Below are positions 1-64,000 of a DNA stretch of 64,000 bases, piece by piece. The stretch comes from Marisa cornuarietis. Taxonomy: Eukaryota; Mollusca; Gastropoda; Architaenioglossa; Ampullariidae. The position numbers and the translations under genes were made by a program. The stretch lies in contig SMMW01000568.1 in assembly GCA_004794655.1 (NCBI GenBank), forward strand, positions 1,663,001 through 1,727,000, written 5' to 3'. Numbering within the stretch: the first letter of the stretch is position 1; each line of letters begins with the position of its first letter. The notes beneath the pieces were generated by a model, which saw only the letters and a program-made list of their open reading frames with translations, was not told where the DNA came from and made no database searches.

Positions 1-205
1 ATATATAAACATTTACACCCACTATCTCACATGTGCAAGCCCTCTCTCTCACACACACACAGACAGCCAACACTTGTCAAAGTGAAAAGGTCCCATATCC
101 CATATACAAACATTTACACCCACTATCTCACATGTGCAAGCCCCCCTCTCTCTCTCACACACACACAGAGACACTGCCGCCTCACTTTGTATCAGATAAA
201 TACTC
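1..205. repeat. Tandem duplication of a ~101-bp CT/CA-rich unit
   Basis: The phrase aaacatttacacccactat starts near 7 and again near 108, so two copies of a ~101-bp unit sit side by side. Each copy contains a (CT)n-(CA)n run. The remaining bases to about 530 are AT-rich and show no coding signal. Confidence 0.8.
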
Positions 206-539
206 TCACATAACACACACTCTAAAGACCACCTAAGCACTATATCAGAATGAACTTCCAGCACAGCAAAAGTGAGCAGACTGGAATAAGCTTGCGAAAA
301 AAATTTTTAAAAGTTAAATCCTCAGTGCTTTTGTTTCAAATTCTGGGTTATTATGACACAGAAAATTGAAATGAAAATGAATTCCAGTGTTATTGGGCAG
401 CATATGAAAAGGCAAGTTTTCCAAAAGCTTATTATCTCTTACTGGGCACAGGCTAAGCACAGATGTCTACAGGGTGAGTAGACTGTAAAAAAAAACTGGA
501 CATATAAATGGACTCCCAAGAAATTCAGAGAGATTAGTG

Positions 540-830
540 TACTCAAATGTGAAGCAGAAAGTTTCTGGTCTCAGTCCCACTCAGGCCTATGGCTGGAAAA
601 GTCTTCCTGCCCACCTCGCAGCTTTTCAAAAGAAATGGGTACCCAATTTATCAGAGAAGGTAAAAGCAGTAGAAAGAGAGGGTTCGGGCTCCACCGTTCA
701 TATGGTTTGCCCTAGACATGCTAATCCCCTTACATTCACAGTCCCTATGTCCACGAGACAATGGGACTCATTACCAATTTTTACTCTTATCATTATGTGG
801 CTTCAGGGACAACTCCTAGAAATAAAAGCT
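540..830 (+). repeat. SINE-like dispersed repeat
   Basis: The stretch around 635-690 (aatgggtaccc, then gaaggtaaaagcagtagaaagag) matches the body of the tRNA-derived SINE at 47.95-48.15 kb and, on the other strand, the one at 7.2 kb. The head is not clearly preserved here. The 163-codon open frame over this stretch (537-1028) is therefore not taken as a gene. Confidence 0.45.
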
Positions 831-907
831 GAAATGCAGATCACCCCTAAAAGTACAATTCCTATGCTGTGCAATACAAACATGCATTTAAAAAAATGCC
901 TGCTTAC

Positions 908-3900
908 CCTTTTCCTTGTGTCTTTCTTCATCAATGGGATGAAATCGGAAAGGTCTATAGTTGGCACTAGTCTCTGGCAGCATGTTCAAAATATCTTCAT
1001 TTGTGATTTTAATCTGAAATCAGTGTAAAATTAATGGGGTAAATTTTTAATGCATAAGCATACACTTACACACAGAAAATTCCTGAAGCAAAGTCTCAGA
1101 TTCAAGTGGGCCCAAGAAAGAAACTATCCCCAAACTCCAGCAAAAAGCTCAGCAAAGCTCTATAAACTTTCCTGATGGTGAATACTTTCCTTCCTAATTG
1201 AATCAAAACTGCTGAATTTAGGTTGCTGCATTTTTCTCCTTTCAGCCTGAATGCCATTACACACATATCCTGGCAGCACACTCACAACAGCTCAGTCTGT
1301 TCACTGCAGTTAAATTTTAATGCAGCCACAAAGCAGCTTGAAAAATGTTCAAGGGAAGAAATGCATGTGGTAGTAATATTTATTTTAGTAACAAACAGGC
1401 AACAAATACCAAACATGCAAAATGAAAAACTTCTATAAAATCAATTATGTTCTAAAATGGTAATACATTCAAATATTCAATATCCAAAGGCCTTTCCTTA
1501 GATTTCAGTCTACGCTTATTTTCATATCAGTTTTGGAGCTAAGCTTTTGGGTAAAAATAAAAGAGACAGATTTATTTAATATGAAGAGAAACAATTATTC
1601 TTTGTACAGCTATAAATCATTATAAATGGCAAACAAATGTACCTAAAACTCACCTCTCTAGCAGGCACAGAAGTATGTTCATTTTTTCTTGAAGATTCCT
1701 TAATCTTTGAAGATTTGTCTGCTGTCTTCTTCTTCTTCTTGAGAGATGCTTCATCATAGTTCATAAAGTCTTCAAAAGAAAAGCCGTCATCAACAGGCAT
1801 AGGGTGTTCAGACTTTCTGTCACTGACCTCACTGTTCTTTGTTTTTGAAGACTTTCCCTTGTGTTCATGATAGTCACTGACATCTCTGTCCTTTGGCTTG
1901 AAAGAGATTTTGTCACCAATTTCCTTTGACTTTGATATTTGCTTGTGTTCACTGTGTTTGTCTCTGCTAATACTGTCATGATGAGATTTGTGACAGGTCT
2001 TTTGTGATGACAATTTACTGTCTTGTGAAGTTTTGTCATCTGGAAAAGTTTTTGAATGTCTACCCTGCACCTTGTTGCTCTCTTCTACTACAGATTTGTC
2101 ATGAGATTTGTTCTTGTCTGTATGACGAACAGATGAAGACACAGGAAATTTGGATTTCTTTTTGACACTTGTTTTGATGGTGTGGTCATCTGGACAGCTG
2201 AACAGGTTATATTCAGCAGCCTCACTCACAAGATGGGACTTGCTCTTGGGCTTTGAGGCTGAAGATGAAGTGCCCTTGCCATGAGGTGTACTATCTTTCT
2301 TTGTATCCAAAGAACCTAAATGGGATGGAATGCTTTTGACATTCTGATCACTCTTGGATGTTCCAGTCACATGTGAATCATGCTTGGATTTCTTATCTCT
2401 AGAATTCCTGTTTTCTCTGTGTTGACCTTCACTTTGTTTTCGCTTCTCTGCATTATCTCCTGTTCCTGAACTTGACTTTGATGGTGCCATAAAATTTTGC
2501 TTTGGTTCACTAAAAATTTTTCCATCGTAACGCACTTTTCTGTCTACTTGTTTTTCCTCGTTATAATTTTTGCTAAGGTTTTGTGAAGATAAGGAGGGGG
2601 AGGATTTCCTCTGCTCATTTCTGTGATGTAGCTTTTCATCTTGAACCTGCTCCTTATGTTTAGTCTTGGTCTTTGTACTTGTTTCTCTACTCTCGCATTC
2701 TGTGTCCAAATGTTCATCATCACCACTAAAAACCTCGAATACTGGCTTATGTTCTTTTCCTCGTTTGATGGGGCTTGGGATGTATTCAGCATTTTCGTTC
2801 GCACTGTCGCTATCTTCAAGCACAGAGTACTCCTCAGGGCCACTAGACTTGACTTTTTTGTGCCAAGGATCTACAGCTTTGCTTGGTTCAAATGAGCCGG
2901 CCTTGTCTTTTTGTATCTTTGTTGGAACGTAGTCCACAGAGTGCACTTCACGAGGTTTCTGTAGTTTGGAGGTGGCCTTGTCACCCCAGGAATGATGTTT
3001 GTCACTTGCGGAATGGCTGTATTTAGAACCTTTTTGGTCCTTGTTGTGCCAAGACTGGTTTTTGTCAGTGTCTTTGCTCACTGGTCCAGGGGTGTACTCT
3101 GCAAAATCTGCAGAAGCATGAGCAGCCTGCTTACTTATATATTCTTCGTAGTCTTCAATGCTTTGACTTCTTTCCGATTCAGATGTTGACAGCCTCTTCT
3201 TCTTTGTAGTCTTTGGCTTAACAGCACTAGGATTGTACTCAACAATACCATCCTCCACCCACCTGTCAATGTATTCCTCATAATCATCACAGGATTCTGC
3301 TGTTCCTCTTCCCTCCTCATCTTCACTTTCAGGATGAGGTCTGCAGGTCTCTTTCACTGAAAGTGGGTTGCTCCTGCCAGACTTGCTAGCCTGGCCTAGA
3401 GTTTGTCTTTGTGGTTCTGCAACATGTTTTGAATGTCTTTCTTGAGAGGATGCCTGCCTGGCGTCTGAGGAATGCCCTTCTTTGTGTTTCTGTCTTTCTT
3501 TATCTTTGTTTGATCCATGATCTGTCTTGGAAAGATTCTTTCTTGCAGATGAATCTCTTTCACCTGTATGCCTCTGGCCAGATGTTGGCATTGGTTTGCT
3601 GGATTTTTCATGATTCTGATGCCCTGAACCAGACTTAACAATCTTCTCATCTTTGGACTTATTCCTACCTGAATTTGTTGATTTGGATGTGCTACCTGAA
3701 TCTGATAGTTTGGATGAATCAGTTTTGTTGCATAAAGATTTGCTGTCTGAACGCCGATTTTCTAATTGAGAAGACTGCTTGTCATCTGGCATAGTGTGGG
3801 ATGAAAAGCTGTTGTGTTTTAAGCTTGAGTTTGATAAAGACTGATAAGTGCTTGAGTGTGACCTGGAGTGATGTGAGCTCGAGTGTGACCCCTCCTTGTT

Positions 3901-6006
3901 ATGAAATTCTGTCGACGTCTGTTCTTTGGATGACGACGAATGCGATGAAGAGAGATATGATCTTGAATGTGATGAACTTTGGTGATGACTCTTAGAAACC
4001 TGCTTTTCAGACTCACTTTTATGTAGATGTTTACTACTTGAAGATGATGAGCTGTTCTCCTTGTGACTGTATTTGCTGGAGGCCCTTTCATGACGTCCAT
4101 CTGACTGTCTGTCAGCAGTTTTAACATGACTGCTGCGTTTAATGTCTATGTTTCGGTCAAAATCTCCATGTTTAATGTGGTGTTTGGCACTTGAAGATGA
4201 AGACTTGTGGCTGCTACGATGCTTTTTTTTTACTTCTCCCTGAGCACCTCTCCTTGTCGAGGTGTGCTCTAGTGTGCCATAATTTTGGGATGAATAATGG
4301 TGAAGCTTTCCCATCATAAATGCCTGACCAATATCATCTGCATCTTGTCTGCTTTTATAATGGGATTTGTGACCAGTATCTTCCTCACTTTCATTGGAGT
4401 TGTTTTCATCACCATGTTGCATGCTGCAAGGGGAACCCTCATCTTGATCATCATTCTCACTCTCTTGGATGTGATCAGGACTGGCAGAACTTTCCCTTCC
4501 ATCATCGTAAGGCTCATCTTCATTCTTACAGTTTTCATCAGTTTCTTGATAATGGTTTTCATCACTACTCTCTTCATTATGTCTCATACTATCTTCTTCT
4601 TCTTCTGCTGTATCATTTCTGCTTTCATCCTTTTCTGATTCAGCAGCTCTGTCATCACCACTTTCATCACTTTCATGCTGCCTCTGTTTTGCCTCTGCTG
4701 TCACCAAATCCTTCCATTGTGCAACTAAAGATTTTGCACAATCACCAACATTTCCATCCTGTTTTCGAAAACCGTTAACCACTTTTCCAATTCCACTTTC
4801 CTAAAACATGAAATATGCACAGTAAAATCTCCAAATACTTTTAGTTCTAGACTTTGTGGCTGTCAAAACATTAAAGCAGAAGACAGCAAACCAACAAACA
4901 AAAGATGGGTAGATGGATGAAAAGGTATGTGTCTGAGCAAGAACAATATCATTTCAGCAAGCAAACTATCCCTACTATAAACCTATAAATTAAAACTGGT
5001 AAATATGTTTACTGTGCATTAAGTAATAGTCACATAACTATATATTTTATAAAGTTTCCCTGCATTGCTGTATTAACCCTCTTTGGTTCAAGATAAAAAT
5101 GAACATTACAATGACTGGCTTATAACTGAAGACTGCAAAGACGACAGTGGGTGAAGTTTGTTTTTTATTATTGCTGCTATGAGATAAACATTAGATCAAG
5201 AAACCTAGACATTTTTGGAAATGAGAAAACTTGAACTTTCCAATAAAAAGTAATGAAAATCGCCTTGCCTGTGCTACCCGGCAAAGCCACGATCGTGGCT
5301 TTTCGAACGAAGACCATGAAGAGGGCTTCGCACACACCCACATATATATACCCAAATAAATGTGAACTCAGTTAATTTACCTGCAATGTTGCTATTGACA
5401 TAGGAAGAGTGGAAAGCTTCTGAAGTACGGGCAGCACCTGAGCAGGAAAAACGCATGAGAACCACGCTATATAACGATTACAAGAAATTTAACCACTATG
5501 CTAAGGTCAGTTATGACCGTACCTTGGCTACATAATTCAATGTTTGAGAGTTTAACATCAATAGAAGAAGGTCGATTTGCAAATAACCTATAATTATCAC
5601 AGAATTATTATTATAAGAATCAGAAGAATCGATGTTGGTGATGTGTAAAGGTATTACATAGCAGTAAAATTAATGTTAAAAGTGGGTGCGACTCCATTAA
5701 CACCTAAATACTTCTGACTGCTCACTGAATTCTAGTTTGCAAGTTTGTTTCTTTATTGCAAGCAAATATGAAATAACACGGGAAAAGTGTCGTACGCTGT
5801 ACTGAAAAAATGCATTTGCATATGTTTTTCAAGAAAGAAATAACATTTCTTAGCAATTCATGAAAAATATATTAAGCCTCTAAAGACCATCAACACATGC
5901 TGTAAGCCAGAAGGAACCTAGTGCTATTGCATGTTACCTTATCGCCATCAGGATGCACCTTCAAGTATGCTTTATACTTTCGCAGCTTGTGCAGTAGATC
6001 CGCCAT
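908..6006 (-). CDS. ELOA: Elongin-A (RNA polymerase II elongation factor subunit), 5' four exons, 3'-partial
   Basis: Coding exons on the minus strand are 6006-5938, 5437-5381, 4800-1654 and 1013-908, with GT-AG borders and phases 0, 0, 0 and then 1. The first 42 residues plus the start of exon 3 form a TFIIS N-terminal (LW) domain: MADLLHKLRKYKAYLK, then LQKLSTLPMSIATLQ, then ESGIGKVVNGFRK and AKSLVAQWKDLV. This is the arrangement of animal Elongin-A. Exon 4 carries NMLPETSANYRPF, matching the conserved segment just before the Elongin-A C-terminal region. Exon 3 alone gives 1049 residues, dominated by Ser, His, Lys, Asp and Glu, so the disordered middle is much longer than in the ~770-800-residue human protein. 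The start is the only ATG giving the LW domain. The Elongin B/C-binding BC box and later exons lie left of the window. In the family, Elongin-A with B and C suppresses Pol II pausing in the nucleus. Confidence 0.9.
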
Positions 6007-7160
6007 CTCGACGCATCTTGTAAACTTTCAAGGGAATGCACTCTTAAAGGAATAATTGTAGGCATGAAAGTTATGCCCCTTAGATTGCCATATTTTAATT
6101 GTTTCTAACGGAATCTATGAATCTAAAGGAATGTGACTGGTGCATATAATCGTTCATAGCTTGATGTACGTTGAATACTGTACTTGCTTTTAGCTTATAC
6201 TGAGAAGGGTTATGTTGAGCACCGTACTGAAATCTTCCTGGTAGCAACTTTCATACACTCTTACCGCACCTGCATGTCTGTATTAGAAGTATTTTATTTA
6301 TAGACATTTGAATAACTTGATTTTATGCTAATGCAGTACCAATTAAAGATATTTTAAAATAAATTCTCACGAAGAAGACAATATAACACAATAGATTGCT
6401 GTTTCAAAAGTAAATCTTTAAGAATGATTACCTTATCGTCAAATGATCAACCCCATTCAGTGATAGGTTGTGCTGTTGCATACCAGGTTTACCTGTAGTC
6501 TTTTATCTTCCATAGCTATGCGACACCTGCTACCTGTTATCCGTCAGTTGTTATCCTTCCATCAAGATATTAATTATTCATTCCACATTATCCTACCGTC
6601 TAGCTGTCCACCATCGAGTTATCGATTTCATCCTTCCGTTCAGCTTCGGGACGTGTTGCCGCGGTTAGTCAAGACTCAATTGCAAAGAGATTTTTAAATC
6701 ATAACAGTAACACCAAAGGAGAGAAAGTTCTAAGGGGGTGACTAGCTGCAGTAAGGGCAATCAAGTGCTCTCGGCGTCATCCAAATCATATTTCTGCCTC
6801 ACGATCAACTATAAAATCAGATATTGTATGTGTGCTGAAAAGAGGAAGCACATCGGGAACTGGCTGTCTGAAGATAAGAGGATGCTACCCAAAAAAATAA
6901 AAGGCGAGAAAGAGATGGAGAAACAATAGCAGGGAACAGTCATCCTAGCTGGCACTGACCAGAACATTTTACCGCGGGAATAAGACGTCGAAGCAACTGG
7001 CTTAGACCTATAAGATTGCTTTGCAATAGTCCACGCTGGCACATCCCGTGCTCTAATAATCACCATCAGATTAGACCATAGACATGTGCACCAGATCGAG
7101 GACCTAGAATACAAAGCAATTGGAACAGAAAACCCAGGAAGTAGTAGATTTTAAGCTAGT
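6007..7160. other. Elongin-A upstream region, no gene seen
   Basis: This stretch holds the Elongin-A 5' flank followed by AT-rich DNA. Open frames are short and show no composition or motif suggesting coding. No TATA box is obvious near the Elongin-A start. Confidence 0.5.
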
Positions 7161-7164
7161 TCAT

Positions 7165-7350
7165 GACAATCGGTCGGAGGAGAGTATATGCCCTCACTTA
7201 TCATGAGGGGTTAACTTTCCCAGCCCTCTACGGAGTAATGTAGGTACCCACTTCAGAAATATATCAACGTGGGAAAGAACTTTGCGTTACATGGGTATCG
7301 AACCGGTAGGTGAGGTGCTCCGCCGTTCGGACGCCATTGTTCTAACCATA
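7165..7350 (-). repeat. tRNA-derived SINE
   Basis: Read on the minus strand, the head (about 7345-7295) has an A-box-like ggttagaacaatggcg and a B box ggttcgataccc. The body continues with agtgggtacct and gctgggaaagtta, as in the copy at 48 kb. An open frame across it is coincidental. Confidence 0.65.
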
Positions 7351-7904
7351 ATGTTCGAGACAACAACCGCAACAGGTTTAATTTCAGCTCCTTACAGTGT
7401 TCTGGATTCAGGAAGTGCATGATAGCAATAAAGCATAAGAGAGTGTCAACGACTGATACTCTGGTCTTGAAGTTAAAGAAACGATTTAGAAGCGAAAAAT
7501 GCGCTTTGCTATAGACATTATCTCCAGTCATTATAATAATAATATGATTTGTATAGCGCATTTCCCCATACAGAGGAGAGCTCGATGCGCTAAATCACTG
7601 TATTAATGAATGCAAACTTACGAACTCCTGGCTACTGTAAAATGAATAAATGCAGACCAAAAATATCACTAAAAAAAGAAAATCGACAACAAATTCTGTA
7701 AAGGAGATTAAATAATAAAACCATGAAAAGTCAACAAAATCAGGTAGATCTAAGATCAAAGGACAAGGCACAGTTACTTGGGCCAGATTATATACTGTAA
7801 AGTCCACACCACTATGAAAACAGCACAGCGGAACTGTAACGAAGTTCAAAAGTGTTATAAACAAGACTCAAAGCACAGAAGGAAAAAAACAACAGTGGTG
7901 TAGG
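7350..7904. other. AT-rich intergenic DNA with a short mollusc-type repeat fragment
   Basis: Around 7530-7590 lies a segment (ataataatatgatttgtatagcgcattt) that resembles one near 43,040 and 45,010. Otherwise nothing recognisable is seen. Confidence 0.35.
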
Positions 7905-9495
7905 CAGAGCCGGCGTTAAGGTAGGGCGAGCAGGGCGACCGCCCAAGGCCCCGCGCCTGATGGGGGCCCCGCGCTAACAAGTTCACCCTCGGGATGAGAC
8001 AGTCCGCAATTTTCTTGAAATTCTAAAAAAAAAAAATAATAAAATATCTTGCATCCTACAATATGGCGTTGCGGGGCACGAGAGAGAAGCTTGGAGACCC
8101 CCAATGTGGTCCTTTTCTGGGCTTAATGGAGATGCTAGCAAAGTATGATCCCACAACGAAAGAACACATTCGTAGAATCAGAAACGAAGAAATATTTTAC
8201 CACTACTTGGGCCATCAGATTCAAGACGAGTTCATTCAACTAATGTCACCAGAAGCTCAGAAGAAGATATTAGAGTTGGTACAAAAAGCAATGTATTTTT
8301 CTTACTCTTGACTGTACTCCCGACGTGAGTGATAAAGAACAAATGAGTTTAGTGCTGCAATTTGTCGATGTGAGTGACAAGGATGTAGAAGTGTCAGAAC
8401 ACTTCATCAAATTTTTACATGCCGAAGATTCCACTGGCAAAGGGTTGACAGACACTCTGCTTGAAGCACTTCCAAAACATGGGCAACAAATCGAAGACTG
8501 CAGAGCTAGGTCAAGGCTATGATAATGGAGCAAACATGAAAGGCAAGCATCAAGGTGTTCAAGCTCGAATACTGCAAATAAGTCGCCGTGCATTTTACAT
8601 GCCTTGTGGGTGCCACAACCTTAACCTTCTTTTGGGGGACATGGCGAAAAACAATTCTCAAGCCTTGATGTTCTTCGGTGTGTTGTAGAGAATATACTGT
8701 GTCTTTGCAAGTTGCCATGGCAGGTGGAAGATATTAAAAGAAAATGTCCCGTTTCTTACATCAAAGGCGTTGTCAGAAACAAGATGGGAATGTCCCATGG
8801 AGAGCGTAAAAACAACGTACGCTATCAAACGGTTGAAATTAAAAAATGCGTTGCTCGTTTCTGGGACGGACAATGATCCAAAAGTGGCAAGTGAAGCTGG
8901 TTTCCTTGCAAACTACGAGCTGGGGAATTTTGAATTTCTGGTTGCCGTCGTTGTGTGGTACGACATCCTGTTTGCCGTCAGCACCGTCAGCAAAACCTTG
9001 CAGTCGTCAAATATGCAACTCGATGTGGCCATTAAACACGTTCAGTTTCTTTTAAATTTCTTCATCAAGTATAGAGACAATGGATTAATGTCAGCAATAA
9101 TCACCGCAAAAGAAATAGCATCAACAACGAACATCGAACCTGTATTTATAGAGCGCCACCTTAGGCAAAGGAAGAGGCGATTTGAATATGAAGTCATGGA
9201 TGAACCACAGGAGACACCTGAAGAATGTTTTAGGATTGGGTATTTCTTGTGGATCGTCGATCAAACATTGGGATTTCCGAAGAAACTAGAGCACTATGCC
9301 AGAATATTAGGCTTCCTTTACAGTTTACAAAGTTTCACAACTACGCACAATCACAATGAATGAATTGAGCAAACATTGCAAGGATTTGGATTTGGCATTG
9401 AGAAACGGCGATTTCCGAGATTTAATTGCTTCCAAAGGCCCCGCAATTCTATTTGCCCAAGGCACCCCCTTCCCCCCCCCCCAGCGCCGGCTCTG
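7905..9495 (+). mobile_element. Decayed hAT-superfamily DNA transposon (ZMYM1/DUF4371-type transposase remnant)
   Basis: The element begins cagagccggcg at 7905 and ends with the inverse, cgccggctctg, at 9495. Such CAGAGCC... ends are typical of hAT elements. The flanks ggtgtagg and atgtaggt share tgtagg, an imperfect remnant of an 8-bp target duplication. Inside, plus-strand fragments at 8063-8311, 8325-8522, about 8521-8690 and 8770-9363 read as one broken protein with the features of ZMYM1-like/DUF4371 hAT transposases: GLMEMLAKYDPTTKEHI near the start, DNGANMKGKHQGVQARI, and MPCGCHNLNLLLGDMA. At least three frame changes or stops separate the pieces, and the C-terminal dimerisation region is missing, so the copy is dead. 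Confidence 0.85.
8063..9363 (+). pseudogene. hAT transposase pseudogene inside the 7.9-kb element
   Basis: The coding remnant starts MALRGTREKLG at 8063. It changes frame near 8311, again near 8522 and after about 8690, and finishes near 9363. Residues around 8526-8650 keep the D-N-G-A-N-M-K-G-K and C-H-N-L-N-L-L-L segments that are diagnostic of the DUF4371 hAT family. No intact catalytic core remains. Confidence 0.75.
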
Positions 9496-10936
9496 ATGTA
9501 GGTCACACTGCTGAAGAAACCAAACTGGCAGTGAACCGAGTTACTCGACCTTTGAGATGTAGCCTCGTTTTCGATAAAAGTTATCGCATGTCGTACTTCC
9601 TGCGGTCGTAATAAACTAGAAACGGCCGAGGTCGCTGGATATTTAGAGGTTCATTACACCCTACTACACCAGAGCTAACAGTAACAGATGGAAATGGTCA
9701 CCGAAGGATGAGTCAAGAGTTCTGCATATGAAAATGAAATAGTTGTTCTCTCCTTTTCCGCAACAACATTTATTTCCCAAGGACGAGGGGATTTTTAACA
9801 GTTTGATAGTGTATGATGTATGAAGCAAGCTTTGGTCAGGCTTATATAGTAGCTTACTATATGGTTTAGGAAAACGTTGCAACAAAAATTTCAAAAGAGA
9901 GAAAAGAAATGTCTCCCTCTCTCATTTCTCGTCTTCCCACTAACAGGAAGCGTTGACGGAAATGACATCAAAGATTATCCAGGAAAAAAACCCGAACGGA
10001 AATATACCCTATTAGGCAAAAATAAAACCTTCTGACAATACTCAAACGAAACTTAAGTCAGAAAAATATGTATGATACTACCAACAATTTTTTTTACAAC
10101 GATCTTCGCATGAAGACTACTTGCAGATTCCACTTGACTGACTGTAGACGCCTCCACCTTAGTCACGAATGTTCTCTAGCTCCAAAGGTGTTCAATACTC
10201 TCTGCTGCATCAGAGCTGGTCACAGTTTCTTTCCTCCGAGTCGTTGACAAAGGATTTTATCACTTCATTCGTACACACAACAAAACTATTTCATCGCTGC
10301 GATAACTTGCCGATTCCACTTTCCTAGTTTTATGCAACATATCTGACGCTTTACCACCCGAGTCGGTCTCTTCGGTCTGCTTGTGTCGCCCTCCTCTCCA
10401 AGCCCAAAATCAAACAGGAGAAATTCAACAGACACTCCATTTCCTTCTTAGGCCCCAGTGCTTGGAATTCTCCTCCCTTTTCTCTTTGAGCTGTGTCTTC
10501 ATTCAAGCCTTCAAATCCTGCCTTAAACCTTTCTTTGAAATAGCTTGCATAATCAAGAGTACTGTTTCGCTTTCTCCTCAGCTCTTCATTCATGCACTTT
10601 GTTCAAGTTTTTGTCTCACTGTCATCTGTTTGCTGAAGTTTTTTTTTGTACGGGATGCCGGTTCGTTTGTAGTCTTTCATGCGAAACTCATTGAGCTCGC
10701 AACTATATAGACAAATGCTATAAATTCTAATATTGTTGTTATTGTTCCTCCTGCTGCTGCTGTTGCACTGGGCTGTAGGCTAATGACAGTTTCGGCTTCT
10801 TAGAATATTTGTTGACCTTCAGCCTGCTGGTCTCCACCAACAACATAATAATTTATACGGTCTGTTTATCTTGGTTTTGAGAGACCTGACAACGTCGTAA
10901 AAAAGTGTTGATCAATGCTTACTCAACATCAGCAGA
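9496..10936. other. Intergenic DNA containing a diverged copy of an array-associated repeat
   Basis: Around 10,190-10,260 the sequence ctgctgcatcagagctg followed by tttctttcctccgagtcgttgacaaag resembles 24,030-24,110. That repeat is found again, more loosely, near 30,000. It seems to mark the edge of the duplicated unit of the deaminase array. No gene is seen. Confidence 0.4.
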
Positions 10937-11057
10937 ATCGCAACATCCTCACGGATGTGCCTACGTAGCCGACGTGGCTTTCTCGGTATCATCTAAAAAT
11001 AATATTACCGAGAAAGCCACGTCGGCTGCGTAGGCACATCCGTGAGGATGTTGCGAT
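10937..11057. repeat. Near-perfect ~120-bp hairpin (53-54-bp arms, ~15-bp loop)
   Basis: The left arm, from 10937 to about 10989 (atcgcaacatcctcacgg ... ctttctcggta), is the reverse complement of 11004-11057 with one clear mismatch (tacgtagcc against tacgcagcc) and a small difference at the loop edge. The loop is AT-rich. It could be a fold-back MITE or a transcribed hairpin. It lies about 440 bp upstream of the TATA box of the first deaminase gene. Confidence 0.9.
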
Positions 11058-11494
11058 TTGTGTCTGTAAATCATACATAGAATCAACACATACAACACTG
11101 CAAGCAAATCTCTCCCCTCACCTTTTTGAGCTCTACCTGGTGTTTGATACGCTTTGCGGTATATGACTGATTATCAAGTTTCTGTTTCCTTAAGCTGTGT
11201 TATGGCGTTTTGCTGTGCTATTTTGTCAACAGGTTTGCTTTGCATCCTGTTGAAATGTTTATCTTTAATACCCGATGAAAATGCTTTTATAAACACGCTT
11301 GTGTAACAGGATACTGAATGCAGAAAAGAGTCCGAGCTTGTGTGTTATCAGTAGAAAAAAATTACAAAGAGCGTTAGCTCGAGTCTTCTTTGCAGCTTGT
11401 CGCACGTGGTTAAAACAACATCGATATTGATACGTCTAATCATATGGGATATCCGTAAGGATTGAATTCATGGTTTTTTTCTGTCACTTTCGTG

Positions 11495-11502
11495 TATAAA
11501 AG
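11495..11502 (+). promoter_or_regulatory. TATA box of deaminase gene 1
   Basis: TATAAAAG stands about 60 bp upstream of a good splice donor (gag|gtaagta at 11563/11564). A short non-coding first exon (about 11525-11563) would join the acceptor ttttctag at 13968, 33 bases before the ATG. The layout agrees with TATA boxes ahead of the other array members. Confidence 0.6.
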
Positions 11503-11563
11503 ATGTTTAATCTGAGGCTTGAGGCGAAGAGCCAGGTCTGAAGTACATCAGCATCGACTCGAG

Positions 11564-13968
11564 GTAAGTAACTGCGATGTAGAATTAGTCATAGTCAATG
11601 GAATAGTGATTACAAAGACTAATAATTATAAGGACTGATACATTAGCAGTAGTGGTTCATCACTTTAGAATGCATCACTGATTTCTAGATTAATAGTCAC
11701 TTCCACATGTATTAGTTCACGGTCTGTAAAATACTTCAAAATACTTACTCTCTCAAAATAATATGAAGTTACCGTCCGTGTTTGAAAATGTGAAGATCGA
11801 ATAGAAAGCAAAATTTATCGACGAATATATGTTAGCCGTTCCCTAGCTAAATTTCGATAACGCCATTTTCTGATAAAATATTTCTTGATACTAGCATGAA
11901 GGAATACAAACTTTGCCCGGTGTCGAGATCTTGAAGGCTCTAATTTTTGTTCATTCAAAGTGGTTTACCTGTGTATGACTGATGACTGATGTATGTTGTT
12001 TAGTGTAAAGTGCAAGTCAGCGTGTCAGGATTGTTTTTTTAGATAGTTTAATATGTTTATGTAACTTAATAACCACACACTTACCCTGTAAACCAAGAAC
12101 AGTTGTACATTGTAAAGCTTTTTGTAATGGTACATGTTGACACTTTCTTCTTGTCTCTCTCTATTTCTTACTTTCCTTTCTTTTCAAGTATGGTCATCCA
12201 ACACTCCATACTTATCTTTTCTATCTCTGGCACGGATTTAAGAATGAATGGGGTTTGAACGGGGTTCTGTTAAACTGCACTTACCAAATAAAGAAATTTG
12301 AAAAAAAATATATATAGCTTGATACTAGCATGAAGGAATACAAACAAAACTTAAAGCTTTTGAGAAAACATGAAAGTTTGATAAATGAAAACGAATTATC
12401 GCAAAATAAATGTATTTTTTCACAAAAATGTAATAAAAAAATTATAAGAATTGTAGTATAGATAATTTTCCTTTTTTTGACCCAGTTACTTGAAGTTCAG
12501 TACTTTGTATCAAACAGATATTTATATTTTATCTTCAGTTTTCAAGCAAGGCTATGTTTAATGCAGAATCGTTTACTGTTGAGCATTGATAAAGTTAACA
12601 CACATTTCCTTCATTTTTATTATTTAAAAACCCTTTAACTGTTTCGCCAAATTTATGCCTGCTTTGTACTTGTTTGAGTTGATGGGCTATTTACCTGTCT
12701 GAGTTTTTTACAATTCCTTGCGTGATTATCTTTTGCTACCTCTTCAATGTTTTTTGTTCCTGGTATACGTCTGAATATTCTTGCATACACGTTTTTGTAC
12801 TATTTCCCAACTGAATAGAAAGCAAACACTAGAAAAAACGTTAGAACAACATTTAAGGGGCGCCAAAAGGGGAATTTCTCTCCTACAAGACGCCTATAAA
12901 ATGTTGATCAGTCAGAAAGGAAGGGATGGTGTAGGCTGCACCACAAAGGTATCGAACCGTCACGTGCCTTTGGCTTCCGACACTGATGGTCTAGCCCCTC
13001 GCCAGCCCGCTTCATTTTAGCGGCTTAGAGTTTCCACAATAATTTTAGGGGGGAGGACATTTTACAAAGCAGAATCAAATAAAAAATAGATATACAATCA
13101 TGGCATTGGTGAATGTGTAAACACAATCACATGTAACAACACGTGGAAAAACACCTAGATTGACAATGCTTAAGCCTTAACGAACGTATAATTGGGAGTC
13201 AGCGCTTTAATTTCTTTATAAAGAAATTTACTGCTAACTCAACTACTAATTCAAATATTGTAATATTTATTTCTGCAGCTTTTGTTTATCATCAACAATT
13301 TAAACTTTTGATTGGTTGTCTTGATACTAAGACTTTGTGTGCGATGAGCTCCTCTCGTGGCGCTCCATACACGCCCCATATGCAACGGACATGACACCAT
13401 AAATGCACCAACGCTATTGAAACGAGATACATGTGAAGAAAACTGCCGAAACGAAAGAAATATTTATCATTTAGATTTAGTTGGCTAGAACTGAGAGTCA
13501 TTAGAGTGCATCCTCAGCGGATTGTTAAGCCTATATTTAACCAGCCAATCTTTACCTCACAAGTCTTCAAGCCCTTATCAATAATGCATGCACAAACAGG
13601 TTTCCTCCCACCTCCTCTTTATGTAGTGCGAAATCGTCACTAGGTGAACGAAGCGACAAATTAACCAACTAACCAGTCCCGAAGCTTTACAACAAAGACT
13701 TCTTAACTGGAAGCATATTTTTCAAATTTTCAAAAATGTGACTACGTGAGGCAAAGGTTTGCTTGACAGTCATATGCGCAACAATCAAACACAGTAACAC
13801 TTTTGGCAAGGTGTACGGTTCAGAAGAATCTTGAGTCTTGGCATTGGCGCTACCTTTTGTGTCCTTTTGTCTTCAGTTAGTTCTCTCGTTTTTTTACAGT
13901 CTCATTTTTTAAGTGTTCAAAATCATTTACAAATACTTTTATTTTTGTTGTTTTTACTCCTTTTCTAG
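11564..13968 (+). other. 5'-UTR intron of deaminase gene 1
   Basis: The donor is gtaagt at 11564 and the acceptor is tttctag at 13967-13968. Its last ~200 bp (from tgacagtcat at 13764) align with the intron just before gene 4 (from 33,416), showing common descent of the two genes. It also contains a SINE head at 12.9 kb. Confidence 0.55.
12900..13020 (-). repeat. tRNA-derived SINE head
   Basis: On the minus strand the segment reads ggcgaggggctagaccat followed ~30 bases later by acggttcgatacc, an A-box/B-box pair like those at 7.3 and 47.95 kb. The body differs, so this may be another subfamily or a truncated copy. Confidence 0.5.
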
Positions 13969-14001
13969 ATTTTGCGCAGTTGAAGTTCTCGGTGCATCAG
14001 C

Positions 14002-15204
14002 ATGGGAAGACTACAGATAGCTGTGGGGTTATCCCTGGTCTTTCTGGCAACAATCTGTAAACAGACATATGCAGTTCTTCCAGACGTGAATCAGTACACA
14101 CCGCAGGTTGTAAAGCCGCTGTTTGATCTGATCCGCGATTATGGACTCATCGAAAAAAACAAAAGTGGCAAGGCTTGGAATCAATATTTAGTCGTATTAA
14201 TAGCTAGTCATGACGAAATTATTACTCCCGTAAAAAACGAAAGTAACCTCCGTGAACACTTTGTTGGCCGAGTAATCTGCCTGTTAAATGAACACAACGA
14301 TTTATTAGTGGAGATTCTGAACTCAAATAAAAAAGCACACGGCGAAGTAAGATTTATCTTCGACACAAACATCTCTAACAACATGCTTAATACGTTCAGA
14401 AAAAAATACCCTAAAGAAAGTCCAATTATATTGATGTACTCTTACTACATTCCCTGCGCCGGACTTGGTTATCTTGGATATAGTTGTTCAGAAGAATTAG
14501 CGGTGTACGCCACGTACAACTGGATGCATTTTGGTCTACTCGTCGCTTTCTCTAAAAGTTTTGAAAAGACTGATGATAATGCCGCTGTTCGGTTTCTAAG
14601 GCTCGGGGGCATTCCAACTTTCCGCTACACTAATTCTAATTCAAAAGTGAATCTCGAGCTCGTTCCAGACACTAACAGCAATTCCAACGACTACAACAGA
14701 TGGCGCTCAGTGGCTTTCTTACCGAAATTCTTCGATTGCCTGGTCAATAATGTTCAAGATAGTTGTCTAGGAAACACGATTGACAGAAATAAAATTCTTG
14801 CATTTTTCGTGAACAGTGCCGCTTACGAATGCTTTAAAACTATGTCTTTTCGTTGGAGAGCGGCGAAAGCAAATGAAATACAGAACTCTTTCAACGAATA
14901 TCTTCAGAAGAATATTGGCTCGGACTGCAAACAGTGCACTCAAACGTGTGCGGCTCTGAAACAACAAGCGGCTCAGAAATGTGTTGAAACCTCGGTTAGT
15001 AATTCTCTAGTTTCGGGAGAGCTGGGACATTATTCAAACCCTCTAGATTACACTTGGAAGGTGTCAAGAGATGAAGAACTTTTCAAACTATTTCCTGTAT
15101 CTTATCAGACGACAATGGTACAAGCTGGGAAAAATGTATCCTGTAAAGAAAAGTCCCTCACCCCGCAGTCACTGTGTACCAAGAAAGGGGCACAACTGCT
15201 TTGA
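14002..15204 (+). CDS. Candidate secreted AID/APOBEC-like deaminase, array gene 1
   Basis: This 400-residue single coding exon starts at 14002, 33 bases after the acceptor at 13968. The N-terminus is a signal peptide (hydrophobic residues 6-18, likely cut near TYA-VLP). The deaminase signature is H113-G-E115, then the strand IILMYSYYI ending in P151-C152, and a second Cys at 162 (C-x9-C). Residues 177-186 (HFGLLVAFSK) and 194-208 (AAVRFLRLGGIPTFR) follow the strand-helix-strand order after the zinc helix in AID/APOBEC proteins. The C-terminal half has paired cysteines (C246, C255, C277, C309, C312, C316, C327, C381, C392) conserved in the paralogs, which suits an extracellular fold. By family knowledge it would convert cytidine to uridine in nucleic acid. 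The assignment is from motif and fold order only. It could instead be an inactive or differently specialised zinc protein. A possible polyadenylation signal aataaa lies at 15572. Confidence 0.75.
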   Translation: MGRLQIAVGLSLVFLATICKQTYAVLPDVNQYTPQVVKPLFDLIRDYGLIEKNKSGKAWNQYLVVLIASHDEIITPVKNESNLREHFVGRVICLLNEHNDLLVEILNSNKKAHGEVRFIFDTNISNNMLNTFRKKYPKESPIILMYSYYIPCAGLGYLGYSCSEELAVYATYNWMHFGLLVAFSKSFEKTDDNAAVRFLRLGGIPTFRYTNSNSKVNLELVPDTNSNSNDYNRWRSVAFLPKFFDCLVNNVQDSCLGNTIDRNKILAFFVNSAAYECFKTMSFRWRAAKANEIQNSFNEYLQKNIGSDCKQCTQTCAALKQQAAQKCVETSVSNSLVSGELGHYSNPLDYTWKVSRDEELFKLFPVSYQTTMVQAGKNVSCKEKSLTPQSLCTKKGAQLL

Positions 15205-15690
15205 ACTGGTTGTAGCTCTTAAAGCGTTATCTTTGTGGGCGGGGGGTGGGGGCTATAATTGAAGTTCATGACCTTTGTGAAGATTCTAAATTGTTACAAA
15301 ATTTCAATCAGATGCGGAATTTTGATCATATTATTCTAAAATCTCTAAGCATATAGTCCACGATTTTTTACAGCCATTAAATGGCATCGGATTGCTTTAA
15401 AGAATGCGGGGCTTCAAAGATTATTTGATAAATAAGATATGAAGAAAAATATTTATTTAAAACTGGACAAAGACAAAGACAAAAATTCTTTATTTCAGTA
15501 GGCTCATGCCCATAACCGATGTTGTGGGAGTGTGTGTAGGGGGAATCAAAAATGAAAGTACACAATACATAAATAAACTGTCCTTACTTCATTAAAAATA
15601 CAACATTCTTTAATGTGCTATTTAATTATATCAGTAGTTCGCAAATTATTTGTTTTCTCTAATCTGCAGTGCTTTATACAGATAGTAGGC
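15205..15690. other. 3' flank of gene 1
   Basis: AT-rich 3' UTR or intergenic DNA. Candidate polyadenylation signals are attaaa near 15376 and aataaa at 15572. No coding frame stands out. Confidence 0.4.
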
Positions 15691-16469
15691 AGCATTTTAG
15701 ATTAAATTTAAACAGTTGCTTGCAAATAAAATAGATAAACGAAACTGAGAAGGATTCTTATAGAACTTTTCAGGAATGTACAGTTGTCGTAGGTCTTTAT
15801 AATTTGGGCACACGAACACAAAATGTAACTCAGTCTCTTCACAATCGCAATTGGGGCATTTTAACGAAACAGTGGACAAATTGCTGTAACGCTGCTTATG
15901 GCAATTTATGTTTGTAACTCCTAGCCTAAACCTTATTAGTGAATTTCTAATAGCAATATGTTTAATGTCAGTTAAGTAAGTGCTTAATTTTAAGGAGGAC
16001 TTAAATGAGCTGTAGAATGAAAATCTATCACTACTAGATATTTTGCTATGACAGTCTTGCTCAAACCAGTCTGTAAGTCTAAGATTAAATTTTCTTAAGA
16101 ACAGCTTAACATTGCCCACCCCCTGAGATTCCCAGACACCCATACTTATAAAGTGTTAGCATAATGTTGTTAACCCAAGTGGCCTTGTTATTATTCTGCA
16201 TATTTAGCAACATGTTAAACACTTTTTTGGGAGTCTACTGGAAGGCAGATTTGCAACTTTCAGCCAGTATGGTAGCAATCTCACATAAGCATTTACAAAC
16301 AATGGGTATCTTCCACATTCACCGTAAACCATTCCATTTGAAATTCTTACTGTCACATTCAAGAAACGTATCATTTGCAAATAAATGGACTCTCTCAATA
16401 ATATTGTTGTCCGCACACAGACCCCACACCTCAGAACCATACAGAAGAATTGGCTGAATTTGTGAATCG

Positions 16470-16470
<1 letters not shown>
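15690..16470 (-). mobile_element. 3' end of a non-LTR retrotransposon (LINE), degenerate
   Basis: On the minus strand, about 16470-16210 encodes a segment with ILLYGSEVWGVC, the motif following the reverse transcriptase domain of many LINEs. It is broken by a frame change or stop. Then 16143-15697 (148 codons) encodes the usual C-terminal piece with the Cys/His cluster KCPNCDCEETELHFVFVCPNY. The N-terminal endonuclease and RT core are absent, as expected for a 5'-truncated insertion. Confidence 0.75.
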
Positions 16471-18375
<1,905 letters not shown>

Positions 18376-18379
18376 TCTT

Positions 18380-18385
18380 TATAAA
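18380..18385 (+). promoter_or_regulatory. TATA box of deaminase gene 2
   Basis: The motif tctttataaa is shared with the promoters of gene 3 (26980) and the pseudogene (32256). A non-coding exon would run from about 18410 to the donor agca|gtaagt (exon end 18504) and join the acceptor ttccag at 18683. Confidence 0.65.
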
Positions 18386-18689
18386 CTCCGGTCGGCCCTT
18401 TCGTCTGATTTTCTCTGGATGCAGACGTCAGTCATTGTACCTGGACATCCGCCGGCCGTCGCGTAACACATTTTCAGGCACTTCAACAGCTTTATACTTC
18501 AGCAGTAAGTAAAACACGTGCCACAGCTTTCCAACAAGAAACCTTCAATTTCACACACCTTTCGCTTAAAAGTCGTTGTTTCCACATGTGTTTGTAAGTT
18601 TTTCACCCTCGTTTCAACTTTGTTTTATGGTTTTTCTTTTATCAGATGCACCTACAATATGTTTTCTTTTAACTTTGTTCCAGAGAATC

Positions 18690-20078
18690 ATGTCTTCACA
18701 ATGTCAGTGCACCAGCATACAGACGCTTGTAAAATTAACTGTGGGATGTTCACTGCTCCTTCTGTCTTTATTTTGCCAACAGTCGTTATCAACTTTCGAG
18801 TATTCACCCAAAAATGTCAAACCTCTGTTCGATCTAATGCGGAAGTATGGAGCTGAAAAGAAGAACGAAAGCTCGGGAGGACGCCAGGTAAAACAGTATT
18901 TGGTCGTACTAATGGCTTCAAATGATGAGATGCAAAAGCCCCCAGTAAATCTGAAAGATGTAAACTTGACAGGCCACATGGAGGAGCACTTCCGTGACAG
19001 ATTGATATTTCTGCTGAATGAAAAGCATACAAATCCGCATTTCAACCCCAGACGCAAATTGCACGGGGAAGTTAATTTTATTGACAACAAAATGATTGAA
19101 CCTATGAACATCGCATTCCGAAAAAAATACCCAGGCCAAAGTCCTGTCGTTCTGATGTACTCTTACTACATCCCATGCGCTGATATTCAGGATCTTGGCT
19201 ATTCGTGCTCGGAAGAGACAGCAATATTCGCCATACACAACTGGATGAACTTCGATCTTCTGGTCGCTTATTCTACAATTTATAACGGGACTAGCAGAAG
19301 TGTAGGAACAAATGCAGCAAATGCTAAAGAGTTTTTGCAGCTTGCTGGCATTCCCGCTTTTCAATACCAAGGCAAAGCTCTGGTTCCAGCTTATAGCGTC
19401 GCTAGCGCTGACAAGGAAAAGAAGGTTCACTCTGTCACTTTTCTCCACGTTCTCTTCGAGTGTCTAGTCATGTCTATCAAAGATGGATGCATGCCAGACA
19501 GCGAAGAAGACAGGAAAGCAATCATTGCACTCTTCGTCAATCAAATTGCCTATGAGTGTTTTAAAGACTTTAACAACACGCAATTTGCATGGAGAGAGAA
19601 AAACAGAGAAAATATAACCGAATGTTTCGTTGCACGTTCTAAAGCTAAGGTTGGTTCAAGCTGCAAACTTTGCCGTGGTACTTGCATGGATTCCAAGAAG
19701 AACGTCAGCGAAAATTGTGTTTGGGCCTCGTTTGATAAGTCTTTGGTCCCCGGGGAGCCAGCAGATCCTTCTGATCCTTTTAACGACACGTGGAAGGTTA
19801 CTACAGATCCCACAATCAGATTCAACACAATCTTTCGAGAAAGCCCTGAAATTAGAGTGACAGCCGTTGGTCGGGAAGTTTCCTGTAAAGACAAGAACTT
19901 CTCACTTCCGTCACTATGCACGGTGTACAAAATCTCAAAAGGTAGCAAATCTACCTTATCTCGACAAGGTAGCCCCCCCCTGAGTCATCACGACGGCGAA
20001 ACCTCCGTGCCTCGTCTTGATAAGGTAGCAGCCATGCGACATCCTAACACGCAGAAGTCGTCGAGATCGGCCATTTGA
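18690..20078 (+). CDS. Candidate secreted AID/APOBEC-like deaminase, array gene 2
   Basis: The frame is open from 18576, but a splice acceptor (ttgttccag) ends at 18683, so I take the ATG at 18690, giving 462 residues. This start gives a signal peptide with a hydrophobic core at residues 15-28 (KLTVGCSLLLLSLF). Signature residues are H125-G-E127, P162-C163 and C173, again C-x9-C in the same IPCA...YSCSEE setting as gene 1. The Cys-rich C-terminal half and the closing VSCKD...SLC motif are conserved. After that motif there is a ~50-residue tail that begins Ser/Arg/Gln-rich (LSRQGS) and then crosses a run of eight C. Beyond it the DNA resembles the gene 4 tail minisatellite read one frame off. 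A polyadenylation signal aataaa is at 20312. Function is inferred as for gene 1. Confidence 0.75.
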   Translation: MSSQCQCTSIQTLVKLTVGCSLLLLSLFCQQSLSTFEYSPKNVKPLFDLMRKYGAEKKNESSGGRQVKQYLVVLMASNDEMQKPPVNLKDVNLTGHMEEHFRDRLIFLLNEKHTNPHFNPRRKLHGEVNFIDNKMIEPMNIAFRKKYPGQSPVVLMYSYYIPCADIQDLGYSCSEETAIFAIHNWMNFDLLVAYSTIYNGTSRSVGTNAANAKEFLQLAGIPAFQYQGKALVPAYSVASADKEKKVHSVTFLHVLFECLVMSIKDGCMPDSEEDRKAIIALFVNQIAYECFKDFNNTQFAWREKNRENITECFVARSKAKVGSSCKLCRGTCMDSKKNVSENCVWASFDKSLVPGEPADPSDPFNDTWKVTTDPTIRFNTIFRESPEIRVTAVGREVSCKDKNFSLPSLCTVYKISKGSKSTLSRQGSPPLSHHDGETSVPRLDKVAAMRHPNTQKSSRSAI

Positions 20079-21145
20079 AAAGGCTGAAAATGTTTTAACA
20101 CACTTTATCCCATTTCCAATCATGTTAACAAAGTTTCGATTGTTTCAAACTCAAGTTCTCTTCCAAGGCCGATGAGGAGCCAGCCACGGACTTGTTCAAT
20201 GTTTTGAGCATCTGTATAAAGCTTTATACTACCAAGCACATGGGACTTCAGAGGGACACTATATTTTATGTCAAGAACATTCAATGGTGCCAGTCAGCAG
20301 TATTTCTTGACAATAAAGTAAACCACACAAATTATACAAGCGACAGACATCCCTGACAGACAAGCAATCACCTATGTTTACCTACTCTGCAAATAACAGC
20401 TTTATTGGTCTAATTACTCAGAGTATTTAAGTCGAGGTGATGTCATAGTATTGTCTCGTGAATTATTCTAAATGTTTTGAAAATTATTTATTTGTGATAC
20501 TGTTTCTTTAAAAAATGTATTAAAAAATGACGTACAGCAAGAATCGTATAAAATCATATTATAACATCAAGGAACACATCTGAAATCACAGTGGAAACTC
20601 CAAGTGAATTATAAGCACAGTTTCAAGTAATGCTTGTAAGGGACGTTAATGCAACGCTGAAACATCATGAAGCCAGTATGTTTTCAGCCACATCATCAAG
20701 GCCGGCAGTTGTGAAACGAGAGTAGGACGTTTGACCAGGGAAAAATTGTGAACTCAAACAAAAGTGTTTTGCTTCCTTTTAGTGTCGAGACCCTGTGATA
20801 ACTAATTCGTGTTATTTTATCCCAGGACACCTTTACGGCTGCTTTATAACTACGGCTTCAGGAGTAAAACAATATCTGCGAGGTCTGGACATCGCTTTAT
20901 AATTATGGAAACAAGACGGTTGTCCTAGAGTTTCCCATGTTCTCACAGGGCTCACTCGTAGGACACCAGGAACCTCTACTTTCAGTCAAGATGGTCTTCT
21001 TTGGCCATGTCAAGGGACGACTCACTGACAGTGCAGAGACTTACCCTCACTTCATAACTACCGCCATTGGCGACAAAATCGGAATATGATTAATTGTTCC
21101 TTTGATCATCTCTTTGCACCTTAATTATCACTTTTCCTTCAAAAC
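20079..21145. other. 3' flank of gene 2
   Basis: 3' UTR followed by intergenic DNA. The segment cttaccctcacttcataa near 21,041 matches arms of a short inverted repeat at 50,290-50,360, suggesting a small MITE-like repeat. No gene is seen. Confidence 0.35.
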
Positions 21146-21902
21146 GTCAATTACAGTTAAGTTACGCTTCTTTAAACCTCAACATTTTTGTAAGAGTAAA
21201 TAAATCTCAGAGACTGATCGAAAAGGGAGACAAACGGAGAGGTGCTTGTGTGATCCTTGTGACGCTTCAATGCCAAAAGGAGGCGAGGGACATATTTTGT
21301 CATAAGAATCTCATGTTCTTAAGAACGTTTTATTCGCTTTTTCATAACTTTGAATTGAATGTAAATTACAGCACGCGTTGTCTAATGATAAGTTAAGCTT
21401 CTATTTGTTAGGATGGGGTATTATTTCCCTTATACGTGTTAAGAAGCAGGGCTAGTCGCCCTTTACGGGATGCTTGTGAAAGCAGGATTGTATGGTTTAT
21501 GAAAGGACGTGTAGTGAGCGAAGTAGTCACGGTAGCCCCCTAAGCCAGGTGATCAGATTCTAGTTATTCCCAAACCAGACGTCTAAAGAGAAATACACTT
21601 TCTGTGTGAAATTGACAGTGGAATCAATCTAATTCCTTGCCAAGTCAAGGAATTAGTTGGGGGTCGACAAGACGGTGAACGATGATATCGTTGAACCGGA
21701 GTATTGAAGTATTCTGTCCGAAGGCTTCGAAACATCAATTACAGTTAAACTATGCTTCTTTAAACTTCAACATTTTTGTATGAGTAAATAAACCTCAGAG
21801 AGTGATAGAAAAGGGAGACAAACGGAGAAGTGATTGTGTGATCCTTGTGAAGCTTCAATGCCAAAAGGAGCCGGCGGACATATTTTGTCGAAGGAATCTA
21901 AT
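21146..21902. repeat. Pair of ~165-bp direct repeats
   Basis: Copy 1 (21146 to about 21310) and copy 2 (21734 to about 21902) share tcaattacagtta, aacatttttgta, aaaagggagacaaacggag and cttcaatgccaaaagga with roughly 90% identity by eye. The stretch after copy 1 (ttttattcgctttttcataa, about 21,327) recurs at 23,245. Confidence 0.8.
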
Positions 21903-23390
21903 GTAATGTTTTAAAAGGTCAAGCCGAGCGCAACATTATTTCTTTATGATCGGGCTAAGTTCGTTTTAAAATAATAATTCCCAAAATATTAGTACATAAT
22001 TATGCTTAATTTTACAGATATAAGCCTTCAAACATCGGCATTCTCACCTGCAAACAATAAAAAATTACTCTCCTATACTGAAGGTTCTCTTACGCGATCG
22101 AAGTATTTGTAACAGCGAGTGTGCATGTCTTCAAGTCAAATGAAGAAACATCGCTCAGGTTGTCGTGTTCAAGAAGCGACTTTTTTGTCCCAAAAATGAA
22201 ACAGTTGAATTGGGAATACAGCCCTACAGATTGGAGCTTTATTTAGAAGTCAATCAGATCAGATCAAAATTTGATGGGCAACAATTGTTACAACTGACTG
22301 CTGAGAAGGGTTTTTTTACAATTAAAAATATAATGATAGTTTGAAACATGTTTATCGATGAAAAAACTTATTTCTTCCTCATTTAGCTGCATGCAGAACT
22401 TTCTATTTATTTACTAATACTCGCACGCGTTGCCGTTTAAGCATCACCCTCAATTCTTTTTTTCCTTTTTTAGCTGTTTCGATCACGCACATCAATGGTG
22501 CCATCACACTGTCAGTTGTTTTTAGCATTATGCTGGATAAAGATACGACTGATGATGATGTGTTTTTGACTGTGTCACAATGTTACTTGTAGACCAGATC
22601 CGGTGTAGAAACCGTCGACATTGCCTATCTGATGCTTGATCTACCAGCAGTCGTCGTTGGTTTTAACATCTCGTGCTTTTGTATAGTAAGCACTGCGCAG
22701 GAATAAGATTTCTTCGTTTTACTGAAATTTCAAGACTTGCTTGTACGTATAAGTGACTGGATAACAATCGATTTTGAAATATTTTGAGCAAATTCTTGAG
22801 TACAGTGTGGGGACGAAGTTCGCATGGTACGTTTGAACAAAGCAGAGACCTGTATATACACATCTCTGAACAAAGTGAACTCACTGGCGTTTGCTGCCAT
22901 TATCTTTAGGATTTCCTTCATGAGTACAAACTAACTCCAACTGAGTGTTGAAGAGAACATTCAGCAACAGCACAATGTGTCCTGGTCAGTTTTCTTTTTT
23001 TACCGAGGATTGCATCTTTTCTCTTCGACTTCAGCTAGTGCAGACGGCGCTATTTTTAGAAATATGTTCGTTTCGTCACTTCCTGTTTTCTCTTCAGATC
23101 CATGTGTGCTTAAGAAAAAAATATTAATATAAAATCTTTCATGCCTCTTTGTCCTAAAATACCACCAGAACATGTTTTTGTGATACTTTGTGCTTTATTT
23201 CCAGCGATTTTCGCTTAACGTTCTTGTTGTCCTTTAAGAATTTTTTATTCGCTTTTTCATAACTTTGAGTTGAATGTAAATTACAGCGCGCTTTGTCTTG
23301 ATAAGCTTCTATTTGCTTTTCATTTCCTATTGTGTATTTTTTCTAAACAATTAAAGGTTATAACCTCACATTTTTACATAGTTTTCAACG

Positions 23391-23392
<2 letters not shown>
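21903..23392. other. Intergenic DNA downstream of gene 2
   Basis: No coding region is recognised. 23,230-23,310 is a second copy of the sequence at 21,318-21,395 (attcgctttttcataactttga). The segment ahead of the GT tract has aattaaagg like the other array 3' flanks. Confidence 0.4.

Positions 23393-23462
<70 letters not shown>
23393..23462. repeat. (GT)n microsatellite
   Basis: About 35 GT units. It sits downstream of gene 2 in the same relative order as the GT runs after genes 1 and 3. Confidence 0.95.
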
Positions 23463-23463
<1 letters not shown>

Positions 23464-24849
23464 AGTGCAAATGTGCGAGTGTGCGTGTGCCTCCGTGCAT
23501 CTTCCTATTGTGCTTGGGGACTTTTTTTATTTATAGGTTTATTTCTCGAGAACGGATTCGGGCACAGAGATTTGTAGGGAGGCGGTTATTCCCTCGGATT
23601 TTAAGAAGTACTAAATGTTACCTCAATCGTGTTAAAAACACTGTCTGGTAGACTGTTAAGACAAGTTACCCAGTCAGGAACTGTAATATGTCGGGCACCT
23701 GTCTGCTTCATCTCGTATCTTAGCCCTCCAAAAACTGTTCTATTGTACTGTAGTAACATTGTATATCTATAACCTACATAGTCAACATTAAAGGAAATAC
23801 GAAGAAGGTGAAAACTTCATAAACTCCAAACGTAATCAAATAAGCTGTTTTGAATTCGAGGAAAATATTGAGATTAGCTATTGTCTGTGTGATCTCCTTC
23901 CCACTTTCTGAGCTTTGAAATTACACCTAACATGAATAGGGATACCCGGCGTTGTCCAGGTTTCGTTCTAAACAAAGATTTTATATGGTGAAGTATTTAT
24001 TTATCTGCAAATTTCGGTTTCACTTCTGCCTGCTGCATCAGAGCTGAAGAAGTTATAATTTCTTCCCCGTGGGTCTTTGATAGACAAAGAGCGTCTACCT
24101 CCCACTTCTGTCAAGATGCACATCAGCACGACTACAGAGCTGCCACGATGTGCCGACTACACTTGACCAGCTTCCTTCAGCCTGGCTGATCTCTTCCATG
24201 TAGGTGCTTGCAAGACGATGCTCATTAACTTAGTTCCAGCGACTAAGAATTTCCGATCTTCCCCTTTACTTAGTATGAAGAAAGTCTCTCGTTTGCTGCT
24301 TCCCTTTTCCCACCTACTTGTTATACTTCCCTGTACGATTTATGTGCAGACAGCCATTGCTCTTTAGATCGATCTCCAAGTCCGTTACCTTGAACTTTAC
24401 CCATCTCCCACGTATGAAGTTATTCTCACCTTAGAGCAGCTTACTGCGAGCGAAAGTTTATCGGATCTATGGTATTTTAATTTTTAAGAAATCTTTGGAG
24501 AAGGCTAAAAAAATCTCAATGAAATGGTATCGCTAAGGTAGGCACTAAACAAAAATTATTAATGTTCAAACAAACTAAGTGTGTACACGAGACTGAATCA
24601 CAGAAGGACGTAGTTTGCTGTGTTCTCCCTCGTGAACAGGTATGGACTGACGCCTTAAGGTTCTGTGGACTATACAACTAAGATGTCTTTTGAGAATTTA
24701 CGTATATTCGAACTAGTCAGAAAATAAACTTGCTTGCTTTCAAACTTTCAAGTTTTTCTGCCTCTTGTCTTGCCCAATATAACACATGACACCTTCTTTT
24801 GAAAACACTGACTGCCTAACGGCACACAACAATTTATTGTCAACACTGA
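23463..24849. other. Intergenic DNA, left copy of a segmental duplication
   Basis: The segment 24,060-24,320 (cagcttccttcagcctgg, ctgatctcttcc) has a diverged partner at 29,990-30,230, also downstream of a GT tract. No gene is seen. Confidence 0.45.
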
Positions 24850-25003
24850 CAGTGGCGTAGGAACCGGGGGTGGGGGCAAGGGTTTCAGCCGCCCCCCCCC
24901 CAAAAAAAAAGATGCTGGGACGGCAAGAATGTGAATATCGTTCATTGTCAGCATGGAGCTGCCTCCCCCCCCCCCCAAAGCCGAGCATCTTCCTACGCCA
25001 CTG
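24850..25003. mobile_element. 154-bp MITE-like element, copy 1
   Basis: It begins cagtggcgtagga and ends with the exact inverse tcctacgccactg, a 13-bp terminal inverted repeat. Internal poly-C runs flank a core (aagatgctggg ... aatgtgaatatcgttcattg) that is shared with the copy at 54.84 kb. No coding capacity. The CAGTGGCG ends suggest a non-autonomous hAT-like element; I see no clear target duplication. Confidence 0.75.
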
Positions 25004-26896
25004 CCTGATGTTCTCTTTTTCAAGGAGTGCAGCACTGCTTCATTTGAATGTTAGTCATGATTTGATTACCGCTCAAACGTTTGCATGGGCCTGTGATTCG
25101 ACCTGCCAATCAGATTTTTCAGGAGAGATAAAAGGCGGCAGGAAACGAAATTTAGACTTCGCCCTTCTCATGCTGTGCCTTAGACACGGTAATCAGATGA
25201 CAGCTTACTTACCCTGGCATTAGAAAGTGGGATTATCTTCTTTCTGAAGTTCACCTTCGTGAACTTACGGCTTGATGGTGTCGCTTAAACTTTCGCTGTA
25301 AACTTTCTGCAGCGACGCCTGAAGCTCGATGGCGGAAGATGACCAAGTGGAAGATAAGCTTGTCGTCCGCGGGCCTTGGCTCAGGAACTTTGTCGGTAAA
25401 TCTGCTGTTACGACTGTGCACAAACCATCCCAGCTTTGAATACATGTAAGAAGTCGTTCTCTCTGACAAGGTCATGCTCATGTTCCTCCCTAAGTTAAGT
25501 CTAATTCTGCAGAATATTTTTAGGTTCACCACTCTGCCATGTCACTTCGCGTGGTCTGCACTGGATGCCAGACACCCGATCATGTATTCTTTCGTAACAC
25601 TTTTACCCCGACTAGGTTTGATCGCGCAACCCCAAACTCAGTTCCCAGAAACCTTTTAGGTCATGAGTGGGCAACCTTATCAAAATTATCAAAATTATCA
25701 ACTTAAGTATTAGTCTACTGTATCTGGTCATACTGTAGTTTCGTCACAGTGGGTTAAATTAACACTTGTAACATGTACACCTCCATCCTTACCTGGTACT
25801 GACTGTCGTCTGAGTCACTGCAGTGCAGGCCGCAGGCAGAAGAAGAGAATCAGATGTGTCTGTCGGCCCGTCATGTATGTGTTCTGTCTGTCCAATATTG
25901 GACTTTATTTTTTTGTCCCTCAAAATTTACGCTGTTGTTATGATTCAATTAATATAAAGCTATGTTACTACGAAAAAAGCTCTAAGCGGTTGTCTTTGCC
26001 GGTCCAGACTAAATGGTTTCACTTGCCGCAAAAGGTCCGCAGGCCAGATGTTCCCAATTCCTGTCTTAAGTCATAGCTGTTCAATATATGTATATTTTTT
26101 TACTCTAGTTCCATCCAACAAGCAACGACACACGCTCGTGCATACACTACAATGACATTTGGATATACTTAAATTTTCAGTGAATCTCGAAATATGCTTG
26201 CAGCTTAATGGCTGTTTTCCCCCCTTGCGTATGTGCTCTACATAAACCATATGAATAAATATTAATGTATTCAAGTGATATCGCTGCCTTTTGAAGTATA
26301 CATAGAAAAGCAGTATTTACAAAGTGCTGTTTCATCAAATTGATCATAGTGAAAACGAACCAAATACAATGTTTTTTGTTTAGTAGTCTGGGTGAGTAAT
26401 TCCCGATGAGGAGGGCCGAGAGGTGAGCTGGAGGGAGGATGTCAGCTTCAGATCTTAAAGTAGGATATTTTAGGAGCAGGTATTTAGGTTAAGGTTAGCG
26501 AACTGACATTTATGCTTATTTGTTTGTAGTAAAATTAATAGCTATTGTTGTAGGAAGGACAGTTTTAGGTTATAAATTATTTGTGTTATTTATCCAATGT
26601 AATCGTTTCTCCGTCCCGTTCCGTTCTATGACCTTAAACTTATCTAGCCACTCTCTGTTTCACGAAACGAAAGTGTGGGGCTTCCAGTGTATCGGGTAAA
26701 AGGAGGACAGCCACTTATGTCAGGCAGAAAAATGCCCAGATAATTCTTTTCTTTCTCTCTCTCTTTCCTACTTATTCTGGAATGGAGGCGCGTCTCCCGG
26801 TACGGCAGGTCGAGGGGTCCCCAGATAATTTGTGTGGGGGGGGGAGGGGTGATATCGTGGGGAACCGGGTAGAGGTAGACTAACCGAAACACTTTA
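25004..26896. other. Upstream region of gene 3
   Basis: No gene is seen. 25,085-25,140 (gattcgacctgccaatcagat) has a match at about 31,807-31,840 upstream of the pseudogene. 25,490-25,560 (aggttcacca...catgtcacttcgcgtgg) has a match at 37,800-37,865 downstream of gene 4. Both are traces of segmental duplication of the array unit. Confidence 0.45.
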
Positions 26897-27117
26897 TCAC
26901 CACGACCAGGAACTTTCAGACCACCATGATCCGGAATTCCTTGATCACCAATGAATGGTTACAGAACGTTCGTGGTCTTTATAAAATGGAAGGTCACTGC
27001 TGGAGGTCTGGCCTATCGTTTGTCTCGTGTTGCGTGAGGACGCCAGTGCTTGCACACAAACTGAAACCCTCCGTGAGACCAGACACTTTACTAATGTTGA
27101 CATATTTCAGGAGTTAA
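26897..27117 (+). promoter_or_regulatory. Promoter and first exon of gene 3 (duplicated block)
   Basis: The block atcaccacga...gaccaccatgatccgga...tctttataaaatggaag is repeated at 32173-32382. The TATA box is at 26980-26986. The non-coding exon ends about 27072 at a donor ccc tcc|gtgaga, which matches tctgc|gtgagt in the other copy. The acceptor before the coding exon is ttttttgcag, ending at 27291. Confidence 0.65.
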
Positions 27118-27313
27118 AATAGATGTATCAAATGAAATGAGTTACTATACATATGTCTACATGCTCACAGCAGTTTCTAATTTTGAAAATTTAACCCGTT
27201 TATCGGGATTTGGAAATGTTTTCTCGATTTCTTACTTACTGCTAACTTCTTGTTTGTTTGTTTTTTTGGTTTTTTTTGCAGATTTTGTGCTCAGTCTGTC
27301 AGTCAGTAAAGAA

Positions 27314-28519
27314 ATGGTAATGCTATAAATTTTTGCGAGATTTTTCTTCTTTTATCTGGTTACATTTTGCGGACAAACACATTCATTCGTGGAGGATGTG
27401 AACAAATACACATCACAGGTTGTCAAGCCTCTGTTTGATCTAATGCGCGAATATGGATTGCAACTAAAAGATGAAAGGAAAGCCGAAATGTGCACGAAAA
27501 AGCAGTTCTTGGTCGTATTAATGGCCTCCCCTGAAAAAATTTTAAAATTTTCACTAAACATGAATAGTAGAAATCGGATGGAAGAGTTCAAGAAACACTT
27601 CAATCAAAGACTTGTGTGGCTGCCGAATAAGAAGATGCACAATTTGCAGGAATGGAATTGCAAGCGCGCACTGCACGGTGAAATAAGTTTTATTCAGAAC
27701 GACTTTAAAACCATGCTTGGTGTGTTCAGTAATCAATTCTCTAAGCAAACTCCTGTCGTGCTGATGTACTCTCACTTCATTCCATGCGCTGATGTTCCGG
27801 ATCTTGGGTACTCGTGCTCAGAAGAGCTGGGGGTTTTCGCCACCCATGAGTGGAATAAGATCGGCCTGTTAGTCGCTTTCTCTACAACTTTCAAACGAAC
27901 AGATGCCAACAAAGCAGTTCACTTTCTGCAGCTCGCGGGCATTCCAGGATTTCGATACGAGAATAATGGTAATAGCGAGAAATTTGTTCAAGCGTATCAA
28001 GTCAAGAATGCTGACGATAAAGAAAGATGGCACTCTGTGACTTTTTTGCAGAATTTCTTCTCCTGTCTCGAGGAAGAGGTTTCCCATGGCTGTCTACCAG
28101 CCAAACATCAGCCTGTCTTTGCATTCTTTGTCAACTACGTCGCCGACGCTTGTTTTAGAAACATGGACTTTAAATGGAGAACTAAAAGCAGAAGCATCAT
28201 AACAGAATGTTTCAGAAACATAATTGAGCAAAATATTGGCTCGAATTGCAAAATATGCAAAAAGCCGTGCGCATCGTCGAAGAAAGAAGTTGCTCAGCAA
28301 TGCGTTGTTAAGTCATTTGACAAATCCTTAGTCCCGGGAGAACCAATCAAGCCGTTCGATCCTCTCAAAGACTCCTGGACAGTTATGGGGGACGTGCCTC
28401 TTAATAAAATCTTTTCCCAGTTGGGTCAAAACAGTCTGACGGAAGATCCTCAGAAGCCAGGATGTAAAGACCGGTCCCTATCAATGAAATCCCTTTGTAC
28501 AGATCTGATCAAACCATGA
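27314..28519 (+). pseudogene. Candidate secreted AID/APOBEC-like deaminase, array gene 3, with in-frame stop at codon 5
   Basis: The expected start is the ATG at 27314, which aligns with the starts of genes 1 and 4. Its fifth codon is TAA (27326-27328), where gene 1 has CAG and gene 4 CAA. After that stop the frame is open to 28519. It first encodes a hydrophobic signal-peptide-like stretch (RFFFFYLVTFC, then QTHSF at the expected cleavage region). The mature part then runs with H-G-E, IPCA, the second Cys in YSCSEEL (C-x9-C), the GLLVAFS strand and all C-terminal cysteines. About 376 codons are intact, so the stop is recent, a sequencing error, or bypassed. The next in-frame ATG (27443) would give a protein without a signal peptide. 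I call it a pseudogene provisionally. Confidence 0.65.
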
Positions 28520-29804
28520 GTCCTGACGTCATCAAAAACCGTTTTGGCTGCTCAACTCTCTCCATATAGTGCTTAGCTTTAAGTGTGCCTAAACTGAGTT
28601 CTCTATCGGAGCTCCGGGTAAGGAGTATCTAGATCGTTTTCTTGATTTCTCTTTAGAATATATTAAATTTTCTTTAATATATCAATCAACTGCTACAATA
28701 TCGTCAACAAAAAATGAATTAAATAAGGACCACGTTATTTCAAATTCCACAAGAGTGCTTTATATAGTAATGTTTGCATTTGACATTGTTAAATATATAA
28801 CTTTTTTCCCGTTTTTAGTCAATTTTGTGTATATTTAATATCTTTATTAATATTCAACAAAACAGGAAACTGTTTCTTATTCTGAAATTTATTATTATTT
28901 ATTGTACTATACAATTCGTTTGTAGCTCCATAATCTCGTGTGCCTTGTATACCTCCTAGTTCACAAATTAGAAAGCATAGAAGTCTGCTGCACATCTGAT
29001 GCTTAGAGCTGGGAAACGGGACCATGCCACTACTCTCAGTCGTTTTCTGCATTAGCTGACCGTCAGTGCTTGCATTTAGTATAAGTTTTCTTCTCCTGTC
29101 ACCAAAACAATAAGGTGTTATCACCGGCTTTTGAGCTATGGTGCAACAAAGCAGTGAAACTCCTGTTTCCATACCCGCACCAATTGAGTATTTTACAACT
29201 CATCTCCATGATCCCTATTCCTAGACACATTTCACTCAATGCTATTAACCTATTCTCTCTCTCTATCTATCTTTATTAGTCTGTCGTGCAGATATCACTT
29301 TGTTCACTACTGTTCACCTAACTCTTGGTCGTTACTGTTACCTCTATGTCTTCGCTGTCTTTTAGACTTCATCTTCATTGCTCTCCATCTTCCACTTTTC
29401 CCTGTAGTACACACTGATCTAATTTTTGTATCAAGCACTGCGTGCATGCTCCGTAAACCTGATTTTGCCCTCCATACATTGTACATATTTTATATAATTG
29501 TTATTAGTCATATCACTCTGAAATAACTAAAATATTCTAAAAATGGGTCTTTAATGAATGTATTTTCTATCACGTATTCTATTTAGTTATAAACATCTCT
29601 TGTTACACATATTATATATATATATATATCCATATAGAGAGAGAGAGAGAGAGTGGTGATAAATACAAGGCTTATTTCATTAAGATCGTTTCGTTTGTAT
29701 TTTCTGTCGGTTTTGTCTTCTCTGAGCAATTAAAAGACATTGGATTTTACCAGCGAAAGTTCTTATATGTGTATGCACGTGTGTTCGTGTTTGTGGGTGC
29801 GCGC

Positions 29805-29805
<1 letters not shown>
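28520..29805. other. 3' flank of gene 3
   Basis: AT-rich DNA with short (TA)n (about 29,617-29,630) and (GA)n (about 29,637-29,654) runs. 29,690-29,745 matches the sequence preceding the GT run after gene 1. No gene is seen. Confidence 0.4.

Positions 29806-29882
<77 letters not shown>
29806..29882. repeat. (GT)n microsatellite
   Basis: About 38 GT units downstream of gene 3, the third such run in the array. Confidence 0.95.
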
Positions 29883-29886
<4 letters not shown>

Positions 29887-32172
29887 TTTTATGATGATGT
29901 TTATATACTTGTATTTCAAGAACGGAGTAGGGGAAGACGTTATTCAGTTATGGTCTTAGAAGTTGAGTAATAGCTTGCTTCTTGATGGTTCCCACACTAT
30001 GCCGATAAAGAACAGCCAGCATTACTCCACCTTCGCTGGGATCGCTGACAAAGCCGAGATCCCTGACCTGAGACAGAGTTGCAGGGCGTTGATTACACTT
30101 AACCAGTTTCCTTCGGCCTGACTGATCTCTTCCTTGTAAGCGCCTGCATCACAATGTCCATTAACCGACCTCCATCTTTCTAGTTAGTGCGCAGAACGTC
30201 TCCCATTGCTTTCCCCCCGACTTGTTAATAATGATGGTGATGATGATGATGCAGTGAATTTATATGGCGCCATATTCCAGTCCTATGGACAGGTTCATGG
30301 GGCTTTACAAAAAAAGGCAGACAGACAGACAGACAGACACGGATGCACGCAACATAACATGAAAGAGTGTTGTCTATAGAATGCCAGATAATATGAATGA
30401 TATCTACCAAGAAGCTGCTCCAGTGTGCGCAAATCATTTGAAAAACTGTCATCTAGGCTGCAAACGTTCCTGTCCACACTACAAGTCCAGTCATAGAACG
30501 GATCTAAAAGGGTTTTTTTTCCTGGCTTGCCTGCAGAATTTGAGAAAAACCAAAGTCATCTTGAAGAGAATTTCTTGTGTGACCTACACGAAGACTGTCA
30601 TTGCTAGCCACATCAGTCTTCATTACCTAGAACTAGCTCATCGTTCTCCTTTATGCGGTGACTATCAAGACAGCTTCAATTTTAGGATATTTTAACTTTT
30701 AATTAAGCAGTGGCACAAGCTAAAAAGAAATGGCCGTGATATTAAAGAAAATAGCTATTGCCAGAATAAACTAAACTTGCCTACGAGATAGACAAGTGGG
30801 GCTTCCTTTTCTCAATCGCCATCGAGTGGGAGAAAACGACTTCCACTGAAAATAATACAGCTAATGTGATATGCACTTGAATATCACTAGTAAGAGTTTG
30901 CAAGTTAAGGCTGTGTGAACTTAAAAGAAAGCTAAACCATTTTATAACTAAGATCTTTTGTTAACGCTTTACGGTTAGGCAAATTAGATACTTAGACAAA
31001 CAAGCTTGATTTTAAACTTTCCAGTACCCCTTGTAACCGATGCAACAGAGAGGGTACTTTTTCAAAACAAAAAAAATTGACTGCCTTGGCTGCACAAAAG
31101 AATTTATCATGAACATTGATAAGCTATCTGAAAGGCCAAGAAGCATTTTGATGACTTTTATTGTAATAGGCTTTTATATTTTATATCTATCTATCTTTTA
31201 AAAGATCGCCTCCATGTCTTCAGACAAGATTACTTCTGTGGACATTATATCGATACATCAGTAGACATACATCACACATCAGTGAACATAAATCATCGTT
31301 ACACATTAGTTTCTTACAATAAGTCTAGTCACACGTTGAGTACTCGCAAATCATAGGTCAAAATTTGAGCTAGACCGCCCAGACTCTTGTGCTTCTACAA
31401 TATGTTAAAAGTCACATATTTATCAGGGTATTCTGTTAGTCTGCGATCTTTGCACTGACGAGAGAGAGAGGGAAGTAAGTGTTTGTTTGTTTGTTTGTTT
31501 GTTTGTTTGTTTGTTTGGTGTGTGTGTGGGGGGGGGGGTGACACATATGCAAGTACAAGAACACGGACTATTTTCTGACAATACTATATAAAGAATTGTA
31601 TTTGATCGAATGTACTTAAATTTAAATGTAATCATTTAAAATAATTTCGCCTTGTGTGATCCAATCTACTGTACTGCAATGCAAACTTTTTTTTCAATCA
31701 GACTGGCTGGCAATGAGAATAACAGCCCACCCATGCGTGGCACACACATCAGTATCGTCGGGGAAAGTGAGATTGCGTCCTGCTCAAATCTTTCCTGGGC
31801 GTTGGACTCGACCTAGCCAATCAAATTTTGGGGAGGTTAAAACCACAGGATGTTAACGCGTGATCGGATTAAAACGTATTTCCCCTACCAACTTTTATCA
31901 GGAAATCTGTTGTCAATATTTTACTCTAGTTCTAATCCACCAGTACAACCAAGCCCTTGAGTCCAAACATAGCAAAGCATCTGCCTCTCACAGTTCACCC
32001 ATCCATCAACCAGTCAACCAGATAGCAATTACTGCCGTCATCAACCTTAGTGACATATCATCCCTTCTTCCCGCCCCTAGCATCTACCTTGCAAGTGCAG
32101 CTCAAATTACTCGGAATCGTACTCGAGAGTTACAGGAAACAAACACTCTGACATAAACGAATAGAAACATTC
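29883..32172. other. Intergenic DNA between gene 3 and the pseudogene
   Basis: 29,990-30,230 is the right copy of the duplication at 24.06-24.32 kb. (GACA)n lies at about 30,321-30,341 and (GTTT)n plus poly-G at 31,482-31,539. 31,787-31,840 (ggactcgacctagccaatcaa) matches the region upstream of gene 3. No gene is seen. Confidence 0.45.
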
Positions 32173-32382
32173 CATCACCACGATCAGAAACTCTTAGACC
32201 ACCATGATCCGGAACTCACTGATTACCAAGAACGATTACAGAATGTTGCAATCTTTATAAACTGGAAGATTACAGTCGGTGGCCTGGCCGATTGTCTGTC
32301 TCAGTAAGAAGCCAGTGCTCGCACACAAAGATCTGCTGGAAGCATCTCTGCGTGAGTCCAGGTATTTTAGTAAGGTTAAAAT
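32173..32382 (+). promoter_or_regulatory. Duplicated promoter and first exon upstream of the pseudogene and gene 4
   Basis: The block matches 26897-27117 over ~200 bp. It has a TATA box at 32256-32261, the conserved cagtgctcgcacacaaa in the exon and an intact donor (tctgc|gtgagt, exon end about 32351). The coding copy next to it is dead. No other promoter of this type is seen before gene 4, so the block may now drive gene 4 by splicing to the acceptor at 33614. Confidence 0.55.
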
Positions 32383-32504
32383 GACAACGAGTTATCGGAA
32401 ATTTTGTAGAAAGTGTCTATAAGTCTAATTGCTCTAAACAGCTTATTCTTTTAATAATGTTTTTCGATTTAAAAAAAAATGTTTCTTGATTTTTCCTGTT
32501 TCAG

Positions 32505-33334
32505 TTTTGTTCCAAAATGTGTCCTCCGTAGGTCAAAACGGGGATGTTAAAAATATCTGTGAGCTTTTTGGTTTCTTCTTTATTCTACATTTTGCCGATA
32601 AACTCACTAAGTCATGCCTCAAATGACAAAATACATTTCACAGGCTGTATAGCCTCTATTTCTTTTCATGTACAAATATCAATCGAAATGAAGATCGAAA
32701 GGAGAAAATGAAATGGGCACGAAAGATCAGTTTTCGATCGTGTTAATGGCTTTCTCTGAAGAAATTCTACACAAACTCCACTGAACAGAAATATCGGAGC
32801 GAAAAGTAGGGAAACGACTTCAGAGATTTAGTAAAGTGACCGATATAATTCCAAGAGCAAAAACTGCTAACGACCGCTGAAAGGGAAAATAAATGATATA
32901 AAACAATACAGTAAAAAATAAACTGCATTAGCTCGAACACAACACCCGAGAGAAAGCCCAATCGTTCTGGTGCTTATCTCACTTCGTTCCATGAGCTGAC
33001 GTTCCAAACCTCAGGTAAACGTTGTGGGAATAATTAGGGGTGTTTGCAACATGTGAGTGAGGATCGGCTTCAATGGGGCTTTTTACAATATTTATATGAT
33101 ATAGACATACTCGGGAAATAATGTCAAATATTCAGTTCGCTTTCTTGTGTCTCGACGGGATTCCAAGTTTTCTATACAAAAATAATTCTAAAAACGAGAA
33201 TCGCGTGCAAGTGAATGGCCTCAGGGATGCTGACAAAGAAAGAGGGATGTCGTTCTGGGACCTTCTTGCAGAATATCTTTGGCTGTCTCGAGGCAAACGT
33301 TTCCCACCGCTGTCTACCAGCCAAGTGAAGTAAT
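32505..33334 (+). pseudogene. Degenerate deaminase copy, closest to gene 3
   Basis: After an acceptor-like ctgtttcag (to 32504), the sequence aligns with gene 3 from the signal peptide to about codon 240 of the gene 3 frame. It carries many frame changes and stops. Where gene 3 has the catalytic H-G-E, this copy reads AAA GGG AAA (32880-32888). Where gene 3 has TGC for the first zinc Cys, it has TGA (32992-32994). The region 33121-33330 still reads almost in frame (FLCLDGIPSFLYKNN, then DADKERG). Homology stops abruptly near 33334, where sequence related to the gene 1 intron begins. Confidence 0.85.
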
Positions 33335-33654
33335 ATCATGTACTCAGTCCACGTATTATGTCAGCTACGTGCGCAAAAGGGGCCATGACTACGCTCTGTC
33401 TGGAAAAGTTTTAAATGACAGTCATATAAACAAATACCTCATACAGCATTATATTATACAGGGTGGCTGGTGCAGAATAGCCGAGACCTTTGGCACTGGC
33501 TACCTTTTATGCGGTTTTTCTCTCTGTTACCTTTCTAGCTTTTTGCACTTACCTTTTAATTTTTTTTTAAATCGCTTGCATATATCACTTTTGCTGTTTT
33601 TACTTCTGTTTTAGATTTTGCCCAGTTGAAGTTCTCGGTACATCAGCCATCAGC

Positions 33655-35349
33655 ATGGGAAAACTACAAATGGCTTTGGGATTTTCCCTGGTCGTTTTGG
33701 TGACAATTTGTGAACAGACATATGCATTTCTTCCGCACGCGAAAGACTACACACCGGAGGTTGTACAGCCACTATTTGATCAGATGCGCTTGTATGGATC
33801 CATCGAGAAAAACAAAACTAAAAAAGGCGAAAAATGGAGCCAGTATTTAGTTGTTTTAATAGCTTCGCATAACGAAATTATGACAGCCCAAAACATAGAT
33901 GTTCTGTTCGAGAATCGCTTTAAAGGCCGAGTAAACCTTCTGTTAAATCAAAAAGATTCTGCAGCAGCCGAGAGGCGTAGGTTAGATTCACGTCACCAAG
34001 TACACGGAGAAGTAAGATTTATCTTCGGCGAAAGCATCTCTAGCAAGATGCTTAATACGTTCAATGATAACCACCCTAACGAAAATCCAATCGTACTGAT
34101 GTACTCTTACTACATTCCCTGCGCGTGTATTCCCAATGTTAACTATTCATGTTCAGAAGAGTTAGCGGTGTGTGCCACCTACAACTGGATGAACTATGGC
34201 CTACTCGTCGCTTTCTCTGAAACTTTTACTAGAACTGCTGCAAGTGGAACTACTAGGGGAACTAATGAGGAGGCTGCTAATCAGTTTCTCACGCTTGGTG
34301 GCATTCCAACTTTTAAATACTCGTCTAATGGCATGGATCCTAAAAATGTAGTGGATGATGCTGACAATAGAAACAGATGGCACTCTGTGACTTTCTTGGA
34401 AAATTTCTTTGTCTGTCTCGACAGGAACGTTGATAGCGGCTGTCTAGCGAACGGACCCGAGGACAGAAAAGCAATCATTGCCTTCTTTGTCAACCAAATC
34501 GCCTACGATTGCTTTCGAAACATGAATTTTCGGTGGAGAAAGAAAGAGGAAGACCATATAACAGGATGTTTAATTGACCGCATTGAGAACAGGATTGGCT
34601 CAGACTGCAAACGTTGTAATGGCGACTGCGCGGCGTCAAAGAAAGAAGTTAGCAGAACTTGTGTTCGTGACTCCTTTAACAAGTCTTTAGTCCCCGGAGA
34701 GCCAGAGGATCCTTCTGACATTTTTAACGTCGCTTGGAAGATCACGGAGGATAAAACGCTTGATGAAATCTTTTCTGGTGCCCCCGAGGACAGACTAATT
34801 GGTGCCAGTCGGAATGTCTCCTGTAGAGACCCAACATTCATGCTGCAATCATTGTGCACGGTGTCCGCATGCGGCCCTGCCTTGTCACGCCAAAGTAGTA
34901 GCCGTGCCTCATCACCACCAGGTAGTAGTCGTCCCTCATCACAAGGCAGTAGCCGTGCCTCATCACCACAACGTAGTAGTCGTCCCTCATCACAAGGTAG
35001 TAACTCTGCGTCATCACCACAAGTTAGTAGTCGTCCCTCATCACAAGGCAGAAGCCGTGCCTCATCACCACAACGTAGTAGTCGTCCCTCATCACAAGGT
35101 AGTAGCCGTGCCTCATCACCACGAGGTAGTAGTCGTCCCTCATCACAAGGTAGTAGCTCTGCCTTATCACATCAAGGCAGTACCCCTGCCTCATCCCTAA
35201 TAAGCAGGATTACGGATTGGATATGGTATTACTGTTGCGAATGCTATAACCGGGCTTACAATTATTTAATAGGCAATCAATTAGTCGCTACACAGAAGCC
35301 TTTGTTGAGAATCTCGCATGAAAGAAAGCAGCAACGCAAAATAGCATGA
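33655..35349 (+). CDS. Candidate secreted AID/APOBEC-like deaminase with Ser/Arg/Pro repeat tail, array gene 4
   Basis: 564 residues in one coding exon. The start is 40 bases after the acceptor ttttag (33614), in a leader nearly identical to that of gene 1 (gcccagttgaagttctcggt). The signal peptide core is residues 8-18. Signature residues are H117-G-E119, P155-C156 and C166 (C-x9-C), with an extra Cys at 158. The conserved Cys-rich half ends near residue 401 (CRDPTF...SLC). Then follows a tail unique to this copy: about five 17-residue repeats of the type SSRPSSQGSxxASSPQx, then an aromatic/Cys patch (WIWYYCCECY) and a basic C-terminus (ISHERKQQRK). The tail might bind nucleic acid or anchor the protein, but nothing proves this. 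It is the closest paralog of gene 1 in leader and intron. Function is inferred as for gene 1. Confidence 0.75.
   Translation: MGKLQMALGFSLVVLVTICEQTYAFLPHAKDYTPEVVQPLFDQMRLYGSIEKNKTKKGEKWSQYLVVLIASHNEIMTAQNIDVLFENRFKGRVNLLLNQKDSAAAERRRLDSRHQVHGEVRFIFGESISSKMLNTFNDNHPNENPIVLMYSYYIPCACIPNVNYSCSEELAVCATYNWMNYGLLVAFSETFTRTAASGTTRGTNEEAANQFLTLGGIPTFKYSSNGMDPKNVVDDADNRNRWHSVTFLENFFVCLDRNVDSGCLANGPEDRKAIIAFFVNQIAYDCFRNMNFRWRKKEEDHITGCLIDRIENRIGSDCKRCNGDCAASKKEVSRTCVRDSFNKSLVPGEPEDPSDIFNVAWKITEDKTLDEIFSGAPEDRLIGASRNVSCRDPTFMLQSLCTVSACGPALSRQSSSRASSPPGSSRPSSQGSSRASSPQRSSRPSSQGSNSASSPQVSSRPSSQGRSRASSPQRSSRPSSQGSSRASSPRGSSRPSSQGSSSALSHQGSTPASSLISRITDWIWYYCCECYNRAYNYLIGNQLVATQKPLLRISHERKQQRKIA
34881..35190 (+). 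repeat. 51-bp coding minisatellite in gene 4
   Basis: About five full copies of a 51-bp unit (agtagtcgtccctcatcaca... then ...cgtgcctcatcaccacaacg) plus partial ends. It is in frame and encodes 17-residue Ser/Arg/Pro/Gln repeats. Copies differ at few positions, so the tract is recent and probably length-variable. Confidence 0.9.
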
Positions 35350-35934
35350 CAGCAGTACTGTAACTACAAAGTCTTGGTTTAGCACATAGGCCTCTGATCA
35401 AAACAGCGAAAAGAGCGACATTATATTTGGATATGAAAAAGACGAGTTTATGTACTGTAATCGATGCTTTGTTCAATTTTTAATGTCACTGAAAAAATAT
35501 CATAACTTTTTTACAGAAGCACTACAAGGGGCCTATTCCTGTCACTTAAAACTTCAAGCATAATTTTAAATTTAGATGTTACGTTTTTATGAAAAATCTT
35601 TTACAAATTAGGCAAATAGAAAACGAGGCTTCGTATTAGGAGCCCTGACTTTTTCTGTAGGTCGATTTCTTGATACCTGTAGGTCTGAAAATATGTACAT
35701 ATTGACGATGTCTATACTTGTTGTTGCTCATTAGCTTTTACATGTTAGAAAACAATGTTCGATCCTATTTAGTTATAATATATTATGCCATTAATAATAA
35801 TAATAATAATACAGTTCCTATACATAGAGACATTTCATTAAACATGCTCATTGATGTTTAGAGCATTAAAACAGAAACAGACAGGCAACACAGCGGCCTG
35901 TAAGGCGTAGGAACGTTTCTCGCTTCATACACCA
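35350..35934. other. 3' flank of gene 4
   Basis: AT-rich with a short (TAA)n tract near 35,790. No clear gene or terminator is seen. Confidence 0.35.
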
Positions 35935-35949
35935 GCACACACGCACGCA

Positions 35950-36037
<88 letters not shown>
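35935..36037. repeat. (GCAC)n-(AC)n compound microsatellite
   Basis: About seven GCAC units run directly into about 34 AC units. Confidence 0.95.
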
Positions 36038-36039
<2 letters not shown>

Positions 36040-36044
36040 GAGGA

Positions 36045-36155
36045 AACTGTAAAGAACTGTCACATCCTGAGAGAGAGGTGTCGGAGCGGAGATTCGAGCC
36101 CAGTACATTCGATTCTCGCTGTAGTGGTGACAGGCGTTTTAGCCACTGTCCCTAA
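36045..36155 (-). repeat. tRNA-like SINE head
   Basis: Read on the minus strand: gacagtggctaaaacgcc, then about 30 bases later ggctcgaatctcc, an A-box/B-box-like pair as in other SINE heads of the window. The body is not recognisable. Confidence 0.4.
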
Positions 36156-36913
36156 CATTTTTTTAACTTTCCATGACATGTCCATCTCCAATTTTCCTTA
36201 TATTTTATACTCTTTTGACTTTGTTTGATTACATTTTATTATGCTAATGTTTAAAAACGGCACTGTGGACTTTCCTGAATGTTTTCGTTATTTACTACAT
36301 TTTATATATTATATATTAGACACATTTATTTAAATATCATTGTGATCACACGACAAATTAAAAAAAAAGATTGCTTTCTCATCTTTGAAGAGTATGTTAT
36401 GCCATTTTGTAAAATAATGAGGACAACGTGTTATGATGGAGAATTAAGTATATGATACTACACATAAAAGTTCTATCATTATATCAATATAATAGGTTAG
36501 CATAGCTTATATAGGTTTCAGATCGATGTATGCGAAAAAATGTAGATAATACCTGTCTAATGTATGGTTCGTGCATTTGTAGAAAATTCTTAGAAAATAC
36601 ACAGTCCCCATGCAATCCCGAAATATTCTACTGCAGAGAGTTCTTTAATGCTAACGTGACTTTTCTGTCGTTATGTATTCTTAGCAAACTTTTCTTGAGA
36701 TTTCTGACTTTGTGTATAAAGATAATGCCCGTGATTCATGTCTTCTATATTTTTTTCGCTGAGCTATTAAACGTTTTCATATTTTTACCAATTTGTTCCT
36801 AGAGCGTTTTTAAAAATAAGCGAAAAGTAATGTGAAAGAAGAGTGGAGTGAGGAGAGAGACGTCTGGAAAGGAGAGAGAGCATGAGAAAGAAGAGGGGAC
36901 AGATTGAATGCAT
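36156..36913. other. AT-rich intergenic DNA
   Basis: No coding or repeat feature is recognised until the purine-rich lead into the GAT tract. Confidence 0.3.
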
Positions 36914-37136
<223 letters not shown>

Positions 37137-39300
37137 ATTTCTCAAAAAGTACGCTTCGAGACTGACGATGAAACTGATGAATGAATTGAAGAAGGAGAGC
37201 AACCATCGATCAAATGAATAATCGTAAGGGCTTGAGAAGTCTCACTGTCTGTCGAGTCGTTCCAGCTGAAAGCTTTGCGAGCTTCTCTCCAAGAGTCTAC
37301 GCGGGCAACTCGAGTTAACCTCAAACTCGGAATCCCTCAATACAGATAACAAATGCATCGTGTGAATAAAGCGTGTTCAAAGGTCGCATACATTTATTCC
37401 TGCGTTTGAAACGCAATAAAACTGATGAGATCAACCCGGTATAAACAACCTCACTCTGAGAAAGTTATCGTGCCTCGTTTCTGTTTCAGTGTTGGTGTAA
37501 ACTTTTCCACGAAAATCCTACAAAAAAGTATGAGAACGTTCATTTAGGTAACATATGTTGCTGTAGAAACGGTACCCCAAGGGATGCTGATACCGTAGAT
37601 ACGTCCAACCCATCAACCCATCAAGTAGCGATGTCGGTCAAGGAAACTAATCAAATGGAAGAAAACTTTATCCCCTGATTTTAAGATATGCTCGGAAATC
37701 TCACATCACGAGCTGGCAGAGGACATTTCCGATCCCAGCTGAGATCAGCAGCAAAGTCTCAAACAGCCAAGAACACGCCGTGCGTCCCATGCAGACGTGC
37801 AGTTCTGTAGAATGTTTACAGGTTCACGACTGTATCATGTCATCTCGCGTGGCCTGAGCTAGGGTCCAAGCACCTTTTCATGTCAACATTTTTGTATTTA
37901 TCACTCAGAGAAAGAACATCGTTCCCGAGACGAGATAGGAACCCTGAATTGTCCTCACAAGTACAACGAACGACTTCCCCCTTCCTCTGAAAAGAAATTT
38001 TCATCAGACTGGAACCAAAATAATTGGAGCAGCTGGAGAAAGCTGGAACAGCTTACCCTGTTCGCATCCCATCTTCTTTAATCCAAATCACATCGAATTA
38101 ATAGCCGCAAGCGAAAGAAATTACATATCTGTACAGTTCCCAGCCGAGATGAGCAGGGTATTTTCTCACACAACTCATACCGCGGGCTGGAAGTAGGGGA
38201 GGGGTGGGTGTATGCTAGATTTGTTTACCCTAACCATTTTTGTATATCGTTGTCAATATCTTATATCTCACACAATTTATACTCTGAGCAGATTGCGTTT
38301 TCAGTTTCTTCGTTTTGCCCTTGCAAGTCTGATTTCTGGGGTCACCATAAGCCAGAAATGTCCGCAAATTATAAATGGCCGAGGTATCTGCTGCGTATTT
38401 ATCTGGTTTACTGCTTCTTGGTCATAGAACAGTTCACTCGGCGTTATGTCCATACCTTTTGACAAAAAACCCACACTTTAAAACTGGAGCATACTGTATA
38501 TATCGTATCAAAGGCCAAACAAAACAGACATCTGAAACAGTGAACAAGTTCCATGCAGATTGTCTGATGTTTATTGTTTATTCGACTTTGCTTAGCATTA
38601 ATAGTTTCAATTACTTATATGCTTATTTTAAACTTCCTCTCCGTTTCCTTTCTTGTTGAGGGGAGAATCCAAGGCCCAGAGCTCGACCTATCTACATGCG
38701 ATCCTTTCGTGTAAGCGTTGCGTCCCTTGCTTTGCGTTTTTGGCGTCAGTACTTCAGCCGCACACATGCATCACAGAGGGTATAACACTGTTCCACGAAC
38801 ATCTGCAAGCAATGGCAGGGTCAGTTATTGTTATTGTTGCTACTGTGTTCTTCTGGGCTGGGAATCATGTCCTTATCCTACAAACCCGTCACGCCACACG
38901 CCCTATGGACCCCAATGTAATGCGTTCCTTTGATCCTGTGGGGGGAGGGGCACGAACAATTCAAAATTGATTTAACAACAAAAACGTACCTAAAAGTATT
39001 CCAACGCTCAGACTGTAGCGTCCTCCACCGTGTCAAACTTTTTATCAGTTGCTCAAACGTCCGCCTTCCGCGCCCGGTATCAGGGCCTGTAATTTTCAAG
39101 TGTACTTGAGCGACCGACATATTTTTTAATGCTTATCGGTCGCTATCCAGGGTTACATTACCTATATCTTTTGTTTTGAGAGAAAAAAAATCAACAGCAA
39201 TCGAAAGCAAGAAAATTTCCCGTTCGAATTTTTATAATCAGATTCTCCTTTGAAACTATTTCAACTTAGTTCTCTTGTGTGCATACACGTATGCGCGCGA
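37137..39300. other. Intergenic DNA downstream of the deaminase array
   Basis: 37,800-37,865 matches 25,490-25,560 upstream of gene 3. 38,211-38,312 (gatttgtttaccctaaccat ... gcgttttcagtttcttc) recurs at 40,897-40,997. No gene is seen. Confidence 0.45.
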
Positions 39301-39301
<1 letters not shown>

Positions 39302-39354
<53 letters not shown>

Positions 39355-39358
39355 ACAC
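39302..39358. repeat. (AC)n microsatellite
   Basis: About 28 AC units with one interruption. Confidence 0.9.
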
Positions 39359-39825
39359 GTATGCACATACTTTGTTCGCCTTTTTCGTCCTCTTTTCTTT
39401 CATTCGTGCTCGCGCTATTATAATCTAGTAATAAATAACAGAAACCGAAGCCGATGATAGTGAACTCTGCTCAAGCTTTGGAATATCATCTTCATCGTCG
39501 GTCACTCTAAATATTTAAGCCATGGTTTGAGATGATATTTGCACTTTGATTAGACGCACACCTGTTTTACCTGTTATCTCACAAGGTTAAATCAGGTGTT
39601 CCACTAGCGTCACAAACTGCCACTTTGCTGGTCGCAAGAGAACAGTCTGACCAAAGAGAGGTGTGTTTCTTCTCCATGTCTCCAGGTTTGATTGCTTATT
39701 ATTTGTTTCCTTTTAAGTATCACTGCAGTGCACATGTGATATGGTCTTTCATGATGATAGAGACTAAACACACATTGGAAACATTCTTCATCATCATCAT
39801 CATCGTCACTATCATCATCATCATC

Positions 39826-40053
39826 ATGGCAAGTGGTAACTGTCGCTTGCTTTGGTTCATTTTGATGTTGTATTTTTACGTCAGCTGTTTAGTGTTTTCA
39901 TCAAAACTAATGTCTGTGTGTAGACTGTGCGTACCCTCGTTAAATCTCCGCCAGTCTCACGATAACTGCGAGGCATCGATGAGAGAGGCGTGCTCTGATC
40001 ATAAGAATTACACAGTGTCAAAGCACCTGCCACTTAGCTACCTAGGGAGCTAA
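39826..40053 (+). CDS. Possible small secreted Cys-containing peptide
   Basis: 75 codons from an ATG just after a (TCA)n tract. The first ~26 residues look like a signal peptide (core LLWFILMLYFYVSCLVF). The mature part has four cysteines in the order C-x2-C-x12-C-x7-C. A polyadenylation signal aataaa lies 13 bases after the stop (40066), followed within 10 bases by an A run. I recognise no family. It may be chance, or the last exon of a longer gene. No TATA box or upstream exon was found. Confidence 0.35.
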   Translation: MASGNCRLLWFILMLYFYVSCLVFSSKLMSVCRLCVPSLNLRQSHDNCEASMREACSDHKNYTVSKHLPLSYLGS

Positions 40054-40896
40054 GAGAACTTGTGCAATAAATTGGCCTAAAAAAAAGGGTGACAAGGTCA
40101 TAGTCTCTCTCTCTCTCTCTCCATATCCCTTGTCGTGGTTATGTACTTTGACTGGCTTGGTATAGCCTTCGTTGCTGGCACGGCGTAAAACTTTAACAAC
40201 CAGCTGTCATGGTTAGACCTTCCTCCGTTATAGTAGTCTAGCAGTTAAGCACAATTTTAAACTGTTCCCTCTTAAGGGGGAGGGATAGATGTATAAAAAG
40301 CATGTAAGATTATCCTAAATCCCAGTTTCATGATCTCTGCCTCACATAAACTCACATACACACACTCGCAGGTACATGCGCGCACACACACATAGAGAAT
40401 TTATATAGAAAATAAATATCTCCCCTCTATCATACATATTGAGGAAACGGCAACATGACCAACATATGTAAGTAACCTCGATACCCATGTTCGATCGCTT
40501 GCAGGTCTGTCTCGGGGCGAATCGCCAAGTGCGCTGACACATTTTATTATCTCGTGCACTTTGGACTCATGTTGCATTTTCTCCTCCCATGTCCCCATCT
40601 CTCACTCACTGTTACCTTCAGTAACGAGACCTTTGCTTCATCGCGTCATACAAGTAGTGTTACTACTCTGGGTGTCAAGTCAGGGGCTGGTGGAAACCAA
40701 CAGCAATCCACACGATTTCATTCCTTTAGCCAAGATCACGTCATACAAAGAGGTAGTAAAATTTTGTTGGAATGTTTGGGGTGGGTGTTTTATGGTGCAA
40801 AGCAAAGGAATCGTGGTATAAAGATTGTATCACTGGACGAATAGGTCTGGTAAATGTTTCAGAAGAAAATTGTGTTAGCTATTGTTAGATTTCTGT
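40054..40896. other. Intergenic DNA
   Basis: A short (CT)n run lies near 40,104-40,121. No gene is seen. Confidence 0.3.
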
Positions 40897-40997
40897 GCTC
40901 GATTTGTTCACCCTAACCATTTTTTTATACCATAGTCAATATTTTACATCTCTAACAGTTTATAATCTGTGCAGACTGCGTTTTCAGTTTCTTCCAA
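40897..40997. repeat. Right copy of a ~100-bp direct repeat
   Basis: It matches 38,211-38,312 with few differences: gatttgttcaccctaaccat, then the gcagactgcgttttcagtt end. Confidence 0.8.
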
Positions 40998-41290
40998 CAG
41001 TTTACACACCAGTAAAACTGTTCTTTCTAGCACTATTCGGATTGTGTCCACTTAATGATTAACACACGTCAGCGTTATTTCAACAGTGTTAACATTACTC
41101 AGACAGTGTCTTGTAACAGCTTACATGCTTGTCACACTGTCCATCGAACAGTTTACACATAAATCTTACCATGTCCTACTAACAGTTTACATCGAAGTCA
41201 CACTATCCATCTAACAACTTGATTTTGTCCTGCTAACAGTTTAGACATTGGTCACACTGTGATCTTCTAACAGTTTGCAAGTCTGCTGAG
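40998..41290. repeat. Diverged ~40-bp tandem repeat (aacagtttacat... gtcacactgtcc)
   Basis: The phrase aacagttta/aacagctta recurs at roughly 40-45-bp spacing, usually followed by a gtcacactgt-like segment, about six times. Copies are diverged. Confidence 0.7.
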
Positions 41291-43252
41291 TGATTCTTTT
41301 TGTTCTGTGTATCATGTTTAACAACTTCATGCTCAAACTGTGTCGTCGATGCTTTTCGTAGTGGTAGCTAACAGCTTACTCACCGCTTCCTCTCCCAGTA
41401 TGATTGGGGTGAGAGTTCAGGGTTTCGCAACACGGGTGGCGACTCTTTCCTGCTTCCCGTTTTATACCGTTGAGAGGGGCAGTCTTAACAAAACGAAACT
41501 ACATGACACATCTGAGGGCAGGGTTCTGTGTTGTAGTTTTGTATACGATGCGTCAGAAAATGGGACTAACATCATTTCGGTACCTAACGCTGGTTTTAAT
41601 AAATTACTTCTCCATTAATAAATAAATCTCTACTTATCGAGGCTCGGTGATACGATTGCGTCAAGTTTTTTTGGTTTTTTTTTTTCATTTTTGCGGGGCA
41701 GAAGAGAGTTTACAGCTTGATCCGGACACTCCACCCTCCCTCTAAGAATAATATGATGCTGCCAGGAGGTCATGCTGCTCATTCACAGCAATTTGACCCC
41801 ATTATGTCACCCCGTTAATAATATCCTCAGGCTGCGCGCTGCGAGCTGCGGGCTCAGTATGTAATGTAACAGGCTGTCCTCACCCCGAGCATCATTCCTC
41901 ATGAACCGCCGCACTCTCCGACACTCTCCGCTGAAGAGGAAGGAAACGTCTCGGCTTCCTGTTCATAGCTTTGTGCTGGCGATGAGTAGTTTCCTATGTC
42001 AAAGGACGTCACCTGTATGATCTGACGAAACCACGCTTCCTGCCTGGTAACCGCCCGGAGAACGCGAGGTCCGCCTTTTGTCCACCGCTCAGTGAGTCTC
42101 AGACCTCGACAGGCCAGACAAGAGATGGTTCGGTGTCGAGAAACGTCATGAAATATGTAACTGTAAGCATCTGCTGGCAAAAACCGCCTGAATCAATTGG
42201 GTGGAGTGGCAGTGTGCGAGTCTCAGCTCAGCCCGCATGCGGCGCATCTGCAACCAGGTCTGTGCTCACTCTCTCCTCTCTCACTCTCACACACAGTTTC
42301 TCTCTTTCTGGTTTGTTTTTTTTTTTCTCCCCCGAAGGTTTTATCTACCTCTCTGTTCCAAGCAAGCTAGCGTTTCTAAACCATTCATTCGTTTCTATTT
42401 TCCAGGGATTCTTTTTCTGTGCACTGTCATTTCAGACAGCTGGTCTGTGTCGATCTACGCCGTTTGCACTTTAATTTCGAGAAAACAGAGAGCTCATTAA
42501 GAGAGATAAAAATGCGACACGCCGATTTGCGCCATTTCCGACTTCCGTCCTTCACAGAAATTAGCGGGGTGTTTATGTAATAAGTGCAGTGAAAATTCAC
42601 TATACTTTATAGCGGTACTGTCATTTGCTCTCTCGCTTATTCTCTCTCATAACAGTCATTGGGAAAACCGTGATACATCTTTTACAGCGTCATTCCAAGG
42701 TATTGTGCAGTTCTATGTAGTAGATAAATTGCCATAATGTCACTATTTTCTTCTTCGCTTGATTGTTGATTCCCTACTTGCATTAGTCCTAACGCAGTCC
42801 ACGCAATGCTCGTCCTTCTTACTCTCCCCCCTTCCGCTCTTGCTACTTTTCTACCCATCTTTCTCTGCAGAATCGCTATATTTTCTATGTTACTGTTACT
42901 TGGTGCCTTTTTGTGTTTTCTATCTTTGTTTTCTGTTTGTCGTCAGTAATGTCGTTTATTCTTACGTCCCTTGTGTTCTGTCCATTTAGTCCATGTCCTT
43001 GTTTTAAGCGTTAAGAGCATGCTCTCTATGAGTGTGAATATGCGCTATAAAAATCTTCATTTATTATTATTAGTAGTATATCCGTCATTTCTTAAGAGCG
43101 AAAACGCCCGCCCACCTACCCACCTACCCACCTACCTACCCACCTCACAAAACTTGATATAGATTTTTAACCGTTAGTTCCTCAGCTTCACTCTGTAGAT
43201 TATTTAAGTGATTTTGAGAGGGCTGGTGGTAGAGCCTTTAACGAGATTCGAT

Positions 43253-43254
<2 letters not shown>
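41291..43254. other. Intergenic DNA upstream of SDR gene A
   Basis: A frame at about 41,349-41,618 is followed by aataaataaat but matches no family I know. GC content rises around 41,830-42,260 without a coding signal. Pyrimidine-rich tracts follow. Confidence 0.3.
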
Positions 43255-43283
<29 letters not shown>

Positions 43284-43357
43284 GTCGTCGTCGTCGTCGT
43301 CGTCATCATCGTCGTCGTCATCATTATCATCATCATCATCATCATTATTATCATCAT
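43255..43357. repeat. (TCA)n/(TCG)n microsatellite
   Basis: Trinucleotide run with a block of TCG units inside TCA units, about 100 bp upstream of the SDR gene A start. Confidence 0.9.
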
Positions 43358-43449
43358 CTCTTCACAAAAGAGCTCTCAGGAATAAGAAGATTGTCCTCTA
43401 TATGTTTAAAGCCACCGTCACTGCCACGAGCCACTGATAATTTGACAGG

Positions 43450-46400
43450 ATGTTGGAGTCGTTGTACGAGTTCTTTGTTCTGTTGGGCAAAGTCATCTAC
43501 GCCTGGCTCGAAGCTGTCTTCCTCTTCTTCGTCCCCACCAGTTTCATCGCCAAGGACATCTCTGGTCAGACCGTCCTCGTCACAGGAGCAGGTGACGTCA
43601 TCGTCCGCTAGCGATGTTTGTTTGTTTGTGCGTTGTTTTGAGTCAATCATCCGATAGTTTTGACAGGGAGTCTATGTTTACATGGCGCCAGCACTGATGG
43701 CGTGTTGACTGTGTACTGGACTCACCCTCAGGTAGAATTTTGCTGTTACCCTCTGGCATTCCAGAATTATTTTCTCCTATAACTGAGACACTTCTTTCTT
43801 TTCTTCACTTCATCAGAGAAATCATTTCTCATTTTAATAAACTTTTTCGAACACATATTCCTGTACTTTTTGGAAGCATTTTCTTCCTGACTCTGACTTC
43901 CAGTTGATGAATGCGCATGGCGAAAATTACTTAAAAAGAACTTTTACTCGCAAGGAATAGACACGCCGCCTGTTGGGAGACTTATTGAATGTGGCGCAGA
44001 ATAGTTCCGACTGGTACGCCTACACCATTGTTGCATCTCATCGAATGGTCACAGATAAGGGGAAAGAGAGAGAAACTCGCAAGTCGTTCCACTTAATGTC
44101 ATTTTAGTGTCGTGTTTTAGCTGTTCACATAGAGCAATGTTCAGTCTTAAAGTTTGTCGAATCTGCTTGAGTAAACAATTACCGCTCAACAATTGTCCTT
44201 GCCTTTCTACGTGACTTATAGTAGCTCTCTTGTTCTAGTATTGTTAAACCTAAGCTCTTTATTATGTCTTGCTGCTGTATGCTCCTTTATGTTTTGACTT
44301 TCCTCTGTTTTGAGCTTTCGAGAGACAGTGTATGGTAAAACTTTTTCCGAATTTATTGTGTCAGTTCCTTCATAAAGAAAGCATCAATGTCATTGACGAT
44401 GTCAGTGTACATATCAGTGTGTCACTGGAAGTGACAATCCCACTAAGGACAATGATTTTGCATAACCGAGGATTTTGTTTTCCCAGGAAGCGGTATAGGT
44501 CGACTCCTGGCCTTGGAGTTTGCGTCTCACAGTTGCCGTTTGGCATTATGGGATCTAAACAGCTCTGCCAATGAGGAGACTGCCGCCATGGTCAAAAAGT
44601 TGGGCACTGTCGCCCGCACCTACACAGTCGACGTCTCCGACAAGGACATCGTGTATGCCACTGCAAAGAAGGTACTCCGCTGACTAAAAATATTCTCGCC
44701 TTTGATCCTTACCATTAGCGGCATTTCTTAAAACAGGCTACAGTCAAACTAATCTCTGCGTCCTTTTCAATGGCAATAACTGTTCAGACCGATTTAACAG
44801 TATATTCTAATCAGCAAAGAGTAAAAGACATGTACTCCTATATGTAAACACGAAAAAAATCAGAGCAACTTAAGTAATAAAACTTAGTTTTGATATTTCA
44901 AAAGGCTTTTTCTTCCTTCTTGATTTGACATACAAATAAATGTATGCAAACAGGAAATAATAACTGCTATATAGAATCCTCGAAACCAGTTTTTTTTTGG
45001 AAATAACAAATAGCGTGTGATTTATATAGTGCATAATCCCTCTCATGAAGAAGCATGCTCTCAGCGCTTATGACAAGTAGAAAACATGGACAGAATACGA
45101 AGGACAGAAGGAGAAACAACTATGCAGACAACTAATAAAAGACAAACATAGAATGCATAAAGAGGAATCAGAGAACAAACAGTACTCAAACTCGAACTAG
45201 AACCATTGACAGCTATGTTTATTGGTGTAAGGCAGTGTTTTTCAATTGACCGAGTAACACCTCCCCCACTACATACAGCCCCCATAAAATATATATATAC
45301 ACACATTCTTTTATTTTGGCGCATGGTGCTCGCGTACCACCCGTCATACCATCGCGTACAGTTTGAAAACCTCTGGTTTAAGGAGTAATGCTCATGGAAC
45401 ATATTTTTTAATGCACCTTTAAAGGATTCAATGATGGATAGATAGTGTTTCTATAAAGCTGGTTATCTGAATTTAAGACCTAAAAAAAGATTAAAATTAG
45501 AAATATGTTGTGCAAATGGCTCCGGAAGTCCACGTTGTAAGTCCACGTGACTTCTACGTGTGCCAAACGGCACGCGAGACATTTTTTTTTCTGAGTACTT
45601 ACTTGCGTCCAGGTGACGTCTGACCTAGGGCCTGTTGACATCTTGGTGAACAACGCGGGAATAGTGACTGGCCGTAAATTCCTGGACTGCCCGGACTCCA
45701 TGGTACTAAAGACCATGCAAGTCAACGCCATGGCCCACTTTTGGGTGAGTGCCTCCGATGCCTTACATTTAGTTGCAAGATCTTCTATTTCATCGTCATC
45801 TACATTGCATCCTACACCACCAGCAACAAACACTGTCAATAACAGTAGGAGTAAGAGAATTACCTTTTCTGTCACAGTCCATAAGTTCCTCATCCCCAGC
45901 CTTCCATTCGTGTAGCCATCGTCCTTTGTCTCTGGTCTCATTCTTTTTATGATCTTGTTGATGGTGTTGATACTGTTCATGTGGCTTTTACTATTCTTCT
46001 CTTTCGCGCCCTTATTCTTCTCTTGGCCTCCTCACAATATTTCTTTTTCCTATATTCCTTATTGTTTTTATTATTTTTATTCTTCCTCTGTCTCTCCTAT
46101 TTCTTTCCATTTCATTTTACATTCCCTTTCCCACTCTGTTTTCCTTTATAGATAAGACTTTTTCTGATCTTGTGTTACGAATTACATGCTGTGGCGGTCT
46201 TTGTGGGGGTGTCACCCGGCGCTTTGATGGGGTATCTGACCCCGGTCGAGCGCATCTAGATCATTCTAGCGGGTGCGTGAGCGAGTGTGACTGGCGCAAG
46301 CCATGATACCTGTAATGTTCGGTGCGAGAGTGCGCATGCGTGACGAGTAGATGCTGGATGTTTCTAGATGTGTTTGTACTTTGTATATAAGCGGTGAGAA

Positions 46401-47331
46401 TGAGTGTTGATTGAGGATTAAGGAGAAGTAGAGATTTAAAGTTATTGCGGGCGTGTGTCGCTGTGGTCAGTTGTGTCGGGCGTGTGTCGCCATTAGAGTA
46501 GCAGGAGTCGCTGCTGTTGTGAATTGTGTTGCCGGTGTCTGTTGTCGATTTGCCCGAGTGAAAACTGTTGTACAAATTCTGTAAATAAAGTGTTTAATTG
46601 AAATCTCTTGAGTGCAAAAGCTCTGTTTCTTGGAGAGGCTGGCACCGCAGATTTAGGACCCATAAAAAACGAGCCATTGACGACGACATAGGCGCATGGG
46701 ACTTACGCTTCGTCGCTCAATTTAGTTACGATCATCAACATCCACACGTCTATCTGTAACATCTTGGTATTGAGTATTGAGGGTTTATTCTGTATTGTTG
46801 ATCCTGGAGACAGAAGTTGAAAAGCTAGTCCTGTGTTCACAATTCCTGGAACCAGCTGTTACAAGAGGGATTGTGTCTTTCGTACTTCAGCTGAGCAACT
46901 TATATCTATGGACACTTTCAAGTATCGACACAAAAATACAAAAGTCCTTGATACCCAGCCGTAGATCACATTTTTTTTCAATCTCACAAAACTCGAATAA
47001 AAGTTGATTAGCATAAAATGAAGCAGCTTATAAAAAGCATGTTATGAAAACATGACTCGTCCAACACGGGAATGACTTCCGAGTAACCAACAAGCCTTCG
47101 AGACTAGAGGAAGAAAAACAAAGGCTGAAATTACGAGAAAGAAAAGGGAATGCTTCTTAAATTCTTCACTCTCTCAATGGCTCCTGCACTTACTTTTTCT
47201 TTGTGCAGCTTGTCCTCGACCTCACTGCATCTCTCATTCCCCCTCCCACTCTTGATCGCCATACCTCGATGATCTCCCCTCCTCAATCTCATCTCTTTCC
47301 GCTCTCAGCAGCTATATTTCTTGCACTCTTC

Positions 47332-47370
<39 letters not shown>

Positions 47371-48864
47371 TTGACGATAATTTCGAAAACACACACACAC
47401 ATCATAGTGACGATAAGGCTTGATTATTAATAACTCTCTTTGTCTCGTATTTATGAAACAAGTAAAATGTCTATTAACAATTTCAAATCACACCCAGGAT
47501 AGATATTCGTGTGTGCCTGCGTGTGTTTTCTCCTTAGACGGTGAAAGCCTTTCTGCCCAGTATGATGATTCGAAATCACGGCCACATAGTCACGATTGCC
47601 AGTTCTGCCGGGTTGCTAGGGGTCACAGGACTGGCGGACTACTGCGCCAGCAAGTTCGCTGCTGTGGGCTTTGACGAGTCGCTGCGCAACGAGCTCATGG
47701 CTCAAAACAAGGACGGAATCCATACAACAGTTGTCTGCCCTTACCTGATCTCCACGGGCATGTTCGACGGCTGCTCTGCCAGGTAAATCCGTCGTTCCAC
47801 ATCTATTTATTTATTGAACTTAAGAGCGCGTAGACATATTTTCCTACCAAAAGAAATGGGTCAGTTCAAAACGTGAAGTCAAAGTGGCTATCTTGATCCT
47901 TTGAACTTCCCTTGCTGCCAGACAGCATTAACTGGCGACACGAGAAGTGGATAGCGCAGTGCCCTAGTGGTTAGAGATACGGGGTCCGACCCTAAAGCTA
48001 TACAGTGGCCGGTTCGATACCCGTGTTCCGCTAGTTGACCCAGCTGCTGAATGGACACCTGACTTTACAGGGTTGGGTAAGGCACAAGGGAGAGGAAATT
48101 GCAACTTCCCTACGACCGTAAAGGTCACGGGACTCTCCATGCCTTTTTTTCTTTAAACAAGCCACAGTTTCAACAAGCCTGGCCAACTATACAATTTCAG
48201 TGACAGCTCGGGCACAGTGCTGGTGTCCCACATAGAAGCACACAAATCCTTTATCATAGACCAATCACATGCTTTGCCAAGCATCTTTGCTTTTCATACC
48301 GGATGGCCAAGCGAACCGGGTACATACCTGTCAGGTTACTTACACACTCAAGCTGGTAAATTTCCCATTCTCTGAATGGCCAGACATGTAAGCGGTGACA
48401 AAATTTGTGTAATTTTTTTTTTTTTTTACTATTCCTGCTGACAGATTCCCATGGCTAATGAATGCCTTGGAGCCAGACTATGTTGCACATCAAATCATGA
48501 AAGCCGTTCTGCGCAACCAAGAATTTATCATTTTACCGCATGTGCTCTACTGCTTTTATGCACTAAAAGGGTTAGTATGTGCCTGCATCCACGCGCACGT
48601 ATGTGTGTGTGTGTGCAGGACACGCTGTTCCTTTTTTGTTTATAGCCCTCATGTTTCGTGGTTTTCTTCTTTATTTTGACTAGATATTGTTTGGATTTAC
48701 TCACCTTCTCTTCTCTTTGACTTCTTTATTTTAGAAACATTATTCGTTAGTTTGCCACCCTTTGACCTGCCTGCGAAACAGCTTAACACACTTTCACTCA
48801 TACTCTTGGGAAACTTTTCTTTCTCTCACTCTGTAAAATGCTGATGGATAGATGTATGGATGGA

Positions 48865-48936
<72 letters not shown>

Positions 48937-49032
48937 TGCAGCATTCTTCCAATCAAGTGTGCTTGGCTTCTTCAAGACTATCTGGGAGCTTCAGCAATGA
49001 TGGACACTTTCAAAGGGCGTATGGCTAACTGA
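43450..49032 (+). CDS. Short-chain dehydrogenase/reductase, SDR16C (RDH10/HSD17B11-like), gene A
   Basis: Six coding exons: 43450-43591, 44487-44671, 45613-45744, 47538-47782, 48445-48570 and 48942-49032. They sum to 921 bp (306 residues), all with GT-AG borders and matching phases. The first ~34 residues are a hydrophobic membrane segment ([20 protein letters not shown]). The Rossmann motif TGAGSGIG is at residues 45-52, NNAG at 122-125, and the catalytic S175, Y188 and K192 (YCASK) are intact. The region [19 protein letters not shown] and the PEDYVA-like/ILP-type C-terminus place it in the SDR16C group, whose members oxidise retinol or hydroxysteroids with NAD(P) at the endoplasmic reticulum or lipid droplets. 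The true substrate cannot be read from sequence. Polyadenylation signal aataaa at 49211. The last acceptor is preceded by a long (ATG)n run instead of a pyrimidine tract. Confidence 0.92.
46173..46690 (+). mobile_element. LTR-like block (possible solo LTR) in intron 3 of SDR gene A
   Basis: It begins tgttacgaatta, and contains a TATA-like gtatataagcg near 46,385 and a polyadenylation signal gtaaataaag near 46,580, all in promoter-then-polyA order. A GC-rich body stands out from its AT-rich surroundings. The right end (a CA near 46,688) is uncertain and no target duplication was found. Confidence 0.35.
47334..47371. repeat. (ATC)n microsatellite
   Basis: About 12 ATC/TCA units in intron 3 of SDR gene A. 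Confidence 0.9.
47950..48150 (+). repeat. tRNA-derived SINE, best-preserved copy
   Basis: Head: gatagcgcagtgccctagtggttagagat (A box), then ggttcgatacccg (B box) about 30 bases on. Body: aatggacacctgacttta, ggttgggtaaggcacaagg, ending in a pyrimidine/T run near 48,150. It lies in intron 4 of SDR gene A. Confidence 0.75.
48868..48936. repeat. (ATG)n microsatellite abutting a splice acceptor
   Basis: About 23 ATG units end five bases before exon 6 of SDR gene A (…gatgatgtgcag|catt). Confidence 0.95.
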
Positions 49033-51564
49033 TGGCATCCTTTGACCCTCGACTTTTAAAGCCTTGATTAGCTGCCATTGAGAAACTGTCTTTCCTTTCA
49101 CCTGGCTCACGCTGACTGTAGATTTGTGAAACGCACGAACGTTCAGCCCAGAAGAACCGCCTTAAGTCACAAGGGCAACTGTGATAGCAGAATACTTTCT
49201 GTGTCTAGCGAATAAACTCTACTTTTTATGCCAACACTTTTTTTCGAGGAAGGTGTGGAAACAGTCACTGCTTTAATCAGTTCGGTGACGGTTTCAGTTA
49301 CGAGGTTTTGAGCTTAGGTGGTGTCTTGTAGATTTTGTCAGTTCAGTCGAATGAGCTAGCATTACCAAAATTATCACCTATTGTATACTTGCTTTAATTC
49401 TTCTCATTCACCACTTCTGTGTGGAAAAAGCACCGTATCATGATTTCCACAGTGTAATTTTATTTCAGCTGCAGTTTTGAGAAGTACAGACCCAGCGAAT
49501 AGCTTCTCTACATAACTTTGGTCCTTGACACAAAGTACAGGTTACTGAAGCCATTGATGCTGGACAAGTTTTCTGCTCACCAAAAAAGAATTTGAGCAAC
49601 AAATCAAAACGTTTTATAAAGCACAATGCCATTGTGGTGATAGTGTAACTGAAATAGCTGGTTAAGTGTGTACATGTGTGTGCAAGAAAGAGTGAGAGAT
49701 GATAGTTGTTTGCATTGACTTTTCAATGGTTTCTCCAACTATGAAGCTGCAAGCATCGATTATTATGTGCATACACATGCAAATGTTCTGTAATTACCTG
49801 CATCCTAAGCATGCGCTGAGTGTTGCATCTGCAAGCGTGCATGCATTTTTTCATTTGTGAGTGCACGAATTTACTTGCCATGTGGTGCGTACATCTCAAT
49901 GTCAGCCATATTTGTGCGAAGATAAATTAAATCAGCCCAGATGTTGATTTTTTAAAAAAAACAACCATCTTGAACATTACACCACTTGAAAATTTGAATG
50001 TGGAAATTAAAAAATAATCATGACGGTGGCTATGTGTCATATCCCAACACACGATGTTTTACATTTTCATGTTTCATGTAAAATAAAATTGTATGCAGTA
50101 TCTGTTTGCTCCCCCAACACCTATATTTATCAACTTTATTTTTAATGCATTGCAGAATTCATCGAAAATCAATGCAGCTAAGCCAGCCCTTTATTTGAAA
50201 GATTAAGAAAGCACAACTAACTATACATGTTCATAAAATACATTTAGAAAAGCAAGGCTAAATGTATTTCTCCAGGGGGCACTATAGTTATGAAGTGAGG
50301 GTAAGTCGTTGCCCTGGGGAAACTCAAATCACTTACTCTCACTTTATAACCATGAGCCTGGGGTGTACAGCAGCTTCTTCTCTCCTGCTGGTAGCACAAC
50401 TTGCTAAAGCCATCTTATCCTTTAACTGGTTCTGGAGGTAGCAGTCGCTGGGAAGACAATGCGATGCAGCTGAAGCCATCATTGTCTACAATTGCCTTTT
50501 TCTAAGAAGTCATTTTCATAGGATATCCATTTGCTCACCTCTCATGTCAAACTTTGAGGGAATAGTCCAGTGCAGAGGATACAAAATTTTATTGTAAAAT
50601 CCTGATAAAAATATTTTTTTCAAATTGCTCTAAGCTGCATCTATGATCATATTTGGTTGTTATCATGTAATTATATTAGGTGACTAATCATATCTGGTTT
50701 CAACTGCAAATTTGCATAATTGTGATCAATGTTCTCCCGCTAACAATAGCATCCCGAAGCAAAGTTTAAAGCATTTACCAAACAAAAAACAAAAACAAAC
50801 AAAACACAAAAATAACTAGACTACTCCTTGGGACATAATTCACTTTTTTTAATGAAATGTGTTTTACAGACATCAAGCGATGAAAATACAAAATATATAG
50901 AATAAAACAACAAAAAAGGTATAAAATAAAAGTGTGCAAGAATTAAAAAAATATTTAAACTGCAGGCAACACCAACTGTGAGCTATACATTATCATTACC
51001 TGGTCAAATTCAAGTCATTTATATATATATATATCATCCCCCTACACACACACAGCCATATATGCATCCACACATGAACTCAGAGGTGAGGACACCCACA
51101 TTGCATCTGAGCTCTGCTTCGTTTGAGCAAAGTCCTGACACTTTTTATCTTGCTTCTTTCTTGCTTTATTCATCAGACCATGAAAACAATTTCTCATTCA
51201 CAAAGTCCGGGTAATATGGCTGCATAGAGCTTGAGTATGATTATTCATTTTCTTATTTCTGTGAATGTGTGTGGTGTAATTACAGCACAGGAGGATGGTG
51301 TATTTTGTAGGGTAGGTAAAGCATGATGAGCAAGGCTTTGGATGTGAAGCAGCATTTAAGTGTTATCAGTATTATATCATTATAGTAAATTTAGTACTAA
51401 GCAAAAAATTTTAGTAAAAACAAATTTCATTCATAGATAAATGTTATTTTAATCCCAAAGGAGACAAAGAGAGTAGTTCATGAGACATCTGAGAAACGGA
51501 TGCTGGGTAATACTAATACAATAAACAAACTGGACTTAAGTTTTGTACCATCATTATAACAGTG
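49033..51564. other. Region between the convergent SDR genes
   Basis: It holds the 3' UTRs. Signals: aataaa at 49211 for gene A; tttatt (aataaa on minus) at 51165 for gene B. Around 50,290-50,360 a short imperfect inverted repeat (ttatgaagtgagggtaag / cttactctcactttataa) resembles a segment at 21,041. No other gene is seen. Confidence 0.45.
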
Positions 51565-54471
51565 TCAGTCTCCTTTCTTCTCTCCCATGCGACCCTTAAA
51601 GCTGGTCATGGACTCGTTAATTCCCAGAAAATCAGCCAAAATGGCTCCAACTTTCACAGGCATAAAGCTGCACACAATCATAAGAATAGAAAATCAAGCC
51701 CCAAGAGAACTAAGAATATGTTACTAACAGCAAATGTACCTGTGTGAAGAAAACAACATCTTGCTACTGGAGCTACCTACCCTCTCATGGCGTAGGTCAG
51801 GTACAAGGAACGGGGTATGATCAGGAAAGCCTGGTTACACAGTATAGCATCCATTATCCTGTCAACAGCTTCATTTGGATCCAAGAGAGGCATGAACCTG
51901 CACAAAAGATAAGTATTATAGATAAATGTAAATACTTCTCTAAGGGGTTTTCTTCAGGTCTGTGGAAATGTTGTTCTGTGGTGCCAGCAAGATTTTGTTT
52001 ATTCAGTTACTGTTGTTCTTCCATGCTTGTGTAATGTCTACTAGAGACACACATGACTAATAAACTTAACACAAAGTAAAATCCTTGTGAACTAGTTCAT
52101 ATCAAAACAATTCTAAACCACATCTGCTTTCATTAGCTGATATTTTTGAAAGCCATGAGAAAAAGTTCCTAAATACACACATAAATGCACACTGATTTAA
52201 GAGCAAGAATACCTTGCCAGGGTCAGGGAAATAGGTGGCAACTTACTTGCTACGGACTCCATCAAACATGCCTGTGTTAATGTAGTAAGGGCAGACAACT
52301 GTGGTATGGATGCCAGTCAAGCCCATTGCTCCAAGCTCAGCACGTATTGACTCAATAAAGCCCACTGCAGCAAACTTGCTGGCACAATAGTCTGCAAGAC
52401 CAGTAACTCCAAACAGCCCTGCAGAACTAGCTATGGAAACAATGTGGCCACTGTTTCGCTTGATCATATCTGGTAGAAAGGCTTTGACAGTCTGCACAGG
52501 GAACGATTAACATGCTTTTGTGCCCCTTTTTTCACATCCTTCCCTTCTCCCTGAAGTAGATATTCTAACAGAAGAAAATTTACAAAGGAAAACAGATACA
52601 TGTATTACCAGGTATTACTCCCTGCAGTGTAAGTGTTAAATGGACAAGGGTCTGAGAGTATACTTCTCCATATATCTTCCCTTCTGTTCAATAATGCAAG
52701 GGCAACAATAACGTATTGTGGCAAGACAAAAACAGCATAAACCTCATCAAATCAAGTTAATCAGATAATACCATGAAAGAAAAATATTTAAATATATGTC
52801 ATTTCATTGACATTATGGTATCAAAAATTAACTTTATTAGATAATGTTCATCATCATCTTACCCAGAAATGCGCATTGGCATTCACATCCATGGTTTTCT
52901 CAATCATACTGTCAGAACAATCCAGAAACTTTTTTCCTGTTACAATACCAGCATTGTTGACCAAAATGTCAACATGACCATGGGCAGCTTTCACCTTCTC
53001 TGCAGCCTGTGATAACAATTGTTAAAGTAGATTTGTAAGAATCAATAATTAAAATTCAAAAAATGAAGAAAATGATACCAGCATTTCCCCAAAACAAAAC
53101 TTATCAGTCTATGAACACACAGAAAATGAGGGCAAGAAAATAGGCAAATCGAAGAAATTTTTATGGTATATTCTATATTATATATGCCATAAAGTTAAGA
53201 CTGCTTGGTTAATACAATGAATGATGCAGGTAACCTACTCTCTCTCTCTCTCTCTTTAGTATGTTACAATTGCAACAAGTAAACACACTCAACAATTGCA
53301 ACATACTCTCTTTAGTATGTTACAATTGCAACAAGTAAAAAAAATATCTACAACAAAAGTGTGGTCAGTAGGAAATCTTAAAAATGATTGTTCTATGTAC
53401 TTTCTCCAGCTTTGTGTTCTGGGAACAAATCTTTTCCTTCAAGAAATTCTTTTTTACTACTTTCACAAGCTGATCTCTGCATGAAAATTACTATATTAAT
53501 ATATATCTTCGATGAAGTGGCAACAGAATATTCTCCCAGAACAAAAATAGAGGTCAGACAAAGGAGATAAAGCTGACGTTTTTTGCAGAATCTACACACC
53601 TACTACAGGTTCACTAAATAATAGTCAGGCCTCTATGATCATAGCAGCAGGACTTTAAACTTCTGCTTACAGCATAGATCAGTTCACGTGATGAAAGATC
53701 TACTGCATAGGCCTTACAGGACACACCATAGACACGAACTTCTTTCACCACTTCTTCCAGACCTGCCTCGTTGACATCCCAAAGAACCAGCTTGCAGTTG
53801 AGACGTGCAAAACGGTCTGCCATTAATCTACCAAGGCCGCTGGCTGTTGATTTAAGGAAAACATTTTATAAACTTCTGTTCACTTGTTGTCACCCTGTGT
53901 AAGAAAGCTAATCAGAGGCTATTCCTTATGAGAAAGTTTAAATTTTTTGAAGCAGAATTTCCCTGAAATAAGCTGTGTATATCTCAATAGGAACACATAT
54001 ATCAAAACTTTGATAAAAGTGTTATATCTTCGTTAATACATAGGTTTTTTTAAACTTATCTTGGAAGTCAGTTTTATTCTCCATTTCTCCGCTGAAGTCC
54101 TAATCTAATGTAGGCACACAGGCAGAGCGACAAGAACCATGCAAACTCTGCCTGTGGATTATATGTGATGCACGGTATGGAAATGAAATATGCTTTCCAT
54201 AAGCCAGAGTCTGTGGTTTAAATGATTAATTGATTCTTAAACTTCTTTTAAAAGAGAATACGCAGAACACGCTGTAATACGAAATTATCTTCCAATTGTC
54301 ACACTTACCTCCTCCGGTAATTAAGACTACCTTTCCTGTCACATCCTTGTATAGGAATTGTTTCCGAATGAAACGTGGACATATGCTCAGCAGAATGGCC
54401 TGAACCCAGTAGAAGATAATCTGAAATAACCCTATGAGGGCAAAACGCAGTGCGTTGACAACGTCTGTCAT
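51565..54471 (-). CDS. Short-chain dehydrogenase/reductase, SDR16C (RDH10/HSD17B11-like), gene B
   Basis: Six coding exons on the minus strand: 54471-54309, 53843-53671, 53006-52863, 52491-52247, 51897-51781 and 51667-51565. They sum to 945 bp (314 residues), with GT-AG borders throughout. The N-terminal membrane segment is residues 9-30 ([20 protein letters not shown]). TGGASGLG is at 52-59, NNAG at 129-132, and S182, Y195 and K199 form the catalytic set. Intron phases (1, 0, 0, 2, 2) equal those of gene A, and exon 4 has the same length (245 bp), so the two are paralogs. They face each other tail to tail with ~2.5 kb between stops. The C-terminus ends GRMGEKKGD, slightly longer than gene A. 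Likely an ER- or lipid-droplet-associated retinol or steroid oxidoreductase; substrate unknown. Confidence 0.92.
53238..53340. repeat. 55-bp tandem duplication with internal inverted copy
   Basis: ctctttagtatgttacaatt...gcaacaagtaaa occurs twice, starting near 53,252 and 53,307. Between the copies, aattgcaacatact is an inverted partial copy. It lies in intron 2 of SDR gene B and follows a short (CT)n run. Confidence 0.75.
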
Positions 54472-54840
54472 TGTCGCTGTCGTTGTGCAGCCGTGGTACC
54501 CTTCGTCTGCTTCACCTTTGCCCTTGCAAGGGAGACAACTCCGAAACTTGGTGTAAATCTCGCTCTTCCGGCAGCTCCCTCGGTCAGCGGTTAGAACAGA
54601 TGAGCCTGCGTTATCCCAGATCGCGTCTGTCCCTAATTCATCTGTTTTTTGTTGGTGTTTTTTTTTTGTTGTAGTTTTTTGTTAGCTCCCTGACATTTAA
54701 ATAAGAATTAACCGAGGTTCTCGTTTTGTGCTTTACTATAAATGTAGGCCTACTCTACGTGCTTCATCCAATTTTGCTCGTTATTTGAACGGTAGGTATA
54801 TCACCTATTATGCCAAATTGGCGCATCTCAAACTACCTAT
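54472..54840. other. Upstream region of SDR gene B
   Basis: No TATA box or other gene is recognised. A T/G-rich run lies at 54,645-54,680. Confidence 0.3.
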
Positions 54841-54990
54841 CAGTGGCCTAGTGGGGGAAGATACAAGTGGGGTAGCCGCCCCATCAAAAAAGATACTGAG
54901 GATGAAAGAATGTGAACGTCGTTCACTCTCAGCGTGGAGTTTACCTCCCCCTCCACACACACACACACACAACTCAAAGCTGAACATCTG
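54841..54990. mobile_element. MITE-like element, copy 2 (diverged)
   Basis: It begins cagtggcctagtggggg. Its core aagatactgagg ... aatgtgaacgtcgttcac ... tcagcgtggag aligns with the 24.85-kb copy. A short (CA)n has expanded near the right end, and the terminal repeat is eroded (ends gctgaacatctg). Confidence 0.65.
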
Positions 54991-55452
54991 TTGATCTTTT
55001 GTAATATTTTAATGTATCTCTAAAAACGAACATGGTGCTTGCAGGTAGTTGCTGCATCACTGTGACTTTGTCCTAGCCAAAATGCTTTTACAACTGCACT
55101 GCCGTAAACTCACAAATACCACATTTACAATCCCTGCATGGTATGAGAAGTGAACGGATAATCATGACAAGTAAGCTGAGAATTATTAAAGCTTTTGTTT
55201 ATGTTAAGATGTTATGGCTTACTGGTCCGAGTACAATAATTCTTCTCCAAAATTAAATTCTCGTTTTGACGGGATTGTTAATAAATGTTTTCTAGTGTTA
55301 ATCAATTTTCACTGTAGGAGGAACGTTTTATGGAAATTCTTTGAGGAAATACAAGTTTTAGAGTGCACCATCAGCAGAGCAAATAGAAGTAGATGATACG
55401 GTTGTTTTCTTCGAGAAACTGTCTTTTTACGTAAATGCCATTTTGATTGAGT

Positions 55453-55965
55453 CTCTCTCTCAAAAACACACACATGCAAGCACATCGACAGTGACTCACT
55501 TTTAACTGGGAAAATAATTTACGATTACAAATACAAGGGGCCCGTAGAGGTCGTCTGCCCCGGGGCCCGTGCTGGCTCTCGGCGGCCCTGCTGCCAACAC
55601 CAGGAGGAGCAAATACGTTAGATTGATGACTGGTCAATACACTGACTGAGACTGTGGCAGAAGACTTTGCTGCTAACACGGGCGTATAATTCAATCAAAC
55701 AACCAAGGATTTGACGGGAAAAGAATTAACGTAAAATAGACAGGAGCGATAGCATTTTCAACGATATGTGTACTACAGTGGTTTGTTATGACAGATTAGA
55801 GGTAAAGTAGATCTTTCGTACTGGCTTTAATGTTGTTTTTCTATTTGCCGCACTAGGCTGGATACCATGACTGTGTAAGTAACATTAGCAATCTTTTTTT
55901 TTTTTACTTTTGTTAACAGTGAGTCACTGTCGATGTGCATGCATGTGTGTGTTTTTGAGAGAGAG
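55453..55965. mobile_element. Element or segment bounded by a 54-bp inverted repeat
   Basis: 55453-55506 (ctctctctcaaaaacacac ... cgacagtgactcac) is the reverse complement of 55912-55965 with about two mismatches. The arms are ~405 bp apart. The interior includes a GC-rich patch at about 55,535-55,600 and no coding region. Confidence 0.7.
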
Positions 55966-56653
55966 AGAGAGAGAGCGCTAGTCAGCCAGATAACCAGAAA
56001 CGTAAAAAGGGATAAGAAATGCGTTCTCAGCGGAGAGTAAATTCATTTTATATTGTTTTAAAATTGATCACTTTCACCTGGCATGCTCGTTCAAGGACAA
56101 AACCAGCCATATTAATAGCTTAGGAATGGATGCTGGTTCAGCCTGTTTTTAAAAATGTTTTTAGGCCAGACTATAAGAGTAGAAATGAGAAAGCTTTGTC
56201 TTTTCAGCAGATGACAGAATAAACTCTGCATCATCTCCGCATTGTGTAGATTAAATAAAATATAGCCACTGTCTCTCGGTCACATACCAAAAGAAGTACA
56301 ACCCGAGTTCTGTGCAAAGCTGAGTGCACGCACGTTAAACAACACTTTAGTGACGTCATGTACTGGTAAGTGAAGCCAAGATGTCCGCCCTAGAAGACTC
56401 ATTTATTAATACAATGTTAAAATTAAGTAAGACACCAAGTGTGATTGTATTATACCTTTCTAGAACACAAGAAGAGATAGAGCTAACACCATACAACAGT
56501 GCGCAGTCTCGCGCCTTAAAATAATGTCGGCACGATCTAAAATACTGGATCCTAAGGACTTCAGTCTAGGTCTTCATTTATTTTTTGGAGTGAAAGTGTG
56601 ATTGACGTTGTACTGTAAAGACGAATTGTAGTGCAGTTTCATTTCCGCGAGAA

Positions 56654-56720
<67 letters not shown>

Positions 56721-57815
56721 CACGCTGATTTCGCTAATGGCTCGCAGCTGTACCACGCTTCTGATAAACATAACATTGATTTCCTTCTCCCCTCTAATGA
56801 GGCCTGCATTTATGACTAGTGCGTGCAATTTTCAATGATCTGGCATATTTCTTTCCCAAATCTGGGTAGATGACCATCTTCCGTTCTCGAGATGGATGCA
56901 TACACCAATGAGTATGTTTTATTTAAGTCATATAGGAGTAAAATAATATATACTAGACGATGGACTAATGGTGTTAACTGTAAATGGTCATTTGTTGAGG
57001 ACAAAGAAGAAAGAATATTTGTAAAGCTTTCAAAGAGTTGATTTAAAATAATGCCTACATTCACGTCGTACTTTGCCAGTTGGGCAACATTCTAATGGCT
57101 GTTAAACTGGATCACTAAGAGGCCGAATTAAGAAGAGTTTCTATGAAGAATAACGGGCCTCAACCAGCGGACAGTTGGCTGTATGCCGAGACCAACTCTT
57201 AGCGTTGCCCAAATTTGTAGGCTGTCATGTCTCAGCAAACTATTTAGCAGCTTAATATCCGAAACGGCGACCGAATTCAGTAACAGCCTTCCAATAAATT
57301 TTATACTTAGCTACTCTTTGAAAAAAAGCCCTAGACCTCCACTTCCCACGACTTAAGGCCAATAAACGTAAAACACAGCAAATCACAAATAGTTTTGTAC
57401 CTACATCAACAACAGAAATATCTTCTTGGTGTTGATAGTTAAGACAGCTTCTTTTTAGACGTTAACGGGGAAAATTTTGTCTGCAAGCAGATCATGCTCA
57501 ATCAGAAAGAACAATATTTTGCGCGTCATTGGTTTAATTTGCTGAAAGAACACTCGGCCGTTTGTCTTACCCTTCGTTCTCGAAAATTATGATCTGTCCT
57601 CTTCGTGCACCATCGCAAGTGGAAGAAAGACCACGAGGTTTACTGCATTACGTTTTTTAAAAGTACGGGTTGCTTAGCGAACTGTCCCCTTAAACCTTCC
57701 CATGAATGAATAGGTGGATGGTTGAATGCCTCAAAACTTTAAGACCGAAAAAAAAAGACTTTAAGGTTCGAGGGCCTCCAACCCTAAGATGTCTTCATCA
57801 CAAGATCTGCTGACG
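55966..57815. other. Intergenic DNA downstream of the GMC gene
   Basis: Contains a 48-codon frame at 56381-56527 after a TGACGTCA site (56351); it is not recognised and may be chance. A (TCA)n tract is at 56,655-56,719. No other gene is seen. Confidence 0.35.
56655..56719. repeat. (TCA)n microsatellite
   Basis: About 21 TCA units. Confidence 0.95.
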
Positions 57816-60800
57816 TCACACGGTAGAGCGGCCCCGGATGATGTCTGCGGCCTTTTCTGCGATCATGATGACGGGGGCATTGGTGTTGCCGGAGACAATG
57901 GTGGGCATGATGGAGGCGTCCACCACCCGCAGTCCTCGGATACCCTTGACCCTAAACACAAAATGACAGGTTAAGGTGTCAAGGTCTCAGTGGATAAGGC
58001 CACTTACCCATCATCTCCACTCGTTTCAACACACGTACGAGGGATGTTCCACTTCCGCCCGGACTTAGCAATAAAACGAACCCGGAGAATTTTTATAACA
58101 TTTTTCTCTTATTCAAATTATTTTAATCTCGTTTATTGTTTTCGCAACACAGTTTTCGGCCCAATGGATCACTTTTTGAAAATACTAAAAAAAAATGCCA
58201 ATTTTGGCATCAATTTTAGCGTTACCCCCACTCCAGCAATGGCCGAATCATCTACTGGGACTTGGTGTCAGGGTCCAGATTGTAGAGCCAACATTCATCA
58301 CCTGTGATTGAATGTTTCCAAGAACTCCTTGCACCAGTCCACACAGTGTTTCTTTCGCTCGTCCGTCAACAGCATGGCACCCAGCGAGCTGACTTCTTGC
58401 TGAAGCCCAAGTCGTGATGGGTGATCCTCTGAAGACTTGTAAAAGGAATACCCAGCTCCATCTCACTCTCCCTGATGGTCACGCTGCAATCATTTTCCCA
58501 GGAATTTACTACCTTTGTCGACACTGGCTGGGTCTCTTGACGTTCTAGGGCTTTGTTCACGATGTTCGTCATCACAGCTGAAATGACCATTGCCAAATCG
58601 CCGATACCAGTCCGTGACAGTCCTTTCAGATTGAGCATCATCACCGTAAGTTTCTTTCAGCTCCTGTTAACAGTCAACAGCCTGGAAGCCACGCCAGAAG
58701 TGATGCAACATGGTCACTCGAAAGTCACGCGCTGACGACGCTGTGTGGTCACTCGGTGGAGCGTGCATCGACTTGCATCTCTTCTCCTTTCTGGAAAAAC
58801 TAGGAGGGGAAAAATTATTTTTTTAAATGCGGAAACACCCTGAAGAATTCCTCTATCGAGTCCGCATGGTTTGCACTCGTTGAAAGCGCGCGAAATACTG
58901 AAGTCCGGGCGGAAGTGGAACATCCCTCGTATATCGCAAAGGAAAAATAGTTAATCCTGTATGTTTTAAAGCAGTTAATAACTTAGATTAAATACGTCAC
59001 TACTGACGTGAGTATTTAATTTAAAGAAGCGCGTCCCTCCAGGGGCTCACCTCAGCCGACTGTCGACCACCGTGGTGTTGTCAGTGACAGCACCCATTTT
59101 GCACGTGCCGGTGGGGTGAAAGGTCGTCTGCACGGAGTAGCGAATGGCGCAGCGCCAGTAATCGTCCGAGTCCAGCGCGTGCTTTTCCGCGCATTCGCTC
59201 ACCGGTTTGTCTGCCAGCTTTGCTCCAAGTTTCCGTAGAGCCGGTGCCTGCATCAGCTGCTTACACGCTTTAACACCTGAAACAAGTTTTTGATTAAGTT
59301 AAACGGGAATTTTAGTTCTTATGTAACACTCTAAGATGACCAAAGTTGAAACTGCTGACTTGCGAGTCTTCGATATGTGCAGTGTTATGATTTCATACAC
59401 ACAAATAAGGGGTCAAAATTCACACGCGCTTCCTCAATGCTAACCCCTTGTCAGCTAAACTAATATTTTGTACCTGATCGCCAACTTAACTCCTAATACT
59501 TTTATTATAGTTGACTCGTTAAGAGGCAGTTAACGTGACTGTGCAGCCGGCCTAGGATTACTAGTGATATTCACTATAACTAAAATTGGTACGGAAAGCT
59601 ATGAAAAATTAGCAATATAGAACACCATAGCGTTCAAACGTAACCAAATACACCTATTTAGAGTTTTCTGTCTCTTGGTGAGGTCCGTGAGGACAGGAAC
59701 TCAGCTATAGAGGTCACAATATGATAAACTTTGTCAGTGCATGTCGTCAATAATGAAAGGAAAGAACGAAGAATCAACGGGAAAAATTATGCAAATAAAA
59801 TAAATGAAAGCAGAACGGAGAGAATTAATAAAGAAAGGGCAGTCAAACTCTCACTTCCAGTTGTGTCCCCTGCTTACTATAAAGAAAGGATTTCCACTGC
59901 GCAGGCGCACTGACCCCACACTGAGAGAGTTCAGCAGAGTATTGACGCATGTAATTCCATCTCCCGTAGCTCTAGGAGACAGTCGCCGAAAGTTCTGTGG
60001 AAAAGCAACAGCACTGCAGTTTTGTTTTGAATAAAAATGGACTGAACTGAAGTCACAAATGAGTTAGCTCATTTAGGTTCTGTCAGCTTAGGTCAATATT
60101 CCAATTTATTGTCGGTAGCGTTTGATTTTAATCGGTAACGGAAACGTTAAACAAATCCTCAATATATACCTCAAGACGATGATAATACAGAGCTGATAAT
60201 TTTTTAAAATGTAGTCAATTATTATTCACCCCATAAATAACATCTTTTATTACGAACATCTGATTTTACTGCTTAAAGTAAGGAACCGGTTCAACAAAAC
60301 CGTCATCGACGACTAAACACTGTATGATCATAAAACAATTCAAAGTAAATAATTTCGGGGAATGTAATTAATTAAAGTTTGAATTTTCTTGTAGAAAGGT
60401 ACGCTCAGACAAAATCTTTCACCTCCGTTGTATATGTTTGAGGAGCAAAATAAGCAAAGGATGAAAATATATGCAGCTGAAAATCTGGCCATCCCACTTG
60501 TCTCCTCTCTTCAGTGCTGGCCTGGACGGAGAGGGTCTCTATGCCGTAGGCAGAAGCTAGAATGCCTGACAAACACACAAATGCGTGACCTTCTATTTAC
60601 GCAAAAGCGACCAAATAAACACTGTTGATAGTGTTGTAGTGGTGGAAATGATGGAGTTAGAATTGTATTTTTGACGAAAAAAAATAATAATGCGCTTATA
60701 CCGAGCAGCATCCCAACCGCAACCACAACAATTCTTCGCGCTGATATTAAGGAAAGACAATAATAAAAAAAGAATAACAATGACATAATATGAGACCAAA

Positions 60801-61860
60801 CACATTTAGCCATTCAGCCACAATTAAATAGTGAAAGGAAAGCAAGACTAAAATGTAAATGAATACATATAAGAAATAAAATATTGCAATACGGTGTGGA
60901 ACTAAACTGTGCGAATGCAAAAGGGTGACACAATGAGTACAAAATTTTTTTTTAAACAGATCTGTATCAGTTTTTAGTTTAAATCAAAATAGCTGTGTTA
61001 AATCTGCAAATACAATATCAGTTCAACAGACAGAGCCGGACGAACTCTAGTACTCCGTTAGTAAATTTCTAAATATAAATAATTATCTTTTGTAAATCCC
61101 AAGACTATAAGCTACAAGAGTATCTACATCTTCACATTTAACATCTTGAATACTGCGATCACCAGTCCAGGAGATTTTCCCACACAAATATAATAGTCTA
61201 GAGGTACCTTTCCCAAAGAGCCATATCTTGCTCGTTCCCACAAACTGGCTGCTTTCTCTTCAGTGATGCCGATAGAGTCGTTCAAGCTAAAGCTGACGTC
61301 CATAAAGGGGTGCTCTTGCAAGTTATTGCCTACTGGAAGGTCAGCATGAACTTTGATCTGAGAACAGTCAATAGAAATGAGACAGATCGATGACAGACCT
61401 GTATAGTTGTGTGTCATGTTGAGGTAACTAATAATGTAAACACATAGATGAGCGGTTGACCTGGAGGACCTACAACGCATAGCGGCATAGGTGTGTAGAA
61501 GGGAGGGTATTACAGAAGAAAGACCGACAAGATGTAAATGGTTCTTATTACGGTCAGTAGAAGAACTTACTCCGTGAGACTCCAGATGCTCTCTGGGACC
61601 AACACCTGATAACATTAAGATCTGAGGTGACCCGATGGCACCGCCAGACAGAATCACTTCCTTCCTGACACGCACTGTGCGCAGGATTCCACTCTGACGA
61701 AACTCCACCCCTCTCGTCACTCCGTCCTCGATCAATACTCGAGTGACGTGAGCATTGACCCCAACATGCAAATTAGAGCGGTCAAGGACAGGATGCAAAA
61801 AGGCTCGTGACGTGCTGTAGCGGATACCGCTCTTCTGGGTCGCCTGTACCCTGCTAAAAC
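57816..61860 (-). CDS. GMC oxidoreductase (FAD-dependent, choline/glucose dehydrogenase-like), 5'-partial, internal exon(s) not found
   Basis: Recognised minus-strand exons are 61860-61571, 61357-61208, 59276-59051 and 57951-57816 (stop). The first holds the second GMC signature [15 protein letters not shown]. The second holds [12 protein letters not shown]. The third holds [10 protein letters not shown] with the active-site His. The last holds [18 protein letters not shown] with the partner Asn. Members use FAD to oxidise alcohols such as choline or sugars. The FAD-binding N-terminus lies right of the window. The second exon ends in phase 0 while the third begins in phase 1, and the ~100-150 residues normally between them are missing, so at least one exon is undetected or deleted. 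The last intron contains a mariner. Confidence 0.8.
58034..58933 (-). mobile_element. Mariner-family DNA transposon with internal deletion
   Basis: The ends tacgagggatgttccacttc (58034) and its inverse gaagtggaacatccctcgta (58933) form a ~30-bp terminal inverted repeat with TA at the insertion point. Inside, minus-strand coding keeps mariner features: [19 protein letters not shown] (second helix-turn-helix), [23 protein letters not shown], then TGDECWLYN with the first catalytic Asp. The remaining two acidic residues and ~150 residues are absent, and stops occur. It sits in the last intron of the GMC gene. Confidence 0.88.
59277..61207. other. GMC intron region where an exon is expected
   Basis: AT-rich sequence on both strands with no stretch resembling GMC coding. 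The GC-richer patches at 59,860-60,000 and 60,500-60,560 do not read as GMC protein. Confidence 0.4.
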
Positions 61861-63050
61861 CTGACATATATTCGTAAACATTGTCATATGATTACTAGTC
61901 ATAAGGGCTGTAGTGATGGTGCTTCACTCTTGCTTTCATACAAGCCGTGCGGACAGGCGTCCAAACGGACCTGCGCAGGGTAGATCAGATAGCTGAACAG
62001 CGACCCATCCTTTTGTCCAGCAGAAGAAAGGGACGGCCGGTGTTCGCTCAGGGGGAGAGACTGGCCAGAGACCAGTAGGTAAGCTGAGCTGGTCCGGATC
62101 ATAAACCTACCGCAGGTAACCAGGCTGAATGGGGGATGGGATTGAATGATGCGAGTTGATCGGGGGACAGTAGCACCTCCTCTGTTCCTGATTGAACTGA
62201 ACTCGTTCGCCGCACATTCATCAGTGCAGGTTAGACGGGTGGCAAGTTAACGACTTGACCACTCTTTAGAAAGGGTAGACACCCAGGTAAGATAGTCTTG
62301 GGGGTGGGGAATGTTTCCCGACTTGGGTGGCGGTAGTGTTTTAGACTAGAGTCGATGCACTATTGGTTGTAGTAAGCAGAGTCCATGTTTGGAAAGTCAG
62401 AACTGACCACCTGTCTGTCATGTGCTAGCTATGTAGTGATTGGGTGTAGCTATGCAACAGAAGGTTGGAAGGAAGAGTGTATGTATGCTTGACCAATCGT
62501 GAGAGAGAATGATCCTCACGGATGAGGATTTAGCATAGAGACCGGCGAGAACTCGCGGTCTTCGCACTGGAATCTCGAGGGAGAAGGTTGTAGCAGAGAT
62601 CTGTTCGAGGCTGTTCAGATTCTCCGCTGAGAGTTAGTCTGGGAATCGTGACTACTTCAGCACAACCGACTTCAGAGGTGCGTTAAGACCCACTCTTGGT
62701 ACAGAGTGCACAACGTTTGCATCACCAGTGGCTGTCAGTCGTAGACAGCAGAGGAAGCTGGTAGAGAAGCGTTGGTCCTCATTAGGCGCGGTTAAGCTCT
62801 GATCGCAGTCCGGCCTTGAGGAAGAGTCACGTGGTGGCACGCGGCAGTGGCAGAGTCTCTGTGTTCGTGGAAAAGGCAGCAACGACTGGCGGAGTGACAT
62901 CTACGGATTTTCAGACGTCAAGACATCGGAGGGCCCTCCACATCGCGAGAGACATTCTTGTGTAGAGAGATAAGTGACGAGTGCAGTGTGTTGTGTGTGG
63001 TAGTTAAGCTAATTAGTCAGTGACTCACGATACCTGGATTAGCCGTAGTG
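61861..63050. other. Sequence upstream of the last recognisable GMC exon
   Basis: Higher GC than the surroundings and several medium open frames, but no GMC N-terminal motif (no GxGxxG FAD site). Possibly repeat-derived. Confidence 0.3.
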
Positions 63051-63480
63051 GATTTGTAGCGGGACGCCTAGAAAACGAGTTTGGATTGTGATTTGTGGCA
63101 ATCATATATTTTGATTAACGTGTTGAAATCTTGTTGATTAATAATTCTTTTATACACTAAATTGCCTTGAGTTTTGTTGTTGGGGACGTACGCTGGGGGC
63201 TCGGAGTCAGATTGGATCATTCATCCTATTAGCAATTTAGTGTAAGTGTTGCGTACACCGTACATGTCGACGTGAGTTGGTAGAGGTGTTGAGAGTGTAA
63301 TTAGTCCGAGGCGACGGAACTTACACCCCTCTGACCATCCTCGCGTGTCCTTCTCCCCAAGGTTCACGACATATTGGTAGGCTCTGTCCGGGATTGAATT
63401 GAAGTATCCCTTAGAAAGTAGTCCAGGTAACAGTGAGTCATTGTGGAGGCTGAATGTGGTTTCGGTAATTAGGCCAAGCC
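63050..63480. mobile_element. LTR-retroelement leader-like sequence
   Basis: gctgggggctcggagtcagatt near 63,191 and ggctctgtccgggattgaatt near 63,380 resemble the GGGGGCTCGTCCGGGAT-type junction found after the 5' LTR of several retroelement groups. No gag or pol coding is visible in the window. Confidence 0.25.
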
Positions 63481-63544
63481 ATTAGCTTTAACTGTACACT
63501 GTTTTGTACTCTTTTGTTTTACACTGCACGCACGCGCAATCTTT

Positions 63545-63735
63545 ACGCACGGGGCAGTCAGTAAGCTCAGCGGGTAGCGCTTGCTTGTCACCAAGGCAGG
63601 GAGAGCGGGGTTCATTTTGTTGTTCCCGTTCTTGCTTGTATGTGACACCTGTTCGCAGGACTGATTGTCGGGGGTTTTCTCCGGGTGCTCCGGTTTCCTC
63701 CCCCATTGTAGGTTGTTCCATCACACTAGCCGAGT
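63545..63735 (+). repeat. tRNA-derived SINE-like repeat with conserved tail domain
   Basis: gtaagctcagcgggtagcgc resembles a tRNA A box, with a degenerate B box ggggttcattt. The tail gggttttctccgggtgctcc then ggtttcctccc is a motif shared by many animal SINEs. Confidence 0.6.
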
Positions 63736-63767
63736 GAGAGTGGTGTGATTGGTGTGGTATTGTGGTA

Positions 63768-64000
63768 GATAACCTGTTCATCGCTGTTCTTAGGTAGCTG
63801 TTGTGTCGTTAGTTTTACGATTGTGAGTGATTTCGTTTAAACTAGCGGAAGGCAGACAGTGCGTAGAAGAGCGTGGAAGTTTGTTGTGACAGGTGAGGAT
63901 ACTCTAGTTCAGATAACCTGCTAATCGCTTTTCTTACTGGGCTGTTGTGTTGTTAGCTTGACGATTGTGAGTGATTTCGTTCAAGCTAACGGAAAGGCAG
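63768..64000. repeat. 144-bp tandem repeat reaching the window edge
   Basis: gataacctgttcatcgct at 63768 recurs as gataacctgctaatcgct at 63912. The following gttgtgt...cgattgtgagtgatttcgtt is shared. The second copy is cut by the end of the window. Confidence 0.85.

What the first reader, a model, noticed from the sequence alone, without database searches (positions are those of the whole stretch)
11495..35349. Tandem array of candidate secreted AID/APOBEC-like (SNAD-type) deaminases
Four paralogous plus-strand ORFs and one pseudogene lie in ~24 kb. Seen in sequence: signal peptides in genes 1, 2 and 4, plus one in gene 3 downstream of a stop; H-G-E; a hydrophobic strand ending I-P-C; a second Cys; then GLLVAFS-strand, helix, GGIPxF-strand, which is the AID/APOBEC element order. 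Established: secreted AID/APOBEC-like deaminases (SNADs) and lineage-specific expansions have been reported in metazoa, including lophotrochozoans, and linked to immunity. Inference: this is such an expansion, perhaps a mutagenic defence secreted into body fluid. Activity, substrate and expression are unknown.
Basis: partly seen in the sequence, partly recalled or inferred. Interest (0 to 1): 0.92.

Follow-up and report, generated by a model that had tools for sequence, protein, structure and literature searches.

The report
Snail secreted APOBEC-like enzyme cluster
A freshwater snail carries a row of related genes for secreted proteins that look like distant cousins of the DNA/RNA-editing AID/APOBEC enzymes, with an unusual but strictly kept active-site spacing; whether they edit anything or fight infection is untested.

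Summary
The array is real: four paralogous plus-strand genes, 40-49% identical, plus one pseudogene. Signal peptides fit genes 1, 2 and 4; gene 3 has a TAA at codon 5. Further copies lie about 420 kb away; homologues occur in Pomacea and, distantly, Mytilus. In all 12 aligned proteins the putative zinc-site His, Glu, Pro and two Cys are invariant, spaced PC-x9-C. Gene 4's best Pfam family is SNAD1 (E 3.3e-4, but 21.1 bits against a cut-off of 25); only 2 of 14 whole proteins match it. Changing H, E, P or the first C costs 4-6 bits. Shortening the inter-cysteine loop brings up AID/APOBEC families; motif-keeping shuffles do not (0 of 10). A secreted AID/APOBEC-like, SNAD-like family is well supported; strict SNAD1 membership fails on score and spacing. 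The fold was not tested (structure prediction off). Activity, substrate and immune role are inference; APOBEC4, also with a lengthened spacing, showed no deamination when assayed. Verdict: a molluscan variant of a known kind.

The parts
11495..11499 (+). TATA box of gene 1 (TATAAAAG)
   Evidence: sequence; inference, no RNA data
11520..11563 (+). probable non-coding first exon of gene 1 (start uncertain), followed by splice donor GTAAGT at 11564; second exon from about 13969
   Evidence: sequence; the bases after the acceptor (ATTTTG...) are shared by genes 1, 3 and 4; no RNA data
14002..15204 (+). gene 1: 400 aa, signal peptide, deaminase-like domain, Cys-rich C-terminal region
   Evidence: 66% identical to Pomacea LOC112563183; no Pfam match as a whole protein, SNAD1 15.8 bits on its core
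14338..14346 (+). gene 1 H113-G-E115 (putative zinc His and proton-shuttle Glu)
   Evidence: H and E in 12 of 12 aligned proteins
14452..14487 (+). gene 1 P151-C152-x9-C162 (putative zinc cysteines)
   Evidence: 12 of 12 with exactly nine residues between
18690..20078 (+). gene 2: 462 aa from Met 18690 (ORF open from 18627), signal peptide, deaminase-like domain, 51-residue basic tail
   Evidence: closest to P0001, 65%
27314..28519 (+). gene 3: TAA at 27326-27328 in the signal-peptide frame; the body is open from 27329, first later ATG 27443 (358 aa)
32164..33325 (+). pseudogene, closest to gene 3; similarity begins in its upstream region
33655..35349 (+). gene 4: 564 aa, signal peptide, deaminase-like domain (best SNAD1 match), 162-residue tail with Ser/Arg/Pro repeats, net charge +19

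Best explanation
The array encodes secreted, zinc-dependent deaminase-fold proteins of the AID/APOBEC superfamily. They form a molluscan clade that is SNAD-like, with its own zinc-loop spacing (HxE-x31-35-PC-x9-C), a disulphide-rich C-terminal region and, in several paralogues, a polycationic tail. Proposed mechanism: the protein enters the secretory pathway (signal peptide seen), folds with disulphides (inferred from co-lost Cys), binds zinc through His113, Cys152 and Cys162 with Glu115 as proton shuttle (inferred from invariance and profile alignment), and deaminates cytosine in single-stranded nucleic acid held by variable loops and, in some copies, by the basic tail (inferred). The most likely use is against microbial or viral nucleic acid outside cells or after uptake (inferred; least certain). 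Copy number turns over by tandem and inverted duplication and loss (shown).
For: Pfam SNAD1 is the best family for gene 4 (E 3.3e-4; core alone 24.1 bits), P0002 (15.1 bits) and the gene 1 core (15.8). The gene 4 match runs to profile position 195 of 213. Point changes lower the gene 4 core from 24.1 bits to 18.3 (H), 19.8 (E), 19.0 (P) and 18.7 (C1); the reversed core has no SNAD match. Deleting the six-residue loop lifts the gene 4 core over the cut-off (26.2 against 25), raises gene 1 from 15.8 to 21.6 and brings SNAD1 up for gene 2 (17.7) and Mytilus (15.3); with seven residues removed seven families match gene 4, all AID/APOBEC though all below their cut-offs; with the six out, C2 to Ala costs 5.0 bits. 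Shuffles of the six-deleted gene 4 core that keep H, E, P, C and C: 0 of 10 match any AID/APOBEC family. H, E, P, C, C are invariant in 12 of 12 proteins of A5 from snails and a mussel and present in the distant copy L006. Signal-peptide-like N-termini: 10 of 12 rows of A5 by my reading (the gene 3 row begins after its stop; the Mytilus one is weak). C255/C309/C312 are lost together in P0005-P0007, C316 there and in Mytilus. dN/dS is 0.29-0.49 between window paralogues (ratios). Basic tails in part of the family.
Against: No natural sequence reaches the SNAD1 cut-off, and only 2 of 14 whole proteins (gene 4, P0002) match it at E up to 10; genes 2 and 3, L006 and Mytilus do not match it even as cores, and gene 3 does not after loop removal. 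In the natural gene 4 core, changing the second Cys raises the score by 1.1 bits, so the profile does not see it as the second ligand. The loop deletion is partly circular because it places a Cys where the profile wants one; for gene 4 the gain is only 2.1 bits and the matched stretch shortens to end soon after the second Cys. No deaminase chain of the PDB is found by sequence. No structure model exists. SNAD1 searched against the whole own genome gives nothing at E 0.001, gene 4 included. APOBEC4, with PC-x6-C, showed no deamination in the assays of PMC4889046. dS is 0.8-1.7, so dN/dS is rough, and differences private to one gene show little third-position skew.
Confidence: 0.62

Rival explanations
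1. A secreted pseudoenzyme or structural/binding protein on an AID/APOBEC-derived fold: the site is kept for zinc or stability, or the two Cys form a disulphide, and there is no deamination. Function could be recognition or sequestration of nucleic acid.
For: Non-canonical PC-x9-C spacing, APOBEC4 precedent of a lengthened spacing with no detected activity, many conserved Cys and basic tails.
Against: Glu115 and His113 stay invariant in 12 of 12 proteins down to 25% identity; a pure scaffold would not need the Glu. The H-x-E losses seen are in the pseudogene (no HGE in any of its three frames) and in the fragment L008 (HDD).
Confidence: 0.25
2. The proteins are a mollusc-specific secreted family unrelated to deaminases, and the weak SNAD1 match is chance.
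For: 12 of 14 unaltered whole proteins have no SNAD1 match; unrelated weak matches (DUF483, DUF348, D5_N, Copine) also occur.
Against: Gene 4 E 3.3e-4 library-wide, same register in P0002 and the gene 1 core, score loss at the catalytic residues, AID/APOBEC families alone emerging in gene 4 when the loop is shortened, and 0 of 10 shuffles.
Confidence: 0.1
3. An egg-fluid (perivitelline) or reproductive secreted protein family rather than an immune one; apple snails have other duplicated egg proteins.
For: Apple-snail egg fluid holds duplicated secreted proteins such as PV1 (PMC13336756, passages); nothing here shows haemocyte expression.
Against: Little either way: no paper in the held library names the four Pomacea loci searched, and the main text of the egg-proteome paper has no occurrence of deaminase. 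The Mytilus relative suggests that the family predates apple-snail eggs.
Confidence: 0.2

Closest known systems
[quoted passage not shown] poikilothermic vertebrates)
   Same: Signal peptide, HxE, strand ending in PC; best profile match, score depending on H, E, P and the first Cys
   Different: Cys spacing PC-x9-C against C-V-x-x-C in fish SNAD1 (PMC11004436, passages); below cut-off; in gene 1 about 170 further residues after the domain, matching no family; molluscan
SNAD4 (Pfam PF18750; reported in sponges)
   Same: Weak match of the gene 4 core with seven residues removed and of the L006 core with six removed
   Different: No match without altering the loop
APOBEC4 (Pfam PF18775)
   Same: Weak match of the unaltered L006 core (E 0.072); lengthened spacing HxE-x30-PC-x6-C and a C-terminal lysine stretch (PMC4889046, passages)
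   Different: Mostly cytoplasmic when expressed in HeLa cells (start of abstract), not secreted
Pomacea canaliculata LOC112563183, LOC112563181, LOC112561295 and a Mytilus galloprovincialis hypothetical protein
   Same: Homologues with the same motif
   Different: Named uncharacterized or hypothetical in the databases; one (LOC112563181) has HWE in place of HGE

Membership tests
SNAD1 (Pfam PF18744) | profile score at or above the curated 25 bits | tested here: not met
   best natural protein 21.1 bits (gene 4); its core alone 24.1
SNAD1 (Pfam PF18744) | second zinc Cys with three residues between it and the first (CVxxC) | tested here: not met
   nine residues between in 12 of 12; spacing of SNAD1 from PMC11004436 (passages)
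SNADs in general | N-terminal signal peptide | tested here: met
   hydrophobic N-terminal segments in genes 1, 2 and 4; gene 3 interrupted by TAA. Read by eye and hydropathy; no dedicated predictor on hand
[quoted passage not shown]
   C-x2-C-x3-C in all four window genes (C309, C312, C316 of gene 1), absent in P0005-P0007, two of three in Mytilus; exact definition of the published cluster not seen
AID/APOBEC superfamily | HxE and PC-xn-C zinc motif | tested here: met
   n is 9, longer than the 2-4 given for classical members and the 6 of APOBEC4
AID/APOBEC superfamily | deaminase core with helix between strands 4 and 5 | tested here: inconclusive
   sequence order agrees by eye; SNAD1 alignment of gene 4 reaches profile position 195 of 213; no model
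AID/APOBEC superfamily | cytidine deaminase activity | not testable with these tools
   needs biochemistry

The most novel reading that the evidence does not exclude
A fast-evolving multigene family of extracellular AID/APOBEC-type mutators in molluscs, with a rebuilt zinc loop (PC-x9-C) and polycationic tails that capture nucleic acid, acting in haemolymph on microbial or viral nucleic acid: an invertebrate humoral mutagenic defence that links sponge SNAD4 and vertebrate SNAD1.
Probability: 0.22. Interest if true: 0.85.

Novelty: new variant of a known kind. Interest (0 to 1): 0.56.

Why it matters
The 2024 SNAD1 paper states that nothing was known of SNAD biochemistry and places SNAD1-4 in poikilothermic vertebrates, ray-finned fish and sponges (PMC11004436, introduction). 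A molluscan clade with intact catalytic residues would fill the gap between them. It also gives secreted proteins whose activity can be tested directly, making the open question of what a secreted nucleic-acid deaminase does testable outside fish.

Tried and rejected
Sequence searches of the PDB gave nothing related (none; one chance match to MsrA at E 1.4). NCBIfam gave nothing relevant (two weak beta-lactamase matches of the Mytilus protein). A second deaminase domain in the C-terminal half was tested by profile comparison and rejected (probability 0.1%). SNAD1 against the whole own genome gave no match at E 0.001, but nothing rang in the 14 controls either, so this says little. Searches of the own genome with the L006 protein, P0009 and three other AID/APOBEC families did not complete. 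Rfam found nothing in the window. Papers: searches (12 of 12 listed; 20 of 141 listed; none; none; 12 of 12 listed; none; 5 of 6 listed) showed no title or opening of an abstract that describes this molluscan family; I read passages, and one introduction, not whole papers. Krishnan et al. 2018 is not held, so whether it already lists apple-snail members is unknown. The three Aplysia APOBEC3-like genes of PMC9334734 (passages) were not compared. I considered that gene 3 may use another upstream exon to bypass the stop: possible (an AG follows the stop), untested.
Full report
What is there. The window is part of contig C441 of a 534-Mb genome. The closest named protein is of the apple snail Pomacea canaliculata (66% for gene 1), so the host is probably another apple snail; no tool named it. 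Four open frames on the plus strand, of 400, 483 (462 from the likely start), 358 and 564 codons, are paralogues of 39.8-48.9% identity. Chance does not give this: one 400-codon open frame has a probability of about 5e-12 at 40% GC, and four share a conserved sequence. Differences are most frequent at third codon positions in all six pairs, and dN/dS is 0.29-0.49 (ratios), so the proteins are constrained but evolve fast. Two cautions: dS exceeds 1.2 in five of six pairs, and differences private to one gene show little third-position skew (gene 1 35/26/34, gene 2 32/32/44, gene 3 36/33/41, gene 4 22/25/17 at positions 1/2/3). By these counts gene 3 does not stand out from its sisters despite the TAA in its signal-peptide frame.

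Gene structure. In genes 1, 3 and 4 the coding exon is preceded by an acceptor-like AG followed by ATTTTG. The protein-coding part reads as one exon in all four, broken in gene 3 by the TAA.

Family and turnover. A search of the own genome with gene 4 found 8 places: the four genes, the pseudogene, two further intact copies at 1240151-1241266 (-) and 1248229-1249344 (+), and a fragment at 1257259-1257492. The two distant copies encode 431-residue proteins, 99.8% identical, in an inverted duplication whose arms are 97-98% identical over pieces of 4570, 1600 and 647 bases. Protein searches gave four relatives with the window genes, the same four again when these were added, and five with the distant copy, among them a Mytilus protein at E 1.9e-19. 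In the tree of 13 rows, gene 1 pairs with Pomacea LOC112563183 (support 100/98), gene 2 with P0001 (100/99) and the distant copy with P0005 and LOC112561295 (100/99); genes 3 and 4 have no resolved partner, and 4 of 10 inner branches are open. Left out of alignment A5 and of the tree: P0008, a short gene model that lacks the zinc-site region; L006 was not in A5 but was aligned in A3. This is ordinary birth-and-death evolution.

Zinc site. In the 12 proteins of A5 the columns H113, E115, P151, C152, C162, E164 and E165 (gene 1 numbers) are invariant. All 12 have exactly nine residues between the Cys, and so has L006. From H-x-E to PC there are 31-35 residues; the script's 77 and 73 for P0003 and P0007 come from an earlier HGE in those proteins, and counted by hand on the alignment they have 35 and 34. 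One Pomacea protein has HWE; the fragment L008 has HDD.

Profile evidence. Pfam: gene 4 matches SNAD1 at 21.1 bits, E 3.3e-4, cut-off 25; genes 1, 2 and 3 have no match as whole proteins. P0002 has 15.1 bits; the other eight relatives and L006 have no SNAD1 match. So 2 of 14 whole proteins match. The hand-made consensus has 17.9 bits. With 156-residue cores, gene 4 has 24.1, gene 1 15.8, L006 a weak APOBEC4 match (E 0.072), gene 2 only an unrelated one (DUF348), and gene 3 and Mytilus none. In gene 4 single Ala changes cost 5.8 (H), 4.3 (E), 5.1 (P) and 5.4 bits (first C); other changes cost 0.1 (E168) and 2.1 (S151) and gain 0.6 (W178); the second C gains 1.1. So the profile recognises the first four catalytic positions but not the second Cys in place. 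If six residues between the Cys are taken out, giving C-x3-C as in fish SNAD1, gene 4 reaches 26.2 bits and SNAD2 also appears (15.4); the second Cys then contributes 5.0 bits. Against this, the gain over the natural core is 2.1 bits and the matched stretch shortens from residues 15-137 to 15-76. Five out gives 24.3, seven out 22.2 plus SNAD4, NAD1, APOBEC_N, SNAD2, APOBEC3 and APOBEC2, all below their cut-offs. Six out elsewhere gives no match (upstream) or 20.9 (downstream). Gene 1 rises to 21.6, gene 2 to 17.7 and Mytilus to 15.3; gene 3 stays without SNAD1 (APOBEC4 13.1 and an unrelated DUF483 only); L006 gains SNAD4 (16.2) and APOBEC2 (13.0) beside APOBEC4. Unrelated weak matches also occur (DUF483, DUF348, D5_N, Copine, SOG2). 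Because deletion puts a Cys where the profile expects it, part of the gain is by construction. Ten shuffles of the six-deleted gene 4 core that keep H, E, P, C and C in place match no AID/APOBEC family, so the surrounding sequence matters too.

Secretion and C-terminal region. N-termini of genes 1, 2 and 4 have a hydrophobic stretch followed by a plausible cleavage site (read by eye, no predictor on hand). Cys 255, 309 and 312 are absent together in P0005-P0007, and 316 there and in Mytilus, as expected of disulphide partners. The C-terminal 160 residues match no family and are not a second deaminase domain. Tails beyond the last conserved motif are basic in gene 4 (+19 in 162), gene 2 (+6 in 51), L006 (+12 in 45), P0001 (+8 in 49), P0005 (+15 in 45), P0006 (+17 in 56) and P0007 (+6 in 29), but short or near neutral in genes 1 and 3, P0002-P0004 and Mytilus.

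Comparison with what is known. SNAD1 is described in poikilothermic vertebrates, SNAD2 and 3 in ray-finned fish, SNAD4 in sponges; SNAD biochemistry is stated to be unknown (PMC11004436, introduction and passages). SNAD1 has been found in nurse-shark plasma, and the authors suggest uptake into infected cells and antiviral editing (PMC9207270, passages). Krishnan et al. 2018, the founding paper, could not be read; from memory its abstract reports AID/APOBEC-like deaminases in lophotrochozoans and a secreted branch, so parts of this clade may already be listed there. APOBEC4 shows that the superfamily tolerates a longer spacing (HxE-x30-PC-x6-C), with no deamination detected in that paper's assays (PMC4889046, passages).

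Verdict. My estimates: AID/APOBEC-like and secreted, likely (about 0.85). Catalytically active, more likely than not (about 0.6). Immune use, plausible and unproven (about 0.45). Not filed as SNAD1, since its score cut-off and Cys spacing were tested and not met; best called a molluscan SNAD-like clade.

Noticed in passing
window 10936-11058: Near-perfect hairpin: 53-nt arms, 98% complementary, 17 nt apart, looks like a small foldback mobile element; a genome count did not complete.
   Followed up: partly
window 36908-37165: Long GAT/ATG trinucleotide repeat, open in several frames.
   Followed up: no
window 1579-4800, minus strand: 1074-codon Ser/Lys-rich frame whose end nearest 4800 matches the TFIIS helical bundle domain (Med26, E 4e-7), Elongin A-like by guess.
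   Followed up: partly
window 45595-45912 (+), 61127-61891 (-): Frames matching a short-chain dehydrogenase (E 1e-8) and a GMC oxidoreductase (E 6.4e-20) lie downstream of the array.
   Followed up: partly
G000:C441:1236025-1253659: Recent inverted duplication carrying two near-identical paralogues (L005, L006); assembly artefact not excluded.
   Followed up: partly
window 34814-35200: Gene 4's repeat tail is also open in a second frame, which reads as a His/Val/Pro-rich repeat (128 codons).
   Followed up: no
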